DNA of 64,000 nt from Calothrix sp. HK-06 (GTDB lineage: Bacteria; Cyanobacteriota; Cyanobacteriia; Cyanobacteriales; Nostocaceae): the NCBI RefSeq assembly GCF_001904745.1, contig NZ_MRCD01000038.1:1-64000 (forward strand), in the 5' to 3' direction. A model generated the notes under the pieces. It was not told the origin of the DNA. It worked only from the letters and a program-made list of their open reading frames with translations, and made no database searches. Of the stretch, positions 1-64,000 are shown piece after piece. A program made the position numbers and the translations under genes. The stretch's first letter is position 1. The number at the start of each line of letters is the position of its first letter.

Positions 1-122
1 TGAGATGTTCTTTGTATATTATTCCCTAGCAATAGAAGGTACTAACAGTACAATAGTACATAATTAATAATTAGTAAAAATACTGAGATTCCTATTATCA
101 TTATTATAAATAAACAAAATTA

Positions 123-1214
123 TTACTCATTGTCATCAAAACATATTTGGGATGCAATACGGAAATATTCGGAAGCTGCTTTCAAATTATCTTCCCTGTT
201 TCCATAAATACGATGTTGGTAAGCAGTAGCCATATTTCGTAAAGTTTCTGCCCATTCTTTTGGGAAATGCTCGCGTTCATATATTTCCAACGCAACGCGA
301 TAACATTCAATAGAAACTTCTACATTAACTGCTTTATCACCTAAAATACGTTTCAAATATACTTTGCCAAGGTAATTTTGCACTCCTGCCCATTTTAGTG
401 AGTACTTATCACGACGATATGCTCGCAGCGCAACTTCATAACCTGCAATTGCAATTTCTACATTATAAGCAGGTTCTCCACTAGTAAAATCTTGAACCAA
501 ATTACTAAAATTAACTATGTCGGTAACAATACTTAAAGCTATTTCTGGATTTACCGCAATTAATGTAGAAGTTGCCCAATTATCCAGAGCTTGAGCGAAG
601 TTAATGTTGAGCTTATCTAAATTTTCTTCTAGCAGTTTATAAATAACTTGTGTGTCACCGTTACTATTCGCTGTTAACCGCAACACGTCACCAAGAAAAT
701 CTATGTACTCTGAAGGCAATAAATTTGTATTTACATTCGAGTTGGCATTACTGAGTGCTTGAGTTAAAGGAACTGCAATTGTTTGTAAAAATTCAGCTGC
801 CTTTTTTTCGCCAATGTCAATAAACATCGCTGCAACCTGTCGCAGTGTCAGTATAAATTTTGTATCGATTATGTCTTGATGCAAACGCAAAATTTCTGTT
901 TCGGCGCCGCTAGGACAATTGAGCAACTCCTCAATGACTTGCATGTAAACAGAATATGCTTTCTCTTCGTTATCAAATTGCTCTTGTTGTGGCACCAGCA
1001 TTTGTTTCAGTTCCTGCACTAAGTCCAGCAGGAAATTAGCTGTGCCAAAATTACCTCTTTGTGTTGCTCTAGCTGCAACTCGCTCCATCAGTTCAATTAA
1101 ATTAGTGTCAACGAGTTCTAAATGTGCTTGTAGCAAAGCCAACTCTTCTCCATTCGGGCATCGAAGCAATTCGCGAATCAATGTTAAATAAGCCCGGAGA
1201 CGGTTTCTGTCCAT
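123..1214 (-). CDS. TPR-like helical protein related to the N-terminal part of cyanobacterial CHAT proteins
   Basis: A 363-residue, predominantly helical protein with no signal peptide. Two N-terminal units resemble each other: one with ELLRCPNGEE near residue 16 and one with ELLNCPSGAE near residue 95, each followed by an I/LVDTxxI/L segment. This resembles the helical region that precedes TPRs and a CHAT protease domain in large cyanobacterial proteins. TPR-like helices follow (EIAIAGYEVALRAY near residue 255, VEVSIECYRVALEIYERE near 300). No CHAT catalytic His/Cys region is present, and the gene has its own stop, so it looks like a CHAT-less member and not a window-edge truncation. A role as a protein-binding scaffold is inference. 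The upstream gene lies on the other strand. Confidence 0.6.
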   Translation of the reverse strand: MDRNRLRAYLTLIRELLRCPNGEELALLQAHLELVDTNLIELMERVAARATQRGNFGTANFLLDLVQELKQMLVPQQEQFDNEEKAYSVYMQVIEELLNCPSGAETEILRLHQDIIDTKFILTLRQVAAMFIDIGEKKAAEFLQTIAVPLTQALSNANSNVNTNLLPSEYIDFLGDVLRLTANSNGDTQVIYKLLEENLDKLNINFAQALDNWATSTLIAVNPEIALSIVTDIVNFSNLVQDFTSGEPAYNVEIAIAGYEVALRAYRRDKYSLKWAGVQNYLGKVYLKRILGDKAVNVEVSIECYRVALEIYEREHFPKEWAETLRNMATAYQHRIYGNREDNLKAASEYFRIASQICFDDNE

Positions 1215-1415
1215 TCAGGGCCAACCTCAGTGATTAGTTAATTATAGATATAAATTTATACAAGTTATCGTAAAGACTCTAGGACTGGTTGATACATTTA
1301 GGGAAATCACTAATTCCCCATTTTCTCCAAACAGGTTTATATGGGAACATGACCGCTAAGATAAAAGTAATAGTGTTGCGATTTGTTAAGATTTTTGGAG
1401 TTAGGTTTTTTAGCA

Positions 1416-1470
1416 GGGGCGGGTTTACCCATATCCTGGTAAGTAACCGAAAATCTAGGTGAACCCGCCC
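1416..1470. repeat. Inverted repeat of the GGGCGGGTT family in the leader of the ABC operon
   Basis: Arms 1417-1429 and 1458-1470 are complementary over 13 bp with one mismatch (GGGCGGGTTTACC against GGTGAACCCGCCC). The repeat ends 22 bp before the ATG of the ABC ATPase gene, so it may fold in the leader RNA. Similar repeats occur at 2517-2573 and 28872-28924. Confidence 0.6.
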
Positions 1471-1492
1471 GTACTATAGTTAGGAATGTATT

Positions 1493-2512
1493 ATGGCTCC
1501 CGCAGTTTCGATTCAAAATTTAAAAAAGCGCTATGGTGCAACTGAAGCTGTCAAGGATGTGTCCTTTCAGGTGCAGTCAGGAGAAATTTTTGGTTTGCTC
1601 GGTCCTAACGGTGCAGGGAAAACAACTACTTTGCGTATATTGTGTACTTTGACGGCGCCTGATGCTGGTAAAGTAGAAGTCTCTGGCATTTCGGTAGTAG
1701 AGAATCCAAAAGCTGTACGACAACGTTTAGGATATGTCGCGCAAGAAGCAGCACCAGATAAAATATTAACAGGTCGCGAACTGCTACAATTACAAGCTGC
1801 ACTTTACCATTTACCTGCGGCAGTAACAAAGCAGCGAATCGACACAGTACTTACTTTACTAGGTTTACAAGAATACGCCGATAAAAAGACTGGCACGTAT
1901 TCTGGAGGTTTACGTAAGCGTTTAGACTTAGCAGCAGGGTTACTACATGCACCCGATGTATTAGTACTAGACGAACCAACAGTAGGACTCGATATTGAAA
2001 GTCGGTTTGTTGTTTGGGAATTTTTACGAAAGCTGCGCGAAGCTGGGACAACAGTATTAATAACTAGTCATTATTTAGAAGAAATAGACGCATTAGCTGA
2101 CCGAGTGGCAATTATTGACCGTGGTGTGGTCATTGCTCAAGGAACCCCATCTGAGTTAAAGGATAAAATAGGAGGAGATAGAATAACGCTGCGTATTCGT
2201 GAATTCTCTCCACAAGAAGAAGCAGAAAAAGCAAAAAATTTACTCAAATCTTTGCCATTTGTACAAAATGTAATTATAAATAGCGCGCAAGGTAATTCGC
2301 TTAATTTAGTTGTAACTCCGCAAAACGATACCTTAATCACAATTCAACAAGCTTTAAACAACGCTGGTTTACCCATGTTTGGTATTGCCCAGTCACGTCC
2401 TAGTCTAGATGACGTTTACCTTGCTGCAACAGGAAGCACGCTTATGGACGCAGAACTTGCAGCAGCAGCAAACCGTGACCCCAAAGCAGAAAAAAAACAA
2501 AACATGCGCTAG
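1493..2512 (+). CDS. ABC transporter ATP-binding protein, DrrA type
   Basis: ATPase subunit of an ABC-2-type exporter of the daunorubicin-resistance (DrrA) kind, expected at the inner face of the cytoplasmic membrane. Visible motifs: Walker A GPNGAGKTT (about residues 38-46), signature YSGGLRKRLDLAAGLL (about 136-151), Walker B VLVLDEPTVGLD (about 156-167) and the switch histidine in LITSHYLEE. The C-terminal extension after residue 220 is typical of DrrA proteins. The permease gene starts 97 bp downstream on the same strand, so the two should form one transporter. The substrate cannot be read from sequence; cyanobacterial homologues are often annotated as multidrug or lipid exporters without proof. 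Confidence 0.9.
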   Translation: MAPAVSIQNLKKRYGATEAVKDVSFQVQSGEIFGLLGPNGAGKTTTLRILCTLTAPDAGKVEVSGISVVENPKAVRQRLGYVAQEAAPDKILTGRELLQLQAALYHLPAAVTKQRIDTVLTLLGLQEYADKKTGTYSGGLRKRLDLAAGLLHAPDVLVLDEPTVGLDIESRFVVWEFLRKLREAGTTVLITSHYLEEIDALADRVAIIDRGVVIAQGTPSELKDKIGGDRITLRIREFSPQEEAEKAKNLLKSLPFVQNVIINSAQGNSLNLVVTPQNDTLITIQQALNNAGLPMFGIAQSRPSLDDVYLAATGSTLMDAELAAAANRDPKAEKKQNMR

Positions 2513-2516
2513 CAGT

Positions 2517-2573
2517 AAGGGCGGGTTAACCAAAAATTTACACTCAACACTAACATATCCTGAACCTGCCCTT
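2517..2573. repeat. Inverted repeat of the GGGCGGGTT family between ABC genes
   Basis: Arms 2517-2527 (AAGGGCGGGTT) and 2563-2573 (AACCTGCCCTT) pair with one mismatch. The repeat fills the gap between the ATPase and permease genes of one operon, where it could affect mRNA stability or differential expression. That role is inference. Confidence 0.5.
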
Positions 2574-2608
2574 TTCCCAAATCCAAAATCTAAAAACCCA
2601 AAATCCTT

Positions 2609-3508
2609 ATGAGTGGCACCATACTACCTCCAAAATCAGATATTAACTGGCAGCAAGTAGCATCACCGCAACTCTATGCTAGTAAGTCATCGAATAACAC
2701 CTTCGGTGAAATAGTTCAAGAAACTTTAGCGCTAACAAAACGCTTATTCATCCAACTGCAACGGCGCCCCAGTACTTTATTTGCTGGTATCATTCAACCT
2801 GTAATGTGGTTAGTACTATTTGGCGCCTTGTTTCAAAATGCACCAAAAGGTATATTTGGCAGTACAACCAATTACGGTCAATTTCTCGCAGCAGGTATCA
2901 TTGTTTTTACCGCATTTGCAGGGGCGCTCAACGCTGGACTTCCTGTAATGTTTGACCGTGAGTTTGGATTCTTAAATCGACTATTGGTAGCACCTTTAGC
3001 ATCACGGTTTTCAATCGTCTTCGCGTCAGCAATCTTTATTATTAGTCAAAGCTTACTCCAAACTGCCGTTATTATTGGCGCCGCATCATTTTTAGGTGCA
3101 GGTCTACCTAACGCAGCAGGTTTAAGTGCAATAGTACTAATTGTGTTTGCGTTAGCGCTTGGTGTAACTGCTTTAAGCCTAGGTTTAGCATTTACTTTAC
3201 CAGGACATATTGAACTTATCGCCGTCATTTTCGTTAGTACCCTACCGATGTTATTCGCTTCGACTGCATTGGCGCCATTATCATTTATGCCCACATGGTT
3301 ACGAACAATTGCGACCCTTAACCCTCTTAGCTACGCTATTGAACCAATACGCTACCTCTACACTCATAGCAACTGGGGATTAAATAGTGTTGTAATGCAG
3401 TCATTTTGGGGTGATGTTACCTTTGGTGGCGCCTTACTAGTGCTGGTAGGTTTCGCAGTTGTAGCATTATTGAGCATACAACCTCGACTTCGCCGGACAC
3501 TTTCGTAA
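2609..3508 (+). CDS. ABC-2 type transporter permease, DrrB type
   Basis: Integral membrane subunit paired with the ATPase encoded immediately upstream. After a hydrophilic N-terminus of about 50 residues there are about six membrane segments. These include PSTLFAGIIQPVMWLVLFGALF near residue 55, a segment around FLAAGIIVFTAFAGALNAG, one around SAIVLIVFALALGVTALSLG and a last one near residue 280. The sequence PVMFDREFGFLNRLLVAPL matches the conserved ABC-2 membrane region (MxxDxExGxLxxLLxxP). The length of 299 residues is normal for the family. ATG at 2609 is used because it keeps the normal family N-terminus. No substrate can be assigned. Confidence 0.88.
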   Translation: MSGTILPPKSDINWQQVASPQLYASKSSNNTFGEIVQETLALTKRLFIQLQRRPSTLFAGIIQPVMWLVLFGALFQNAPKGIFGSTTNYGQFLAAGIIVFTAFAGALNAGLPVMFDREFGFLNRLLVAPLASRFSIVFASAIFIISQSLLQTAVIIGAASFLGAGLPNAAGLSAIVLIVFALALGVTALSLGLAFTLPGHIELIAVIFVSTLPMLFASTALAPLSFMPTWLRTIATLNPLSYAIEPIRYLYTHSNWGLNSVVMQSFWGDVTFGGALLVLVGFAVVALLSIQPRLRRTLS

Positions 3509-3547
3509 AATAGAAACAATCACTATCTATAGTACTTGAGGGGCCCA

Positions 3548-3937
3548 ATGAAAATCCGATTATTAGCACTTTTGTCTTTAGCTGGACTAGGTTTAGCAAG
3601 CGTAGCACAACCAAGCAACGCACAAACTGCACAAAATGTACCTGCGAGCCAAAGCACCAATCCACAAAACTATGACACACCTAGTGACCCATTCTCACGA
3701 GGTGTTGAGCAAAGTCCGTTCAATATGTTCCAATTAATTCATAACGCCCAGCTTGGTATTAACAATTACGACCCAGAATTTTTCAAACAACAAAGCCAAG
3801 AAATAGATGATGCTGCTACAGCATTCCGCAAGCGGCAGCAGCTAATGATGCGAACAGGAACACAAAATACAGGAAATATAGTCCAACCACTACCACAACA
3901 AGGTTCACAAGTAATTAAGCTTGAACCCAGCAAATAG
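3548..3937 (+). CDS. Small secreted protein with signal peptide, function unknown
   Basis: A 129-residue protein with a clear Sec signal peptide: MKIRLLALLSLAGLGLASVA, then a likely cleavage site after SNAQ. The mature part is rich in Gln, Asn and Pro and contains PSDPFSRGVEQSPFNMFQLIHNAQLG; the C-terminal half is polar. The start at 3548 is preferred over an in-frame TTG 12 bp upstream because GAGGGG lies at a good ribosome-binding distance before this ATG. It follows the ABC permease by 39 bp and may be cotranscribed. Similar short exported proteins are common in cyanobacteria, but I do not recognise a named family. Confidence 0.7.
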   Translation: MKIRLLALLSLAGLGLASVAQPSNAQTAQNVPASQSTNPQNYDTPSDPFSRGVEQSPFNMFQLIHNAQLGINNYDPEFFKQQSQEIDDAATAFRKRQQLMMRTGTQNTGNIVQPLPQQGSQVIKLEPSK

Positions 3938-4038
3938 GAATTGTGTATTTTTAAACAATTGTCTTGTGGGGTGGGCATCCTTGCCTGCCCTACTTTTTTA
4001 AAATTATTTTAATATCATTTATCCTATATAAATTCCCA

Positions 4039-4740
4039 ATGATTGCAGAAAACGATGAAAGCTATGAGTTGCATATTCTAAAAAACGTTATAAATATTTA
4101 CCTCGACCGCGTACTGCCCAAGACAGAAGAAGCTTTAGACTCATTTGCCTCTAAACGTGATGATACTGTATGGGAAATAGCCACAGGTATTTATAACCAG
4201 AGTGGATATAAAGTTAAATTTTCTATAGTACGTGATATTATCGATTCTCGGATTGAAGCATCAAAGATACAACTATTAGCAGACAAGAACGCTGCCTACG
4301 AGCGTTTACAGTTAGAACAAGCAGAGGAAGGTCAACGAGTAGCAGAAGCAAACAAGCTTTACCAAAATCGTTTAATTCAGTTAGCTAAGAAATTAAACGA
4401 GTCAGGTAGACATAAAATAATGCCCAACCTCTTCCTTAAAGTTCAAGACATAGTAAGTGATAAGTTAAACGTTGAGCAAGATACGATAGCCTTAAATAGC
4501 CACATTATATCTGATTTGGGTGCTGATGGGCTTGATATAACAGAGCTTGCGATGGCATTAGAAGAAGAGTTTGACATTGAAATACCGGAGGATATATTAA
4601 GCTCGATTAGTATACCTACGTGGATATGGTCTCAGCCGTCTAGCAGTTCTTTTGATAATTCAGAACCAACAGCTTGTACTGTTGGAGAAATTGTAGATTT
4701 TATCCACAAACACTTACTCGAAAGGGACACCAATAAATAA
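4039..4740 (+). CDS. Acyl-carrier-protein-like domain protein lacking the phosphopantetheine serine
   Basis: A 233-residue protein in two parts. Residues 1-125 are helical and charged, probably partly coiled-coil (around residues 70-110). Residues about 132-215 align well with acyl carrier proteins: LKVQDIVSDKLNV, then DLGADGLDITELAMALEEEF, then DIEIPEDIL. In ACPs the motif is DSL, with Ser carrying the phosphopantetheine; here codon 4528-4530 is GGG, so residue 164 is Gly. Unless another residue is modified, the protein cannot carry an acyl thioester. ATG 4039 is preferred over an upstream in-frame TTG near 3964, because that extension translates a dispersed repeat. No fatty-acid or polyketide genes are adjacent. 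Function unknown. Confidence 0.75.
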   Translation: MIAENDESYELHILKNVINIYLDRVLPKTEEALDSFASKRDDTVWEIATGIYNQSGYKVKFSIVRDIIDSRIEASKIQLLADKNAAYERLQLEQAEEGQRVAEANKLYQNRLIQLAKKLNESGRHKIMPNLFLKVQDIVSDKLNVEQDTIALNSHIISDLGADGLDITELAMALEEEFDIEIPEDILSSISIPTWIWSQPSSSSFDNSEPTACTVGEIVDFIHKHLLERDTNK

Positions 4741-4828
4741 ATTGGAGAAGCTTAATATAATAAGTTTTTATTTGTTGGCGCCTTTAACAAAGCTAGTATG
4801 TACACACTTGGCTATAATTACCCTTTGT

Positions 4829-5005
4829 GTTCTTTGTGTCCTTTGTGGTTCATAAAAAAGAAACCACAAAGGTAACAAAGGCAACTGGAGCATAAGTCCC
4901 AGTAAGTGTACTATAAACGGGTTAAAACTTCACTTTTAAAGCAAGCGAAATCTTTAAGATGCTACCCTGCGGGAAAACTCCGTTTACGTTCCTCAGCATG
5001 ACAGT
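4829..5005. repeat. Intergenic dispersed repeats (CTTTGTG arms and CAGCATGACA element)
   Basis: The gap between the ACP-like gene and prxQ has no gene. At 4829-4881 there is a CTTTGTG-rich stretch followed by its complement AACCACAAAGG, giving a potential hairpin. At about 4953-5003 lies an AAGATGCT...CAGCATGACA element resembling the inverted repeat at 63418-63516. Both look like interspersed short repeats of cyanobacterial type. Confidence 0.45.
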
Positions 5006-5033
5006 TTCGCAGTATATCAGCGGGATTTTTTAA

Positions 5034-5471
5034 TTAAAGACCTAATGCTTGTAAAACATCACTAGCGTGAGTGGAAGTGTTAACGCTGGCATCAACGTGA
5101 GTAATTTTGCCGTTACCATCGATTACATAGGTAACACGCTTTGCATATCCACCACCATCAACGTCATAAGCGCTGATAAGTGAATGGTCGGTGTCTGCCA
5201 ACAGAGGAAAATTCAAATTGTACTTTTGAGTAAATGCTTGGTGAGAACTTTCATCATCAGCACTAACTCCCAATACAACTACATCTTTATTTTGATAATT
5301 TGGTTGAGCATCGCGGAAACTGCAAGCTTGTTTGGTGCAACCTGGAGTATCGTCTTTGGGATAGAAATATAAGACTACAGTTTTACCTTTGAAATCTGAC
5401 AGCGAGACAGTATTACCGTTGGTGTCTTTGGCGGTAAATGCAGGTGCATCTGTACCAACTGCTAAAGCCAT
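5034..5471 (-). CDS. Peroxiredoxin Q (bacterioferritin-comigratory protein type)
   Basis: Thiol peroxidase reducing H2O2 and organic hydroperoxides, most likely with thioredoxin as donor. The 145-residue protein has the PrxQ layout: FYPKDDTPGCTKQACSFRD places the peroxidatic Cys45 and resolving Cys50 in the C-x4-C spacing of atypical 2-Cys PrxQ. Downstream, GVSADD and FPLLADTD are conserved in the family. There is no signal peptide, so it should be cytoplasmic. It is transcribed alone. A second, exported homologue lies at 29439-29996 and lacks the resolving Cys at this position. Confidence 0.92.
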   Translation of the reverse strand: MALAVGTDAPAFTAKDTNGNTVSLSDFKGKTVVLYFYPKDDTPGCTKQACSFRDAQPNYQNKDVVVLGVSADDESSHQAFTQKYNLNFPLLADTDHSLISAYDVDGGGYAKRVTYVIDGNGKITHVDASVNTSTHASDVLQALGL

Positions 5472-5560
5472 AATTAAACTACCCTGTTTGCTGATTGTTT
5501 ATGCATTTAAAATTTTACAATAATTTACAATGTTTTAAGATGAGGCCTTACAACGGATTT

Positions 5561-5635
5561 AACGGATGTAACGGATGAGTTATTGATTACAAACAAAGTC
5601 CGGTTATCTAAAATAACCTATCCGTTACATCCGTT
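5561..5635. repeat. Perfect 16-bp inverted repeat with nested hairpin
   Basis: Arms 5561-5576 (AACGGATGTAACGGAT) and 5620-5635 (ATCCGTTACATCCGTT) are perfectly complementary. Inside the loop, GGTTAT at 5602-5607 and ATAACC at 5613-5618 form a second stem. The element lies between the divergent prxQ and 5667 genes, 32 bp before the latter's start. A related TGTAACGGATT occurs at 34103-34113. Confidence 0.65.
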
Positions 5636-5666
5636 CATCATCCGTTGCCAATAACTCCTAATTTTT

Positions 5667-6071
5667 ATGTCTGTTATTGATTATCAAAACCAAAAACCTT
5701 TCGTTTATACAGGTCAGACTCTTGAACGCGCGCTGCGGTCGCTGGTTTGTTCGCCTTTTATGTTTTCTTTGTTTGATGCGATGCGTCAAGACAGGGTGGC
5801 AATCAGTGAAATTACTGGTACTAAGGGTGTTGAGAATAGTTATACTAAACGCCCTTTGTCGGAATTAATTACGGATAATGAACTTGTTTGGCTAATTCAA
5901 GTTGGTGTATTACGACGCGAAGTTGATGGTCAGGGTATAACCGATAGTTTTCGTTTGACTCCTTTAGGGCGCCAATTAGTTGAGCAATCTTTGACTAAAC
6001 CCTGGCGCCAACCAACGTTTCTGGATATTTTTTATGAAGTTGTGACTCGCTACTTGAGATTACCCTTTTAG
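5667..6071 (+). CDS. Conserved cyanobacterial protein, possibly Npun_F0494 family
   Basis: A 134-residue soluble protein without signal peptide. The middle reads like a winged-helix fold: helices around MFSLFDAMRQDRVAISEITG and TKRPLSELITDNELVWLIQ, then GVLRREVDGQGITDSFRLT with the two strands of a possible wing and PLGRQLVEQ closing. I associate this sequence with the cyanobacterial family named after Npun_F0494, from memory. DNA binding is a structural guess; no partner is evident, since cobQ starts 180 bp downstream and may be a separate unit. Confidence 0.6.
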   Translation: MSVIDYQNQKPFVYTGQTLERALRSLVCSPFMFSLFDAMRQDRVAISEITGTKGVENSYTKRPLSELITDNELVWLIQVGVLRREVDGQGITDSFRLTPLGRQLVEQSLTKPWRQPTFLDIFYEVVTRYLRLPF

Positions 6072-6251
6072 AATTAAGGGGGAATGAGTTATTAAAGAAG
6101 GATACACGGGAATAATAAGTACGGAAACGTCAATCCCATTCATCAAATCTTTAATATAGTTGAGTTGTCACTCGTTATCTAATTGTGACGATTGGCATCT
6201 CACATGGTTTGCGACCACTCCCTCTACTAAAAACTAATAGATTATTAACTT

Positions 6252-7727
6252 ATGAAAGCAATTATGGTTGTGGGCACTACGTCCCACGCGGGGAAATCTC
6301 TATTAACAGCTGCTATTTGTCGGATTTTGTCGCGACGTGGTTGGCGAGTGGCGCCTTTTAAAGGTCAGAATATGGCTCTAAATGCATACGTAACAGCCAG
6401 TGGTGGTGAAATGGGCTATGCTCAAGCTGTTCAAGCTTGGGCCGCTGGTGTTATTCCTTGGGTGGAAATGAATCCTATATTGCTTAAACCCCAAGGCGAT
6501 ATGACTTCACAGGTCATTATGAAGGGCAAACCCGTTGGTAAAGTTACTGCTGCTGAATATTATGAACAGTATTTTGATTTAGGCTGGCGGTGTATCGAAG
6601 AATCTTTACAGCATTTGCAAACCGAATTCGATTTGTTAGTGTGCGAAGGTGCCGGAAGTCCTGCGGAAATTAATCTTAAGCACCGCGACTTAACCAATAT
6701 GCGAGTCGCTAAACATTTGAACGCATCCACTATATTAGTTGTTGATATCGATAGAGGCGGCGCCTTTGCTCATGTTATTGGTACTCTGGAACTATTAGAA
6801 CCAGATGAGCGCGCATTAATTAAAGGCATTGTAATCAATAAGTTTCGAGGACAGCGTTCGTTACTTGAATCAGGAATTAAATGGGTTGAGGAACGCACGG
6901 GTATTCCAGTAATTGGGGTAATTCCTTACCTAGAACTTGTATTTCCTGCCGAAGATTCGTTGGACTTACTCGAACGTAAACCGCATAAACATGGCAGTGA
7001 CCTTAATATTGCAGTAATTCGTTTGCCTCGCATTTCTAACTTTACCGATTTTGATCCACTCGAATCAGAACCAAGTGTATCAGTAAAATATCTAAGTCCA
7101 AAGCAAGATTTAGGACATCCTGATGCAGTAATTATACCTGGCACAAAAACGACTATTGCCGACTTACTAATTATGCAAAAAAGCGGCATGGCAGAAGCTA
7201 TTCAACACTACGCTGCCTCTGGTGGAACGGTTTTAGGAATTTGCGGAGGATACCAAATTTTAGGACAAATGATAGCCGACCCTGAAGGCATTGAGGGTCA
7301 AGCAGGTAGATTCCAAGGGTTAGGATTATTACCATTAAAGACAGTTATTACTGGACAAAAAATTGCTCGTCAGCGTCAAGTAACTTCAAATTTCCCACAC
7401 CTGGGTTTACCTGTTACCGGATTTGAAATTCACCAGGGACGTTCACGCACAGAAATTCCACCCAACGATAACCAAGGGTACCAAGCTTTATTCGATGACC
7501 CCAATTTGGGATTAGTCGATGGTTGTCAATCTGTTTGGGGAACTTATTTACACGGAATATTTGATAATGGCCCTTGGCGCCGAGCTTGGTTAAACCGTTT
7601 ACGTCAACAACGTGGTTTAAAATCATTACCTACAGGTGTTGCAAATTACCGCGAACAGCGGGAAAATCTATTAGATTCGCTTGCAAACGAAGTTGAACGG
7701 CATTTAGATTTATCAGCGTTCTTGTGA
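6252..7727 (+). CDS. cobQ: Cobyric acid synthase CobQ (glutamine-hydrolysing)
   Basis: Amidates adenosylcobyrinic acid a,c-diamide at four side chains with glutamine and ATP, giving adenosylcobyric acid in cobalamin synthesis. The N-terminal dethiobiotin-synthetase-like ATPase domain begins MKAIMVVGTTSHAGKS, with the P-loop-like GTTSHAGKS, and includes KGQNMALNAYVT, LLVCEGAGSPAEINL and VDIDRGGAFA. The C-terminal class I glutamine amidotransferase-like domain has ICGGYQILGQ with the nucleophile Cys and a late His in GTYLHGIFDN. The length of 491 is normal. A second cobalamin gene (cbiG-cobJ) lies at 24177. A ferredoxin-like gene follows after 16 bp, suggesting cotranscription. Confidence 0.96.
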   Translation: MKAIMVVGTTSHAGKSLLTAAICRILSRRGWRVAPFKGQNMALNAYVTASGGEMGYAQAVQAWAAGVIPWVEMNPILLKPQGDMTSQVIMKGKPVGKVTAAEYYEQYFDLGWRCIEESLQHLQTEFDLLVCEGAGSPAEINLKHRDLTNMRVAKHLNASTILVVDIDRGGAFAHVIGTLELLEPDERALIKGIVINKFRGQRSLLESGIKWVEERTGIPVIGVIPYLELVFPAEDSLDLLERKPHKHGSDLNIAVIRLPRISNFTDFDPLESEPSVSVKYLSPKQDLGHPDAVIIPGTKTTIADLLIMQKSGMAEAIQHYAASGGTVLGICGGYQILGQMIADPEGIEGQAGRFQGLGLLPLKTVITGQKIARQRQVTSNFPHLGLPVTGFEIHQGRSRTEIPPNDNQGYQALFDDPNLGLVDGCQSVWGTYLHGIFDNGPWRRAWLNRLRQQRGLKSLPTGVANYREQRENLLDSLANEVERHLDLSAFL

Positions 7728-7743
7728 TTAAGTAAACAAACCC

Positions 7744-7983
7744 ATGAGTATTCGTGTTCGTTTTCTACCCGATGATATAACTATTGATGCCGAAGTGGGA
7801 GAACCTCTACTTGATGTTGCCGACCGTGCGGGAGTATTTATAGCCACTGGGTGTTTAATGGGTTCATGCCACGCTTGCACAGTAGACTACGAAGACGGAA
7901 AAACTGTGCGTGCGTGTATATCATCCGTACCACCCGGACGTGAAGAATTAACTATTAACTTATTTAGTGACCCCACTTGGTAA
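7744..7983 (+). CDS. Small [2Fe-2S] ferredoxin-like protein
   Basis: A 79-residue electron carrier of beta-grasp ferredoxin type. Four cysteines could ligate a [2Fe-2S] cluster: Cys37, Cys42, Cys45 (CLMGSCHAC) and Cys58. The first three have the plant-type C-x4-C-x2-C spacing, but the last comes after 12 residues, whereas about 29 is usual in photosynthetic ferredoxins. It is therefore a shorter variant and not PetF. It begins 16 bp after cobQ, which hints at a redox role connected with corrinoid metabolism, but this is only context. Its 3' end overlaps the convergent SRPBCC gene by 20 bp. Confidence 0.8.
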   Translation: MSIRVRFLPDDITIDAEVGEPLLDVADRAGVFIATGCLMGSCHACTVDYEDGKTVRACISSVPPGREELTINLFSDPTW

Positions 7984-8407
7984 GCGCATACTCTTTAAAC
8001 CGTTGTAAATCAGCATCAAGAGTAGATTCTACAACCTTCCCTAAAAACAAATTATCCATAATCTTACCGATAACCCCAGGAATGGCATAAGCAACCGTCA
8101 TTTTGACGATACTACTGGTTTTACGGTCATAAAATCGAATGGCGCCACGATTTGGTAGTCCATCAATAGATTGCCATTCGATTATTTGTAGTGGTATTTT
8201 TTTTAGAATGCGAGAACGCCAACTAAACTCTAACCCGTTTGAGCTAAGTTTCCATATTGATATATCTGGGTCGTCTTCGGGTACTTTTACCGAATCAATC
8301 CATTTCATCCAACGTGGCATTTGTTCTAAATCTGACCAGAGACTCCATACGAAATCTATTGGCGCCTCTACTTCTACCTGCACGGTATGCTCTAACCAGT
8401 CTGGCAT
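7964..8407 (-). CDS. SRPBCC (START-like) family protein next to zeta-carotene desaturase
   Basis: A 147-residue protein with a helix-grip, hydrophobic-ligand-binding fold. It opens with the typical EHTVQVEVEAPIDFVWSLWS and continues LEQMPRWMKWIDSVK and WRSRILKKIPLQIIEWQSIDGLPNRG, ending in a long helix DADLQRFKEYAL. This matches the polyketide cyclase/dehydrase-like SRPBCC group. It lies 60 bp downstream of the zeta-carotene desaturase gene on the same strand; cotranscription suggests a role with carotenoids, but no ligand is known from sequence. A short GTGGGC/GCCCAC hairpin (8441-8455) separates the two genes. Confidence 0.8.
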   Translation of the reverse strand: MPDWLEHTVQVEVEAPIDFVWSLWSDLEQMPRWMKWIDSVKVPEDDPDISIWKLSSNGLEFSWRSRILKKIPLQIIEWQSIDGLPNRGAIRFYDRKTSSIVKMTVAYAIPGVIGKIMDNLFLGKVVESTLDADLQRFKEYALTKWGH

Positions 8408-8467
8408 TATTTTTTAATGGGGGAAAGGGGGAATATTTTGGTGGGCAGTGCCCACACTACAGTTTTT

Positions 8468-9907
8468 TCAATTTTTCACTGTTTCTAATATTGCTTTGGC
8501 TGCTTGTCTTCCTGATAGCGTGGCGCCCTCCATACTATCAATATAGTCTTGCTGTGTGTAACTTCCGGCTAAGAAGAAGTTAACAATTGGTGTTTTTTGG
8601 TTGGGACGATACATATCCATTCCCGGCGCCTCACGATATAGTGATTGTGCTAGTTTTACTACGTTTGACCAGGTTAATTTTAATTCCCGTGATGAAGGAA
8701 ATAATTTATGGATTTGGTTGAGAGAGTGTTCAACTATTTCTTCGTTACTTTGCTTTATAAATGGGTCACCCGGTGTTAATACTAACTGTATTAACGAACC
8801 TTGCCCTTCACGATAAAAACTGTCGGGACTAGTTAACGCTAAGTCGGCAAAGCACGAAAAGTCAACGTCGGCAGAATATAATAAGTTATCGATTCCGGCT
8901 GCAAGTTCTCGTGAAGTACGCTGTTTCGCATCTTCTAGTTCTGTAACCCAACCGTCAAACCGTAATTGTACAGTCGCAACAGGTACAGCATCTAACTTGT
9001 AAATGTTATCAAACTCTGACCATTTACGCCAATCAGAGGGTATTAATCGCTTAATTCCTGGTACATCACAAGCTGCTACATAAGCATCAGCAATAATACT
9101 TTCTTCGCTATCACCGTTTGCTACTTTTATTTCGGTGATGCGTGTTTGTCCTTCTATTTCTGTATATACAATATCTCTTACTTGCCGACGAGTGTAAATT
9201 TTGGCGCCTCTCTTTTCCAGATAATTCAAAATCGGCTTATGCATGAAATCGTAGGGCGAACCTTTCAGCATTCTTAGTTTTGATGCTTCTGTACGAACGG
9301 CGAATAGCTGAAAAATTGTCAACATACACCGTGCGGAAATATTCTCTGTATCAATAAATCCTAGTGCTAAGGCAATTGGATCCCACAGCTTTCGCAAACT
9401 GTTGTTGTTACCACCGTGACTGCGGAACCAATCAGCAAAACTAATTTTGTCTAAGTCACGAATAGTTCGCATGGCGCCATCAAAATCTACTAGTCCCTGT
9501 ACTACTGGACTTGTGCCTAATGCCATCGCGTTGCGGAATTTGTCATATGCCGAAAGTTGCGATGTTGTAAAAAATGCTTTTAATCCATTTAGAGGGGCGC
9601 CACTAAAGAAACGGAAATCAAGCGCGCCAACACGTCCACCTTCGTTAATAAAGGTATGAGTATGTTGCTTGGCTAAAAAATTATCCAAAGCACCGACTTT
9701 CTGCATCAAATCGAACAGTTGATAGTAGCAGCCAAAAAAGACGTGCAAACCCATCTCAATGTGGTTGCCATCCGAATCAACCCAACTGCCCACTTTTCCG
9801 CCCACAAATGGACGCGATTCAAAAATTTGGACTTCACAGCCCGCATCAGCTAAATCTACAGCGGTTGCTAGCCCAGCTAAACCAGCACCTACAATTGCAA
9901 CGCGCAT
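8468..9907 (-). CDS. crtQ: Zeta-carotene desaturase, plant/cyanobacterial type
   Basis: Desaturates zeta-carotene via neurosporene to lycopene, at the membrane with FAD and quinone. The N-terminal dinucleotide-binding motif is [21 protein letters not shown], directly after the start. Family sequences include [34 protein letters not shown] and, near the C-terminus, [20 protein letters not shown], where a second FAD contact lies. The length of 479 residues fits ZDS. The start at 9907 (MRVAIVGAG) is preferred; a longer in-frame form begins at 9970, but its 21 extra residues are not family-like. It is followed by an SRPBCC gene, probably in the same transcript. Confidence 0.95.
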
Positions 9908-10129
9908 TCCGTACTTCCTTTTCCAGTTATCTTTACAAATTTTAACTTGGGTTGGTGTCAGAAATGGCAATTCGTCGCTATAAGTTCTTACCGCATCGTG
10001 GCTACGTGCGCGTAGGAGGGTGAAATAGATATAAAAATTTTAGAAGTTTAAGTGTGTGAGGAGGCGCTAACTGGAGTTACTCAAAAATTAGTAGATATTT
10101 AGAACGAAATTTGAACGTTCCAAGACTTG

Positions 10130-10309
10130 TTATCGATTCGCGCTGACGTTGTTCGTCGCTTCCTCGCTAATTGGTAAGCCTCGAATCAGTTCTCGGATGA
10201 CATCGGTTGCAGGTCTACCAGTCTGCTGACAGTACAGCTCTAGTCTTTCTGCTTCCTGTGCCGCTAAATTAACAGTTATGCGTTTGACAGCCCATTTCTT
10301 ATTAGTCAT
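10130..10309 (-). CDS. Small ribbon-helix-helix (CopG-like) protein
   Basis: A protein of about 59 residues. The strand AVKRITVNLAAQEAERLELY followed by a helix and then RPATDVIRELIRGLPI is the ribbon-helix-helix pattern of small DNA-binding proteins, which are often antitoxins or autoregulators. The start at 10309 (MTNKKW) is chosen over an in-frame start at 10333. No toxin gene is adjacent: the next upstream gene starts about 1.1 kb away and encodes a helical protein of unknown function. A solitary regulator is the conservative reading. Confidence 0.65.
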   Translation of the reverse strand: MTNKKWAVKRITVNLAAQEAERLELYCQQTGRPATDVIRELIRGLPISEEATNNVSANR

Positions 10310-10612
10310 TTTTGTTATGCTTCTTTGAACCAAATTCAGTTGTAGTTTGTAATCGCGCGAGTGAAGAATATATCATGTTTATGTGTTTATGTGCAGTAGA
10401 GCATTTTATATTACTAGTTTCATCAATAAAATAAATTTGGGGTTAGCAGAATACTTATCATATCCTAATAAAGTATAAAATTTGGGATTCATTGTAGGTG
10501 ATTGTGACAAAAAAATTATTGCACACTGACTATTACGACAGGAGAAACTATCAACAGGATAAAACAATCCTGCTTGAACAAAATTTTATAAATTAACTTG
10601 ATATTGTTACTG
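10310..10612. other. Gene-free stretch between the RHH gene and a hypothetical gene
   Basis: About 300 bp of AT-rich sequence upstream of the ribbon-helix-helix gene and downstream of the 10613-11449 gene. No credible coding frame, clear hairpin terminator or repeat family was seen. It presumably holds the promoter of the RHH gene. Confidence 0.4.
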
Positions 10613-11449
10613 TTAAGCAAATAACGAATTTACAAAATCCTCATCAAACTCATCGCTTCCCTTACGAAAATCATGTTCTCCAAAAACTTCGGGAGAAAAC
10701 ATTTGCCATAAGACTTGATAGTATGGCATCAGTGTATCGACTTGTTGGGTGGTTAAGCGCTGACGTATTTCTTCTCTTTGAAGTGGCATGTATAAATGGT
10801 CATGAATTACTTTGAAGTACGCACTTATTATCGAACGTTTCAAAGGTGATAAAGTATCTAGCAGCATTTGGCTTGTGTAGTGAAATTGCATACGTACAAA
10901 TCCAATCACACGTGGGTTTTGTTTAGTATACTTTTTTCGTATTTCTCCAACGCTATAACCTATTACTGTTGCTAACTGGCTCGGCGCGACTTGCTTAGTA
11001 TAAATACTCAATACTTTTTCTGATAACGGTTCACCAGTGCGTGCTAACCGCATTACCGTAAACAATTGCCGTAGCGGCGCCTGTTGAGTGTAAACTTTCA
11101 AAGTTTTTTCGTAAATCTTAAATGATTCTGCGGTTATCTCCCACGGGTTAATGAGTTCGGGGTCAATCTTATGACGTTTTGCTTCAGTTGCTAGTAATAT
11201 CTCAACACGGTTCCAGGCTTGGTGGCTAACCGTCCATAAAGAACTATATAGCGACTGCGCGGTTTTTTTACGCCCATCTTGAGATACAACATTGTTTAGG
11301 CTTTCTCTCTCTGGTTCGGATTGCTGATACAACCCGTTATACAGATTTTGTAAATACTTTTTTGCCCATTGCGATGCTAAAGATGGGGTGGCACCTTTAG
11401 GAGTTACACCCAACCTATGCTCGTTCGACTCTTCCAATATTTTTTTCAT
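10613..11449 (-). CDS. Helical protein of unknown function, paralogue of 11946-12941
   Basis: A 278-residue, largely helical soluble protein. It shares with the neighbouring gene WAKKYxQxL near the N-terminus, the block INPWEITAESFKIYEK, RVIGFVRMQFHYTSQMLL, YFKVIHDHLYMPLQR and a C-terminal YQVLWQMFSPEVFG. Compared with the paralogue it lacks a long insert after YMPLQR and carries a local duplication (KVYTQQAPLRQLFTV, then SIYTKQVAPSQLATV). ATG 11449 is preferred over GTG 11476 because AGGG precedes it. I do not recognise a named family. The two genes form a same-strand pair separated by about 0.5 kb of AT-rich DNA, so they may be expressed separately. Confidence 0.75.
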   Translation of the reverse strand: MKKILEESNEHRLGVTPKGATPSLASQWAKKYLQNLYNGLYQQSEPERESLNNVVSQDGRKKTAQSLYSSLWTVSHQAWNRVEILLATEAKRHKIDPELINPWEITAESFKIYEKTLKVYTQQAPLRQLFTVMRLARTGEPLSEKVLSIYTKQVAPSQLATVIGYSVGEIRKKYTKQNPRVIGFVRMQFHYTSQMLLDTLSPLKRSIISAYFKVIHDHLYMPLQREEIRQRLTTQQVDTLMPYYQVLWQMFSPEVFGEHDFRKGSDEFDEDFVNSLFA

Positions 11450-11945
11450 TATTACCCTGGTCTTTCTAGATATCACAAGCTAAAAATGATTCTTAACCTG
11501 ATTATTCAATTGTATATCTTGTCTCTTATTCACTTATATTCTTTAAGTAATCTTGATTTATTGTGTAAACTATTCTAATAGTTTTACTTCATGAAATATT
11601 TGTAAAGAATATGGTTATTTAGTTAAATTTTTAATCATATCTCTTGACAGTAGACATAATGCATAATATGTAATATTTTTTACAATTATTTTACAATAAT
11701 ACTAACTCTCTTAATAAAGAGTAACTATCTTTGGTTACTATTTATGGTAGAGATTAATGAATTAATATTTTTAGCCAAAATTTATAAGTTTATAAGCTTG
11801 AATGTCAAAAAATATACGACATCAAGTTCAATCTAGTTTTATGAAAAAGTTTATAGCACTTAGCAACATACGCCTATAGCTTGTTAAAACCTTTGTCGAA
11901 AGTTTTAGTGAATGTATAAAAGTTTAGTCAAAATTTAATCAAAAT
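11450..11945. other. AT-rich gene-free spacer between two paralogous genes
   Basis: About 500 bp, strongly AT-rich, upstream of the 10613-11449 gene. It contains homopolymer runs and no open frame with convincing codon use. It probably contains the promoter of the downstream paralogue; no defined operator could be picked out. Confidence 0.4.
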
Positions 11946-12941
11946 TTAGAAACTATCTGGAAAAATATCTGGGCTGAACATTTCCCATAAAATTTCAAGG
12001 TAAGGTTTAAACAGGGTTTTCTGTCTATCTCCCAATCTGGCGCCAACTTCTTGACGTAGCAAATGAATCATCGTTCGTATCAGTTCCCACTGAACCCTAA
12101 GTGCAGGATAAAGCATTACACATAATGGAAACAGTTCGTGTTGAATTGAGCCAATACTATCTTCTAGTACACACACCCATAAATAAACTTGAAACATTTC
12201 GACATCGCGGATGCTGGCAATTTTTACAACTGGGTCGGAAAGTAAGCCACTGTGCGTATGGTATCTTGGGTAAACCATAATAACGCGCTCGCATATCGAC
12301 CGTGCGATGTCACTACTGATGGGTAATAATTGTTGAACTACTTGTAAAGTTGGTGAACTTGCGTCATGTTTGGCAGATGCTTCATATGCTCTTTGTAAAG
12401 GCATATACAAAAAATCATCAACCACTTTAAAGTAACTATTGACTATCTGCTGCTCTGAGTTAGGAATTTGTTTGAGCAAGATTTGCCCTGTGTAATGTAT
12501 CTGCATCGATACAAACCCAATCACTCGCGCGTCGGTCTCAGTGTAATTCGAGCGTATTTTACCTAAATATCTACCTATTGTTCTAGCTAAGTTTTCAGGT
12601 GGTAACTTTTGAGCATAAGACTCGATAGCTTTGTTGTATATACCAAAAGAATCTTGGGAAATTTGCCACGGGTCAATTAAGGTGCGGTCGATTTCGTGAC
12701 GGTGTACTTCTCTACCAATTAGCTTCTCTGTTTGTGACCAAGCATCAATACTAGCTTGGCGTAGCAAATTATGCATTTTTCTAGTAGTAGCTTCACGTGT
12801 ATTTACACGCTCGTTTATGTCATCCGCTTTATCCAAACCTTGGACATATTTTTTAGCCCACATTTTCGCTAAATGAATTACTGGCGAAACTCCTGGCTCA
12901 CGCTTCCCTTGCGAACCAGAAACCGATGCTGTATTAAACAT
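11946..12941 (-). CDS. Helical protein of unknown function with an extra central domain, paralogue of 10613-11449
   Basis: A 331-residue protein homologous over both ends to the adjacent gene: MWAKKYVQGL near residue 27, LIDPWQISQDSFGIYNKAI near 88, RVIGFVSMQIHYTGQILL near 140, YFKVVDDFLYMPLQRA near 170 and YLEILWEMFSPDIFP at the end. Between YMPLQR and the C-terminal helix it has about 110 residues absent from the neighbour, including YPRYHTHSGLLSDPVVKIAS and VEMFQVYLWVCVLEDSIG. That insert is hydrophobic but has no clear membrane helix. No family name can be given with confidence. The domain difference between the copies suggests divergence after duplication, with the insert either gained here or lost next door. 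Confidence 0.75.
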   Translation of the reverse strand: MFNTASVSGSQGKREPGVSPVIHLAKMWAKKYVQGLDKADDINERVNTREATTRKMHNLLRQASIDAWSQTEKLIGREVHRHEIDRTLIDPWQISQDSFGIYNKAIESYAQKLPPENLARTIGRYLGKIRSNYTETDARVIGFVSMQIHYTGQILLKQIPNSEQQIVNSYFKVVDDFLYMPLQRAYEASAKHDASSPTLQVVQQLLPISSDIARSICERVIMVYPRYHTHSGLLSDPVVKIASIRDVEMFQVYLWVCVLEDSIGSIQHELFPLCVMLYPALRVQWELIRTMIHLLRQEVGARLGDRQKTLFKPYLEILWEMFSPDIFPDSF

Positions 12942-13029
12942 AACTGAATTCAGAAGTTATACTACCATGCTAAGAGTAATTTATATTACTAAATATAGGT
13001 GTTGCAACAGTGATTTCTCTGAACCTTGT

Positions 13030-13057
13030 GTAGAGACGCAATTAATTGCGTCTCTAC
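13030..13057. repeat. Perfect 28-bp palindrome (GTAGAGACG family)
   Basis: The half-site GTAGAGACGCAATT (13030-13043) is followed directly by its exact complement (13044-13057). The stop codon of the 13054-14688 gene lies inside it. A sister palindrome with different core bases is at 37929-37956 and a degenerate copy at 30041-30096. Confidence 0.8.
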
Positions 13058-14688
13058 TCATATTGAAGTTCGGGCATTAGTTGTAAAGTTCCGATGCCTA
13101 ATTGTTGGGGTGAGAGGGATACGCCTTCAAACAATGCCATCATGTCACGCAGTTGAGGGTTGCCGCGACTGGCGCCTGTTAACCCTTTGGCAATTATTAG
13201 TCCGCAGTAACCTTTGGTATTTTTGCAACGTTGGTTCCACTTTCTACGAGCTTCTACATGGGTGGGATCGTCGTCTTCAAATTCTCCAAACAAAAATAAT
13301 TCACCGTTCTTGGTTTGTAGTAAACCTAGGTCGTATACTTCTGTTCCCATAGGGTCGGCGCCAGGGTTAAAACAAATTGCTTTCAGTCCACCTGCTTCTT
13401 CAATACTCTCGATAACAGTTTTTGCTTTGGGACGTGAGGTTTGTATTAATATCACAGGTAAACCATCACCAACTGGCTTTATATCATCACCTGCTTTTTG
13501 GTATTTAACGCCTTTTTGAAGATAATCTAACATTTCCCACGATACGACCCCTAAACTTAAAAACGAATCGTCTGGTATCAAATCATCGCGAAGCGAACGA
13601 AACATTGGTGTGTCATATATATCTTCTTCGTCTTCTGTATCAAAACCAGCCATTTCTTCCAATTCGGCTGCTAATTCTGGCATTGTCGCAACATTGACGC
13701 TAATAGATTTTGTCTGTTCTGACTCTGGTAATGCTATTCGGTAACCACGACTCAAAGATGGAAAAATCTCTTCGCTAAGTTGGCGCCGATGGTCACGAAC
13801 AAACTTAATTAAGCTTTCAAGTGCTACATGTACAACTAACGCTTCTTCATCATACAGTACAGAGCGTAACCCCTCTAAAGGATGAATATTACCAAAAGTC
13901 GGGCTGATTTCTGAAATTGGTAACTCCGCAAGGTCTTCGTACTCGTCGTCATCATCCTCATCCTCGAAGTCAGAGTTGCGCTCAAAAGTCAAAAATAAAC
14001 AATCTTGCTTTAAAAATGCTTCTTCTAAATTTTGCGTATCGTCATCCTTTAAAACAGCGGCACGAAAGCGTTTAAGTGATTCACTTGACCTATATAGTAA
14101 AATTCCATACTCCATCCCTAACATGCCCATTACCGAGGCATATAGAGTTCCAATATCCCATTGGTTAATTTCAATGGATATAATTTGCTGCTCTTGTAGA
14201 AAGTCCCACGGGCTAGCTTCCCATATTGCGTAAGCTTTCGAGTGCAAAAGTTCTGCATACTGCGGTGGTAAATCAGGAATTTGACTGTCAATAATTTCGG
14301 AAAACCCACGAAATAGCTCATCTATTAAAGGAAGTTCGGCTGTATAATCTATTGCAATTTCTAAATCTTGTAAAACACCACGCAGGTAAAATTGTATTTC
14401 GCGGTCGCGCACTACAATCCGCAACGGACGCGATGGTTTGGCTGGACTGTGAGGATTTTCCATCGCGCGCATTAGCGTCCGAACGATTGCCTCTGGACCA
14501 GCGTCACATGCTACCACATCCATGCCCCGCACAATTCCTTGTGAACCATCAACCCAAAGAATACAGTCGCCTTTATCATCCTCGGACTTTTGGTGCGATG
14601 ACAATGGACGACGATCGCCCTCCCATACGGAAGGAATTTGGGGTAACTTCTTCAGCCGACGACTGGTAGAGCGATTAAAACTTGTCAT
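13054..14688 (-). CDS. Large conserved cyanobacterial protein, possibly DUF6930 family
   Basis: A 544-residue soluble protein. Characteristic sequences are RLKKLPQIPSVWEGDRRPL near the N-terminus, CILWVDGSQGIVRGMDVVA and RPLRIVVRDREIQFYLRGVL. A very acidic stretch follows (about residues 250-262, FEDEDDDDEYEDL), and near the end PVILIQTSRPKAKTVIESI and ELFLFGEFEDDDPTHVE. I associate the pattern with the cyanobacterial DUF6930 proteins, from memory. The start at 14688 (MTSFNRSTSRRLKK) is preferred over 14751. No catalytic motif or membrane segment is visible. The gene ends inside a 28-bp palindrome; its function is unknown. Confidence 0.7.
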   Translation of the reverse strand: MTSFNRSTSRRLKKLPQIPSVWEGDRRPLSSHQKSEDDKGDCILWVDGSQGIVRGMDVVACDAGPEAIVRTLMRAMENPHSPAKPSRPLRIVVRDREIQFYLRGVLQDLEIAIDYTAELPLIDELFRGFSEIIDSQIPDLPPQYAELLHSKAYAIWEASPWDFLQEQQIISIEINQWDIGTLYASVMGMLGMEYGILLYRSSESLKRFRAAVLKDDDTQNLEEAFLKQDCLFLTFERNSDFEDEDDDDEYEDLAELPISEISPTFGNIHPLEGLRSVLYDEEALVVHVALESLIKFVRDHRRQLSEEIFPSLSRGYRIALPESEQTKSISVNVATMPELAAELEEMAGFDTEDEEDIYDTPMFRSLRDDLIPDDSFLSLGVVSWEMLDYLQKGVKYQKAGDDIKPVGDGLPVILIQTSRPKAKTVIESIEEAGGLKAICFNPGADPMGTEVYDLGLLQTKNGELFLFGEFEDDDPTHVEARRKWNQRCKNTKGYCGLIIAKGLTGASRGNPQLRDMMALFEGVSLSPQQLGIGTLQLMPELQYE

Positions 14689-14999
14689 ATACAACCGTGA
14701 ATCAAAACAAGCGATTTGTAACGAGAGCAATTTTGGGAATGGAGAAGCCAAACCTGTATAAAGTCAGTAATGGTGCTGAGTATAAGCTGTTATAAGGGCA
14801 ATTTAACTCAAATGGCAGACTTTGAACACACTGAATCTCTCAATTCTAGAATAAAAATATAAGAAACGAATGGACAACCAGTATTTACAACTCGGCTGCC
14901 TGTAACCCAATAGAAAGCTAGAATAAAGATAAAAACTACGCTTTCTTGCGCTCTAACCCATAAACTCAGTCTTCTAAATTTAAGGAGTTCAATCATCAT

Positions 15000-15356
15000 A
15001 TGACACAAGCAACCCAATCCCAACAACGAGGAATCCAATTAAGTGAAGCTGCACTACGTCAAGTCAAATCTTTACGCGACAAACAAGATAAGGACTTGTG
15101 TTTGAGGGTGGGAGTACGTCAAGGTGGCTGCTCCGGAATGTCTTATATGATGGATTTTGAAGATGCAAGTCAAATTACACCCCATGATGACGTTTTTGAC
15201 TATGAGGGCTTCAAAATAGTTTGCGACCGTAAAAGCTTATTATATCTTTACGGCTTAATGCTCGATTACAGCGATGCCATGATTGGTGGTGGTTTTCAGT
15301 TTACCAACCCCAATGCCGCACAAACCTGTGGTTGTGGTAAGTCATTTGGCGTATAA
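15000..15356 (+). CDS. A-type iron-sulfur cluster carrier, IscA/SufA-like
   Basis: A-type carrier that receives or delivers Fe-S clusters or iron during cofactor assembly, in the cytoplasm. The 118-residue protein begins with a short leader and then [15 protein letters not shown]; it has [19 protein letters not shown] with the first cluster Cys and ends [12 protein letters not shown] with the C-G-C pair. All three conserved cysteines are present. The insert [20 protein letters not shown] is typical of cyanobacterial IscA-type proteins. A TPR protein gene follows after about 100 bp, an arrangement I also associate with other cyanobacteria. Confidence 0.92.
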
Positions 15357-15371
15357 TCCTCCAATGGATTT

Positions 15372-15421
15372 AACAATTACCTTCAGTAATTGCGTTTACG
15401 CAGTGTACCGAAGGTAATTGA
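15372..15421. repeat. Inverted repeat downstream of the iscA-like gene
   Basis: CAATTACCTTC near 15372 pairs perfectly with GAAGGTAATTG near 15411, in the gap between the IscA-like gene and the TPR gene. It could be a weak terminator or an mRNA-stabilising hairpin; no long T-run follows directly. Confidence 0.5.
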
Positions 15422-15457
15422 ATGGCTGTGTTTTTGTGAGTAATTGACCAATTTTGT

Positions 15458-15877
15458 ATGACTCAAACTTTAGAATCACTATTTGATTCAGGACTAGAAC
15501 GTTATAAAGCTGGGGAAAGTCCAGCTACTTTAATTCCTGTTTTCAAAGACATATGCGACCGCTCCCCTAAAAGCAGTGCTGCATGGACTTGTCTATCTTG
15601 GCTGTATCTTCTTGACAATAAGGCGAAAGAAGCATGTAAGGCTGCTCAAAAAGCTGTCAAAATTAATCCCCAAGACCCACAAGCGAGGGTTAACCTAGCT
15701 GTGGCAATGTTAGAAACTGGACAAAAAGGACTTCGGCAGCACGTCGAGTTTGCACAGCAACTAATTTTTGTTAATGAAGAATGGCGCTCTGAACTTGAAG
15801 AAAGCATTAAAGATGGTCTTTCTAGAAAGCCTGATTGGAAAAGCTTAACAAAAGTTAAAGATTGGATATTTGAATAG
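15458..15877 (+). CDS. TPR repeat protein
   Basis: A 139-residue protein built of helical pairs. At least two TPR-type units are visible: AAWTCLSWLYLLDNKAKEAC followed by KAAQKAVKINPQDPQARVNL, the latter with the classic A-x3-A-x6-P ending. The C-terminal part is helical and charged (VNEEWRSELEESIKDGL). It has no signal peptide, so a cytoplasmic adaptor is likely. The gene follows the IscA-like gene on the same strand; an Fe-S-related role is context only. Confidence 0.8.
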   Translation: MTQTLESLFDSGLERYKAGESPATLIPVFKDICDRSPKSSAAWTCLSWLYLLDNKAKEACKAAQKAVKINPQDPQARVNLAVAMLETGQKGLRQHVEFAQQLIFVNEEWRSELEESIKDGLSRKPDWKSLTKVKDWIFE

Positions 15878-15969
15878 AAGATATTTTGGATAAAAGTGAC
15901 GTATAGGGTAAGGGCGCCTACATTCCTATTACCCTGTACCTCATTAACCTTGATTCTTATATACCTTTT

Positions 15970-16218
15970 ATGAAAGAAAAATTTTTAAACGGGTTAAATT
16001 TTATACTTGTAGCTGATGTATTTTTAGTATTTTTTGGATTTGCTTGGTTTGCGGTTGCTGTGATTGGTGATGCAACTGGTGTTCCACTGGGTCTTGATTT
16101 GTGGCATCAACTTTGGCAACCTGTATTCAACCCTGCTATTGGTATTTTGATGGGTGGCGCCATTCTAAGTGGCGTTATCAGTTGGGTTTCTAAGAATGTT
16201 TTTGTTAAGAAAATGTAA
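15970..16218 (+). CDS. Small two-helix membrane protein
   Basis: An 82-residue protein with two predicted membrane helices: LNFILVADVFLVFFGFAWFA (about residues 10-29) and AIGILMGGAILSGVISWVS (about 56-74), joined by a Trp-rich loop GLDLWHQLWQPVFNP. The ends are basic (MKEK and VKKM). ATG 15970 lies after an AT-rich leader. Homologues probably exist in other cyanobacteria, but I do not recognise a family. It converges with the TIGR01777 gene downstream. Confidence 0.65.
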   Translation: MKEKFLNGLNFILVADVFLVFFGFAWFAVAVIGDATGVPLGLDLWHQLWQPVFNPAIGILMGGAILSGVISWVSKNVFVKKM

Positions 16219-16269
16219 AACAGGGTTAAACAAATTAAACAGGCAGGGATGCCTGTTCCACAAGAGAGT

Positions 16270-17190
16270 TTATTTGAGTATTTCTACTAAGGCTGGTTCT
16301 AAATTTGGATACTGGTAGTTAAAGCCAGATGATAATGTGCGCTTAGGTATTACCTGTTGCCCTTCTAAAACTACTATTGCTCCATCTCCTAATAATGCTT
16401 CTAGTGCAAAAGATGGTACAGGTAGCCATGAAGGGCGCCCCATTACTTTTCCCATTGTTTCGCATAGCTGTGACATCCGAACTGGGTTAGGCGCAGTAGC
16501 ATTATATACTCCTTCCATTTCGGGTTTTGTCAGTGCCTGAATTATTAAATTCACTACGTCATCAAGGTGAATCCATGAAAACCACTGCTTGCCGCTTCCT
16601 AGTGGCCCACCTGCAAACAACTTGAACGGTGTAATCATTTTACTCAAGGCGCCGCCGTTACCTAAAACAATTCCCAAACGTAAAATAACTAATCTGACAC
16701 CAGCGTTTTTGACAAGTTGCGCTTCAGATTCCCACTCTTGACACACGGATGCTAAAAAGTCATTACCTGGGGAGTTTGTTTCATCAAAGCTTGCTGTCTC
16801 ACTAGTGCCATAGAAACCAATTGCCGAAGCATTCACTAGTACATTTGGTTTAGGATTTGCATTTGTAATTGCCTCAACAATTTTTGCAGTCCCAAGCTTA
16901 CGACTATTGAGAATTTCTTGTTTACGGGCAGGAGACCAACGTCCTTCTGCTATTGGTTCACCAGATAAATTAACAACTGCATCGCACCCAGATATCGCAT
17001 TTTGCCATTCTCCTGATGTCGTTAAATTTGCCGTCATTACCTCCACATTCGGGAATGAACTCTTAGGAAACACTCTTTGAGCATGAGTAGCATTCCGGGT
17101 AAGTACTACTACACTATTATTTTCTCTGGTAAGTCGTTCTACCAAACGACTACCTACAAATCCTGTTGCTCCAGCAATCGCGACTTTCAT
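16270..17190 (-). CDS. TIGR01777-type epimerase (SDR39U1/YfcH-like)
   Basis: NAD(P)-binding short-chain dehydrogenase/reductase of the extended-atypical family. The Rossmann motif is MKVAIAGATGFVGSRLVERL at the very N-terminus. Family sequences are CDAVVNLSGEPIAEGRW (about residues 69-85), NASAIGFYGTSE (about 120-131), LRLGIVLGNGGALSKM and the C-terminal PSFALEALLGDGAIVVLEGQ. The length of 306 is normal. The substrate is not established for the family; plant homologues have been linked to chloroplast division (GC1), so such a role here would be inference. It is a single gene. Confidence 0.88.
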   Translation of the reverse strand: MKVAIAGATGFVGSRLVERLTRENNSVVVLTRNATHAQRVFPKSSFPNVEVMTANLTTSGEWQNAISGCDAVVNLSGEPIAEGRWSPARKQEILNSRKLGTAKIVEAITNANPKPNVLVNASAIGFYGTSETASFDETNSPGNDFLASVCQEWESEAQLVKNAGVRLVILRLGIVLGNGGALSKMITPFKLFAGGPLGSGKQWFSWIHLDDVVNLIIQALTKPEMEGVYNATAPNPVRMSQLCETMGKVMGRPSWLPVPSFALEALLGDGAIVVLEGQQVIPKRTLSSGFNYQYPNLEPALVEILK

Positions 17191-17318
17191 TTTTACAACC
17201 TAACCTTACCAAATCATTATTTTAGAGGAGGTTTTTTTGAATTGATATAAAAATTACTTGCTTCTTCGCGGTGTTAGTTATTATAAGAGGACGGAGTGTT
17301 GCGAGGTTTGCGGCTATT

Positions 17319-17666
17319 ATGGCTCGCTATACATGTTCATTTGTTCTTTCTGTTTCTATAGATTACCTTCTACCTACACTTATAGACCTTCTACAAAGTA
17401 CGGGTTTGAATGTGCAATATCACAATGCTGATTACATTATGGCGCGCGAATTTCCTGGAAGTGTTCCGTTTTCTAAGTTAGTCACAGTAGAATTACTCAT
17501 CGATAAGACTACTGCCACCGAAACGGAAACTCGTATGAATTTAGTGACTAAGAACGAAGAACTTCCACTTCAACTCGAAAATCACTGCCGACAAGTGTTT
17601 CAATATATTAAGCAAGAAATCGAAACTAGCCGTCATTGGAATTTGATTGATAGTATTGCTGGCTAA
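17319..17666 (+). CDS. Conserved hypothetical protein
   Basis: A 115-residue protein starting MARYTCSFVLSVSIDYLLPT. It has a strand-helix-strand look: a hydrophobic strand, helix LLPTLIDLLQSTG, strand LNVQYHNADYIMAREFPG, strand LVTVELLIDKT, then a long helix QLENHCRQVFQYIKQEIETS. This could be a small alpha/beta domain. The start at 17319 is chosen because the upstream extension from 17271 is basic and unlike the rest. I do not recognise a named family. Confidence 0.6.
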   Translation: MARYTCSFVLSVSIDYLLPTLIDLLQSTGLNVQYHNADYIMAREFPGSVPFSKLVTVELLIDKTTATETETRMNLVTKNEELPLQLENHCRQVFQYIKQEIETSRHWNLIDSIAG

Positions 17667-17739
17667 AATTCTAGGTTGGGGAGGCACCGCGTTGCCGGGG
17701 TTCCCCCGGTTGTAGCGAGTGCCGTTGGAGCCAACAGCG

Positions 17740-17774
17740 GAACCCAACAAACATACATTAATATGTTGGGTTCC
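17740..17774. terminator. Hairpin between convergent genes
   Basis: GGAACCCAACA and TGTTGGGTTCC form an 11-bp perfect stem in the gap between the 17319 gene and the convergent FHA gene. It is embedded in a GC-richer repeat-like stretch from about 17680. A bidirectional terminator or a small palindromic repeat are both possible. Confidence 0.5.
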
Positions 17775-17792
17775 GTTCCTCCATTCAACCTA

Positions 17793-18293
17793 CTAGTCGT
17801 CAAAGTCATCGGTCATGCCAGGATTTATAAGAGTAATATCATACTCGCTGGCATCGGTTTGTCCTGTCCGCATTGAATCTTTGAGTAGATAGTATATTGC
17901 TCGCACCTGGGGTCCAAAAACTACTTCGTCTTCGTTTCTCAAGTCGTGTGCAGGTAGCTTGCGTCCATTTATCACCAACCCGTTCGCACTCGGTTTCCCT
18001 TTGCTGTCTCCATCTACTATTCGATAATAATAACTTTGACTATTATCGTCGCGTGGTAATCTTACCAATACGGCATGGCGCCGCGACACAAATTGTGAGT
18101 TTAGACAAATATCGCAATCTCTGTCTCTGCCAATCGAATATACAGGACGCTCAAGTGTGACTTCTTTGCGTCCTTGGTCATCTTCGATAATTAATAAGTG
18201 GCTTTCGTTTATTTCTGCTGCCATCGAAAAATCGTTGCCAAAATCGGTTGAACTTTGATGAGTAAAAATTGGTTGAGTATTATTTACTGCCAT
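17793..18293 (-). CDS. FHA-domain protein
   Basis: A 166-residue protein with a forkhead-associated phosphothreonine-binding domain. The conserved core is VYSIGRDRDCDICLNSQFVS (about residues 51-70) followed by RRHAVLVRL, then the later loop PSANGLVINGRKLPAHDLRN. The Gly-Arg, Ser-x-x-His-like (SRRHA) and Asn-Gly positions typical of FHA are present. The acidic C-terminus ends MTDDFDD. It probably binds a Ser/Thr-kinase-phosphorylated partner, not encoded nearby. It is transcribed alone. Confidence 0.88.
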   Translation of the reverse strand: MAVNNTQPIFTHQSSTDFGNDFSMAAEINESHLLIIEDDQGRKEVTLERPVYSIGRDRDCDICLNSQFVSRRHAVLVRLPRDDNSQSYYYRIVDGDSKGKPSANGLVINGRKLPAHDLRNEDEVVFGPQVRAIYYLLKDSMRTGQTDASEYDITLINPGMTDDFDD

Positions 18294-18478
18294 GCTCTGT
18301 GCTTCTAGCTACTGTATAATTTATTATTTAAAAACTTATTTGCTATTGGGTACTGCAAATAAAAGTAGCGCACTTAATTTGTTGTATATATTGGACAAAA
18401 AACTGCACATTGACCTAGTTTAACCTCACATTAGTCAAACTAGGTAATACGTTTTGTAATAAGGATTGTTACAGACGT

Positions 18479-20857
18479 TTAACTGCGGGAATGTCGTAAT
18501 AACAGAGAATTTGACACAACACTAACAGAACTGAAAGCCATTAAAGCGGCAGCACCAGCTGGGTTTAAAACGAAACCTAGCTTTGGAAGTAAAACACCCG
18601 CAGCAAGTGGTATCCCTATCGTATTATACGCAAAAGCCCAGAATAAATTTTGGCGAATTTTGTTAAAAGTGGCACGACTTAATTTTATTGACTCTACCAC
18701 ATCGGTTAAACAATTACGCATTAGTACAATTGATGCGGTCTCTATTGCTACATCTGTTCCAGAGTGGAGTGCAATTCCAACATCTGCTTGTGATAAAGCT
18801 GGTGCGTCATTAATGCCATCACCTACCATTGCGACTTGGTTTGATTGCTGTAGCACTTGAATTGCCTCGGCTTTTTTGGCTGGGGGTATTCCTGCAACAA
18901 TGTTGGTGGCGCCTATACCCAGTTCAGTAGCTATAGTGTTAACAGCTTCAATACGGTCACCGCTTAAAATCATTACCCGCAAACCCAAGGAGCGAAGTTG
19001 AAGGACGGTACTTTTTGCTTCAGGTCTGAGGGTATCGGCAACTGCGATGATTCCAGCTATTTTATTGTCGTAAGCTAAATAGACTACCGTTTTCCCAGCA
19101 TTGGCTAGTACACGCGCTTTATCTTGCGTATTTTCATCAACTGTAATACCCTGCCAAGTAACCCATTCATAGTTGCCCAAGAATACTATTTTATTTTCTA
19201 CTACTGCCGAAATTCCAAAACCTGGTTCGGTACGAAAATCTACTGCATCGGGAATAGTTAACTGTTTTTCTATTGCTGCGGTTTGAATTGCTATTGCAAG
19301 AGGATGACAAGTACCACTTTCTACTGCTGCTGCTAATTTCAGAAGATTGTCTGCTTCTATTTCTTCTAATACAATACAGTCTGTTACCGTAGGTTTTCCA
19401 CTAGTTAGCGTACCTGTTTTATCAAAAACTATAGTATCAAGCTTGTGAACTTTTTCTAAAACATCTCCCCCTTTTATCAATAAACCTTTTTCGGCGCCCA
19501 TTGCTGTACCAACTAAAATAGCTGTTGGGGTTGCAAGTCCTAACGCACAAGGACAAGCAACTACCATTACGGCAATCGCAAGTTTTAGACTTAATAATAA
19601 AGGAGAGTGATGAGTGAGTCGTGCTGAGTGAGTCGTGCTGAGTAATGAGTGATGAGTGAGTGGTGTAATTACGCTAGCAATATCTGGCCAAATATGGGCG
19701 CCGAAAAAGTACCAAAATAGAAAAGTTAACAGTGCGGCAGTTAGAACAAAGTAAGTAAAGTAACCAGCAACAGTATCAGCGAGTTTTTGTATGGGAGCTT
19801 TACGAGTTTGTGCGGCTTCTACTAAAGCTATGATTTGGGCTATTGTAGTGTCGGCGCCAGTACGAGTTGCACAAATTATAATTGCACCAGATTGGTTAAA
19901 CGTAGCAGCTGTAACGTTATCTCCTGGTTGCTTAATTACAGGCATAGATTCCCCTGTTAACATCGACTCATCAACAGTCGTCTGTCCTTGTACCACTTCA
20001 CCATCGACTGGTATCTTCTCTCCTGGTAAAACCTGTAACCATTCTCCAATTTTTACCTGTTCGGCAGGAATTTCTACTACATTGTTAGAAACAACAAAGT
20101 TAGACGACGAATTTCCATCTTTCGGTTTTCCAATCAAACGTGCAACTTGTGGCTGAAGTTCTAATAAATTTGTAAAAGCAGTAGCAGCTTTATGGCGGGC
20201 ACGTTGTTCTAAAGTTCTTCCTAATAAAATAAACGCCAGCATCATTACTGGTTCGTCAAAAAAGCATTCCCATCCCATCTGCGGGAATAACAACGCGATT
20301 AAACTCGCTGTGTAAGCTGTAACACTTCCCAAACTGATGAGAGTGTTCATGTTAGGCGCCCTTCGACGTATACCCAACCAGCCATCGATTAAAATTGAAC
20401 GACCAGGAATAAGAAGCGTCAGTGTAGCTAGTCCACAGTGAAACCAAATATTATCCAATCCTGGTATAAACGCATCAAAGACGTTGCTGAAATGCCCCAA
20501 ACTTGAAACGACGAGCAAAAACCCAGCTATAAATAAATTTAAGTTGGCAGAACGTACTTCTTGAATTTGGTTTTGTTTACTTGGAGCAGCACGTGAGTAA
20601 CGCGGTTGAGATGGAAAACCTGCTTGAGTCAAATGCGAAGCTAATGCCGAAGCATCAACACCACTCGACTCAACCACAGCAACCGAAGTTGCCAAGTTCA
20701 CACTACTATTAACAACTCCTGGATATTGAGTTAGTGTGCGCTCGACATTACGAACACATCCAGCACACTTCATTCCTGTAATATCGAGAGTTATTTTTTC
20801 TAATGGTTCGTTTTGGGTATTTTCGTTGGGTAAATCAGTTTTTGAAACAAGTTGCAT
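18479..20857 (-). CDS. Copper-transporting P-type ATPase (P1B-1, PacS/CtaA-like)
   Basis: Membrane pump moving Cu(I) across the plasma or thylakoid membrane with ATP. The 792-residue protein has one N-terminal heavy-metal domain ([10 protein letters not shown], about residues 29-38), the actuator loop LTGESMP, the ion motif [13 protein letters not shown], the phosphorylation site [12 protein letters not shown] and the hinge [23 protein letters not shown] and [12 protein letters not shown] in the last helices fit the Cu(I) subgroup. Odd: a run enriched in THHS and related residues just before the CPC helix is encoded by tandem GAGTGA-type DNA repeats (19604-19663), an in-frame insertion. CtaA and PacS cannot be separated from sequence alone. 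Confidence 0.93.
19604..19663. repeat. GAGTGA-type short tandem repeats inside the copper ATPase gene
   Basis: Two exact 14-bp units GAGTGAGTCGTGCT (19612-19625 and 19626-19639) are flanked by related GAGTGATGAGTGAG sequences. The 60-bp block is a multiple of three and keeps the ATPase frame, adding about 20 residues between membrane segments upstream of the CPC helix. Confidence 0.75.
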
Positions 20858-20986
20858 GGAAAATGGGTGGATTTGCTACAAATTTTGACGCTATTTAATA
20901 GCATCTCTTATTTGAGGGTAAGCTATATCCACGCCTTTGACATATTGTCAAACTAATTAACTTTTCTTTAAATTATCTAGACTCTT

Positions 20987-21190
20987 CTAGGATGGGCCGG
21001 AAAGCCCGTTCTTGACTATATCCCGGCGCCGCCAAAAAGTTACATAAATCAAAGCTAAAGCTTGTAGCGGGATCAAGATGAACTCACCCCGCAAAAAACT
21101 ATTTACTTGTAAATTTGATACAGTACCGAAGTAACCCATGCTACACAGCACTAAAATACCCAATATTAGCTTTTTGTTCTTAAGTAACAT
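20987..21190 (-). CDS. Possible small membrane protein
   Basis: A 67-residue frame with a hydrophobic helix LILGILVLCSMGYFGTVSNL near the N-terminus and a second, FILIPLQALALIYVTFW, followed by a basic RRRD segment. Two helices with a positive inside loop are plausible. AGGTT lies shortly before the start. No family is recognised. It sits between the copper ATPase and TM2 genes, behind a hairpin at 21234-21264. Confidence 0.5.
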   Translation of the reverse strand: MLLKNKKLILGILVLCSMGYFGTVSNLQVNSFLRGEFILIPLQALALIYVTFWRRRDIVKNGLSGPS

Positions 21191-21233
21191 CATATTGAAT
21201 AACCTATATATAAAATCAATATTTTAGTAAAGA

Positions 21234-21264
21234 AGATTCCCGACCTTTTAATAAGCCGGGAATT
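21234..21264 (-). terminator. Hairpin terminator after the TM2 gene
   Basis: ATTCCCG and CGGGAAT form a stem in the gap just downstream of the TM2 gene's stop. Read on the minus strand the hairpin is followed by a T-rich stretch (CTTCTTT), consistent with a rho-independent terminator for that gene. Confidence 0.55.
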
Positions 21265-21269
21265 TGACT

Positions 21270-21545
21270 TTAAAACCAACCTTGTTTGTTTGCGAAATAA
21301 GTGTCAACAAACTCTTCATGACTTTTGTTGAGATAAATCATTCCTTCGACTAATCCGACGAGTTGCATAACTATAAAGGGAATGCCATAAGCAAAAATGG
21401 CGCCGAGTATAGAAACAACTAGCATTATCGAGCCTTCGGCAGAGTAACCCAAAACAAATTTATGAATACCTAATCCACCAAAAATAATACCGCAGTAGCC
21501 AGATAACAGTTGTTTTGTAGCGTGGCTAGGGGTGAGATTTGCCAT
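21270..21545 (-). CDS. TM2-domain membrane protein
   Basis: A 91-residue protein with two membrane helices separated by a short turn. The sequences are LLSGYCGIIFGGLGIHKFVL, where G-x-x-G-x-H-K/R-F is the TM2-domain signature, and GSIMLVVSILGAIFAYGIP, with a third hydrophobic segment FIVMQLVGLVEGMIYL. The C-terminus DTYFANKQGWF is polar. The start at 21545 (MANLTPSH) is used because the 21 residues before it in frame do not look like protein. The function of the family is unknown. Confidence 0.85.
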   Translation of the reverse strand: MANLTPSHATKQLLSGYCGIIFGGLGIHKFVLGYSAEGSIMLVVSILGAIFAYGIPFIVMQLVGLVEGMIYLNKSHEEFVDTYFANKQGWF

Positions 21546-22449
21546 AATTAAGTACTGCTCCTTAGTGTTTATATATAATTTGACGATAGCTAGACAATGC
21601 GATGCCAATCTACGACTAAAAGGACTAGAAAATAAACCATAAAGTCTATGTGAACGTAGCTTAAAAATTACGCTCGCTTATGTAGTCGATTTTTAGTCGA
21701 TTTTTAGTCGATTTTTTATTTGTTTTATTTGATGAGAAGATAAGAGCAGATTCCTGCTACTAATAAATATGAACGTGAGTAGAAACACATGTTCGTGAAC
21801 TATATAGCCGAATTTAGGGCGCCTAAATATAAACAAAAACGCTCTAAACATATTTATAGGGAACCACGCTGCATTACTCTAAAGCTTGCAACTATCAGGT
21901 TTTTATGTAATTACAATTTAATTTGATAATAAATCAAGCTATAGCATGAAGAATGAGAACAAGATTAATCTTGCTCAAAACAAGCCAGGACGCAGAATCT
22001 TCAAAACTACTACTGTATATTACTTTCTACAACTCATTCGCTTTATTTCCGGACTTTTCTAACTTGTTTGCGTTAATACTAGTAATCAGACGTTATCGCT
22101 ATCAAAATTATTTCGGAAAACCCGAACAAAATCAATATCGATTTCACCACGCGCTTATTACCAGTACTAAAACCGCAATCGAAACTCAGTTATATTTATT
22201 AGCTCGGAATATCAGCCAAATTTTAGTGAAGCAGACAATCAGGTATTTCTGAAGCAAATAGCTCGACACTACTATTATAGTAGATGCTTTGCTAAATTCG
22301 GTTTATACTTTTAACGTATTTTTTGGGATTGAATAGTAATTAACTTAACAATCGTTATCACTTACATACATAATTTACTTGTGTTTTTTCTTGTTGAAAT
22401 ATATTAATGCAAATGTTTTTGCTTTTGTCAAGGGTTTTAGGGCATACAT
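21546..22449. other. Gene-free region with 11-bp tandem repeats
   Basis: About 900 bp between the TM2 gene and the CPBP gene. It contains three exact tandem copies of AGTCGATTTTT (21684-21716), an AT-rich leader and a GGCGCC site at 21818. A 99-codon frame at 21953-22252 lacks convincing features and is not called. Promoters for the TM2 gene should lie at the left end. Confidence 0.45.
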
Positions 22450-24009
22450 TTAGCTGTTACTGCTGCCTAGTACGAATAAAGTCAGCAGTGTACCACTGTT
22501 CCAAAGGCTATGCAGCATCATTGGCGCCAGTAGATTTCGCGAACGAGTATAGACTATCCCTAATACGATCCCCAAGGAGGTTAGAGGTAATATTTCTGAC
22601 AAGCTGAGGTGAGCAGCAGCAAAAATAAAACTGCTGACTATAATAGATGCCCATACAGGCATATAGCGAGTTAGCGATGGTAATAGAAAACCACGAAACA
22701 AAAATTCTTCAAACAATGGAGCAGCAATAGCAGCTGTTGTGAAAAATATACCTAGGGCAACAGAATCCTTTGCTTCGAGAGCGAGTTGCAGCAAGGGATT
22801 ACTTCCACCCTGTCCTTGCCAAATTTGTTGATTAACCAACGACACGAAAAGCACAATAGGTATAGCAACGCAGTAACCACCTAATCCCCACAATATCCAC
22901 TTGCCACTGAAGCGAAACCGAAACCAATCGTCATTGAGTGGTAAAAAGGGTTTGATAGAGAAATATAAAACTGATATTGAACCCGCAGCAAGAAGAATAT
23001 AGCTAATTAGTACATACACAGCTTGAAAACGGATATTACCAGCAGGACGAGGAAGAGGTAATAGAGAAAAAGCGAGGGGAACTAAAACTTGCCCCATAAA
23101 GAAGAAGCCACCAACGAAAACTTGTAAAATCGTCTCAGAATTCCAAGGTGTCGTCCAAGCTAGTGTGCTGTTGGTTGCTAGTATTGAGTCTTTTCCTTTT
23201 AACAAGCGTTGAACCAAAAGGAAAATCAATGTCACGAAACCAATTAGTCCAGCTAAGTTAGGAACTACCCCAACAATGCTTAACTGTAGTAAGGCTTTTT
23301 CTGCCTGTTGTTGCTGTAATACTTCGAGAGTTTTGAGTGCGTCGCTACGTTCTTGAAGTGTATATAGTTGGGTTAGTGCGCGGATTTTGAACCAGCCATT
23401 GAGTTGACTTTGAATCGATTCTTCAGCTAATGGTAGTAATTGCTTTGGGGTACCCCATAATCCTGATAATACCCGCGCTGTTTGGCTCATGTCTGGAAAA
23501 GTTAGCTTGCGTTGCTCGACTTGTTCCCAGGTTGCGAGTGCTAAATCTGTTTTAGAAAGTTCTGCTTGTAGTACTCCTAAACGTAGTTCGAGTTCTGTTA
23601 GTAATTTTTGTTGTTCGTCGAGTGACTTTAATAAAAGTTTTAAGTCTAATTCGTTTTGAGGAGCTAGTTTTGAGTTTACTTCGTTTGGCTGCTGTGCAAT
23701 GGGTTGACGCAGTTTCTCAATTCCCTGTTTAGTCGTTTCTATCGCTGTTTTAGCTTTTTGACGTGCTTTTTCGTATTGTTCTGCTGCGCTTTCTGTGGGG
23801 TTGGCACCTAATATAGCATTTTGCGCTCCCTGGTAGTTTTTGTCATCTTTGTCTGGTTTCCAAGCTGCTGCTTCTAAAACTATATCGGTTTGGTAAAGTT
23901 CTAAGCGGCTTTGATACTGAGGTTCTTGTAAAGTTTCATATAGTCTTGACCCTGATGTCAAAATTGCCAATACCGTTAATAAAATTAATATTATTCGCTT
24001 GATTGTCAT
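22450..24009 (-). CDS. CPBP-family intramembrane glutamic protease (CAAX-like) with N-terminal coiled coil
   Basis: A 519-residue membrane protein. The first 240 residues are mostly a periplasmic or lumenal helical region after an initial membrane helix (IILILLTVLAILTSGSRLYE), with long Gln/Glu/Lys-rich coiled coil around residues 80-160. Several membrane helices follow. The C-terminal CPBP/Abi domain carries the paired glutamates and arginine in LFEEFLFRGFLLPSL, FIFAAAHLSLSEILP with the first His, and MMLHSLWNSG with the second. These are the catalytic residues of Rce1-like proteases. Cyanobacterial members are abundant and their substrates unknown. It is divergent from cbiG-cobJ. Confidence 0.85.
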   Translation of the reverse strand: MTIKRIILILLTVLAILTSGSRLYETLQEPQYQSRLELYQTDIVLEAAAWKPDKDDKNYQGAQNAILGANPTESAAEQYEKARQKAKTAIETTKQGIEKLRQPIAQQPNEVNSKLAPQNELDLKLLLKSLDEQQKLLTELELRLGVLQAELSKTDLALATWEQVEQRKLTFPDMSQTARVLSGLWGTPKQLLPLAEESIQSQLNGWFKIRALTQLYTLQERSDALKTLEVLQQQQAEKALLQLSIVGVVPNLAGLIGFVTLIFLLVQRLLKGKDSILATNSTLAWTTPWNSETILQVFVGGFFFMGQVLVPLAFSLLPLPRPAGNIRFQAVYVLISYILLAAGSISVLYFSIKPFLPLNDDWFRFRFSGKWILWGLGGYCVAIPIVLFVSLVNQQIWQGQGGSNPLLQLALEAKDSVALGIFFTTAAIAAPLFEEFLFRGFLLPSLTRYMPVWASIIVSSFIFAAAHLSLSEILPLTSLGIVLGIVYTRSRNLLAPMMLHSLWNSGTLLTLFVLGSSNS

Positions 24010-24176
24010 TACTCTTCCTCACTCCAAACATCATACTCAACCGCATTATCGCTTATATAGTGCGGTTGGTGCCTATAGAAAAAGTAAGGGGTTGCTACTT
24101 TAAGGGAAAGAGACGATGTGAAAAGGCGCCTTTTACATTGGTAATATGATTCAGGGAATGAGATTTACCACCAAAA

Positions 24177-25943
24177 ATGCTTCCACCTGCTGCGATTATT
24201 GTACTTAACCAAAATAGTGTTGCACTTGGACGCCGAATCGCAAGTGCTTTACCTAGTGCTACCGTTTACGGTTTAATAAAGCGCACTACAGGAGTTGATA
24301 GGGGTTTTGATAATTTTGGGGATACGCTACGCGAGTTGTTTGCTAGTGGAACCCCCATAGTTGGTGTTTGTGCTGCGGGAATTTTAATTCGTTCGCTTGC
24401 TCCCATTATCTCTGACAAACGCCAAGAGCCTCCTATTTTAGCTGTTGCTGAAGATGGTAGTGCGGTTGTACCTCTGTTAGGTGGACTCCAGGGGGTTAAT
24501 GATATGGCAAGACTTATTGCAGCAGTGCTTGAAGTTCCACCAGCAATTACCACAACAGGAGATATTCGCTTCCGTACTGCACTACTCGCTCCCCCAAAAG
24601 GATATTACTTAGCAAATCCTGAAGCCGCAAAGGGTTTTATTTCAGATTTGCTCGCTGGTGCAAAAGTCAAGTTGGAAGGAAATGCGCTCTTAAACCTAAA
24701 TTGGTTAGTTAACAGCAAACTACCTTTCGATGCGAATGGAGATTTAGAGATTCGCGTAACTGAATATAAGACAGATTATACTCCTGACTGTTTAGTGTAT
24801 CATCCTGCTACGTTGGCTATTGGCGCCAGTGTAAACGGTGTACACGATATAGATGCGGTAGTGTTAGTTAGGGAATTACTTGTAAATGCTGGACTTAGTG
24901 AAAAATCGGTAGCAGGTGTGTTTGTTTTAAATAAAGATGCTGCTCAACCTGCGATTAATCAAATTGCGCGCGTTTTAGATGTACCGCTTCGGCTGTTGGA
25001 GTTAGAAAGTATACAAGGGGTTCAAGGAGAAAATATAGAGTCTCAAGCTAAAATGGCTGAGTTATTAGCGCTGACTGCAACGGGTTCATCTGGTAAGTTA
25101 TTAACGCAAGTATCAAATGATTCTATTGAGATATCTATAGCTTTGTCTTCTTCTATTATTGATGTTGATACAATTGGCAAGTCTAGAGGGAAATTATTTA
25201 TTGTTGGGACTGGGCCTGGTGCTAGTGGGTGGATGTCTCCTGAAGTTAAACGTATACTCAATGAGGCAACTGATTTAGTTGGTTATAGTTTTTACTTGGA
25301 TTTAGCAGGCGCCTTACGTCCAGAACAACGGCGCCATGATTCTGATAATCGGGAAGAATTGGCGCGGGCAAAGATGGCTTTAGACTTGGCAGCAGAGGGA
25401 CGCAATGTTGCTGTTGTTTCTTCTGGAGACCCTGGTATTTACGCAATGGCTGCGGCTATATTTGAGGTGTTGGAGTCAAATGCTGTTCCAGAATGGCAGC
25501 ATGTACAAGTTCAGGTTGCTCCGGGTATTTCGGCTTTACAAGCTGCTGCTGCTAAAATTGGGGCGCCGATAGGGCATGATTTTTGTGTTATCTCTTTATC
25601 TGATATTCTTAAGCCTTGGTCGATTATTGAAAGTCGTATTATTGCTGCTGCTAGTTCTGATATGGTTATCACTTTTTATAACCCTGCATCGAAACAACGT
25701 ACTTGGCAGTTAGCTTCTGCACGCGACATTTTACTAAAATATCGTTTGCCAGAAACTCCTGTGGTTCTTGCTCGTAATCTTGGTAGGGTAGGAGAGTCGG
25801 TGTTGGTTAGGAGTCTTAGAGATTTATCTGTTTCGGAAGTCGATATGCGTACTTTGGTTTTGGTGGGGTCGAGTAAAACACGTGTGGTTAAGCATTCTGA
25901 GGGAGTTTGGGTTTATACACCTCGTGAGTACACTGAGAGTTAG
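24177..25943 (+). CDS. cobJ: Cobalamin biosynthesis fusion CbiG-CobJ (precorrin-3B C17-methyltransferase)
   Basis: Two enzymes of corrin ring contraction in one chain. Residues about 1-330 are CbiG-like (lactone-opening hydrolase): FASGTPIVGVCAAGILIRSL, VVPLLGGLQGVNDMARLIA and VASL-like GVFVLNKDAAQPAINQ. From about residue 340 the chain is an SAM-dependent tetrapyrrole methylase: LFIVGTGPGASGWMSPEV, DLVGYSFYLDL, AVVSSGDPGIYAMAA, VQVAPGISALQAAAAKIGAP and FYNPASKQRTWQL. This fused form is usual in cyanobacteria. It is divergent from the protease gene. No cobalamin riboswitch was recognised in the 167-bp upstream gap. Confidence 0.94.
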   Translation: MLPPAAIIVLNQNSVALGRRIASALPSATVYGLIKRTTGVDRGFDNFGDTLRELFASGTPIVGVCAAGILIRSLAPIISDKRQEPPILAVAEDGSAVVPLLGGLQGVNDMARLIAAVLEVPPAITTTGDIRFRTALLAPPKGYYLANPEAAKGFISDLLAGAKVKLEGNALLNLNWLVNSKLPFDANGDLEIRVTEYKTDYTPDCLVYHPATLAIGASVNGVHDIDAVVLVRELLVNAGLSEKSVAGVFVLNKDAAQPAINQIARVLDVPLRLLELESIQGVQGENIESQAKMAELLALTATGSSGKLLTQVSNDSIEISIALSSSIIDVDTIGKSRGKLFIVGTGPGASGWMSPEVKRILNEATDLVGYSFYLDLAGALRPEQRRHDSDNREELARAKMALDLAAEGRNVAVVSSGDPGIYAMAAAIFEVLESNAVPEWQHVQVQVAPGISALQAAAAKIGAPIGHDFCVISLSDILKPWSIIESRIIAAASSDMVITFYNPASKQRTWQLASARDILLKYRLPETPVVLARNLGRVGESVLVRSLRDLSVSEVDMRTLVLVGSSKTRVVKHSEGVWVYTPREYTES

Positions 25944-26008
25944 TTTATGTAACCACAGAGACACGGAGAACACAGAGGAAGAGAAGAAACAGAAGAAGGG
26001 TAATATCT

Positions 26009-26482
26009 ATGAATGATGCTATATCTGAGAATCACATTCAAGCGTTAAAGTTTATTATTCCAGTTTTTGAGGAACATAATATTACATATCGTATTACAGG
26101 AGGGTTAGCTGGCAATCTTTACGGTTCGCATTGGGAGTTACATGATATTGACATTGAGGTGGCACGAAAGGATATTGAGTTAGTTGCTGAATTGTTTAAG
26201 GAGTATATAGCTATTGATTTAATGCGAATTGTTGATGATGAGTTTGATTTATTTATGATGACGTTAGTTATTTTTGGAGTGGACGTTGAAATCAATCAAG
26301 CTGAGGAAGCATTTGTTTATCACAATGACACACCCGTTAAATTAGATGATGATTTGTCTGTATTTAATACTTTTTATTATGAAGGGTTAAAATTGAAAGT
26401 TAAGCCTTTAAAAGAAATTATTGAATATAAACAGTTGCTCGGTCGTCACCAAGATGTAATTGATTTGATTACATTAACTTAA
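26009..26482 (+). CDS. Nucleotidyltransferase-fold protein
   Basis: A 157-residue protein with the polymerase-beta-like nucleotidyltransferase signature: the glycine pair in RITGGLAGNLYG (about residues 32-43), then the metal-binding acids in HDIDIEVARKD (about 48-58) and a later acidic strand GVDVEINQAE. The closing segment KVKPLKEIIEYKQLLGRHQD, containing a basic K-x-x-K pattern, is common in small antitoxin-like or aminoglycoside-type members. AGAAGGG provides a good ribosome-binding site before ATG 26009. No toxin partner is seen next to it, so TA or resistance roles are unproven. Confidence 0.75.
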   Translation: MNDAISENHIQALKFIIPVFEEHNITYRITGGLAGNLYGSHWELHDIDIEVARKDIELVAELFKEYIAIDLMRIVDDEFDLFMMTLVIFGVDVEINQAEEAFVYHNDTPVKLDDDLSVFNTFYYEGLKLKVKPLKEIIEYKQLLGRHQDVIDLITLT

Positions 26483-26511
26483 TTAACTTAATATAATTCT
26501 TAATGTTGCCA

Positions 26512-27213
26512 ATGAAAGTATTTATCGTCCACGCTCATCCCGAAAAACAAAGTTTTAATGCTGGATTAACTCAACATGCAAAAGCTATTCTTGAACAAAC
26601 AGGTAATGAGGTAACTATTTCTGATTTGTATGCTATGAACTTTAATCCTGTGTCTGACCGCCGTAACTTTACTTCAGAAAAAGACTCTGATTATTTTAAA
26701 CAGCAAATTGAAGATAATTATGCAACTGAAAATGATGGTTTTTCTGAAGATATTAAAGCCGAAATGGAAAAGTTATTTTGGTGCGATGTACTTATTTTTC
26801 AATTCCCGCTCTGGTGGTTTGGTTTACCAGCAATATTAAAGGGATGGGTGGATAAAGTATTTGCAGCAGGTAAGATTTATGGTGGTGGCAAATGGTATGA
26901 TAATGGTGTTTTTAAGGGTAAAAAAGCGATGTTGTCGCTAACTACAGGTGGAAAATTACCCATGTATACTGAAATTGGTTTACACGGTGATATTCATACT
27001 ATTCTTTATCCCATCAATCACGGAATTTTGCGATATGTTGGTTTTGATGTATTACCTCCTTTTGTTGTATTTGGCGCCACTAAAATTAACGACGAACGAC
27101 GTAAGGGTTATTTAAGAGAATATGAGAAAAGATTAGTCAGCATTGATGGGACGTATCCAATTATTTACCCAGCATTAGCTGATTTTGACGAAAATTTTCA
27201 ATTAAATAGCTAG
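26512..27213 (+). CDS. NAD(P)H dehydrogenase (quinone), NQO/flavodoxin-like fold
   Basis: FAD- or FMN-dependent two-electron reductase of quinones. The 233-residue protein begins MKVFIVHAHPEKQSFNAGL, the N-terminal phosphate-binding part of the NQO1/KefF-like family. It continues CDVLIFQFPLWWFGLPAIL with the flavin-contacting Trp-Phe pair, KGWVDKVFAAGKIYGGG and LSLTTGGK. ATG 26512 is preferred over an alternative ATG nine bp upstream because it gives the family N-terminus directly. The gene follows the nucleotidyltransferase by 29 bp. Its stop codon overlaps a GAAACC palindrome. Confidence 0.88.
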   Translation: MKVFIVHAHPEKQSFNAGLTQHAKAILEQTGNEVTISDLYAMNFNPVSDRRNFTSEKDSDYFKQQIEDNYATENDGFSEDIKAEMEKLFWCDVLIFQFPLWWFGLPAILKGWVDKVFAAGKIYGGGKWYDNGVFKGKKAMLSLTTGGKLPMYTEIGLHGDIHTILYPINHGILRYVGFDVLPPFVVFGATKINDERRKGYLREYEKRLVSIDGTYPIIYPALADFDENFQLNS

Positions 27214-27278
27214 AAACCTGGTTTCTTTATTGATAAAATGTAATAAAAGTAGCGATTTTGCGTAGAAACCAGGTTTCT
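27212..27278. repeat. Two GAAACC/GGTTTC palindromes before tmk
   Basis: AGAAACCTGGTTTCT (27212-27226) and AGAAACCAGGTTTCT (27264-27278) are close relatives of AGAAACC-x-GGTTTCT elements found elsewhere in the window. They flank the quinone reductase stop and the tmk start, and could act as stem-loops in the intergenic RNA. Confidence 0.7.
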
Positions 27279-27287
27279 TATTTTATT

Positions 27288-27926
27288 ATGCATGGCAAAT
27301 TAATCGTTTTTGAAGGGGTAGAAGGATGTGGCAAAACTACCCAAATTCAATTAACTAGCGAATGGTTGCAAAGTATAGGTGTGCCAGTTATGGTTACACG
27401 CGAACCTGGGGGTACTAATTTAGGAATACATCTGCGAAGATTATTACTCGAAGCTAATAATAACGCCATTGATCCCCGTACTGAACTTTTATTATATGCT
27501 GCTGACCGCGCCCAACATGTCGAACAAGAACTCAAACCAAATTTGGCAGCAGGAAAATATGTATTATGCGACCGCTTTATTTATTCCACCATTGCATATC
27601 AAGGTTATGGTCGCAACTTAAATATGGATTTAATTGATCAATTAAATACAATTGCTACTGCTGGTTTGGAAAGTGATTTAGTGTTGTGGTTTGATATTGA
27701 CGTTGAAACCGGACTTGCACGTAAACGTAAAAGTGGAGAAGCAGCAGACAGAATCGAGCTTGAATTAATTGACTTTCACTATCGTGTACAACAAGGATAC
27801 ACAACTCTATCTACCATGTACCCTGAAAAAATTGTTAGAATCAATGCAAACCAGGACAAAAATACTACACAAACTCAAATTCAGCAAATTTGCACTCAAC
27901 GTCTTCAAGACCTATCTATAAAATGA
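27288..27926 (+). CDS. tmk: Thymidylate kinase
   Basis: Phosphorylates dTMP to dTDP with ATP. The 212-residue protein opens GKLIVFEGVEGCGKTTQIQL with the P-loop, followed by TREPGGTNLG (the DR/E-P-G substrate motif), LLLYAADRAQHVEQEL and DRFIYSTIAYQGYGRNL. The lid carries ARKRKSGEAADRIE. The start is placed at ATG 27288 because an earlier in-frame start (27258) would translate a palindromic repeat. It overlaps the next gene, holB, by 4 bp (ATGA), a classic translationally coupled pair. Confidence 0.96.
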   Translation: MHGKLIVFEGVEGCGKTTQIQLTSEWLQSIGVPVMVTREPGGTNLGIHLRRLLLEANNNAIDPRTELLLYAADRAQHVEQELKPNLAAGKYVLCDRFIYSTIAYQGYGRNLNMDLIDQLNTIATAGLESDLVLWFDIDVETGLARKRKSGEAADRIELELIDFHYRVQQGYTTLSTMYPEKIVRINANQDKNTTQTQIQQICTQRLQDLSIK

Positions 27927-28870
27927 CAGATTTTTTTGCACCTCTAATTGGACAACAACAGGCAGTAGAGTTACTTAAACAAGCTGTAGCCAAAAATAGA
28001 ATTGCGAGCGCGTACTTATTTGCAGGCGCCGATGGAGTTGGGCGAAGTTTAGCGGCGCGTTGCTTTGTTGAATTATTATTTTCACACTCTATTAATAATA
28101 TATCGAGTGACTCGACGACTAAACGTTTACAGCAAGGTAATCATCCTGATGTACTCTGGGTGCAACCAACATACCAGCACCAAGGACAGCGCTATACTCC
28201 ACAAGAAGCAGCAGAAAAAAAAATTAAACGCAAGGCACCACCAGTTATTCGGCTAGAACAAGTCCGTGAAATTACAACATTTCTAAGTCGTCCCCCAATG
28301 CTGGCGCCCAGAAGTGCTGTAGTAATAGAACAAGCCGAAACAATGGCAGAATCTGCCGCAAATGCTTTACTCAAAACTCTTGAAGAACCAGGAAAAGCAA
28401 CATTAATTTTAATGGCACCTAACTTAGATGCCATACTACCAACTATTGTGTCGCGATGCCAACGCATACCATTTCATCGCTTAGACACAGCAGGTATGAC
28501 GCAAGTACTAATAAAAACAGGACATCAAGAAATATTGCAGCATCAAGCAGTCATGAATATAGCTGCTGGAAGTCCCGGAGAAGCAATAGAATCATACCAA
28601 CAAATGCAAGCTATAAATTCCGACTTATTAAAATCTGTTACTAAGGCACCAGCAAACCTTCGTCACTGTTTAGAATTAGCCAAACAAATCGACAAAGAAT
28701 TAGAAACCGAAGCTCAATTATGGTTGGTTGACTATTTGCAACAAATGTACTGGCAACAGCGACATCAACCAAATATTATTAAGCTACTCGAACAAACTAG
28801 AAAAAATCTACTTTGCTACGCTCAACCGCGTTTAGTTTGGGAATGTACATTTTTGAAGATGCTGGGGTAA
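27923..28870 (+). CDS. holB: DNA polymerase III delta prime subunit
   Basis: Clamp-loader subunit of DNA polymerase III. The 315-residue AAA+-like protein begins MTDFFAPLIGQQQAVELLKQ and has LFAGADGVGRSLAARCF in the P-loop position, which is degenerate (GVGRS, no GKT) as is usual for delta prime. Further motifs are RLEQVREITTFLSRPP, VVIEQAETMAESAANALLKT, LEEPGKATLILMA and IVSRCQRIPF (the SRC motif). The start at 27923 overlaps the tmk stop. A GGGCGGGTT inverted repeat follows, between this gene and a convergent one. Confidence 0.92.
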   Translation: MTDFFAPLIGQQQAVELLKQAVAKNRIASAYLFAGADGVGRSLAARCFVELLFSHSINNISSDSTTKRLQQGNHPDVLWVQPTYQHQGQRYTPQEAAEKKIKRKAPPVIRLEQVREITTFLSRPPMLAPRSAVVIEQAETMAESAANALLKTLEEPGKATLILMAPNLDAILPTIVSRCQRIPFHRLDTAGMTQVLIKTGHQEILQHQAVMNIAAGSPGEAIESYQQMQAINSDLLKSVTKAPANLRHCLELAKQIDKELETEAQLWLVDYLQQMYWQQRHQPNIIKLLEQTRKNLLCYAQPRLVWECTFLKMLG

Positions 28871-28871
28871 G

Positions 28872-28924
28872 GGGCGGGTTTAGGAAATTTTTATATTATA
28901 AGTAGGTTATGGGTTAACCCGCCC
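28872..28924. terminator. Inverted repeat between holB and a convergent gene
   Basis: GGGCGGGTT (28872-28880) pairs with AACCCGCCC (28916-28924) without mismatch across a 35-bp loop. It sits between two converging genes and belongs to the same family as the repeats near 1.4 and 2.5 kb, so a terminator function and a mobile-repeat origin are both possible. Confidence 0.55.
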
Positions 28925-28933
28925 GTACAGGAG

Positions 28934-29434
28934 TTATCTGTAATAATATATTTTGCGCTTTCTTTTTTTGGGTTTTTGTACTGGACGCATTGCTTCGCGT
29001 CCAAGTACAAACATACCTGCTACACCAAGATTAACAAACCAAATATATTGGTACCAATATCTTGCGATTTGTTCGATGGGGCTTAGTTCTGGATGGAGTG
29101 TATTTAAGTACAGCAACAAAATCATTACCATCAACGCACTGAACCCAACAAAACCTAAACCAACTTGAATCCTTGCTGGTCGCAGTTCCCAGTCTGATAT
29201 TTGCTCTACATCTATTTCTGCTAGCTGATTTAATGTACTATCTGCTACAGTATTCACTTCTTCGAGGCGCCTGCTAAGGGGTGCAGGTAAAATTGGAGTA
29301 ATGGCAGCAACAGTTGGACGACGTATTAACGCTTCAGCATCTCGTAATATCTCTAAAGATTTACGAGGTGTTGGTTCGGCAAATTCAATACTGGGTGTAG
29401 GGGTTTCGTCGGTGTTTTGGGGTTCAAAGTCCAT
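28934..29434 (-). CDS. Conserved cyanobacterial two-helix membrane protein
   Basis: A 166-residue protein. The first 95 residues are soluble, with ILRDAEALIRRPTVAAITPI and APLSRRLEEVNTVADSTLNQ. Two membrane helices follow (VGLGFVGFSALMVMILLLYL and WYQYIWFVNLGVAGMFVLG), and then a very basic tail QKPKKRKRKIYYYR, probably cytoplasmic or stromal-side. Such proteins are common in cyanobacterial genomes, though I cannot name the family. It starts 4 bp after the upstream peroxiredoxin gene ends (same strand), so the two should be cotranscribed. Confidence 0.72.
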   Translation of the reverse strand: MDFEPQNTDETPTPSIEFAEPTPRKSLEILRDAEALIRRPTVAAITPILPAPLSRRLEEVNTVADSTLNQLAEIDVEQISDWELRPARIQVGLGFVGFSALMVMILLLYLNTLHPELSPIEQIARYWYQYIWFVNLGVAGMFVLGREAMRPVQKPKKRKRKIYYYR

Positions 29435-29438
29435 TTAT

Positions 29439-29996
29439 TTACGATGCTGTTTTTTGTAGTTCATTTAATCGTGCTAGAACTTCTTTACTATGAATATTTG
29501 GATTGACCTTAACAAAAGTTTCGCGTAATGTTCCTTCTGGGTCAATAATAAAACTGTGACGCATTGAGAAAAAGTTCATCCATGAACCGTAGGCTTTACT
29601 TACTGTACCTGTGGTGTCAGCGAGTAGGGGAAATTTTAATCCTTCTGAGTCGCAAAACTCAGCGTGTGAGTCTATGTCGTCTGCACTTACCCCAATAACT
29701 TCGGCATTTTTTTGCATGTACTTAGGTAAATCTTCTTGAAAGCGACGCGCTTCAATGGTGCATCCTGATGTAAAGTCTTTTGGGTAGAAATAAAGTACTA
29801 CCCATTTACCACGCAAATCTCTTAGTGCGATTTTCCCATTACCTGTATTAGTCGGTAGTGTAAAATCGGGTGCGGGTTGATTAATTTCTGGCAATTTACC
29901 ACCTAGTGCGTGGGCTACTGGCGCTCGTCTAAACCAAGATAAGAAAGTGAAACAGCCAACCAGAAGTATATTTAGAAAATTGCGACGAGAAATCAT
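29439..29996 (-). CDS. Peroxiredoxin, BCP/PrxQ-like, with Tat signal
   Basis: A 185-residue thioredoxin-fold peroxidase. The N-terminus MISRRNFLNILLVGCFTFLS matches a twin-arginine signal (S-R-R-N-F-L), so export to the periplasm or thylakoid lumen is likely. The core FYPKDFTSGCTIEARRFQED contains the peroxidatic Cys79, but the position five residues on, Cys in PrxQ, is Arg84. Another Cys (115, HAEFCDSEG) might serve for resolution, or the enzyme may work as 1-Cys. Folding motifs GVSADD, FPLLADTTG and a HSFIIDPEG segment are conserved. It is transcribed with the membrane protein gene 28934-29434. Confidence 0.88.
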   Translation of the reverse strand: MISRRNFLNILLVGCFTFLSWFRRAPVAHALGGKLPEINQPAPDFTLPTNTGNGKIALRDLRGKWVVLYFYPKDFTSGCTIEARRFQEDLPKYMQKNAEVIGVSADDIDSHAEFCDSEGLKFPLLADTTGTVSKAYGSWMNFFSMRHSFIIDPEGTLRETFVKVNPNIHSKEVLARLNELQKTAS

Positions 29997-30040
29997 TTAT
30001 ACATTACCACATTCACATCTTCATATAAGTTTACAATACT

Positions 30041-30096
30041 GTAGGGACGTGATTGTGGAGACGTGATTGTGGAGACGCGATTAATCCCGTCTCTAC
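30041..30096. repeat. Degenerate, duplicated copy of the GTAGAGACG palindrome
   Basis: The stretch starts GTAGGGACGTGATTGTGGAG, repeats GGAGACGTGATTGT in tandem, and ends with ATTAATCCCGTCTCTAC. The right half matches the palindromes at 13030 and 37929 while the left half is expanded. It overlaps the last codons of sipA. Confidence 0.6.
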
Positions 30097-30311
30097 TGTA
30101 TGGATTCAAAATATTGACTTTCGAGAAGGAATGTTCCGCGTGTGAAGCGTATACCCCAGTATCCACCTGGGCGACGGTCAACTATAATACCTTCCTCACC
30201 GATTTGAATGACATCAGGAGGACGCAGCATTGGCATTGTGTCAGCAGTTTTAACATATTGTGGTAGTGCGACAACGCGAACTTTACTACCAACCGTGAGT
30301 TCTTCAGACAT
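30093..30311 (-). CDS. sipA: SipA, NblS-interacting regulatory protein
   Basis: Small protein that in Synechococcus binds the histidine kinase NblS, linking it to the high-light and nutrient-stress response. The 72-residue sequence has SKVRVVALPQYVKTADTMPM, LRPPDVIQIGEEGIIVDRRP and GGYWGIRFTRGTFLLESQY, which fit the DUF3148/SipA family. No NblS kinase is encoded in the window. It lies 97 bp upstream (in transcription order) of the Tat peroxiredoxin gene on the same strand. Confidence 0.88.
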   Translation of the reverse strand: MSEELTVGSKVRVVALPQYVKTADTMPMLRPPDVIQIGEEGIIVDRRPGGYWGIRFTRGTFLLESQYFESIQ

Positions 30312-30387
30312 TCTGATATATAAGGGCGCCTTTCCCTAAAATTACGAATATCTACCAAAATAGCAGGTTATATCAAGAATTAGACAA

Positions 30388-30414
30388 AGCCCGCTCCTGT
30401 ATTAAGAGCGGGTT
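30388..30414 (-). terminator. Terminator hairpin after a Spy-like gene
   Basis: AGCCCGCTC (30388-30396) pairs with GAGCGGGTT (30406-30414). Read on the minus strand, the stem is followed by CTTTGTCTAATTCTT, a T-rich tail. It lies just downstream of the Spy-like gene ending at 30442. Confidence 0.55.
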
Positions 30415-30441
30415 ATCCGGCAGTAAATTTGCACTATTAAA

Positions 30442-30888
30442 TTATCTAGGTCCCCCACTAGGATTTTGGCGACTTTGACTTTGATAGTACTGTTTAATTT
30501 GATTCTGTTGTTGTGGTGTTAAAACAGTTTCAAAAATTCTCTTTTGCGAACCAGCAACTATTTGCTGAAGTCTTCTGCCTTGGTCTTGTGATAATTGCAA
30601 GCTTTGAGTAATTTGCTGGGGGTTCTGACGTGCTTGCAGCGATTTTTTCAACCGCTCACGTTGCTGTGGTGTTAATACAGCTTCTATTTGCTTGCGAACT
30701 TCAGCGTTGATTACTCGAACTTGGTCTTGTTGTTTCTTATTGAGTTGGATTTGTGGTGGAGGAGCAATCGCTGGCTGCTGTTGGGCTTGAGCTAACTGCT
30801 GTACTGGTTTTGCGTTCGCACTAAAAGGGATTGCTGTTAAACTCAACGCAATCGCTCCGGCTAAAATTGATAAGCTTTTAAATTTCAT
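30442..30888 (-). CDS. Spy/CpxP-like periplasmic protein (LTPQQ repeats), copy 1
   Basis: A 148-residue exported protein: signal peptide MKFKSLSILAGAIALSLTAI with likely cleavage after SANA. The mature chain is helical and rich in Gln, Arg and Lys, with the LTxxQ-type motif repeated (AVLTPQQRERLKKSL near residue 90, SLQLSQDQGRRLQQI, TVLTPQQQNQIKQYY near 125). LTxxQ motifs define the CpxP/Spy periplasmic chaperone and stress-sensor family. It pairs with a second copy just upstream and with a divergent histidine kinase gene, which suggests a CpxP-like sensing module. Confidence 0.75.
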   Translation of the reverse strand: MKFKSLSILAGAIALSLTAIPFSANAKPVQQLAQAQQQPAIAPPPQIQLNKKQQDQVRVINAEVRKQIEAVLTPQQRERLKKSLQARQNPQQITQSLQLSQDQGRRLQQIVAGSQKRIFETVLTPQQQNQIKQYYQSQSRQNPSGGPR

Positions 30889-31075
30889 TTATTGCCTCGT
30901 GGATTTCTCCTATTGCTTTCACTATTATAGAAAGCTATTGCAAAAAAGCATGTCAGGGAAAACCACAAATCTACTTAATTTTGAACAAAATTTTATCTAT
31001 TGTTCAAATTTTTCTTAATTTATTTGAGCAATAATAACGTTAACTATAAAACTTCCGGTTTCAAGGAAATTACTT

Positions 31076-31089
31076 AGAAACCGGGTTTC
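31076..31089. repeat. GAAACC-type palindrome
   Basis: AGAAACCGGGTTTC lies between the two Spy-like genes, close to the stop of the second. A partial CCGGTTTC copy sits about 25 bp to the left, so two half-elements could pair. Confidence 0.55.
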
Positions 31090-31093
31090 AATT

Positions 31094-31549
31094 CTAACGA
31101 TTTTGTTGCTGACCACGCTCACGCCTATTTTGACGCATTTGCTGTATCTTTTGTTTCTGTTCAGCGGTAAACACGGCTTCCATTTGAGTTTTAGAGGTTT
31201 CTCTAATTTTCTTAATTTGCGCGCGTTGGTCTTCACTGAGATTTAAAGCTTTAAATCCTCCCCGACGAGCTTGACGGTTTTGCTTTGCTGCTTGCCATTG
31301 AGTAAGCTGTTCAGGGGTAAGAACTTTTTCAATTGCTGCACGTGTATCTTGACGAATCTTTGTCAGGTCTGCTTTCTGTGCATCCGTCAATCCCAATTCT
31401 TCTGCGAACTTTCCACGGTTGGGTTTCGCATCTGTTGTTTGAGCTACAATTTGCGATTGAGAGGTTTGTATGTTGGCTTTAGCGACAAAAGGTATAGCGG
31501 TTAAGCTTAAAGCAACAATTCCTAGGAGGACTGACGATTTTAATTTCAT
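31094..31549 (-). CDS. Spy/CpxP-like periplasmic protein (LTPEQ repeats), copy 2
   Basis: A 151-residue exported protein: MKLKSSVLLGIVALSLTAIP is a signal peptide ending around AKA. The mature part has the same periodic motif as its neighbour: LGLTDAQKADLTKIRQDTRA, VLTPEQLTQWQAAKQNRQAR, LNLSEDQRAQIKKIRET and VFTAEQKQKIQQMRQNRRER. The start at 31549 (MKLKSS) is preferred over 31582 because it gives a normal signal peptide. The gene is divergent from the kinase gene at 31782 and 205 bp from copy 1. A periplasmic chaperone or metal/stress sensor function is inferred from the LTxxQ family. Confidence 0.75.
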   Translation of the reverse strand: MKLKSSVLLGIVALSLTAIPFVAKANIQTSQSQIVAQTTDAKPNRGKFAEELGLTDAQKADLTKIRQDTRAAIEKVLTPEQLTQWQAAKQNRQARRGGFKALNLSEDQRAQIKKIRETSKTQMEAVFTAEQKQKIQQMRQNRRERGQQQNR

Positions 31550-31625
31550 GTGGTTGTTTTTAAACATAATCTTGTTTGACATCTATCATCATAGGCAAAT
31601 GTTTAAAGACATAATATTTGAAAAA

Positions 31626-31656
31626 AGTCATGATTTTGACCATGACTTACGTCATG
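31626..31656. promoter_or_regulatory. AGTCATG inverted repeats in the Spy-like/kinase divergent promoter region
   Basis: AGTCATG (31626-31632) and CATGACT (31641-31647) form a perfect 7-bp inverted repeat with an 8-bp spacer, followed by GTCATG (31651-31656). The cluster lies between the divergent Spy-like and kinase genes, where an operator for a response regulator would be expected. No direct evidence of binding exists. Confidence 0.45.
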
Positions 31657-31781
31657 GGTTAAGGTGTGACGAATGTAACTCTCTTTTGTTGCCGATGATA
31701 AGTTATTAATTTAGGTATATGTAGTTATGATTGAAATTTTTAATACTCAATTAATTCTATTTTTATATATGGAAGGGTCAA

Positions 31782-32978
31782 ATGAGTAACTCGATTCAAT
31801 TTAAAAATCACCCGTTTCGATTTCTGCTTTATCTAGAGTGGACGCTGTTGACTGTTGCTATCTTCAGTTCACTGGCGCCGACTCCGTGGATAAGACGCTC
31901 ACAAGATTTTCCTGAGTTGACAATTTGCAGCTTAATAATTTTTGGTTTAATGGGGTTACGATTACCAAAAGGTACTCAATCAAGTAAAATCATCTATACT
32001 GCTTGCGAAGTATGCTTAATTTTAATTACAATATTGTTTGGCGGTCGTGCTTCACGACTATTTCCATTTATATATTTAATTTTAGTAACTCGTAGCTGTT
32101 TAATTTTTCAACTACCCGGTCGATTAGTTGTAACTTCATTGTCGTTTAGTTTATTTTTGTTCACAATATTTCGCAAATTTAATAAATTTCCTGTATCACC
32201 AGTAGGGCAAGAGCGATTCAAATTTTTCACTTTAAGTTTTGTCGTATTATTTGCGCTAGCCCTGATTTTTGTACTATTATTAATGAATACAATTGTGTCA
32301 GAACGTCAAAGTCGTGAAAAACTCGCAGCAGCAAACCAAAAATTAAAGCAATATGCAATGAAAGTTGAATATCAAGCAACTTTAGAAGAACGTAACCGTA
32401 TCGCACAAGAAATTCACGACTCTTTAGGACATTCATTAACAGCACTTAATTTACAACTAGAAGCTGCATTAAAGCTCTCGCAGTCAAATCCAGTTAAAGC
32501 ACACGATTTTTTAGCACGGGCAAAAGAGTTAGGTTCTAAAGCATTACAAGATGTGCGACAATCAGTATCAGCATTACGCTTACACCCTTGGCAAGGTGAT
32601 TCATTAGAATCGGCTATTATATTACTTCTCGAAGATGTGGAACGCACAACTAACGTTAAACCAGAATATATAATTAATTTAAATACTCCACTATCAGGCG
32701 AATTGAGTATTACTGTATATCGAATTATTCAAGAATCTGTGACGAATATTTGTAAATACGCTAATGCCACAAAAATAAATTTACAACTATTAAATATTGA
32801 TTCACAATTACATTTAAAAATTCAAGATAATGGAATTGGATTTGATTTAAATGAAGCTACTAAAGGGTTCGGGTTGCATAGTATGCGTCAGCGTACTGAA
32901 GCTGTGGGAGGCAACTTTAATATTGAAACTTCTCCAAGTAACGGTTGTCAAATTCAAGTAATAATCGAATTAATGTGA
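31782..32978 (+). CDS. Membrane sensor histidine kinase, NarL/DesK type
   Basis: A 398-residue sensor kinase. About six membrane helices occupy residues 10-175 (for example LLYLEWTLLTVAIFSSLAP, IIYTACEVCLILITILFGG and FFTLSFVVLFALALIFVLLL). The HisKA_3 dimerisation helix follows with EERNRIAQEIHDSLGHSLTA, where His is the phospho-acceptor. A GHKL ATPase closes the protein (VYRIIQESVTNICKYANAT, DNGIGFDL, FGLHSMRQRTEAVGG). No response regulator follows: the next gene is a dioxygenase 73 bp downstream. Its position opposite two Spy-like genes suggests they are under its control or sense for it. Confidence 0.9.
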   Translation: MSNSIQFKNHPFRFLLYLEWTLLTVAIFSSLAPTPWIRRSQDFPELTICSLIIFGLMGLRLPKGTQSSKIIYTACEVCLILITILFGGRASRLFPFIYLILVTRSCLIFQLPGRLVVTSLSFSLFLFTIFRKFNKFPVSPVGQERFKFFTLSFVVLFALALIFVLLLMNTIVSERQSREKLAAANQKLKQYAMKVEYQATLEERNRIAQEIHDSLGHSLTALNLQLEAALKLSQSNPVKAHDFLARAKELGSKALQDVRQSVSALRLHPWQGDSLESAIILLLEDVERTTNVKPEYIINLNTPLSGELSITVYRIIQESVTNICKYANATKINLQLLNIDSQLHLKIQDNGIGFDLNEATKGFGLHSMRQRTEAVGGNFNIETSPSNGCQIQVIIELM

Positions 32979-33051
32979 TATATTAATTATGATTTACGTA
33001 AAGAAACCCGGTTACTAGCATTATTTTATAAAATTTACTTTGATGTTTTGC

Positions 33052-33780
33052 ATGAATGAATTAGAGCGTTACCTATTTGATTTACAAGGATTCATCGTTA
33101 TTGAAAATGCTTTATCTAGCTCCCAAATCGCTGAATTAAATTCATACCTAGACAAGCAAAAGGAGTTACATAAATCACCAAATGCGACGAGATATAGATT
33201 TGATTGCTTGCTGGGTTGGGGTAAACCATTTCGCGATATTATTAATAACCCACGTGTTACTCCTTATCTTTCTGAACTATTGGGTCACGAGTTTCGTTTA
33301 GACCATGACTACGTTCATATTATCGGTCAAGGAGTCGGGCCAGTTGGGTCATCGCTTCACGGTGGTGGAAATCCTTATGACCCTTGCCAGTATTACGAGT
33401 TTAAACACGGCAAAATGTACAATGGTCTAACTGCTGTTGCTTATGAGTTAAGCGATGTAAATCAGGGTGATGGTGGATTTGGTTGTGTCCCTGGTAGTCA
33501 CAAAAGTAACTATCCGTTCCCCCAAGCATGGCAAAATTTAGAAGCTCCACATGGCTGTGTTAAAACAGTAACGGCAAAAGCTGGAAACGCAATTATTTTT
33601 ACCGAAGCTTTGACTCACGGTACACTACCCTGGCAAGGTAAAAACGAACGTCGCACCCTATTTTACAAATATTCACCTCAATCTACAGCCTGGGCGAGAT
33701 ACTATTACAATCCTGATAACTTCCCTGATTTAAACGCTTCACAGCGTCGTATTCTCAGAATACCAGGTATTTCCACTTAA
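33052..33780 (+). CDS. Phytanoyl-CoA dioxygenase (PhyH) family protein
   Basis: Fe(II)/2-oxoglutarate-type oxygenase fold of 242 residues. It begins with the family's FDLQGFIVIENALSSSQIAE (about residues 8-27), continues LGHEFRLDHDYVHII, SSLHGGGNPYDPCQYYEFKH and GCVPGSHKSNYPFPQAW, then NAIIFTEALTHGTLPWQGKN and RRTLFYKYSP. The C-terminal His (ALTHG) and the Arg after NER fit metal and 2-oxoglutarate binding. ATG 33052 is chosen; TTG and ATG codons just upstream give a longer form. The substrate is unknown; homologues act on diverse small molecules. It follows the kinase gene. Confidence 0.78.
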   Translation: MNELERYLFDLQGFIVIENALSSSQIAELNSYLDKQKELHKSPNATRYRFDCLLGWGKPFRDIINNPRVTPYLSELLGHEFRLDHDYVHIIGQGVGPVGSSLHGGGNPYDPCQYYEFKHGKMYNGLTAVAYELSDVNQGDGGFGCVPGSHKSNYPFPQAWQNLEAPHGCVKTVTAKAGNAIIFTEALTHGTLPWQGKNERRTLFYKYSPQSTAWARYYYNPDNFPDLNASQRRILRIPGIST

Positions 33781-33818
33781 TTGAGTATTATTAGCTTTGC
33801 ATAAACGGCGCCTAAATA

Positions 33819-33859
33819 ACCCTATTAGTAATTGGATATATCAAAATTACTACTAGGGT
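33819..33859 (+). promoter_or_regulatory. Hairpin covering the ribosome-binding site of a small gene
   Basis: ACCCTATTAGTAATT (33819-33833) pairs with AATTACTACTAGGGT (33845-33859) over 15 bp with one mismatch. The right arm contains the AGGG that serves as ribosome-binding site for ATG 33866. If the RNA folds, initiation could be blocked; a terminator for the gene upstream is the alternative, but no T-run follows. Confidence 0.5.
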
Positions 33860-33865
33860 AATCGA

Positions 33866-34093
33866 ATGCAATCTTTCCCAACTAAATCACACATATCTGT
33901 ACAAACAGATTATAATAACGCCTCTTATGCTAATTTATACATAAATGCTAGTTTGGTAGTAGCAATTATAGGATTATTGGTAACAGTAAGAATAATAATA
34001 AATAAAGAACGACGTACTCAAAAAACACAACAGCAAATTAAAAAACTTGAAAAAATCTATTTACTTGAATGTAAAGGTAATAATCTCAGGTAG
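33866..34093 (+). CDS. Small single-span membrane protein with basic tail
   Basis: A 75-residue protein with one membrane helix, LYINASLVVAIIGLLVTVRIII (about residues 25-46), and a positively charged tail NKERRTQKTQQQIKKLEKIY that could form an amphipathic or coiled-coil helix. A good AGGG ribosome-binding site precedes ATG 33866 by 7 bp but lies in the arm of a 15-bp hairpin. No family is recognised. It converges with the gene at 34159. Confidence 0.6.
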   Translation: MQSFPTKSHISVQTDYNNASYANLYINASLVVAIIGLLVTVRIIINKERRTQKTQQQIKKLEKIYLLECKGNNLR

Positions 34094-34124
34094 GTAATTG
34101 ATGTAACGGATTGACTTGTTGTAT

Positions 34125-34142
34125 GGTGGGTTTCGGCCCACC
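34125..34142. terminator. Hairpin between convergent genes
   Basis: GGTGGG (34125-34130) and CCCACC (34137-34142) enclose TTTCGG. It is placed between the stops of the converging 33866 and 34159 genes, suiting a bidirectional terminator, and belongs to the GGTGGG repeat family also seen near 8441. Confidence 0.5.
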
Positions 34143-34158
34143 TTACTGTCATGGAGTA

Positions 34159-34974
34159 TTAGGGATATACAGCATCGGCAATGAGGACGGGTCTATTTTT
34201 GTATTGTGCTTCCAACTGTTGTTTGACGTTTGGGTTCCAAGAGAAGTTATATTCTTGCTCTATTTCGTTCGCAATAAATGGACGTACTTCACCAACTACT
34301 GCGACTTTCTGACCTTTGTTAATCGCGACTTTGGGAGATGTAGTCATCAAAATAGGTAGGTCTTTACCTTTAATAAGTTGGTCTGCTTGCAATGTCATTA
34401 CAGAGTTTTTAAGTTCAGAGACCTGACCTGTGACTGATATGGTTTTGCCGTAGAACTGTTTTGGTGCTTGGGATACTTCATTTGGTTGAGGCGCCAAAGT
34501 GATGTTTTCGGCAACCAATACAGGGTCTCCGACATAATCACTGTACAAGTCCTCATTCAAGTTCACCTTAAACTCGCGTTCAATATCTGAAATCACGAAG
34601 TCTCTTACCTTACCTGTAATTTGTACATCTACATTATTCGCAGGTAAATTAAACGGTGTTCCTGATGCATTCACAACCAAAAGCGGTTCTTGTTGCGAAA
34701 ACAGCCCATCTTTGAGTTTGAAAGAATTTACTCCTAACTTTTCAATTGGTCTACTTCTTACCGTTACTGTTTTACCTATGAAGTCTCTAGGACTCCTAAC
34801 TACTTGAGCTGCATTAACTGGTCGAGCAGGTGAGTAAGTGCTTTCTTGACCGTAGTTCCCAGCTTGTGCGGTAAACGCAAGAATGACCAGAGACGAGATT
34901 ACACCTATATCCCATATACTCTGAACAAAACCACGTCGTTTTGGACTTCTATCTGTTTCAATTTGGGTAGTCAT
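34159..34974 (-). CDS. Exported protein with two OB-like repeats, function unknown
   Basis: A 271-residue protein with a membrane helix near the start (IWDIGVISSLVILAFTAQAG, about residues 20-39). The mature part has two similar halves: RDFIGKTVTVRSRPIEKLG (about residues 62-80) and KQFYGKTISVTGQVSELKN (about 171-189). Each is followed by strands ending in a similar segment, one with VLVAENITLAP and the other with VLIADAVYP. The pattern of beta strands suggests OB-type folds. The start at 34974 (MTTQIETD) is used because the upstream extension has no protein-like content. It is divergent from the Rieske oxygenase gene. No catalytic motif is seen. Confidence 0.7.
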   Translation of the reverse strand: MTTQIETDRSPKRRGFVQSIWDIGVISSLVILAFTAQAGNYGQESTYSPARPVNAAQVVRSPRDFIGKTVTVRSRPIEKLGVNSFKLKDGLFSQQEPLLVVNASGTPFNLPANNVDVQITGKVRDFVISDIEREFKVNLNEDLYSDYVGDPVLVAENITLAPQPNEVSQAPKQFYGKTISVTGQVSELKNSVMTLQADQLIKGKDLPILMTTSPKVAINKGQKVAVVGEVRPFIANEIEQEYNFSWNPNVKQQLEAQYKNRPVLIADAVYP

Positions 34975-35618
34975 AGTCTCAAAAATTATTGGGTAGTTAA
35001 GAATTAACGACGACAACGATATACAGTAAGTTTGTAAAGTCTTACTGCAATAGGTCACGTTAACCCCTGGTTAACTTGTTACACACTGTTTTACGGATAG
35101 TGAGGCAACTATTGAGTACGGTATGAAGAAAAAGATTGCACCCGTTGCGTCTGTACTCAATTTGGTTAAACTCTCACTGTGTTCATTTAATAGGGCTACT
35201 AATTCTATTTTTTTAAGTAACTGCTCACACCATGCGATATGCTTCGCTCCGGTTTTACCGCAAAAGCTTCATATTCCTTTAACTTGAGTTTATTAAAGTG
35301 TTACCATCCCCTTCGGTTCAGGCTCCTAATATTCAAGATACAGGATGGAATGAAACCCGCACTCTTCCAACGGAATGGAAAGGGCTTCTATCCTAAGTAT
35401 GAACATAATAATGTAAAGTCATGAAATATTTTATAAAAAAAAATTAAAGTTTTTTGCCTCACTTTAATCTCAGCTTATTTACTTTGCACAGAGAAAAATA
35501 CCTAATTTAGTTTCTAGTTTATGCCCTCAGCAGAAACCGGGCTTCTTTCAACTAGCGATAAATATGTTAAATAATGTAAAGAGTTATTTAATGCTTACAT
35601 ACAAGTACACGTAAAGCT
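34975..35618. other. Divergent intergenic region with a GAAACC palindrome
   Basis: About 640 bp between the divergent 34159 gene and the Rieske oxygenase gene. It includes an imperfect AGAAACCGGGCTTCT palindrome (35532-35546). A 61-codon frame at 35239-35424 has no supporting features. Promoters for both neighbours should be here; none was resolved. Confidence 0.45.
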
Positions 35619-37067
35619 ATGACCGCGACCTCACCACGGATAAATATTAATGTATCAAATACATCTACGTTAGAAAATTCAAATAACGCATCTGTCGCAA
35701 GTATGAATGCAGGTGGTAGTAGCGCAAATTACTTTGATGTTTTAGAAGCATGGTATCCGGTACATTATGTTCGCGATTTAGATAAACTGGCGCCGACTAA
35801 GTTTACTTTGTTAGGGCAAGATATAGTGATTTGGTGGGATAATATAACGCAAAGCTGGAGTGTATTAGAAGATAAATGTCCACATAGATTGGCGCCGCTT
35901 TCAGAAGGTCGAATCAATCAAGATGGACTTTTAGAGTGTCCTTATCATGGTTGGACTTTTGCCCCAAGTGGAGAATGTCAAGCTATTCCACAGCAAACAG
36001 CATCTGGACAAGCACACACCTCAAAGCGTACGTGTGTAAAATCATTACCTACAAGCGTTTATCAAGGACTTTTATTTGTCTACCCAGGCAAACCAGAAAA
36101 TGCATCTATTACTAAAGTTCCCATCGTTGAACCATTAGACGAAACAGTAGACGACTGGGTGTGTATTGATACATTTCGAGATTTACCCTACGATGCACTA
36201 ACTCTTATGGAAAACGTGCTAGATGCTAGTCATGTACCATATACGCATCACCGCTCGGTAGGAAATAGAGCCAACGCGGCGCCAGTAGAACTCGAAGTTG
36301 TGGAAGCAGGTAAGCATGGATTTACAGGTAAATGGGAAGAAGGACCACGACGAGGTACGCTAGGGCGCCAAGATACAACTTTTGTGGCGCCGGGTTTAAT
36401 GTGGCATGATATAACTTCCAAACAATTCGGGAGAACGATGACCGTCGTTTATGCCACCCCAATTCGTAAAGGTGAGTGTAGATTGTTCGCACGCTTCCCA
36501 TTCAAATTTTCTTCACCAATACCGCGCTTAATTTTCAAGGTTACACCACGCTGGTATTCACACATTGGGCAAAATAGCGTTTTGGAAGATGACCAAATTT
36601 TCCTACATTTCCAAGAACGCTATCTTGAACAAGCAGGAGGAAGTGCAAATTATACCAAAGCTTTTTACTTACCTACTGCCGCTGATGCTTTTGTGACTCA
36701 ATTGCGCCAATGGGTAAACGAGTATAAAGTCGAATTTTTTCCAGGACAAACACTGGCGCCTTCCAATAAAACGCGCGAACAGTTCATGGAGAGGTATCAT
36801 TCACATACAGTACATTGTGGTAGTTGTAGTAAAGCATTGGCGAATATTAAAAAAATTCGCACTGCAATTGGATTTATAGGCGCCATCTCATGGGCATTAA
36901 TACCAGTACTAAACCAATTTACCTCCACCACAGCAGCTACACGCATTGCATCACTAACTTTTTTGGTTATTGGTTTCACATGGTACCGACTTGGTAAACT
37001 CGAACAACAATTATACCAAGGGCGCCTAATTCCTCCCCGTAACCTACCCGAAAAACCCAAAAAGTAA
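35619..37067 (+). CDS. Rieske oxygenase, pheophorbide a oxygenase / Lls1-like
   Basis: A 482-residue membrane-bound mononuclear iron oxygenase of the plant PAO/PTC52/TIC55 group. The Rieske site is CPHRLAP...ECPYHGW (C-x-H ... C-x2-H, about residues 89-111). The non-haem iron ligands lie in LMENVLDASHVPYTHHRSVG (D/E-x2-H-x4-H type). Near residue 390 is the CxxC pair HCGSCSKAL, characteristic of this group. Two C-terminal membrane helices (IGFIGAISWALIPVLNQF and SLTFLVIGFTWYRLG) anchor the protein. Plant relatives open the chlorin ring of pheophorbide a or hydroxylate chlorophyll intermediates; the cyanobacterial substrate here is not determined. It is transcribed alone. Confidence 0.88.
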   Translation: MTATSPRININVSNTSTLENSNNASVASMNAGGSSANYFDVLEAWYPVHYVRDLDKLAPTKFTLLGQDIVIWWDNITQSWSVLEDKCPHRLAPLSEGRINQDGLLECPYHGWTFAPSGECQAIPQQTASGQAHTSKRTCVKSLPTSVYQGLLFVYPGKPENASITKVPIVEPLDETVDDWVCIDTFRDLPYDALTLMENVLDASHVPYTHHRSVGNRANAAPVELEVVEAGKHGFTGKWEEGPRRGTLGRQDTTFVAPGLMWHDITSKQFGRTMTVVYATPIRKGECRLFARFPFKFSSPIPRLIFKVTPRWYSHIGQNSVLEDDQIFLHFQERYLEQAGGSANYTKAFYLPTAADAFVTQLRQWVNEYKVEFFPGQTLAPSNKTREQFMERYHSHTVHCGSCSKALANIKKIRTAIGFIGAISWALIPVLNQFTSTTAATRIASLTFLVIGFTWYRLGKLEQQLYQGRLIPPRNLPEKPKK

Positions 37068-37076
37068 AATTTCGTG

Positions 37077-37099
37077 GAACAGGCATCCTTGCCTGTTCT
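37077..37099. repeat. GGAACAGGCATCC-type repeat
   Basis: GGAACAGGCATCCTTGCCTG followed by TTC is a short palindromic dispersed repeat located just after the Rieske gene. Related copies are at about 3967, 16243 and 48540. Confidence 0.6.
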
Positions 37100-37116
37100 A
37101 ACTACGCCTGTTCTAA

Positions 37117-37224
37117 CTACTTCTTCCAAGGCAATTTCGTTCCCATCTCTGTGTACGCAGAAAAAACAAGATAAACGATAAACACAAAAACACTAGCTAC
37201 AAATATAACAACGTCGTTATCCAT
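37117..37224 (-). CDS. Possible 35-residue single-span membrane protein
   Basis: Read on the minus strand, the frame begins MDNDVVIFVASVFVFIVYLV and ends in TKLPWKK followed by a TAG stop. A hydrophobic segment of about 18 residues is followed by a polar, basic tail, the layout of the small subunits of cyanobacterial photosystem, cytochrome or NDH complexes. I do not match it to a named subunit. No clear ribosome-binding site precedes the ATG. Confidence 0.4.
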   Translation of the reverse strand: MDNDVVIFVASVFVFIVYLVFSAYTEMGTKLPWKK

Positions 37225-37429
37225 ATGAATTAAGTATTAACGGATACAATAAAACTTTAACATCAACAAAACTCAAGAAATATATAAAACCCTATCCTTT
37301 GATAGATTAAGCATATAGCAATTATGCGTTGAATAAGAAGTAATGCTTGTTGCATTTTCAAACCATGATTAAATTTGAAAATGCAATTAGATAGATAAAA
37401 TTTTACTGCAATAAAGGGTATTATCTCAC

Positions 37430-37909
37430 ATGATTAACACAACTGCATTACGCGAAGCCGAGCGCTACTGTGCTTTAGGAATTGGAACTTTGTTTTTAGT
37501 TCTTGGTATAGTTGGATTTATTCCAGCTTTTGTTTCTATACCTGGAACTGATGTTTCTTTTGTTCCAGCACAGGATGCACATAATGCTTATGCTGCTGGT
37601 TTTGGATATGTCTTTGGGCTATTTCCTACTAACTTTTTGCACAACCTTGTTCATTGTACTGTTGGTTTATTGGGAATTACCTCTTATTTAACTCACCACG
37701 GCGCTAGACAATTTAATCGTATCTTCTTTGTTGCTTATGTCGTAATTGCGATAATGGGTTTACTGCCATTTGCAAAGACATCCTTTGGTTTGATGCCATT
37801 ATTTGGCTATAACGTAATTTTAAACGCACTTAGCGCGCTTGCTGCTGCTTATTACGGAATTGTTATTCCAGCAAAAGTTGCAGGTGAACCTGTATCTGAC
37901 AATATTTAA
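37430..37909 (+). CDS. DUF4383 membrane protein
   Basis: A 159-residue membrane protein with four predicted helices: GIGTLFLVLGIVGFIPAFVS, FLHNLVHCTVGLLGITSYL, IFFVAYVVIAIMGLLPFA and NVILNALSALAAAYYGIVI. The NxxHxxxG pattern (NLVHCTVGLLG) is typical of the DUF4383 family. The N-terminus is MINTTALREAERYCAL. Function of the family is unknown; members are frequent in cyanobacteria and actinobacteria. A 28-bp palindrome follows 20 bp after the stop, before the convergent synthase gene. Confidence 0.82.
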   Translation: MINTTALREAERYCALGIGTLFLVLGIVGFIPAFVSIPGTDVSFVPAQDAHNAYAAGFGYVFGLFPTNFLHNLVHCTVGLLGITSYLTHHGARQFNRIFFVAYVVIAIMGLLPFAKTSFGLMPLFGYNVILNALSALAAAYYGIVIPAKVAGEPVSDNI

Positions 37910-37928
37910 TTTCTGAACAAATGGCATT

Positions 37929-37956
37929 GTAGAGACGTTACATGTAACGTCTCTAC
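37929..37956. terminator. Perfect 28-bp palindrome between convergent genes
   Basis: The half-site GTAGAGACGTTACA (37929-37942) is immediately followed by its exact complement (37943-37956). It lies between the stops of the DUF4383 gene and the synthase-like gene, the right place for a bidirectional terminator. The outer eight bases match the palindrome at 13030, the centre differs. Confidence 0.65.
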
Positions 37957-37967
37957 ATTATGATTTT

Positions 37968-38795
37968 TTAACCAGGATTGGAACCCATGACTTGTTGTAG
38001 GAGTGCAACTACATCGCTACGGCTAAGTTTTTCTTTACCATGTGCAATGGCTTCTAGGGTGCCGTAAGCTAATGTTAGAGTTATTTGGCAAAAGTCTAGT
38101 GCTGGACTATCGGGGGGAAGGGAAGCATTGTAAGCCGAGGCTAGAGCTAAATTTTTACGTGCGTATGCTTGCAATTTGTTCGCATCCCAACCTTTGGGCG
38201 TAAAGGTGACACCACGCAGTGAGTCTTCGCTATAATTGCGAATGATATTCACGGCTTGTAATCCTCTACCAAACCCAATTGCTAAAGTTCTGTTGGTTTG
38301 CGTACCATCGTACCAAGCCCATAAATCTGATAGCAATAACCCAACGGCGCCTGCAACCCCAAATGTGTAACGGTCTAAGTCTGACTCGTCGTCTATTTTC
38401 CAGTTTCGTTCTGCCCAATATGCCATGCGGTCTGACATTGCAGCAGTGGCATCCCATATTCGAGGTGCAATACTTTCTGGCGCCAATATCAACCATTCGC
38501 GCAGTCGAAGAGTCACTTCAGGTAATTTATTCTCGTATCCAACAAATCCCTCTGTAAAAGCATCAACTGCAAAACCATCAACTCCTGCTTGTAAAGTCAA
38601 ACTAATATTTCGCAACAGTTGGGATTTTGTTTGGTTATCAAGCTCTGAATCATCTTCGATTTGGTCAATAGCACGCATACACAAATACGCCGAAGCAACT
38701 GCTTCCTGCAATCTGAGTGGTAAACGCACTATGGGGATATAAAAAGTCCGGCTAGTTTCCTTTAATAACTCTAAAGCGTCTGTACGTAAATCCAT
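37968..38795 (-). CDS. Squalene/phytoene synthase family protein (probable squalene synthase)
   Basis: All-alpha prenyl condensing enzyme, likely joining two farnesyl diphosphates to squalene for the hopene cyclase encoded next to it. The 275-residue protein has ELLKETSRTFYIPIVRLP near the N-terminus and the first Asp-rich motif AYLCMRAIDQIEDDSEL (about residues 36-52). The second motif region is LQAVNIIRNYSEDSLRG (about 181-197), where Asn replaces the first Asp of the usual DxxED. A final conserved FTPKGWD follows. The hopanoid setting (squalene-hopene cyclase about 0.8 kb upstream) favours squalene over phytoene, but product specificity is not proven by sequence. Confidence 0.78.
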   Translation of the reverse strand: MDLRTDALELLKETSRTFYIPIVRLPLRLQEAVASAYLCMRAIDQIEDDSELDNQTKSQLLRNISLTLQAGVDGFAVDAFTEGFVGYENKLPEVTLRLREWLILAPESIAPRIWDATAAMSDRMAYWAERNWKIDDESDLDRYTFGVAGAVGLLLSDLWAWYDGTQTNRTLAIGFGRGLQAVNIIRNYSEDSLRGVTFTPKGWDANKLQAYARKNLALASAYNASLPPDSPALDFCQITLTLAYGTLEAIAHGKEKLSRSDVVALLQQVMGSNPG

Positions 38796-39584
38796 TCGTT
38801 ACACTCCTCTGGTTATTTTCCCCCACTTGCAGTTTCCTGCCTTCTGAATATTATTTATACATATTTAAGTAAAAATTAAGCATTTTAAGTTAATTATAAA
38901 GTTTACTTATCTTTGTCTTCTAGGTTACAGTTCATTTCATTTCTGAATATCAATCCCAATTATGATTACTCGGCAGCAACCTATAAACATTACTGTCTTT
39001 TAACAAAAGCAAGATACTAAAAAAATAAACTTTAGCTTGTTTTTTACTGTATAAAATAATATCCAGAAACCCGGTTTCTACTCGAAATCGTTGTTTGATT
39101 GCAAGATATTAATAAAGAAACCGGGTTTCTTCGGTTTCTGGCTATGAAGTAGATGCATGTTATATTTCAAAATGCAACCACATTTACAATAGCTTTAAAG
39201 AATTATTTTATACAACAATCGTTTACTAAAGTTGTGATAAGTTTTGAGTGAGATGTCAACATGTCAAGTAATTGGTTATTTAATCTGTTTCTAAACTATA
39301 TGCATGAACTCCTTTGTAGATAACATAAAATTTATAAAAGTTTCCCAGAGCATATCATGGTTTTCCATACTTGGGAATATTTTTAATGTATCGTACTGTA
39401 ATTTAATTGTGGTATGATTACTCTATTTGTAAGTAACAAGCAATTCTCGTCATATGTAATCAACACGTAAAAATAGTATTATATTTTACATAATAAAAAA
39501 TCTTTTGTAGCTAGCTAACACTGTATATATGTTAATAATTTATACAAGCTAGCCACAAAATAAGTAACGGTATTATGTATTTGA
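38796..39584. other. Gene-free region with two GAAACC palindromes and a terminator-like hairpin
   Basis: About 790 bp between the synthase-like gene and shc. AGAAACC-type palindromes lie at 39065-39079 and 39116-39130. TTTTGTAGCTAGC (39503-39515) pairs with GCTAGCCACAAAA (39548-39560) with one mismatch; on the minus strand it is followed by GATTTTTT, fitting a terminator for shc. No protein-coding frame is convincing. Confidence 0.55.
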
Positions 39585-41492
39585 TTAAGTCATAAGCGCT
39601 TGGTAGCGACCAAGAGCTAATAAAGGAAAGTACTGTTGGTACAAGTGGTATTTCAGATAGAAGTGACAGGGGAAACCGGTTCCTGTAAAATCATCTTCGT
39701 TCCAAGTTCCGGACTCCTGCTGAGTTGCGACTAAATAATCTATACCACGCTTAATAGCATCTGTTGAGTACTTACCAGTTGCTTCACCTGCTGCCATTAA
39801 ACCTAGTAATGCCCAAGCGGTTTGTGATGCAGTGCTACGTCCTTTACCTTTTAAAGAAGGGTCGTTATAGCTGCGGCAGGTTTCACCCCAACCACCATCT
39901 GTGTTTTGACAACTTATCAACCAAGCGGCGCCACGTTGAAGGCTTGTTCTTTTAGACGGCGCTATACTAGCTAAAGCACAAAGGGCGCCGCTAGTACCGT
40001 AAATGTAATTAACTCCCCAACGACCAAACCAACAACCTTCGGCTTCTTGTTCTTTGAGTAAATAATCAAGCGCGCGGTCAAAATTGTGTTGATTAATTGA
40101 TAAATCGCAGCAACCAAGCATTTCTAAAACACGCGCGGTTACATCTGCTGTGTTGGGGTCTATCATGGCTTTGAGGTCGCCATAAGGAATCATATTGAGC
40201 CAATTAGCATCATTATTAAGATCAAATGCCGCCCAACCACCTTGTTTACACTGCATTGTTGTCACCCAATCAATAGCCCGCATGATTGCTGCTGTTTTTT
40301 GTTTCTCATTTGGGAGCTTTGCTAGTGCTAATGACATCACAACGACTGCTGTGTCATCTACATCAGGATAGAACTTATTATCGAATTCAAATGCCCAGGC
40401 GCCTGGTTTGCCTTGGCGATTTTTAACTGCCCAATCACCATATTCCAAAATTTGCTTAGAAAGTAGCCATTCACCCGCACTAACAATATCTGGATGGTCT
40501 GGCTCTAAACCTGACTCAATGAGCGCGCGTATTACCCAAGCAGTGTCCCAAACAGGCGAAACACAAGGTTGTACACGATAACTATCGGCGGTTTCTATAG
40601 CAAAATTATCAAGCGCTTTGAAACCACGCACAATTATTGGGTCGTTGACATCATAATTCAACGCACGCAACGCCAAAAGTGAATTGAGCATTGCTGGAAT
40701 AATTCCACCCCAGTCACCTGTAACTTCCTGACGTTCTAAAACCCATCTTTCTGCAGCTTGAATACCCTCTTCGCGGAACGGTACTAAACCCAAACTTTCG
40801 CCAAGTTTAAAAGCTTCATCCGCCACTAAAAAAATATCAGTCCAATCATTGCTACGCGGTAACTCATACTTAACATTATCTATACCTTCTGTATATAGCT
40901 CATTAAGGCTAATACCAGGATTAGTAACGTACACAGGTTTTTTATCTATGACAATCAGTAAAGGCACTGTACTAGACCGTGCCCAACTTGACATTTCATA
41001 AATATTAAATATGAAATTATCTGGAAGCAACATTACCCAAGGAGGTAGCGAAGGTATACCGCGCCAGCTATAACAGCCAATTAATGCTAGATGCAGCTTG
41101 GTAAAAACTCGCGTTTTGCTGATGCCGCCTAACTCTAAGATAAAATCGCGCGCTAACTTCAATGCTGGGTCAGTTTCTGGAACCCCCAATAATTTGAGCG
41201 CCATATAAGCTTCTACAGAGGTGCTTAAATCTCCACCATCACCATAAAAAAGTTCCCAGCTACCATTAGGACGTTGTTGGGAACGGAGATATTTTTCAAT
41301 TTTATGTAGGGGTCGATAGTTATCGGTACCCCAAATCTTGTGGAGGAGGACGACCTCAGCAGTTATAGTGACATTAGATTCTAATTCAGCCCACCAGTAG
41401 CCATCTGGGTATTGAATCGATAAAAGATAATTTTGACTCGCTGCAATTGCTGCTGGGACTTTTGATAAAGTAACCCGATTTTGAATTTGCAT
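39585..41492 (-). CDS. shc: Squalene-hopene cyclase
   Basis: Membrane-associated class II terpene cyclase converting squalene to hopene or diplopterol. The 635-residue chain has the expected tandem QW repeats: for example QYPDGYWWAEL, QRPNGSWELF, KQGGWAAFDL, GGWGETC and QESGTWNE. The protonating DxDD motif appears as YPDVDDTAVV (about residues 377-386). The length is normal. Other genes of hopanoid side-chain formation lie within 8 kb. It is divergent from hpnB (117 bp between starts), so a shared promoter region is likely. Confidence 0.96.
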   Translation of the reverse strand: MQIQNRVTLSKVPAAIAASQNYLLSIQYPDGYWWAELESNVTITAEVVLLHKIWGTDNYRPLHKIEKYLRSQQRPNGSWELFYGDGGDLSTSVEAYMALKLLGVPETDPALKLARDFILELGGISKTRVFTKLHLALIGCYSWRGIPSLPPWVMLLPDNFIFNIYEMSSWARSSTVPLLIVIDKKPVYVTNPGISLNELYTEGIDNVKYELPRSNDWTDIFLVADEAFKLGESLGLVPFREEGIQAAERWVLERQEVTGDWGGIIPAMLNSLLALRALNYDVNDPIIVRGFKALDNFAIETADSYRVQPCVSPVWDTAWVIRALIESGLEPDHPDIVSAGEWLLSKQILEYGDWAVKNRQGKPGAWAFEFDNKFYPDVDDTAVVVMSLALAKLPNEKQKTAAIMRAIDWVTTMQCKQGGWAAFDLNNDANWLNMIPYGDLKAMIDPNTADVTARVLEMLGCCDLSINQHNFDRALDYLLKEQEAEGCWFGRWGVNYIYGTSGALCALASIAPSKRTSLQRGAAWLISCQNTDGGWGETCRSYNDPSLKGKGRSTASQTAWALLGLMAAGEATGKYSTDAIKRGIDYLVATQQESGTWNEDDFTGTGFPCHFYLKYHLYQQYFPLLALGRYQALMT

Positions 41493-41609
41493 GAAGTACT
41501 ACTCAGACTTAACAATAGTATGGATGCGGCAATGAAAAATGCAAGTGCTATCTCTAACTAGAGAGAAAACGTATTCTCCCATGTAAAAGCAGTGATAAGC
41601 AAGGGTACT

Positions 41610-42770
41610 ATGACACTTATTGAATTGGTTGCTACATTTTTACCAGTTTTGATTTGGATAGGATTACTGATTTTTCGAGGTGCCTTCTGGCAAGTGTCAG
41701 AAGTCATAGAGGATATGAGTATAGGAGATTGTCACCCTACAGTTTGTGCTGTAATTCCTGCGCGTAATGAAGCTGATTTATTAGGGAAAACCTTAAAATC
41801 TATACTTTGTCAAGATTACTCAAGCACATTTAATATTGTTTTAGTTGATGACAACAGCAGCGATGGTACAGCATCCGTAGCATTGAAAACTGCTGAAAAT
41901 CTTAACAAAATTCAACAACTACATATAATTAACGCTTTGCCACTGGCACCGGGTTGGTCTGGTAAACTCTGGGCAGTTGAACAGGGTATTCGTAAAGCTA
42001 GTACATTTAACCCAGATTACTATCTTTTGGCAGATGCAGATATTGAGCATGATTCCAGCAATCTCAACAGACTTGTTACAAAAGCAGTTCAACAAAACTT
42101 AGACCTAGCGTCTGTAATGGTGCGGTTACGCTGCGAAAGCTTTTGGGAAAAATTATTAATACCAGCGTTTGTATTCTTCTTTCAAAAACTTTATCCTTTC
42201 CAGTGGGTAAACGACCCTAATAAATCAACTGCTGCTGCTGCTGGTGGTTGTATATTAATTCGTCGTGATGCACTAGAACGCATCGGTGGAATTCAAAGTG
42301 TCAAACAAGCTCTAATTGATGATTGTGCATTAGCAGGTGCCGTGAAATCAACTCAAAATCATCCTATTTGGTTAGGCTTAAGTTCCTTAACGCACAGCTT
42401 ACGGCAGTATAATTCCTTAGATACAATTTGGGATATGGTGGCGAGAACTGCTTATACTCAACTTAATTACTCCCCAATATTACTAATTGGGACTTTGTTG
42501 GGAATGACTTTAGTGTATTTAATATCACCAATAGCTTTAGTATTTGGTTTCGTAACGAGTAACTGGTTAATTGTAGGATTTGGTTTACTAGGGTGGTTAC
42601 TAATGGCTCTAGCCTACTACCCAACAATTCGCTTTTACCAATGCTTACCTATTTACGCTTTTTGCTTACCCCTAATAGCATTTTTATACACTCTAATGAC
42701 TATAGATTCAGCTTTGCGGCATTGGCAAGGACGGGGAGGTGCCTGGAAAGGTAGAGTTTATGAAATATGA
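41610..42770 (+). CDS. hpnB: Hopene-associated glycosyltransferase HpnB
   Basis: Membrane-bound GT2-family glycosyltransferase of about 386 residues, linked by genome context to hopanoid modification. N-terminal membrane helix LVATFLPVLIWIGLLIFRGA, then the GT-A core: VCAVIPARNEADLLGKTLKS, VLVDDNSSDGTASVAL with the metal-binding acids, PGWSGKLWAVEQGI, YYLLADADIEHD (the DxD motif), and ALIDDCALAGAVK. Several C-terminal helices close it. The 3' end overlaps the convergent hpnG gene by 13 bp. ATG 41610 gives a normal N-terminus; a GTG 18 bp upstream is an alternative. Confidence 0.88.
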   Translation: MTLIELVATFLPVLIWIGLLIFRGAFWQVSEVIEDMSIGDCHPTVCAVIPARNEADLLGKTLKSILCQDYSSTFNIVLVDDNSSDGTASVALKTAENLNKIQQLHIINALPLAPGWSGKLWAVEQGIRKASTFNPDYYLLADADIEHDSSNLNRLVTKAVQQNLDLASVMVRLRCESFWEKLLIPAFVFFFQKLYPFQWVNDPNKSTAAAAGGCILIRRDALERIGGIQSVKQALIDDCALAGAVKSTQNHPIWLGLSSLTHSLRQYNSLDTIWDMVARTAYTQLNYSPILLIGTLLGMTLVYLISPIALVFGFVTSNWLIVGFGLLGWLLMALAYYPTIRFYQCLPIYAFCLPLIAFLYTLMTIDSALRHWQGRGGAWKGRVYEI

Positions 42771-43435
42771 ACTAAATGTTTCGTTACATCTTCTAAAACC
42801 TTCAACCCTCGTAAAGAACCATATATTAAACGACTAGCAGCAATGGGTTGACGTAACATCCCTAAAGCCAACGGTAAAGGTAAAATGGCGCCTTCTGGAC
42901 TAAAGGCCGAGTTTAAATTAGGCAAATCATGTTTACACCCATCACTAACTACCCGTAACATAGCTACTTTGAAACCAATCGAACTTAAAAACTCCAGCGC
43001 ACTAAAACCTTCCATATCAACAACACAGGCGCCTGATTTTCCCAATGAAATCTTCTCATCCTTGGAAAAAACAATACTATCACTAGTTAACGCCTTAACT
43101 ATCGATACTTTCTGTTTCAAGCATGATTTTAATTGATTTATATAATCATTATCACAGTATAAAACTTGATTTTGAGAAATACAAGATTCATAAAGCACAA
43201 CATCCCCCACATGGTAATCAGGCTTTAAACTTCCACATAAACCCATTACCAATGCATATGGCTGAGAATCTTTAAGTAAATTCACATACTTATACCATTC
43301 TTGTAAATATTTAGTTACAGCTTTACCGCCTACAGGAATAGATATAACCTGTGAACTTGTGTTATTAACACGGCTCAAACCGTTACATACCGCTTTATAT
43401 TCGGCGCCTTGTGGAACAAAAATGAAAACTCTCAT
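42758..43435 (-). CDS. hpnG: Hopanoid-associated phosphorylase HpnG
   Basis: A 225-residue nucleoside-phosphorylase-fold protein. In hopanoid synthesis HpnG is known to remove adenine from adenosylhopane, giving phosphoribosylhopane. Visible family features: MRVFIFVPQGAEYKAVCNGL, VMGLCGSLKPDYHVGDVVLY (the GxxGxL and V-G-D-V/I segments), and CVVDMEGFSALEFLSSIGFK with the M-E substrate-binding pair, followed by LRVVSDGCKH. It is convergent with hpnB and overlaps it by 13 bp. It stands on the opposite strand to hpnA-hpnH. Confidence 0.82.
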   Translation of the reverse strand: MRVFIFVPQGAEYKAVCNGLSRVNNTSSQVISIPVGGKAVTKYLQEWYKYVNLLKDSQPYALVMGLCGSLKPDYHVGDVVLYESCISQNQVLYCDNDYINQLKSCLKQKVSIVKALTSDSIVFSKDEKISLGKSGACVVDMEGFSALEFLSSIGFKVAMLRVVSDGCKHDLPNLNSAFSPEGAILPLPLALGMLRQPIAASRLIYGSLRGLKVLEDVTKHLVHIS

Positions 43436-43472
43436 GCCCTCCCCCTCCTCTTCGTTTTCGTCCTCGCCACCA

Positions 43473-43601
43473 TCATTGAACCATTGCCCTCACTTCACGC
43501 TCAACATCTAGCGCTTTTGCCCAAAAAGTTATAGAGTGCAAACGAGCTAGTTCTTCATCGTTAAGATGGGGAAAAGATAATCTACTAAGGTCAGAATCAA
43601 C
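43473..43601 (-). pseudogene. Possible remnant of a small protein gene
   Basis: A stop-to-stop frame of 42 codons on the minus strand, without a start codon. It reads coherently as protein: LSRLSFPHLNDEELARLH, then SITFWAKALDVEREVRAMVQ and a stop. The helical, charged composition resembles the C-terminal end of a real gene rather than random DNA. It ends just upstream of the hpnG start. A vestige of a lost gene is the best guess. Confidence 0.35.
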
Positions 43602-43729
43602 TTAAATATACATGATATTAAAAATGACTTTTAGTATACGTAATTTTTTATGAAGATAGTTTATCAAAAAAATAAAAGAAATCTGTCATCTATCTAAAGA
43701 CTTATTTTGAATAAATTTAATAGTTAACG

Positions 43730-46417
43730 ATGGTAAAAGTGAATCCTCCTAAATCCGCACGCGACCGTTTTAATATATCTAGAGTCGCAATTAAAAATTC
43801 TTGGTTAACGCTATCGTTTTGGATTGCTGTGACGGTGGCTGGAATTTTGGCGTTTAGTTCGCTGAAGTACGCTTTATTCCCAGATATTACTTTTCCTGTA
43901 GTAGTGGTGAATGCAAATGCACCCCTGACTAGCGCAGAAGATACGGAAGCTAAGTTAACTAAAGTTATTGAGCAGCGTCTTCAATCGCTGGAAAATATAG
44001 ATGATGTTCGTTCGTCAACTTATCCTGGGCAAGCTGTTGTTAGTGTTGCGTTTGCGGTGGGAACAGATTTAGAGGAGTCTAGACTCGCCGTTGATAATGC
44101 CGTAAAGCAGGTTAAGCTTATTAATGGTTCTCAATATCAAGTTATTCCATTTAATCTCAATGAATCGGCAGCAATTAGTTATGCTGTAGAGAGTTCAAAG
44201 CTTTCTTTAAATGATTTAGCAAAACAAACCAAAGATAAAATAGTTCCATCTGTATCTAAACTGCCAGGGGTTCTCAAAGTTGTTTTGTTAGGAGAAGCTA
44301 CTTCAGATTTACCCCAACCTGTAACTCAACCAAGTAGCGGCGCCACTAAGGTAAGATTCAATGGTAAAGACGCGCTTGCATTTCAAGTTATTAAACGTGG
44401 TGATGCTAATACGCTAGAGGTCGTTAGTAGAGTTGAGCAAGAAGTCTCAAAACTGCGAACAAATTTACCAGATATCAAACTTAATTTAGCATCAACGCAA
44501 GCAGAGTTTATTCGTAGAGCGACTCATGCGACAATTGACTCGTTAATTGAAGCGATTGTACTATCGGTAGTTGTAATTTATCCTTTTTTGAGAAGTTGGT
44601 CAGCAACACTAATTTCTGCACTTGCAATTCCAATGTCATTGCTGGGAACGTTTATTGTAATGGCATTGTTTGGCTTTAACTTAGAAACAATTACGTTACT
44701 CGCACTTGCATTGGTAATAGGTAGTATCATTGACGACGCAATTGTTGATGTGGAAAATATTATGCGCCACATTGACAAAGGTGAAACTCCTCGCCAAGCA
44801 GCATTTACAGCTACTTCTGAAATTGGATTGACTGTTACCGCAGCGACGCTAACCGCTGTAGCAGTTTTTCTTCCCATTGGTTTAATGGGTGGTGTCGTCG
44901 GTCAATTTTTTAAGCCGTTTGGAATTACTGTATCAGCAGCAATGCTAACTTCGTTGTTGGTAGCACGTACACTTTCACCTGTATTAGCAATTTACTGGAT
45001 TAAACCAAACTCCAGACGCCGTGCTGCACATAATGAGAATAAAAGCTGGGGTTATTTTGCCCAGCGCTATCAAGATTTATTGCGATGGTCACTCAATCAT
45101 CGCAAAATAGTAATGGGGTTAGCGGTGTTGAGTTTTGTAATTGGAATAGCAATCATTCCTATTATTCCTAAAGGGTTTATTCCCAAACTTGACAGAGGGG
45201 AATTTAATGTTACGTATACAGCCTCGTTAACTAAATTAATAGAGCAAAGTAAACAAGCGGCACAAGATGCTTTGGGAAGTTTTTTAACTCCAAGAGATAC
45301 GTCATCATTAGCAATATCAAGCGTAAATACATCTACTGACCCCTTGACTTATTCGTTGGAAATAGCCAAGAAACTCGAAGCAGTTGTAAAAACACCCGAT
45401 GTTGAAACTATATTTACTACCGTAGGTTCGCGTGAAGGTGAACTAAACAAAGGTACACTTTATGTAAAACTGAAAGAAAATCGACAAATAAAAACTGCCG
45501 ACATTCAAGAACAAGTGCGTGCGCGCTTACCAAAACTTGCCGATGTTACGATTAGCGTTGAGGACATTCAATTTGTTGATACGGGTTCGCAAAAACCTCT
45601 GACTGTCGCACTACAAGGTGAAAATCTTAAAAGTCTTTATTCTTCAGCAGCATCTATCGCACAGCGTCTTAAAAAAATACCAGGATTTGTGGATGTAACT
45701 TATACGGGTGAAGGTGATACTGCTGACATTTTTCAAATAGAGCGACTTAATAACCAACGTGTTGCTTATATTAGCGCTAATTTAGGTAAAGATTTATCAC
45801 TAGGTGATGCCACTGATAAACTAGTCGAGTCAGCCAAAACTATAATACCAAAAGACATCAAATTAGATTTAGGAGGAGACTCGGCGCGTCAGAACGAAGT
45901 TCTCGGCAGTTTTACTTCAACACTACTTCTATCGGCACTATGTATTATTATCGTGCTGGTTTGCTTGTTTGGAGGTTGGCAAGACCCATTAGTAATTGCT
46001 ATTTCATTACCCCTAGCGCTCGTTGGCGCCGTAATTGCGCTACTAATTACTAAAAGCGACTTCGGTATGATATCGCTGATTGGCTTTGTTTTCTTATTGG
46101 GTATTAGCAACAAGAACGCTATTTTACTCGTTGATTATATTAACCAACTGCGACGTGAGGGTGCCGAAAGAACATCTGCCATTCTTGAAGCTGGACCAGT
46201 TAGATTTCGACCGATTATTATGACTACTGTTGCTACTCTTTTAGGTATGCTACCAATTGCACTGGGTATTGGCGCCGGTTCGGAATTACGTTCACCAATG
46301 GCAGTCGCTATTGCTGGTGGTTTAATTAGTTCTACGCTATTAAGCTTAATTGTTGTCCCCGTTTTATACGCAATTCTTGACGACTTGTTTAAGCGCAAAC
46401 AATTTAATCAAAATTAA
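43730..46417 (+). CDS. RND-type efflux transporter (AcrB/HAE1-like)
   Basis: Inner-membrane proton-driven exporter of the resistance-nodulation-division family, 895 residues, about 130 shorter than AcrB-like proteins. The first helix is followed by SSLKYALFPDITFPVVVV with the usual P-x-I-x-x-P feature. In TM4, VIGSIIDDAIVDVENIMRHI has the two proton-relay Asp residues. The late helices have LIGFVFLLGISNKNAILLVD and RFRPIIMTTVATLLGMLPI. The periplasmic part is reduced. No membrane-fusion or outer-membrane partner is adjacent. It ends 14 bp before hpnA, so it is likely in one operon with hpnA-hpnH; the hopanoid-specific HpnN belongs to another RND subgroup. Confidence 0.88.
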   Translation: MVKVNPPKSARDRFNISRVAIKNSWLTLSFWIAVTVAGILAFSSLKYALFPDITFPVVVVNANAPLTSAEDTEAKLTKVIEQRLQSLENIDDVRSSTYPGQAVVSVAFAVGTDLEESRLAVDNAVKQVKLINGSQYQVIPFNLNESAAISYAVESSKLSLNDLAKQTKDKIVPSVSKLPGVLKVVLLGEATSDLPQPVTQPSSGATKVRFNGKDALAFQVIKRGDANTLEVVSRVEQEVSKLRTNLPDIKLNLASTQAEFIRRATHATIDSLIEAIVLSVVVIYPFLRSWSATLISALAIPMSLLGTFIVMALFGFNLETITLLALALVIGSIIDDAIVDVENIMRHIDKGETPRQAAFTATSEIGLTVTAATLTAVAVFLPIGLMGGVVGQFFKPFGITVSAAMLTSLLVARTLSPVLAIYWIKPNSRRRAAHNENKSWGYFAQRYQDLLRWSLNHRKIVMGLAVLSFVIGIAIIPIIPKGFIPKLDRGEFNVTYTASLTKLIEQSKQAAQDALGSFLTPRDTSSLAISSVNTSTDPLTYSLEIAKKLEAVVKTPDVETIFTTVGSREGELNKGTLYVKLKENRQIKTADIQEQVRARLPKLADVTISVEDIQFVDTGSQKPLTVALQGENLKSLYSSAASIAQRLKKIPGFVDVTYTGEGDTADIFQIERLNNQRVAYISANLGKDLSLGDATDKLVESAKTIIPKDIKLDLGGDSARQNEVLGSFTSTLLLSALCIIIVLVCLFGGWQDPLVIAISLPLALVGAVIALLITKSDFGMISLIGFVFLLGISNKNAILLVDYINQLRREGAERTSAILEAGPVRFRPIIMTTVATLLGMLPIALGIGAGSELRSPMAVAIAGGLISSTLLSLIVVPVLYAILDDLFKRKQFNQN

Positions 46418-46431
46418 CCATTGACTAAACA

Positions 46432-47424
46432 ATGCATAAAGTTTTCGTCACGGGTGGTACAGGTTTTGTTGGCGCCAACTTAGTGCGCTTGCTAGTTCAG
46501 CAAGGGTATTTTGTTTATGCGCTAGCACGTGCTAACAGTAACCTGAGTAATTTAAAAAATATTCACAACGTTGAAATGATCAAAGGTGATTTAAATAGTC
46601 CTGACCTTTGGCAGCGAATGGTGGGTTGTCAGTATTTATTTCATGTAGCAGCTCATTATTCGCTGTGGCAAAAAGATAAAGAGTTACTGTATCAAAATAA
46701 TGTGCTGGGGACGCGCAATATTTTAGCAGCTGCAAATCGAGCAGGTATTAAACGTACAGTATATACAAGTTCGGTTGCAGCAATAGGTACAGGAGAAAGT
46801 GCCGTAGATGAAACTCACCAAAGTCCAGTCGAAGACCTTGTTGGTGAATATAAAAAGTCTAAATATTGGTCGGAACAAGAAGCTGTTAGCGCTGCTGCTG
46901 CGGGTCAAGATGTAGTAATCGTGAATCCTAGCACTCCTATTGGTCCAATGGATATAAAACCAACTCCAACTGGACACGATATTATATTGCGGTTTTTGCG
47001 TCGAAAAATGCCTGCTTACATTAACACAGGTTTAAATCTGATTGACGTGCGGGATGTTGCTTGGGGACACTTACTTGCACTTCACAAAGGAAAATCAGGA
47101 GAGCGTTACATTCTGGGAAACGAAAATCTTACACTCAAGCAAATTCTTGACCACCTGGCACAAATTACGAATTTACCTGCACCAAATCGTACAATACCAG
47201 CCTGGATTCCTTATAGTGTGGCTTGGGTGGATGAAAAGATTCTCACACGCTTAGGCAAAACACCATCAATACCTGTAGATGGAGTCAAGATGGCACAGCA
47301 CACGATGTACTACGATGCATCAAAAGCTGTACGTGAACTTGGTTTACCCCAAACACCTGTATATATTGCCCTTAAAGATGCAGTCGAATGGTTTGTAGCT
47401 CATGGATATGTGGAAAAAAATTAA
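46432..47424 (+). CDS. hpnA: Hopanoid-associated sugar epimerase HpnA
   Basis: NAD(P)-dependent extended SDR of 330 residues. The Rossmann motif is VTGGTGFVGANLVRLLVQQG at the N-terminus. YLFHVAAHYSLW and RTVYTSSVAAIG lie further on, with the catalytic pair in EYKKSKYWSEQEA (Y-x3-K). NPSTPIGPMDIKPTP is conserved in HpnA. It follows the RND transporter by 14 bp and precedes hpnH by 71 bp, so the three are probably cotranscribed. HpnA is named by association with hopanoid clusters; its exact substrate is not firmly established. Confidence 0.88.
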   Translation: MHKVFVTGGTGFVGANLVRLLVQQGYFVYALARANSNLSNLKNIHNVEMIKGDLNSPDLWQRMVGCQYLFHVAAHYSLWQKDKELLYQNNVLGTRNILAAANRAGIKRTVYTSSVAAIGTGESAVDETHQSPVEDLVGEYKKSKYWSEQEAVSAAAAGQDVVIVNPSTPIGPMDIKPTPTGHDIILRFLRRKMPAYINTGLNLIDVRDVAWGHLLALHKGKSGERYILGNENLTLKQILDHLAQITNLPAPNRTIPAWIPYSVAWVDEKILTRLGKTPSIPVDGVKMAQHTMYYDASKAVRELGLPQTPVYIALKDAVEWFVAHGYVEKN

Positions 47425-47495
47425 AACAAATACTGTTTTCTTTACTTACATTGCTTAGTAATGCTTTGATATATAAACTTACCGGGGAGTGAAAA

Positions 47496-48512
47496 ATGTC
47501 AATTAACTTAATGCAAGCGATAGAAATCGGTAAATATCTAGTCGCACAACGTATCAAAGGACGCAAACGTTTTCCACTTGTGTTGATGCTCGAACCGCTG
47601 TTTAGGTGTAACTTAGCGTGTTCTGGATGCGGAAAAATCCAACATCCTGCTGAAATACTAAAGCAAAATTTAACACCAGAACAATGCTTTGCAGCTGTAG
47701 AAGAATGCGGCGCCCCTGTAGTCTCAATACCAGGTGGCGAACCTTTATTACATCCGCAAATTGATGAAATCGTGCGTGGACTAGTCGCTCGCAAGAAATT
47801 TATTTATTTATGTACAAACGGAATATTACTGGAAAAAAGCCTAGATAAATTTACACCTTCACCATATCTAACATTTTCCGTTCACCTCGATGGAATGCGC
47901 GACTTACACGATAAATGTGTTGACCGTAAAGGCGTATTTGATACAGCGGTGAAAGCAATTCGTGCAGCAAAAGCGAGAGGTTTTCAAGTAGCAACGAATA
48001 CAACAATATTTGATGGTACTGAACCAGCAGAAATGCAAGAATTCTTTGATTTTGTCACATCCTTGGGTGTAGATGGAATGACAATTTCCCCAGGATATGG
48101 TTATGAATGGGCACCCGACCAAGACCATTTTCTCAAACGCGAACAAACACGCGCATTATTCCGTAAAATATTGGCGCCTTGGAAGGCAGGTCAAAAGAAC
48201 TGGAGTTTTAATAACAACCCACTGTTCTTAGATTTTCTCACAGGTGACAAAGACTATGAATGTACACCTTGGGGAATGCCATGTTACAGCGTACTAGGAT
48301 GGCAAAAACCTTGTTACCTACTCAACGAAGGACATTACAAAACCTTCAAAGAACTCCTTGATGAAACCGACTGGAACCAATACGGTCGTGCGAGCGGCAA
48401 CCCCAAATGCGCCGACTGCATGATGCACTGCGGTTACGAGCCAACAGCAGCTTTGGACTCAATGCAACCCACCAACATCGCGCGGTCAATGAAAGTTCTA
48501 TGGGGTGGCTAA
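47496..48512 (+). CDS. hpnH: Adenosyl-hopene transferase HpnH (radical SAM)
   Basis: Radical SAM enzyme that adds the adenosyl group to hopene, the first step of C35 hopanoid side-chain formation. The [4Fe-4S] motif is [16 protein letters not shown] (C-x3-C-x2-C, about residues 38-45), followed by [15 protein letters not shown] with the SAM-binding GGE. Further features are [35 protein letters not shown] and a Cys-rich C-terminus ([16 protein letters not shown]). The length of 338 is normal. AAGGAG-like GGGGAG precedes the ATG. The gene is in the predicted RND-hpnA-hpnH operon. Confidence 0.94.
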
Positions 48513-48538
48513 TAAACTAATTATTTTATCAACTCTTG

Positions 48539-48663
48539 TGGAACAGGCATCCTGCCTGTTCTTTTCCATTATTCAACGGCGGGGCATTCTTACAGCCCAC
48601 CTCATAAGAATCATCTCTGTGGTAAATAAAATTATACGCACTGCACAGGCTTTTCGGCCTGTG
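48539..48663. repeat. GGAACAGGCATCC repeat and GCACAGGC hairpin between hpnH and ispH
   Basis: GGAACAGGCATCCTGCCTG followed by TTC (about 48540-48562) is a palindromic repeat. GCACAGGC and GCCTGTGC (about 48642-48663) form an 8-bp stem around TTTTCG. Both lie between the converging hpnH and ispH genes; the second is the better terminator candidate. Confidence 0.55.
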
Positions 48664-48676
48664 CTACAAGGTGTAA

Positions 48677-49885
48677 CTAAACTATGGCAGCAGTTGCCTT
48701 GAGTTCAAAGATTTTTTCTATTACATCTTCAACAACTTTATCAGGAGTTGAGGCGCCGCTCGTTACACCAACGACAATTTCTCCATCAGGCAACCAATTT
48801 TCTGTTATTTTCAATTGCCCGTTTAACTCACGGTGTTCGATGGCATTACGTGATTTAATACGTTCGACACAATCAATATGATATGAAGGAATTGTGCGTT
48901 CAACGGCAATTTCTTGAAGGTGAGTTGTATTCGATGAGTTAAACCCACCAATTACTATCATTAAATCAAGTTTTTCATCAACTAACTCGAACATCGCATC
49001 CTGACGTTCTTGAGTTGCATCACAAATAGTATTAAAGCTTTGGAAATGGTCGTTTAATTCTTGCGGCCCGTATTTTTGCATCATTGTCCGCTCGAATAAT
49101 TTGCCTATTTGCTCAGTTTCTCCTTTGAGCATGGTAGTTTGATTAGCAATTCCAACTCGTTCTAAATCTACCTCTGGGTCAAATTCTGCTGAACAAGCTT
49201 TGCTGAATTTTGTCATAAACTCATCTCTATCACCACCATTTAATATATAGTTGGTGACATATTCAGCTTGCTGTAAGTTCAATACAATTAAATATTTACC
49301 TGCAAAGGAACTTGTGGCTACAGTTTCTTCGTGATTGTATTTGCCGTGAATGATTGATGTAAAGTCGCCTTTTTTATGTTTTTCTACGGTGTTCCATACT
49401 TTAGAAACCCACGGACAGGTTGTGTCAACTATTTTACAACTTTTGTCGTTAAGTAACTGCATTTCTTGAACACTGGCGCCAAATGCCGGTAATATTACGA
49501 CATCGCCACTTCCAACTACCGAAAAGTCTTTTTGCCCAGCTTCTACAGTAATAAATTTAACTTGCATTTCGCGCAAACGTTGGTTTACCGAAGGGTTATG
49601 AATAATTTCATTAGTAATCCAAATTTGCTCTGTTGGAAAATGCTTGCGTGTTTCATATGCCATCGCAACCGCACGCTCTACTCCCCAACAAAACCCAAAT
49701 GCTTGGGCTAATCGAATTGTTACATCCGCACGATTAAAATTATAATTGTTATTGCGAATTTCTTGTATTAAATTGCTTTGGAACTCCGATTTTAACTCGG
49801 CGGCAACTTCTTCTTGATGACCGAAGCTACGACGGTGATAGTTTTCGGAATGTTGTAGTGAGCGTTTAAATGCTTTAGTATCCAT
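48677..49885 (-). CDS. ispH: 4-Hydroxy-3-methylbut-2-enyl diphosphate reductase IspH
   Basis: Last enzyme of the MEP pathway, making IPP and DMAPP, the precursors of carotenoids, phytol and hopanoids. The 402-residue protein is the long plant/cyanobacterial type. The three cluster cysteines are in [31 protein letters not shown] and [25 protein letters not shown] and [17 protein letters not shown] are conserved substrate-binding parts. The gene stands opposite hpnH and at the end of the hopanoid block, which suits the need for isoprene units, though it also serves the rest of isoprenoid metabolism. Confidence 0.96.
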
Positions 49886-49975
49886 TGATATTTACTTCAA
49901 AATCTTCAAAATTTACTATATATATTGTCGCCCTTAGTTGACGATATGAGGAATTGCTCGCAGCGCAGATGGTTG

Positions 49976-50803
49976 TTACTTTAATTCTATTTCGCTGTAT
50001 AACTGTAATGCTGAACGCCATACTAAGTAGCCTTGTGGGCTTAAATGTAACCCGTCTGTGCTGAAGTCGGAACGTAGATTTCCTTGACTATCGGCAAACA
50101 ACGGATGCAAATCCAAATATTTTATACCTTCTTTTGTGGCAATATTCTGTAATTGCTGATTAAGTTCGCGAATTCTATTGTTGGGAATTGCTAAGAGCTT
50201 TTGTTTTCCCTCCCACGTTGATTCTTCTGCACCATGCGGCAATATTGACTGAATTACAATTTGAGACTTGGGGTGTGATGCGCGCAAGGTAGTTACTATT
50301 TGACGGTAATTATCTAATATTTTGCTATCTTCAACTCCTCGAATTAAGTCATTGATGCCAATCATTACAAAAATTGTTTCTGGCTTGGTCTGGTTAAATA
50401 AATTTAAACGTTTTAGTAGTCCAGTACTAGTTTCGCCAGAAATACCTTGATTGAGCCAAGTGCGTTCTTCTGGTAATAATTCTTGGGGGAACCATAAAGA
50501 CAGAGAGTCTCCAGCTAATACTGTTAAACGCTGTGGGCGTTTATTTGCTGTTACTTCGGCTTCACGTTTTAAAATATCTAACCACTGAGTATAACTAAGT
50601 TGATGACGTGTACCAAGGTGTGGTGCCGTATTTGGTAATGCTTCGATGTTTTGTGTGACAGGAGTCGCTCTACGAAAAAGGGCGGTCATACCCTGCTGTC
50701 GTAAAAACAGCAAGATAACCGCCAAGACTAGTACGCCATTGGTTAACAGCGAGAAGAAAGCCCAAATTGGAAAGGATTTAGCGGAGGTGGACACGTGCTG
50801 CAT
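49976..50803 (-). CDS. Membrane-anchored SGNH/GDSL hydrolase
   Basis: A 275-residue lipase/esterase-fold protein with an N-terminal membrane anchor (FFSLLTNGVLVLAVILLFL) and a periplasmic catalytic domain. The SGNH blocks are visible: LTVLAGDSLSLWFPQELLP with the nucleophile Ser in GDS, LNQGISGETSTGLL with Gly, FVMIGINDLIRG with Asn, and LSTDGLHLSPQGY-like DGLHLSPQGYLVW with the catalytic Asp and His. A carbohydrate or lipid esterase function is inferred; the substrate is unknown. No operon partner is evident. Confidence 0.88.
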   Translation of the reverse strand: MQHVSTSAKSFPIWAFFSLLTNGVLVLAVILLFLRQQGMTALFRRATPVTQNIEALPNTAPHLGTRHQLSYTQWLDILKREAEVTANKRPQRLTVLAGDSLSLWFPQELLPEERTWLNQGISGETSTGLLKRLNLFNQTKPETIFVMIGINDLIRGVEDSKILDNYRQIVTTLRASHPKSQIVIQSILPHGAEESTWEGKQKLLAIPNNRIRELNQQLQNIATKEGIKYLDLHPLFADSQGNLRSDFSTDGLHLSPQGYLVWRSALQLYSEIELK

Positions 50804-50897
50804 TGACCGAGTGAGTTACAGATGGTATGCATTGTAATCGCCTATGTCCACTTTTGGCGCCTGTATTTATAAGAAAACCCAAAGATTGGTTGGAGAA

Positions 50898-52352
50898 CTA
50901 CTTATTTCCAATCGATACCCGTTCTCCAAATTCTTCGTTGTAACCTTCTTCTCCGTGTTCGTTGATATCAATACCTTGGTATTCTGCTTCTTCTTTGACT
51001 CGCAGACCAACGGTAGTTTCAACAATTTTGAGAATAACCCAAGTACCAGCACCTGCTACTACATAAGCTATGGCGACTGCGGCAATTTGAATTAGTAATT
51101 GTTTGGGGTTTCCGTACAATAAACCATCGGCGCCTGCTGCGTTTACAGCTTTAGTGGCAAATACACCAGTTAAAATTGCTCCAACTGTACCACCAACACC
51201 ATGCACTGGATATGTATCTAAAGCGTCATCAATTTGGACTTTGTGCTTATAGCTAACTGCGTAGAAACAGACGAAGGATGTAATGCCACCAATTAATATC
51301 GATGCTAATGGGGTTACAAATCCTGCGGCTGGTGTAATACCAACTAAGCCAGCAACGGCGCCTGTTGCTACACCCACTGCTGTTGGTTTACCACGTAGCA
51401 CTTTTTCTAAAATTAACCACATTAACGCTGCTGCTGCTGCTGCCGTATTAGTCGCGACAAAAGCGGCAGTTGCTAAGGAACCAGAAGCTAATGCACTACC
51501 AGCGTTAAAACCGAACCAACCAAACCACAATAAACCAGCACCTAATAAAATAAATGGCACGTTATGTGGAGGACTAAGACGCTCTGGATATGTTTTACGT
51601 GAACCTAGCATTATTGCTGCAACTAACGCCGAAACCCCAGAACTAATGTGTACTACTGTACCACCTGCAAAGTCAAGGGCACCCATTCCACCATACAGAC
51701 CTAACATTCCACCTTTTGCCCAAACCATGTGAGCTAGTGGAGAATAAATAAATGTAGACCACAACAGCACAAATAGCGAGTAAGCAGTAAAGCTCATTCG
51801 TTCGGCAATGGCGCCTGAAATCAACGCTGGAGTAATAATGGCAAACATGGCTTGATAAATCATGAATGCTTGATGAGGAATTGTGCCTGCATACGACACA
51901 ACGTCACTATATTTTGGGTCAGCAGCTTTCAAGGCATCTTCATAACCCATATGGGGCAAATATCCAGCGATATCAAGTCCCACATTGCCAAACATCCACT
52001 TAACTCCACCGATAATCGCATTACCTGGTGCAAACGCAAAACTATAGCCCCATAAAATCCAGGTAACTCCCACTATCGCCATGAGTACAAAACTCATCAT
52101 CAGCGTATTTAGCACGTTGCGCGACCGCACAAAGCCACCGTAAAAGAAAGCCAACCCAGGTGTCATTAACAACACCAACGCAGATGATAAAAGCATAAAT
52201 GCTGTATCCCCTGCTGTTTGAGCGGCTGCGGCTGCGTCTGCCACCTTTTTTAAATCTTCAGCGGTTACTGTTTGAGCCAAGGCATGGCCGGTCAGCGGAC
52301 CACCAAGGAGCAGTAAAGCAATTGCCCCTATTATAATTACTTTCTTCAACAC
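50898..52352 (-). CDS. amt: Ammonium transporter
   Basis: Amt/Mep/Rh channel importing ammonium, 484 residues. A signal-like N-terminus (VIIIGAIALLLLGGPLTGHA) precedes about eleven membrane helices: VLLMTPGLAFFYGGFVRSRN holds the first conserved P-G-x-A-x-F-Y-G-G motif, GGTVVHISSGVSALVAAIML carries a channel His region, and GLLWFGWFGFNAGSALA is also typical. The C-terminal cytoplasmic tail ends EEAEYQGIDINEHGEEGYNE. A perfect GTA-N8-TAC NtcA-type site at 52403-52416, 51 bp before the start, suggests nitrogen control. The number of the paralogue (amt1 or other) is not decided. Confidence 0.93.
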   Translation of the reverse strand: MLKKVIIIGAIALLLLGGPLTGHALAQTVTAEDLKKVADAAAAAQTAGDTAFMLLSSALVLLMTPGLAFFYGGFVRSRNVLNTLMMSFVLMAIVGVTWILWGYSFAFAPGNAIIGGVKWMFGNVGLDIAGYLPHMGYEDALKAADPKYSDVVSYAGTIPHQAFMIYQAMFAIITPALISGAIAERMSFTAYSLFVLLWSTFIYSPLAHMVWAKGGMLGLYGGMGALDFAGGTVVHISSGVSALVAAIMLGSRKTYPERLSPPHNVPFILLGAGLLWFGWFGFNAGSALASGSLATAAFVATNTAAAAAALMWLILEKVLRGKPTAVGVATGAVAGLVGITPAAGFVTPLASILIGGITSFVCFYAVSYKHKVQIDDALDTYPVHGVGGTVGAILTGVFATKAVNAAGADGLLYGNPKQLLIQIAAVAIAYVVAGAGTWVILKIVETTVGLRVKEEAEYQGIDINEHGEEGYNEEFGERVSIGNK

Positions 52353-52402
52353 TTTTTAAAGTTCCCGAGGTCGAACGATTTGTGTCACTTACATAAATAT
52401 GA

Positions 52403-52416
52403 GTATTTTTTGATAC
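52403..52416 (-). promoter_or_regulatory. NtcA-type binding site upstream of amt
   Basis: The sequence GTATTTTTTGATAC matches the GTA-N8-TAC consensus of the cyanobacterial nitrogen regulator NtcA exactly. It lies 51 bp upstream of the ammonium transporter's start. The site is palindromic, so it applies to either strand; a convincing -10 box about 22 bp downstream was not evident. Confidence 0.6.
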
Positions 52417-52939
52417 TTGCGTCTGTATTAAAAGTTACTCAAACAAAAGATTAACAGAAGATTAATAAAAAATATACGCCCTACTGCAGTTGTACCTTGT
52501 TAAGAAAATGCGTAATTATACTAAGCTTTGCGTAGATAAATCAACTATGCGCGGCGCCTGCACATAAACCGAGTTGAAGTGCTGAATCCGCGTATTTTGA
52601 ATTCATTTGACTCCAAATTTTTTTCCTAACTGACAAGCGCAATTTGTTACGGTAGATAGCTTAATCATCTGTAAAATCTATATTAATTCCAGTTAATTAT
52701 TTTCTAGGTATTTAAATCATTTATTAATATATGGTTCGTAAAAATCAATATTATCACTTTATAACTAAAGGATGATGTTTTTAGCTAACTGTTATGTAGT
52801 AGGCACATGTAAAATGCGTTAGTTGCATTAAAATCATAGATAGTGACAAAAAGCTTTTATCTTAAGACTTATTTATAATCTTAGCTGCCTTCATTTGATT
52901 ACGAATAGTACTTATGCATTAAATGCATCATTAATATGA

Positions 52940-52972
52940 AGAAACCGGGTTTCTTATTAAAACCCGGTTTCT
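52940..52972 (-). terminator. GAAACC-type hairpin at the 3' end of the kdp operon
   Basis: AGAAACCGGGTTT (52940-52952) pairs perfectly with AAACCCGGTTTCT (52960-52972) across a 7-nt loop, just downstream of the kdpC stop. It combines two copies of the GAAACC repeat family and probably acts as a transcript end or stabiliser. Confidence 0.65.
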
Positions 52973-52981
52973 AGGATTTTG

Positions 52982-53587
52982 CTATTGATTTCGGCGTTGG
53001 TTAGAAACTCGTTCATTTAAATCGAGCGTATAGTTGAGTCTTAGAACATTTACACCAGGTTCGCCAAAAATACCCAGAAATCTATTGTCGGTTGAGCGAT
53101 TTATTAGTGGTATCACTTCTTCTGGTCGTATCCCGCGCGCTTTTGCTACCCGGTCGAGTTGTGCGCTTGCTGCTCGTAAAGAGATATGGGGGTCTAAACC
53201 AGAAGCAGAAGTGTAAATAAAGTCTCCTAGGGGTGATACGCTTTCATCACGTAGTTGATTTGCTGTATCGACGACACGCTTGAGTAAATCAGGATTGCTT
53301 GGAGCTAAGTTGCTGGCGCCTGATACTCCTGTTGGTCTACCTTGTTTGCCTTGGCTATAGCGAACTGCGCTAGGACGAGTATGAAAGTAACGCTCGGATG
53401 TAAATACTTGACCAATTAAAGATGAGCCGTATGGTTTGTCGTCTAAATTGTAAACAATAGTACCGTTCGCTTTTTCATGCAGCATTGGTAATTGTCCAAC
53501 GCCAAAAATTAGTAAGGGATATACAATACCTGTTATTAGCCATAAAATCACGCTAATGCGAATGGCTTTAAGAATATTTTGTAACAT
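52982..53587 (-). CDS. kdpC: Potassium-transporting ATPase subunit KdpC
   Basis: Small single-span subunit of the high-affinity K+-importing Kdp ATPase, stabilising the complex and probably assisting ATP binding. The 201-residue protein has the N-terminal helix ISVILWLITGIVYPLLIFGV, then GSSLIGQVFTSERYFHTRPS with the conserved S/T-x-x-Y-F-x-x-R-P, GASNLAPSNPDLLKRV and TSASGLDPHISLRAA (the S-x-S-G-L-D-P-H motif). It is the last gene of the operon; a 13-bp hairpin follows. It starts 6 bp after the kdpF-like gene. Confidence 0.96.
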   Translation of the reverse strand: MLQNILKAIRISVILWLITGIVYPLLIFGVGQLPMLHEKANGTIVYNLDDKPYGSSLIGQVFTSERYFHTRPSAVRYSQGKQGRPTGVSGASNLAPSNPDLLKRVVDTANQLRDESVSPLGDFIYTSASGLDPHISLRAASAQLDRVAKARGIRPEEVIPLINRSTDNRFLGIFGEPGVNVLRLNYTLDLNERVSNQRRNQ

Positions 53588-53593
53588 AATTAT

Positions 53594-53794
53594 TTAATAT
53601 CTATCGGGACGAAATACTACATCAAATAAATAAATTACTAACCCAAGAGTAATAATGCCAAGTCCAACAAGTGCATAAGTATGACGTGGTTCTAGCTTAC
53701 CTGTTGCGGCATAAACTACAGGTACAATGACTATATTAAAGCACGTTATAAAAAAAATTATAATCGGTAATTTTTTCCGACTGAAGTAGCTCAT
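53594..53794 (-). CDS. kdpF: KdpF-like small subunit (KdpG of cyanobacterial kdp operons)
   Basis: A 66-residue protein with two membrane helices: LPIIIFFITCFNIVIVPVVY (about residues 9-28) and ALVGLGIITLGLVIYLFDVV (about 41-60). The terminal FRPDRY echoes the end of KdpF, while the extra N-terminal helix recalls the kdpG frame described between kdpB and kdpC in Anabaena. Its position between kdpB and kdpC supports that reading. The start overlaps the kdpB stop by 4 bp (ATGA), so translation is coupled. Its role in complex stability is inferred from KdpF. Confidence 0.78.
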   Translation of the reverse strand: MSYFSRKKLPIIIFFITCFNIVIVPVVYAATGKLEPRHTYALVGLGIITLGLVIYLFDVVFRPDRY

Positions 53795-55866
53795 GCTAAT
53801 CCTATGATAGTAATAATAACGTCAAGAAACTTAATGACAATAAATGGTGCAATTACTCCCCCTAACCCATAAATCAATATATTCTGTTGTAATAATTGAT
53901 TTGCTGTTAGTGGTTGAAATTTTACTCCTTTTAATGCTAAAGGAATTAATGCCGGAATAATCAACGCATTATAAATCAATGCTGATAATACTGCCGAATT
54001 TGTACTGGTTAAACGCATAATATTTAAATCCTGTAAGTTTGTACTGGCAAATAATACAGGTATAATGGCAAAATACTTGGCGATATCATTGGCAATTGAA
54101 AAGGTTGTTAAGGCGCCACGTGTTATCAATAACTGCTTCCCAATTGCTACTATATCAATAAGCTTGGTAGGGTCTGAGTCTAAGTCCACCATATTAGCTG
54201 CTTCTTTAGCTGCTTGAGTCCCTGTATTCATCGCAACACCAACGTTTGCTTGTGCAAGTGCTGGTGCGTCGTTCGTCCCGTCTCCTGTCATTGCGACAAG
54301 CTTACCTTGCGCTTGTTCTTGTTGAATAACTTCGATTTTGTCTTCGGGTGTTGCTTCCGCAATAAAATCATCAACTCCAGCTTCACGTGCAATTACCGAA
54401 GCAGTTATTCTGTTATCTCCTGTTAACATTACAGTACGCACACCCATACGTCGCAATTGTTCAAAACGCTCGCGAATACCTGGTTTAACAATATCTTTGA
54501 GATAAATTACTCCATAAATTTCGCCGTCAACAGCAACAGCAAGCGGAGTTCCTCCTTGTTCAGAAACTCGTTGATAAGCTGTATCTAGTTCGGGTGAGTC
54601 ATAACCACTACGAGAGCGCACAAATCCTTTTATTGCTCCTACTGCTCCCTTTCGTATTTGACTGCCATCTGGTAAATTTGTCCCGCTCATACGAGTTTTA
54701 GCGGAAAATTCTACTCCTTGGGAATAACTAGTGTCAAAATCAATGATGGCGCCTAAACGTTCGGCTAATCGAACTATTGATTTTCCTTCTGGCGTATCGT
54801 CAAATATACTTGCCCATAATGCAACTTGAGCTATTTCTTGAATAGTATGGTTGTTAATAGGGATAAATTCTTCTGCCAGTCGATTGCCAAGTGTAATAGT
54901 ACCTGTTTTATCTAATACTAAAGTATTAACATCGCCACAAGCTTCGACTGCACGTCCAGAAGTAGCAATAACATTGAATTGAGCCACTCTATCCATACCA
55001 GCGATACCAATAGCACTGAGCAATCCACCAATGGTGGTAGGAATTAAAGCTACAAGTAAGGCTATCAATACAGGAACGCTAACGGGACTATTAACGTAAT
55101 AAGCCAACGCAGGCAGTGTTACTATCACAAAGACAAACACTAGTGTTAGAACAGCAAGTAGTACTGTTAGTGCAATTTCGTTGGGTGTTTTGCTACGTTC
55201 GGCGCCTTCGACTAAAGCAATCATTCTGTCTATGAAACCTTTACCTGGTTCGGCAGTAATACGAATAATTAACTCGTCAGAAATAATTCGCGTCCCTCCA
55301 GTTACAGAACTGGCAATATCTGAGCCAGATTCTTTTAAAACAGGCGCTGATTCACCAGTAATTGCCGATTCATCAACGCTTGCAACCCCCATCGTCACTT
55401 CTCCGTCAGCAGGAATAATATCACCGGCTGTGACATAAACGGTATCACCACGTTTCAAAGTTGTAGAAGAAACTTCTGTAATACTGCCATCAGGTGCAAG
55501 TTGTTTAGCAATTGTTTCAGATTTGCTAGAACGCAGTGCTGAAGCTTGTGCTTTACCACGTCCTTCTGCAAAAGCTTCGGCAAAGTTAGCAAATAAAACC
55601 GTTAAAAATAGAATTACAGTAACTAGTCCATTGAAAAGCTGCAAATTTTTACCCGTGACTGGCCCGAATAAATTTGGGTCAATAGTTACAGCTAAAGTAA
55701 TTAATGTTCCAATCCATACCATAAACATTACTGGGTTACGGATAGCTACTTTAGGATTCAGCTTGACAAAAGCATCTTTAACCGCGCGCGCGTAAAGCCC
55801 TTTATCATTGACTTTCGATTGCTTACGCGGGTTTTTACGGTCACCCGAACGATTACGTTGACGCAT
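53791..55866 (-). CDS. kdpB: Potassium-transporting ATPase ATP-binding subunit KdpB
   Basis: P-type ATPase catalytic subunit of the Kdp complex, 691 residues. After a basic N-terminus come the first helices, then the actuator TGES loop in VDESAITGESAPVLKE, the phosphorylation site DKTGTITLGNRLAEEF and the hinge MTGDGTNDAPALAQANVGVA. The Kdp-type sequences SAIGIAGMDRVAQFNVIATS and FSIANDIAKYFAIIPVLF are present. The gene starts 3 bp after kdpA ends and overlaps kdpF by 4 bp, so the four genes form one unit. Confidence 0.97.
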   Translation of the reverse strand: MRQRNRSGDRKNPRKQSKVNDKGLYARAVKDAFVKLNPKVAIRNPVMFMVWIGTLITLAVTIDPNLFGPVTGKNLQLFNGLVTVILFLTVLFANFAEAFAEGRGKAQASALRSSKSETIAKQLAPDGSITEVSSTTLKRGDTVYVTAGDIIPADGEVTMGVASVDESAITGESAPVLKESGSDIASSVTGGTRIISDELIIRITAEPGKGFIDRMIALVEGAERSKTPNEIALTVLLAVLTLVFVFVIVTLPALAYYVNSPVSVPVLIALLVALIPTTIGGLLSAIGIAGMDRVAQFNVIATSGRAVEACGDVNTLVLDKTGTITLGNRLAEEFIPINNHTIQEIAQVALWASIFDDTPEGKSIVRLAERLGAIIDFDTSYSQGVEFSAKTRMSGTNLPDGSQIRKGAVGAIKGFVRSRSGYDSPELDTAYQRVSEQGGTPLAVAVDGEIYGVIYLKDIVKPGIRERFEQLRRMGVRTVMLTGDNRITASVIAREAGVDDFIAEATPEDKIEVIQQEQAQGKLVAMTGDGTNDAPALAQANVGVAMNTGTQAAKEAANMVDLDSDPTKLIDIVAIGKQLLITRGALTTFSIANDIAKYFAIIPVLFASTNLQDLNIMRLTSTNSAVLSALIYNALIIPALIPLALKGVKFQPLTANQLLQQNILIYGLGGVIAPFIVIKFLDVIITIIGLA

Positions 55867-55869
55867 AAT

Positions 55870-57552
55870 TTATCTGGCAATTTTAAAGCCTTCGGCGATT
55901 GGACCTAGGGCGAGAACAGGGAAAAAGGTTAAAACTCCGAGTATGAGAATAACACCTGTGGTTACAGTTACAAACAGTGAAGTATCAGTTCGTAAGGTTC
56001 CTGGGGTTTTGGGAACAGCTTGTTTTTTCCCCATACTTTCGGCGAGTAATAAAATTGCAATAATTGGAATATATCGTCCAATTATCATGCTTACTGCTGC
56101 GCTTAAATTCCACCACAACGTATTATCATTCAAGCCTTCCAGCCCTGAACCATTATTAGCACTTGCTGATGCGTATTCATATACTACTTGTGAAATACCG
56201 TGAAATCCTGGGTTGCTAATTCCTGCTAATGTCTTGGGAAAAGCAAGGGTAATAGCACTGGGGATCAAGACAGCAATTGGATGAATCAATAGTATGAGAC
56301 TTGCGAGTACGATTTCACGCTGTTCTATTTTACGTCCCAAAAATTCTGGGGTACGTCCTACCATCAACCCTGTAACAAATACCGTCAAAATTACAAATAT
56401 AAATAAATATGCTGTTCCTGTACCTTGTCCACCCCAGACAATTTGTAGGAACATATTTAGTAAAGTTGAAAATCCACCTGCTGGCATAAGTGAATCATGC
56501 ATTCCATTGACGGCGCCGCACATTGTGGCAGTAGTTAGCACCGCCCATAATGCCGTTTGTGCCCAACCAAAACGTATTTCTTTACCTTCTAAATTTGGCT
56601 GTTCTATTCCAACGCTACTATTTATAAGTGGATTTCCTTGATATTCGCCAATTGCAGTTATTGCCACTAACACAACAAAGATTACAAATACCATCCAGTA
56701 CAGTAGCCAAGCTTGTTTAATATTATTGGCAAACACTCCATAGGTATAAATTAGTGCGCTGGGAATGCATACCATTGCAATTATTTCGATTAAGTTTGAT
56801 ATATTATTAGGATTTTCAAATGGATGTGCGGAGTTAGTAGCAAAGAAACCACCACCGTTTTCACCCAATTGTTTAATCATCTCGAACGATGCTATTGGTC
56901 CCCTAGCAATATACTGTCTGGCACCTTCAAGAGTTATTACTTCTTGGGTTGGTGCAAATGTTTGTGGTACACCTTGAGTTAGCAGTACTATTGCTCCAAC
57001 CAGCGAAAGTGGCAGCAATATCCGTGTAATTGCACGAGTTATATCTATATAAAAATTTCCTAGCTTTTTTCCAGTTAAACCACGAATAAAAGCAATGCCA
57101 ACAGCTAAACCAGTTGCAGCAGAAGTAAACATCAAAAATGTTAAAGCTGCTGTTTGACTGAAATAACTTAAAGTTGTTTCACCTGCATAATGCTGCTGGT
57201 CAGTGTTGGTGAGAAATGAAATCGTTGTATGCAGGGCAGTATCCCACCGCATGGCACCAAATTTGTTAGGATTGAGCGGAAGCGTGCGCTGGTTCATCAA
57301 TAATAGATAAACAAAGCTACCCATAAATATATTGGTATAAAAGACTGCCCGTGCGTACTGCCAACCTGTCATATCGTCACGGCGCCCAATACCTCCAAGA
57401 ATATATATAATTCTTTCGAGTGAATTTATGATTGGGTCGAGCAGTGTTCGTTGTCCCATAAACACCCTAGCGATGTACCTGCCAAGTAAGGGTGTTATGG
57501 CAATCACTATAAGTAGCGTTAACGCTATTTGTAATAATCCTTGTAGTAACAT
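55870..57552 (-). CDS. kdpA: Potassium-transporting ATPase potassium-binding subunit KdpA
   Basis: Channel-like K+-selective subunit of the Kdp ATPase, 560 residues with about ten membrane helices. Selectivity-filter segments typical of the SKT superfamily are visible: [11 protein letters not shown] near residue 115, [19 protein letters not shown] near 230, [20 protein letters not shown] near 345 and [17 protein letters not shown] near 465. It is the first gene of kdpABFC. No sensor kinase gene kdpD is found within the window, either downstream of kdpC or upstream of kdpA. The upstream gap (57553-57726) should carry the promoter. Confidence 0.97.
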
Positions 57553-57659
57553 TTATCTAGCTAATAGTTAATATTGGATATGAATAAATTGGATTTATTT
57601 ATTTGGCGCTCGCAGCAGATTATAACGGTAATGTTGGATTATATAGGGTTTTTTAGTTT

Positions 57660-57693
57660 AAGATTCTCGACTTCTTTAAAGTCGGGAATCTTA
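57660..57693 (-). terminator. Hairpin after the DUF1838 gene
   Basis: AAGATTCTCGACTT and AAGTCGGGAATCTT form a stem with one mismatch. It lies between the DUF1838 gene's stop and kdpA. It is a plausible terminator for the DUF1838 gene, insulating the kdp promoter. Confidence 0.55.
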
Positions 57694-57726
57694 ACACCCG
57701 CAACGCAATGTTAAAAAACATTTATA

Positions 57727-58566
57727 CTATATCAAACACGGTTCTTCAACAATTGGCGCCGGAAGTGGAAATTCTTCACCGCGTTGACATGCATCAAATT
57801 GCTCTTCAAAACGAGTCCAACTGGTAGCAATTGAGCGTTGTAACCTGCCAACGGGTGCTTCCTTGTATAAAGGCATACGCTCCTCAATTAGGGTTTTGAG
57901 CCGTGGATCCAACGCATTATAACTATCCAGTTTTACACCTGTATAGTTTAAAACAAGAAAGCCAGGTTTACCCTTCATTTTCATCCAAGGTTCCCAAGGT
58001 CCCATGCGGTAATAAGACAGTGAGACAGTACCAGAGTCTTCAGGTTTTAAAAAGTTCTCAGTTAGCAACCTTGTTGGGAAAAGATATTTGTAAGAATCTG
58101 CTGATTGAATATATTTCTCTGGAGAATAATCAGCAAATTTCGGATTTGTTGCTAAAGGGTTGGGTTTTTTCCAGTTAAAATCTAGAGAAATCGCACAAAC
58201 TTCGGGAGCAATATCAGCTTGAATTTGAGGAGGAATAGCCCATTCTTGGTAATCGTATGAACGGTGTAAGACGTTCCTAGTCTCCCCGCTCCAAGGATTT
58301 TGCCAATTTTTTAGCACTGAGTCCGTTTGAGGGTCTAGATAAAGCGTGATTTTACGGCTAACTAACGTCCAACACCCGGTTGCTTTATCTTGAACACATC
58401 GTGATATATCAACACCAAGGAAGTTAAATAAGTGAACAGGTTGCTCATCATCGAGAGGATGGGCATACATGGCACCCGTTGCTTCTAAGTAATGAGTTTG
58501 ACTATCATTGCTACAGCGAACTTTCACAAATTGCTCATCCGTAATAATTGACTTTGATAAGCTCAT
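57727..58566 (-). CDS. DUF1838 family protein
   Basis: A 279-residue soluble protein with no signal peptide. Recognisable features of the DUF1838 family are ATGAMYAHPLDDEQPVHLFN (about residues 30-49), GVDISRCVQ, LVSRKITLYLDPQTDSVLKN, WQNPWSGETRNVLH and the tail PLYKEAPVGRLQRSIATSWT. The biochemical function is not known. It lies 26 bp downstream of priA on the same strand, so the two may share a transcript, though a functional link is not obvious. Confidence 0.78.
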   Translation of the reverse strand: MSLSKSIITDEQFVKVRCSNDSQTHYLEATGAMYAHPLDDEQPVHLFNFLGVDISRCVQDKATGCWTLVSRKITLYLDPQTDSVLKNWQNPWSGETRNVLHRSYDYQEWAIPPQIQADIAPEVCAISLDFNWKKPNPLATNPKFADYSPEKYIQSADSYKYLFPTRLLTENFLKPEDSGTVSLSYYRMGPWEPWMKMKGKPGFLVLNYTGVKLDSYNALDPRLKTLIEERMPLYKEAPVGRLQRSIATSWTRFEEQFDACQRGEEFPLPAPIVEEPCLI

Positions 58567-58592
58567 ATTTATACCTACGATAGGGCTGGCAG

Positions 58593-61286
58593 CTAGATAA
58601 TATTCAATGGGTCAACATCGATTGTTAAACTTACTGAGTCCGGACAGATTTGGCGAATTTCATCCCAGTTTGGTAACTGTGGTAGAGCATCGGGTGCAAA
58701 TTTTACCATAATTTGCCAACGGTACCGATTTGCTACACGCATAATACTAGCAGGCGCCGGACCAAGTATCTCATAACTGTCCCCACCACGTAAAAATGCT
58801 GCGATAATTTCGGAAGCATTCGCTACTTGTACCGCATCCACACTACTCAAACGTAACAAAATTAACCGTCCAAACGGAGGATAGTTAAGTGCTTGCCGTT
58901 GCTCTAATTCAATAGCAGTAAAGGCTCTATAATCATGCCCACGTACTGCTTCAATAACCGGATGTTCTGGTGTATACGTTTGTAAAATTACACGTCCAGG
59001 TTCTTCGCCGCGTCCTGCACGTCCTGCTACCTGTGTTAAAGTTTGAAACGCGCGTTCGCTAGCACGATAATCAGATAAATGTAACAGTCCATCAGCAGCG
59101 ACAACTCCTACTAAAGTAACCTGTGGCAAGTCTAAACCTTTAGTAAGCATTTGTGTGCCTAACAAAATATCCGCTTCACCATTTATAAATTGTGTCAACA
59201 AATTACGATGGGCGCCTTTATTACTTGTAGTATCACTATCAAACCGAATTACACGTAGCTCTGGAAACTCTTTTGCTAGTTCCTGTGCAACTTTTTGTGT
59301 ACCACTACCAAAAAATTTAAACTTAGGTGAATCACATTGTGGACAGCTTCGCTCATGTGGGGTTACATAATTACAATAATGACACCTTAATAACTGCGGC
59401 GCCCCATACTCTGTTTGATGGTACGACAACGATACATCACAATGCGGACACTCCATTACATACCCACAACTACGACACGAAACAAAAGTACTATGCCCAC
59501 GTCGGTGGATGAATAAAATACCTTGTTGTTTTTTTTCTTGAAGTTGTATTAATGCGTCGGACAGTGTTCTGCTGAACATTGATTTATTGCCCTGCTGTAA
59601 CTCAGAGCGCATATCAATAATTTCTACAGGTGGAAGTGGACGTGAGTTCACACGTTCGGGCAAAGATAAATAAAGAGTTTTTTGCTGTTGCGAAGCTATT
59701 AGTGTTTCTAACGCAGGAGTTGCAGAACCTAAAACCAAGACACAATTTTCAAGTTCTGCACGCCAAGTAGCAACTGTACGCGCATGGTATGTAGGAATGG
59801 GAGAATCTTGTTTAAATGATGAATCGTGTTCTTCATCGAGGATAATTAAACCCAAGTTAGATAAAGGGGCAAATATAGCACTACGAGTACCAATTACTAC
59901 TTGTGGTTCTTTGTTCAACATTTGGCGCCATGCATCGTAACGTTCACCATCACTGAGTCCACTATGATAAACGCTAACTTTGCTACCAAAACGAGCGCGA
60001 AATCTATCAGTAAGTTGAGGTGTTAGCCCGATTTCAGGAACTAATACAAGAGCAGATTTTCCATTTTCGAGCAAAGGTGCTATTGCTTGCAAGTAAACTT
60101 CGGTTTTTCCTGAACCTGTTACTCCGTGTAGCAAAATAGTTCCTGTTTGGCTTTCTCTAATTTTTGCCAGCGCTTGAGTTTGGTCGTGTGTGAGGGTTTT
60201 TGCTGTGTCTGTTCCTGTTAAGCTACCTGCATTTTCATCGCTTTCGCTTCGTAATAGTTCCCTTTCTTCAATAACTATATAGCTTTTATTAGATAAAGAT
60301 TTTAATGTCGAAGTAGCGGCGCCGGTTATTTGTAATAATTCAGCCAACCATATTTCACCACCACGTCGTCGTAACACTTCCAAAACTTCGCGCTGACGAG
60401 TGGTAATATCACCCGTAAAGGAATAAGCAGTTAAAATTACAGCTTTTCGTAATTTAGGACGAACGGTTCTTGCTTGTTCTATGTATTTTTCGACTAAACC
60501 TAACTTGGCTAGTTCGCGCACAGCACGAGTTGCTCCCTGAACTTGTCGTTGCAGGAAAACTAAGCTGTAATCTCCTTCTGCTTGGTCTTGCAGAATTCTT
60601 AAAATTTTATTGAATGTGACATTATGTACTTGCTTCGTTGAGTTCTGGAATATCAATAAGCAAAGAATCGATATTAAATATTCACTGTCAATTAAGTTTT
60701 GTAAATAAAATAAGAGTAATACGATACAAGATTCTAAAGAAAAACCCTTTTTTTTAGCTTGATTAAATTTCTGAAATAGTGGCTGAGATTGTTCTTCGAC
60801 GGAATTTGTTAAAGTTGAAACTGCGGCGCCTGCAATGGTTAAACGGACGCGACGCTGTGACTTCGCGAGCAGTTTAGGTGGGAGTGCAGCGCGAATCACC
60901 TGAATTAAGGGTGTGTAATAATATTGTGATACCCGCTCCATCAGCTTCCAATAACTTTCTTGGAAGAAATGCTTATGAACAACATCTTCAACTTGCTTGA
61001 TTTTGTTCGTTTCTATACCTGATGGAGGGTTATTAATTACACGTATCGCGATGCCACCTACAACACAGGCGCCGAATGGCACGCTCAAAATATCACCGGG
61101 TTTAATATCCAACTCGGTTGGTATGAAATATGGGTAAAGTTTGTGTCCGTCCTTCGTTGCAAATTCAACCAACTCCGGTGGAATATCTACCAAAACTTCT
61201 ACCAAACGTTGCGTAACGGTATGGTATCTTCCCCCGACTTCGGCAACCTTCAATATGGTTGGGCTAGCAATGCTTGTGGTGTACAT
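58593..61286 (-). CDS. priA: Primosomal replication-restart helicase PriA
   Basis: Superfamily 2 DNA helicase that reloads the replisome at stalled forks. The 897-residue protein has the N-terminal DNA-binding domain (ELDIKPGDILSVPFGACVVG), Walker A LLHGVTGSGKTEVYLQAI, DEAH-type LGLIILDEEHDSSFKQ, the zinc cysteines CRSCGYVMECPHC and RCHYCNYVTPHERSCPQC, and motif VI GRAGRGEEPGRVILQT. It is longer than usual: residues about 172-225 form a hydrophobic, AT-rich insertion inside the winged-helix-flanking region (DNA about 60611-60773). The insertion keeps the frame. Confidence 0.95.
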   Translation of the reverse strand: MYTTSIASPTILKVAEVGGRYHTVTQRLVEVLVDIPPELVEFATKDGHKLYPYFIPTELDIKPGDILSVPFGACVVGGIAIRVINNPPSGIETNKIKQVEDVVHKHFFQESYWKLMERVSQYYYTPLIQVIRAALPPKLLAKSQRRVRLTIAGAAVSTLTNSVEEQSQPLFQKFNQAKKKGFSLESCIVLLLFYLQNLIDSEYLISILCLLIFQNSTKQVHNVTFNKILRILQDQAEGDYSLVFLQRQVQGATRAVRELAKLGLVEKYIEQARTVRPKLRKAVILTAYSFTGDITTRQREVLEVLRRRGGEIWLAELLQITGAATSTLKSLSNKSYIVIEERELLRSESDENAGSLTGTDTAKTLTHDQTQALAKIRESQTGTILLHGVTGSGKTEVYLQAIAPLLENGKSALVLVPEIGLTPQLTDRFRARFGSKVSVYHSGLSDGERYDAWRQMLNKEPQVVIGTRSAIFAPLSNLGLIILDEEHDSSFKQDSPIPTYHARTVATWRAELENCVLVLGSATPALETLIASQQQKTLYLSLPERVNSRPLPPVEIIDMRSELQQGNKSMFSRTLSDALIQLQEKKQQGILFIHRRGHSTFVSCRSCGYVMECPHCDVSLSYHQTEYGAPQLLRCHYCNYVTPHERSCPQCDSPKFKFFGSGTQKVAQELAKEFPELRVIRFDSDTTSNKGAHRNLLTQFINGEADILLGTQMLTKGLDLPQVTLVGVVAADGLLHLSDYRASERAFQTLTQVAGRAGRGEEPGRVILQTYTPEHPVIEAVRGHDYRAFTAIELEQRQALNYPPFGRLILLRLSSVDAVQVANASEIIAAFLRGGDSYEILGPAPASIMRVANRYRWQIMVKFAPDALPQLPNWDEIRQICPDSVSLTIDVDPLNII
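60611..60773 (-). other. AT-rich in-frame insertion within priA
   Basis: The segment encodes residues of unusual composition (CIVLLLFYLQNLI, SEYLISILCLLIFQN) between the normal N-terminal part and LRILQDQAEGDYS, where PriA proteins resume. It is visibly richer in A and T than the flanks. No target-site duplication was resolved by eye. Confidence 0.5.
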
Positions 61287-62284
61287 ATATATTATCTATT
61301 TATCAATGAATTATAATCCCAAATCTCATATCCTTCTAGATGATTTACCCTTGCCCCTCTCCCCTTTACCCTTTTCGCTTTTTTGACCTGACCGTTAACC
61401 ATTAACTAAATCATTAAAAATTGTAGTTATCAATACTTTCGCTTGTCATATTACTTGATAAGTTTCCTATACAAGTCAATTGCTTAAGCTCTCCGTTATT
61501 AATTGCATCGCCGCCATTACTTATTCATACTTATTTAGACGCAGATAAAATAACACGATAATGTTCGTAATTGCTTAGATTATTTTTTCTCCATATACTA
61601 AATAAGTAATAGCATCTTTTCCCTCCATCGGTAGATATTCAACCTTATTACGATATGAGAAGCTTTTATCTAGTAACTCTGAATGCCAAAGTTTAAACTG
61701 TCACATGGCAGCAAGTTAAAAATCATCAGAGAAGCACAGGATACAAAACTGTGTATCTTTGGAGCCACAAAGCATAAACTCTTAGTTATTCAAATAATTA
61801 TAGAAAAATTTAAGCATTGAGGAGTGGCAAAGGTATTTTTGTGTTAAGTGTATGCAATTTAGATTGAGGAGGATTTAACGTATTTGATGAATTTGAAGCA
61901 AAATTGAAACAGAAACTACAAATAAATTTGGATTACAGCACAACGTTTACAACCTGCAAGCGTTGATTAAAAAAAAAATTAACAGTTCGCGTTCAAATTA
62001 CCCAAAGCGTAAGCTCTGAATAGAACTTGACCTAAGTCAAAACAACTTACGTAGTAAATTTCACTAGTTATAGTGTAAAATCTAAAACTAGTGCTTAAAA
62101 GGACGCTAATAATTAACTTTTAGCTAAAGCATCTGTTTGAGAAAATAAACCAGGCGCACTTACTACTACTAAGTTTTTTAAGCGAGATAGTGATACCTGG
62201 ATACTCCAATCTACGTATTGCATAAATGCAGTAAAGCGCAAAAGTTATGTACCAATCGGAAGCAACCATTCCTCACATAAACCT
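61287..62284. other. Long gene-free leader region of a sigma factor gene
   Basis: About 1 kb between priA (minus) and the sigma factor gene (plus). It is AT-rich, with no coding frame supported by length and codon use, and no tRNA, riboswitch or strong hairpin recognised. It probably contains the divergent promoters and perhaps a long 5' leader for the sigma factor; an unannotated small RNA is possible but unproven. Confidence 0.45.
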
Positions 62285-63406
62285 ATGAATATTGCAGAAT
62301 TGGAAACAATCGAGATTATCGAAAGTGCTACTGATATTGAAGAACCAACGCTCGATATTTTGGAACAAGTAGCTGACGAAGCTTTGATTGCCGACAATGA
62401 TGAACGTGACGGTGACCAGATGGGAGCAGCTCGTCCTTCTGGATATAACAAAACCGAACATGATGATGCAGTCGGAGCTTTCTTTAAAGAAATGGCACGT
62501 TACCCGCTACTTAAACCCGATGAAGAGGTCGAGTTAGCAAGACGAGTCAGATTTTTAGAAGAAGTTCGAGAAATACAAGCATCATTACAAGAGAAGTCAG
62601 AGCAACCTGTGACTAAGGCACAAGTTGCAGTGCAATTAGATTTGACAGAAAGACAATTAGAAAGTCGGTTGTATCAAGGTAGAGTCGCTAAACGCAAAAT
62701 GATTCGCTCGAATTTGCGTTTGGTAGTATCAATAGCAAAACGATATTTAAATCGTGGAGTTCCTTTTCTGGATTTGATACAGGAAGGAGCAATGGGTTTG
62801 AACCGCGCGACAGAAAAGTTTGACCCAGATAAAGGATATAAATTTTCAACTTACGCATATTGGTGGATACGTCAAGCTATAACTCGTGCTATAGCAAATG
62901 ACGCGCGCACAATTCGTTTGCCAATTCACATTGTCGAAAAGCTGAACAAGCTGAAAAAAGCGCAACGCGAACTCAAACAGCAGCTTGGACGTAACCCCAA
63001 CGAAGTAGAACTTGCTGCCATATTAGAAATACCTCCATCTCAGCTGCGTCAGCTTCAACAATTACGTCGTCAAGCGCTTTCACTCAACCATCGTGTCGGT
63101 AAAGAAGAAGATACCGAACTGATGGATTTATTAGAAGATGAAGATAATCAGTCTCCTGAAGCAAAAATGAACGAAAGCATGATGCGTCAGGAGATATGGG
63201 AAGTTTTGGCTGATGTATTGACACCGCGTGAAAAAGATGTAATTTCATTGCGGTATGGTTTAACAACGAGTGAGCCATGTACTTTAGAAGAAGTTGGCAA
63301 TATGTTCAATCTTTCTCGCGAACGTGTTCGTCAAATTCAAAGTAAAGCAATGCGAAAGCTCCGGCGCCCACATATCGCTAAACGCTTGAAAGGTTGGCTG
63401 ATATAG
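62285..63406 (+). CDS. Group 2 sigma-70 family RNA polymerase sigma factor
   Basis: An alternative, non-essential-type sigma factor of 373 residues. Region 1.2 is DDAVGAFFKEMARYPLLKPD, region 2 RSNLRLVVSIAKRYLNRGVP and EGAMGLNRATEKFDPDKGYK (promoter melting), then FSTYAYWWIRQAITRAI for -10 recognition. Region 3 is IRLPIHIVEKLNKLKKAQRE and region 4 LTPREKDVISLRYGL with LEEVGNMFNLSRERVRQIQS (helix-turn-helix for -35). The acidic N-terminus (about 60 residues) is variable. Which cyanobacterial group 2 factor (SigB to SigE) it is cannot be settled by eye. Confidence 0.92.
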   Translation: MNIAELETIEIIESATDIEEPTLDILEQVADEALIADNDERDGDQMGAARPSGYNKTEHDDAVGAFFKEMARYPLLKPDEEVELARRVRFLEEVREIQASLQEKSEQPVTKAQVAVQLDLTERQLESRLYQGRVAKRKMIRSNLRLVVSIAKRYLNRGVPFLDLIQEGAMGLNRATEKFDPDKGYKFSTYAYWWIRQAITRAIANDARTIRLPIHIVEKLNKLKKAQRELKQQLGRNPNEVELAAILEIPPSQLRQLQQLRRQALSLNHRVGKEEDTELMDLLEDEDNQSPEAKMNESMMRQEIWEVLADVLTPREKDVISLRYGLTTSEPCTLEEVGNMFNLSRERVRQIQSKAMRKLRRPHIAKRLKGWLI

Positions 63407-63417
63407 AGGTATATAAT

Positions 63418-63516
63418 ATGTCATGCTGAACGGAGTGAAGCATCTAAAAAGCTTTTAAACAGAAATTTAAAAAGCAAGAATACAATTAAAGATTCTTCGC
63501 TGCGCTCAGAATGACA
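63418..63516. repeat. Dispersed inverted repeat (GTCATGCTGA ... TCAGAATGAC)
   Basis: The stretch opens GTCATGCTGAACGGAGTGAA and closes AAGATTCTTCGCTGCGCTCA followed by GAATGACAT; the outer parts are approximately complementary. A related element lies near 4953-5003. It fills the gap between the sigma factor gene and the acetyltransferase gene. Confidence 0.6.
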
Positions 63517-63537
63517 TAATTATCAAATTACAATCCT

Positions 63538-64000
63538 ATGCCCAGCCATATAACTATACGTTCTGCACAACCAGAAGATTGCGAAGCAATTTTTTCTCTT
63601 ATCCAAGCTTTAGCGGAATACGAAAAACTATCACACGCTGTAACCGGAGATGCTCTTGCACTAAAAGAGCATCTTTTTGGTATGCACAAGTTTGCTGAAG
63701 CCATTTTAGCGGAATGTGATGGCAAAGCTGTCGGCTATGCTTTATTTCTTTATAACTATTCAACATTTCTTACTAAACCTGGTATTTATCTTGAAGACCT
63801 TTTTGTTCTTCCCGAATATCGGCGCCAGGGTATTGGTAAATCACTTATAAGTAAACTCGCACAAATCGCTTTAGAACGTAATTATGGGCGCCTCGAATGG
63901 AGTGTTCTAGATTGGAACGAACCTGCGATTGAATTTTACCGTCGCATCGGCGCCGAAATTTTGGGCGAATGGCGAATTTGTCGAGTTACTGGTACAGCTA
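63538..64000 (+). CDS. GNAT family N-acetyltransferase, cut by the window end
   Basis: Acetyl-CoA-dependent N-acetyltransferase; the gene continues past the window, with 154 codons visible and no stop. It reads MPSHITIRSAQPEDCEAIFS at the start, a large VGYALFLYNYSTFLTKPGIY segment, and the acetyl-CoA loop DLFVLPEYRRQGIGKSLISK (R/Q-x-x-G-x-G/A at RRQGIG). The late segment LEWSVLDWNEPAIEFYRRIG with N and Y is typical of diamine/spermidine-type GNATs. The acceptor is not known; polyamine or peptide N-termini are guesses. Confidence 0.85.
   Translation, partial: MPSHITIRSAQPEDCEAIFSLIQALAEYEKLSHAVTGDALALKEHLFGMHKFAEAILAECDGKAVGYALFLYNYSTFLTKPGIYLEDLFVLPEYRRQGIGKSLISKLAQIALERNYGRLEWSVLDWNEPAIEFYRRIGAEILGEWRICRVTGTA

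Follow-up and report, generated by a model that had tools for sequence, protein, structure and literature searches.

GGCGCC as the highly iterated palindrome of the genus Calothrix, with a decay and return of sites that points to DNA methylation

HIP1 (GCGATCGC) is the highly iterated palindrome (HIP) of most cyanobacteria. The stretch of Calothrix DNA analyzed here, referred to as the window (64,000 bases), contains no copy of it and carries 99 copies of another palindrome, GGCGCC. The question is what writes GGCGCC into this DNA and what keeps it there. Both the extreme abundance of the hexamer and the lack of HIP1 had been described in an earlier note, and both descriptions hold. The series and its limits are as follows.

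1..64000, unstranded, GGCGCC series, 99 copies, inside and outside open reading frames (motif count)
903..908, unstranded, first GGCGCC in the window (motif count)
63949..63954, unstranded, last GGCGCC in the window (motif count)

A zero-order composition model predicts 3.7 copies in the window (observed/expected ratio, O/E, 26.4), and an order-2 Markov model with the sites masked predicts 2.6. An order-4 model built from the 5-mers of the window predicts 49.9, and the hexamer still ranks as the top 6-mer (z 6.9); this expectation was set aside because the GGCGCC sites themselves feed into the model. The excess extends to the whole 9.99-Mb genome, which contains 15,449 copies of GGCGCC (1,546 per Mb) and 6 of the reversed control CCGCGG. 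HIP1 occurs only 88 times in the genome, and is thus not abundant outside the window. The density falls within the range of about 1,000–2,000 per Mb that characterizes HIPs, and the scarcity of HIP1 is the setting in which alternate HIPs occur. As is usual for such GC-rich palindromes, coding and non-coding DNA are both occupied, as the earlier note had stated: 85 sites lie in ORFs and 14 outside, a split based on 49 ORFs (120 aa or longer, without overlap) and not on annotated genes.

The same pattern is found in all seven genomes of the genus, with 1,150–1,711 GGCGCC per Mb and 1–8 copies of CCGCGG, whereas none of 69 sampled genomes of the same family outside the genus exceeds 108 GGCGCC per Mb. 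GATC is depleted in sampled sequence from all seven (O/E 0.05–0.26). The plasmids of NIES-4105 also bear the motif. A search for phage records resembling one region of this genus returned none. The proposal that a different iterated palindrome has taken the place of HIP1 is thus supported, and for Calothrix PCC 7103 and D253 GGCGCC is already on record as an alternate HIP, in the account of Elhai in 2015 (PMC4390886). That account was based on one genome and a 19-kb sample, and it described alternate HIPs as sporadic and not arranged in clades. The present system shares with it the hexamer, the genus name, the near absence of HIP1, the depletion of GATC, and (here as candidates) GRCGYC methyltransferases; it differs in covering 7/7 genomes of one genus, in the turnover rates, and in the nuclease-free gene neighborhood described below. 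What is new is that GGCGCC serves as the HIP throughout one genus, which amends the 2015 description, since here an alternate HIP is maintained across a clade.

Several genomes elsewhere show partial resemblance. In G176, G008, and G037, GGCGCC stands far above CCGCGG although HIP1 is intact. In G059, GGCGCC reaches an O/E of 6.2 in 112 kb, with GGCGCT and CGGCGC enriched as well; its motif is CGGCGC-centered with GGCGCT rather than a clean GGCGCC, and it is retained as a partial parallel only. G136 at first resembled a second switch to GGCGCC (872 copies against 9 of the control). It was rejected because in 132 kb of its sequence RCCGGY is enriched (O/E 7.7) and GGCGCC lies near expectation (O/E 1.3).

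The way in which copies are lost and regained bears on their upkeep. Among the nine classes of one-off hexamers, GGTGCC/GGCACC is the one that is clearly enriched (106 against 65.8, three sets pooled). The window contains 22 such loci, 20 of them with at least four aligned relatives, and in 17 of these 20 some relative carries GGCGCC, against a background of 9.7% pooled over 250 TG contexts. Examples from the ortholog comparison are listed below.

991..996, unstranded, site where both products of C-to-T change occur: GGCACC in three genomes (this one included), GGTGCC in two, and GGCGCC and GGCATC in one each
24068..24073, unstranded, variable copy: GGTGCC here and in three relatives, GGCGCC in three relatives
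28234..28239, unstranded, variable copy: GGCACC here and in two relatives, GGCGCC in four relatives
42738..42743, unstranded, decayed copy: GGTGCC in this genome and G150, with GGCGCC in five relatives
48110..48115, unstranded, decayed copy: GGCACC here, GGCGCC in 6/6 relatives

Polarized with outgroups, the central C had changed to T at 15 of 44 ancestral GGCGCC sites, compared with 86 of 419 other CpGs. As judged from these alignments, sites are lost mainly through central C-to-T change, giving GGTGCC or GGCACC. In a two-state fit, the loss rate is 7.15 at GGCGCC and 2.26 at other CpGs (about 3 times faster), while the rate of return is 50.6 (CI 27–617) against 1.34 (about 38 times faster). 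The fit comprises 59 loci, from the window region and one methyltransferase locus, on a topology set by the analyst; loci with states beyond GGCGCC, GGTGCC, and GGCACC were left out, as were those with fewer than five aligned genomes. The other one-off classes offer too few changes for rate estimates. A fit restricted to synonymous codons agrees (return CI 37–6,693 against 1.4), which rules out amino-acid constraint as the cause of the turnover pattern. A sequencing artifact is likewise ruled out: T states occur in all seven genomes, and the result survives the removal of G149 and G153 (return 37.9, CI 17–762; loci with fewer than four aligned genomes left out), two assemblies suspected, from contig number alone, of being long-read. 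The bias from T to C thus appears in the ortholog comparison, synonymous codons included, at the base presumed to be methylated, and this decay and return speaks for DNA methylation as the driving process.

The earlier note had suggested a matching methyltransferase, and this suggestion holds in part. A candidate family of C5 methyltransferases (PF00145 match) has a member in all seven genomes of the genus; its predicted specificity, GRCGYC, is broader than GGCGCC. The recurrent neighbor of the homologues of this family is RE_HindVP (E ≤2.4e-146 in 5/5 tested). Of the 34 methyltransferase-positive genomes of the order, the four lacking a fetched locus (G126, G049, G098, and G138) were omitted from the locus comparison. 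A HindVP-like stretch was present at 22 of 30 order loci; tblastn gave no match to such a stretch at any locus fetched from this genus. The genus methyltransferase is therefore probably of the BsaHI/HindVP kind, an assignment made through the neighbors of its homologues. M.BsaHI is described as methylating the central C of GRCGYC (PMC2413257), and the candidate enzyme probably does the same in GGCGCC (GG-m5C-GCC). The genus thus shares with the BsaHI/HgiDI/HindVP restriction–modification family, as presented in that study, a C5 methyltransferase whose homologues adjoin RE_HindVP, but it lacks the HindVP-like stretch at its fetched loci and its site is amplified rather than avoided.

Neither the enzyme nor the loss of the nuclease is sufficient to explain the motif. 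GACGTC and GACGCC also fit GRCGYC but are not enriched, so the site must be defined by more than the enzyme. In G136, the methyltransferase gene is present and HIP1 is absent, yet the amplified motif is RCCGGY. The absence of the nuclease as sole cause of amplification was ruled out because 17 HIP1-bearing cyanobacterial loci, whose homologue has no HindVP neighbor, hold only 0–1 GGCGCC each. Avoidance of GRCGYC was dropped as a sign of the enzyme because G058 and G111, with no match to the family, contain no GRCGYC in 180 kb each.

The account we favor, with somewhat more confidence than doubt, is that an orphan GRCGYC methyltransferase together with methylation-directed mismatch repair writes and keeps GGCGCC as the HIP of the genus, following the loss of HIP1 and of the restriction partner. 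HIP1, which has been linked to orphan methyltransferases (PMC4390886), would have been lost under GATC avoidance across the genus, and the restriction partner would have disappeared before GGCGCC took over; the order of both events is inferred. The orphan enzyme would mark the central C, and deamination of the methylated base to GGTGCC/GGCACC would be the main route of decay. As in the mismatch-repair proposal of Elhai (2015), the strand with the intact methylated site would guide the correction of its mutated partner, which would account for the restoration of GGCGCC from GGTGCC/GGCACC at a rate well above that at which other TG/CA positions return to CG. Conservation in the ortholog comparison of the window region also covers the outer positions of the hexamer, the silent third base of Ala among them, and this fits the account. 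The earlier note had also raised a role in repair or chromosome organization; given the turnover data, an origin linked to repair is the most likely reading, with methylation-directed mismatch repair as the most likely engine of upkeep. A further claim is put forward tentatively, and with more doubt than conviction: that HIPs are written by repair and not kept by selection, the methylated hexamer being a mutation–repair equilibrium on chromosome and plasmids alike, through mismatch repair guided by methylation, an activity not so far known from cyanobacteria.

The 2015 paper calls the upkeep of HIPs in cyanobacterial genomes still a mystery (PMC4390886). A genus that passed from HIP1 to GGCGCC and has close relatives, a candidate enzyme family for which the methylated base is known, and replicons differing in motif load makes mutation–repair and selection testable against each other. 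The 2015 account is amended on a second point as well: for one GRCGYC enzyme, M.BsaHI, the base that is methylated was already established in 2008 (PMC2413257).

Direct selection for a function of GGCGCC, such as a recombination, uptake, segregation, or nucleoid signal, would preserve each copy, with methylation merely adding mutability. Outer positions of the hexamer (most clearly 2, 5, and 6) are indeed conserved better than the flanks in the window region, and GGCGCC density is alike in the seven species. The silent third base of Ala is kept in the most distant relative at 28 of 35 positions in sites compared with 27 of 101 elsewhere. In the four closest relatives, the Gly GGC codon of the site is kept hardly better than GGC elsewhere (0.84–0.92 against 0.81–0.85), a point against the account favored above. 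However, in a fixed-difference model a return about 38 times the normal rate would require selection so strong that losses become nearly impossible, and losses actually exceed those of other CpGs. Site spacing in the window is near random (CV 0.85 against 0.82–1.21 for random placement), and a 50-kb stretch of plasmid 2, with 171 copies, is denser than the chromosome. Selection of this kind is thus unlikely; very weak selection could, where polymorphism within species is high, look like fast turnover.

Very-short-patch repair, in which a Vsr-type nuclease detects T:G in GGTGCC and restores C, would raise GGCGCC and account for the fast return. The Dcm/Vsr systems described for E. coli and for Caulobacter (ScmA/VsrA, PMC12907096) share with the present case a solitary C5 methyltransferase and T-to-C correction at a methylated motif. 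Nevertheless, PF03852 was found in 0/7 genus genomes (E ≤0.001), whereas the control search was positive in 5 of 14 reference genomes. GGTGCC, the product of decay, is enriched rather than depleted, and the last base of the site, which offers no T:G target, is conserved too. This mechanism is rather improbable.

It is distinctly improbable that the decisive gene is another one, encoding either an m4C enzyme or the other C5 methyltransferase of the genus, a 370-aa member of the L012 family, with the BsaHI-type genes as bystanders. The L012 family is also represented in 7/7 genomes, and this genome has six PF01555 (N6/N4) matches, but the base with the decay signature is the one that BsaHI-type enzymes are described as methylating (PMC2413257), and the enzymes of the partial parallel G059 have no close L012 homologue (best 28%). 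Finally, there is practically no chance that ordinary composition or codon bias explains the motif: although 49 of the 85 in-ORF sites encode Gly-Ala, CCGCGG of identical composition remains at 6 copies, Ala GCC codons outside sites are much less conserved, and sites are also present outside ORFs.

A direct count gives 99 copies of GGCGCC in the window and 0 of GCGATCGC, the usual cyanobacterial highly iterated palindrome (HIP1). Base composition predicts 3.7 GGCGCC (observed/expected ratio, O/E, 26.4); once the sites are masked, the prediction of a second-order Markov model is 2.6. The count, the expectation and the missing HIP1 reported in the earlier note are correct. The pattern also extends beyond the window, as that note had suggested for the lineage: the 9.99 Mb genome holds 15,449 GGCGCC versus 6 CCGCGG, a control with the same letters reversed, and HIP1 is scarce throughout (88 copies in 9.99 Mb). 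In the window, 85 sites lie inside open reading frames (ORFs, as distinct from annotated genes), at frame offsets 0, 1 and 2 in 49, 14 and 22 cases, and 14 lie outside; their spacing is approximately random.

The abundance is a property of the genus. All seven genomes available for it carry 7,475 to 20,380 GGCGCC each (1,150–1,711/Mb), with 1–8 reversed controls. In a sample of 388 genomes of the order, the 69 of the same family but outside the genus reach at most 108/Mb. Cut-offs of 50 HIP1/Mb and 500 GGCGCC/Mb were picked after the counts had been seen; five of the 388 exceed the latter, namely the window's genome and G152, both of this genus, together with G059, G116 and G176. G116 has 1,104 reversed controls to its 2,365 GGCGCC. 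G176 has 532 GGCGCC/Mb and a control of 13, and its sampled 36 kb is HIP1-rich with a GGCGCC O/E of 2.2. GGCGCC was described as an alternate palindrome in Calothrix PCC 7103 and D253 in 2015, in a paper whose accessible text terms alternate palindromes sporadic, not in clades (PMC4390886); the genus-wide count amends that description. Literature searches, which miss most subscription journals, returned no later paper on this palindrome. According to the same text, PCC 7103 has two methyltransferases for GRCGYC, is depleted in GATC and has lost HIP1 (PMC4390886). In all seven genus genomes, GATC O/E is 0.05–0.26 (64–160 kb sampled per genome), versus 0.82 and 0.45 in the same-family controls G058 and G111, which are HIP1-rich with 0 GGCGCC in 180 kb each. 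The window itself has 12 GATC versus 228 expected, and GGCC is also low (16 versus 97); both scarcities recur in sampled sequence of all seven genomes.

The replicons of Calothrix sp. NIES-4105 differ in density. A 50-kb stretch of plasmid 2 holds 171 GGCGCC and 0 HIP1, a GGCGCC density over double that in sampled chromosomal sequence. One 50-kb stretch of plasmid 1 has 31 GGCGCC interspersed with 9 HIP1, and another has 63 and 0. Both plasmids carry methyltransferase-family paralogues. These counts agree with a process working on resident DNA.

The central cytosine is where sites are mainly lost and regained. GGTGCC/GGCACC, the central CpG C-to-T class, is clearly enriched in three sequence sets (22 versus 10.9, 52 versus 31.6 and 32 versus 23.3 expected). 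GCCGCC/GGCGGC is slightly above expectation (33 versus 25.5, pooled), and the other seven of the nine one-off classes are at or under it, with GACGCC/GGCGTC lowest or nearly so (0.15–0.39). GGTGCC is depleted in G058 and G111 (0.23 and 0.13), perhaps through avoidance of a wider site, which makes these controls an imperfect baseline. Alignment of the window with the corresponding regions of the six relatives gave 81–95% identity. Among its 22 GGTGCC/GGCACC loci, 20 had at least four aligned relatives, and GGCGCC was present in at least one relative at 17 of the 20, versus 9.7% pooled over 250 TG contexts and 53% in the next highest context. With ancestral states taken from agreement of the outgroups Calothrix sp. 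NIES-4105 and Calothrix sp. C42_A2020_038, central C-to-T is present in one or more of the five ingroup genomes at 15 of 44 ancestral sites, compared with 86 of 419 other CpGs; both loci with ancestral GGTGCC/GGCACC have GGCGCC in the ingroup. In a wider set, 0 loci are GGTGCC/GGCACC throughout, versus 6,161 fixed TG/CA at other positions. By class of change, 30 of 59 loci are polymorphic for central C-to-T, versus 1 of 30 and 5 of 34 for the other two transitions and 0–1 for each transversion.

Rates were estimated by maximum likelihood under a two-state model, using loci from the window region and from a single methyltransferase locus; the tree was distance-based, and we set its topology. 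Sites show a loss of 7.15 (CI 4.3–87) and a return of 50.6 (CI 27–617) per mean substitution. The corresponding rates are 2.26 and 1.34 at 795 other CpG loci whose flanks are unchanged, and 2.97 and 2.46 at 40 other NGCGCN loci. For synonymous changes only (GGC|GCC to GGT|GCC, 25 loci), return has a lower confidence bound of 36.9, versus 1.41 at 711 other third positions. Return is 37.9 (CI 17–762) when G149 and G153 are left out and 34.3 (CI 8.5–690) on four genomes; T states occur in all seven. The silent last base (Ala GCC) is kept in 28 of 35 cases in sites versus 27 of 101 elsewhere in C42_A2020_038, in 41 of 46 versus 69 of 128 in NIES-4105, and at 0.93–0.96 versus 0.71–0.78 in the four closest relatives. 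The two central positions are no better kept than the flanks, and site Gly GGC is clearly better kept only in the two distant relatives (0.75 versus 0.57, 0.72 versus 0.42), as expected if decay is fast. Fast return, together with conservation of the silent last base, shows that some process targets the hexamer as such, at the level of DNA.

The C5 methyltransferases found in the seven genomes group into clusters, three of which have at least seven members; two of these three, of about 319 aa and 370 aa, are represented in all seven genomes. The former has up to three paralogues per genome, intact or broken, and one subfamily, 79–99% identical, has a member in each genome. Two contig ends of the window's genome, G000:C29:1-323 and G000:C207:1-317, hold the two ends of one copy of this genus-wide enzyme, 95% identical to that of G148, the first part diverging just past GGPP of the catalytic motif; another copy of this subfamily, on C60, has an open reading frame. 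Homologues of the ~319-aa family occur in 34 of 148 order genomes (E 1e-45 or better), and their recurrent neighbour matched RE_HindVP in five of five tested. HindVP-like stretches, some partial, adjoin homologues at 22 of the 30 loci from the order and at 56 of the 80 from the genome collection; none was found at the examined methyltransferase loci of this genus. GRCGYC is the common target of BsaHI, HgiDI and HgiGI, with HindVP a putative relative whose nuclease is reported inactive (PMC2413257), and RIMS-seq lists GRCGYC among methylated motifs of Haemophilus influenzae Rd (PMC8565308), according to the accessible parts of both papers. The homologues' neighbours and the specificity of BsaHI's kin make a C5 methyltransferase acting on GRCGYC the most likely identity of the family, with no nuclease nearby at the loci of this genus. 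In GRCGYC, the base that M.BsaHI methylates is the central cytosine (PMC2413257), a 2008 result that amends the 2015 statement that no GRCGYC enzyme had a known methylation site (PMC4390886, accessible text).

Among 30 genomes with a homologue, at loci extending only ~1.5 kb past the gene, GGCGCC is denser in the 8 with no HindVP neighbour seen (24–2,497/Mb) than in the 22 with one (median 2.3/Mb, at most 35/Mb). The Mann-Whitney p, uncorrected for kinship, is 1e-4, or 6e-4 with G000 and G059 left out. The three genomes under 50 HIP1/Mb (G000, G059, G136) all belong to the former group; G000 and G059 exceed 500 GGCGCC/Mb, and G136 amplifies RCCGGY instead. Absence of the nuclease is not a sufficient cause. 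Of 24 genome-collection loci without HindVP, several shortened by contig ends, two Calothrix loci of this genus hold 23 and 21 GGCGCC, 17 other cyanobacterial loci hold 0–1 with 2–15 HIP1, and five Poribacteria loci without HIP1 hold none.

Rapid loss of the central C fits deamination of a methylated base, at the position modified by M.BsaHI. For the return, our preferred inference is methylation-directed repair of the type proposed by Elhai, in which G-methyl-C directs repair and internal C methylation is required (PMC4390886, accessible text); as we read it, a mutated strand would no longer be methylatable, and mutations inside the site would be corrected. If selection acted on fixed differences, loss and return would not be expected to rise together; weak selection with heavy within-species polymorphism could mimic the fast turnover. 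A Vsr-type nuclease alone would leave the kept last base unexplained, and its domain, PF03852, has 0 matches in the seven genus genomes.

Other genomes of the order may have palindromes of their own. G136 has lost HIP1 (81 in 6.6 Mb) with RCCGGY 7.7-fold over-represented, resembling the published case of Oscillatoria PCC 10802; its BsaHI-type homologue directly adjoins a second C5 methyltransferase. G007, of the same genus as G059, has nearly lost HIP1 (134 in 3.7 Mb), which G036 and G078 of that genus retain, and its 3.1-fold excess of GGCC in 120 kb is possibly a further alternate palindrome. In G018, HIP1 is low (206 in 4.6 Mb) and its core CGATCG is 5.9-fold over-represented in the sampled 56 kb.
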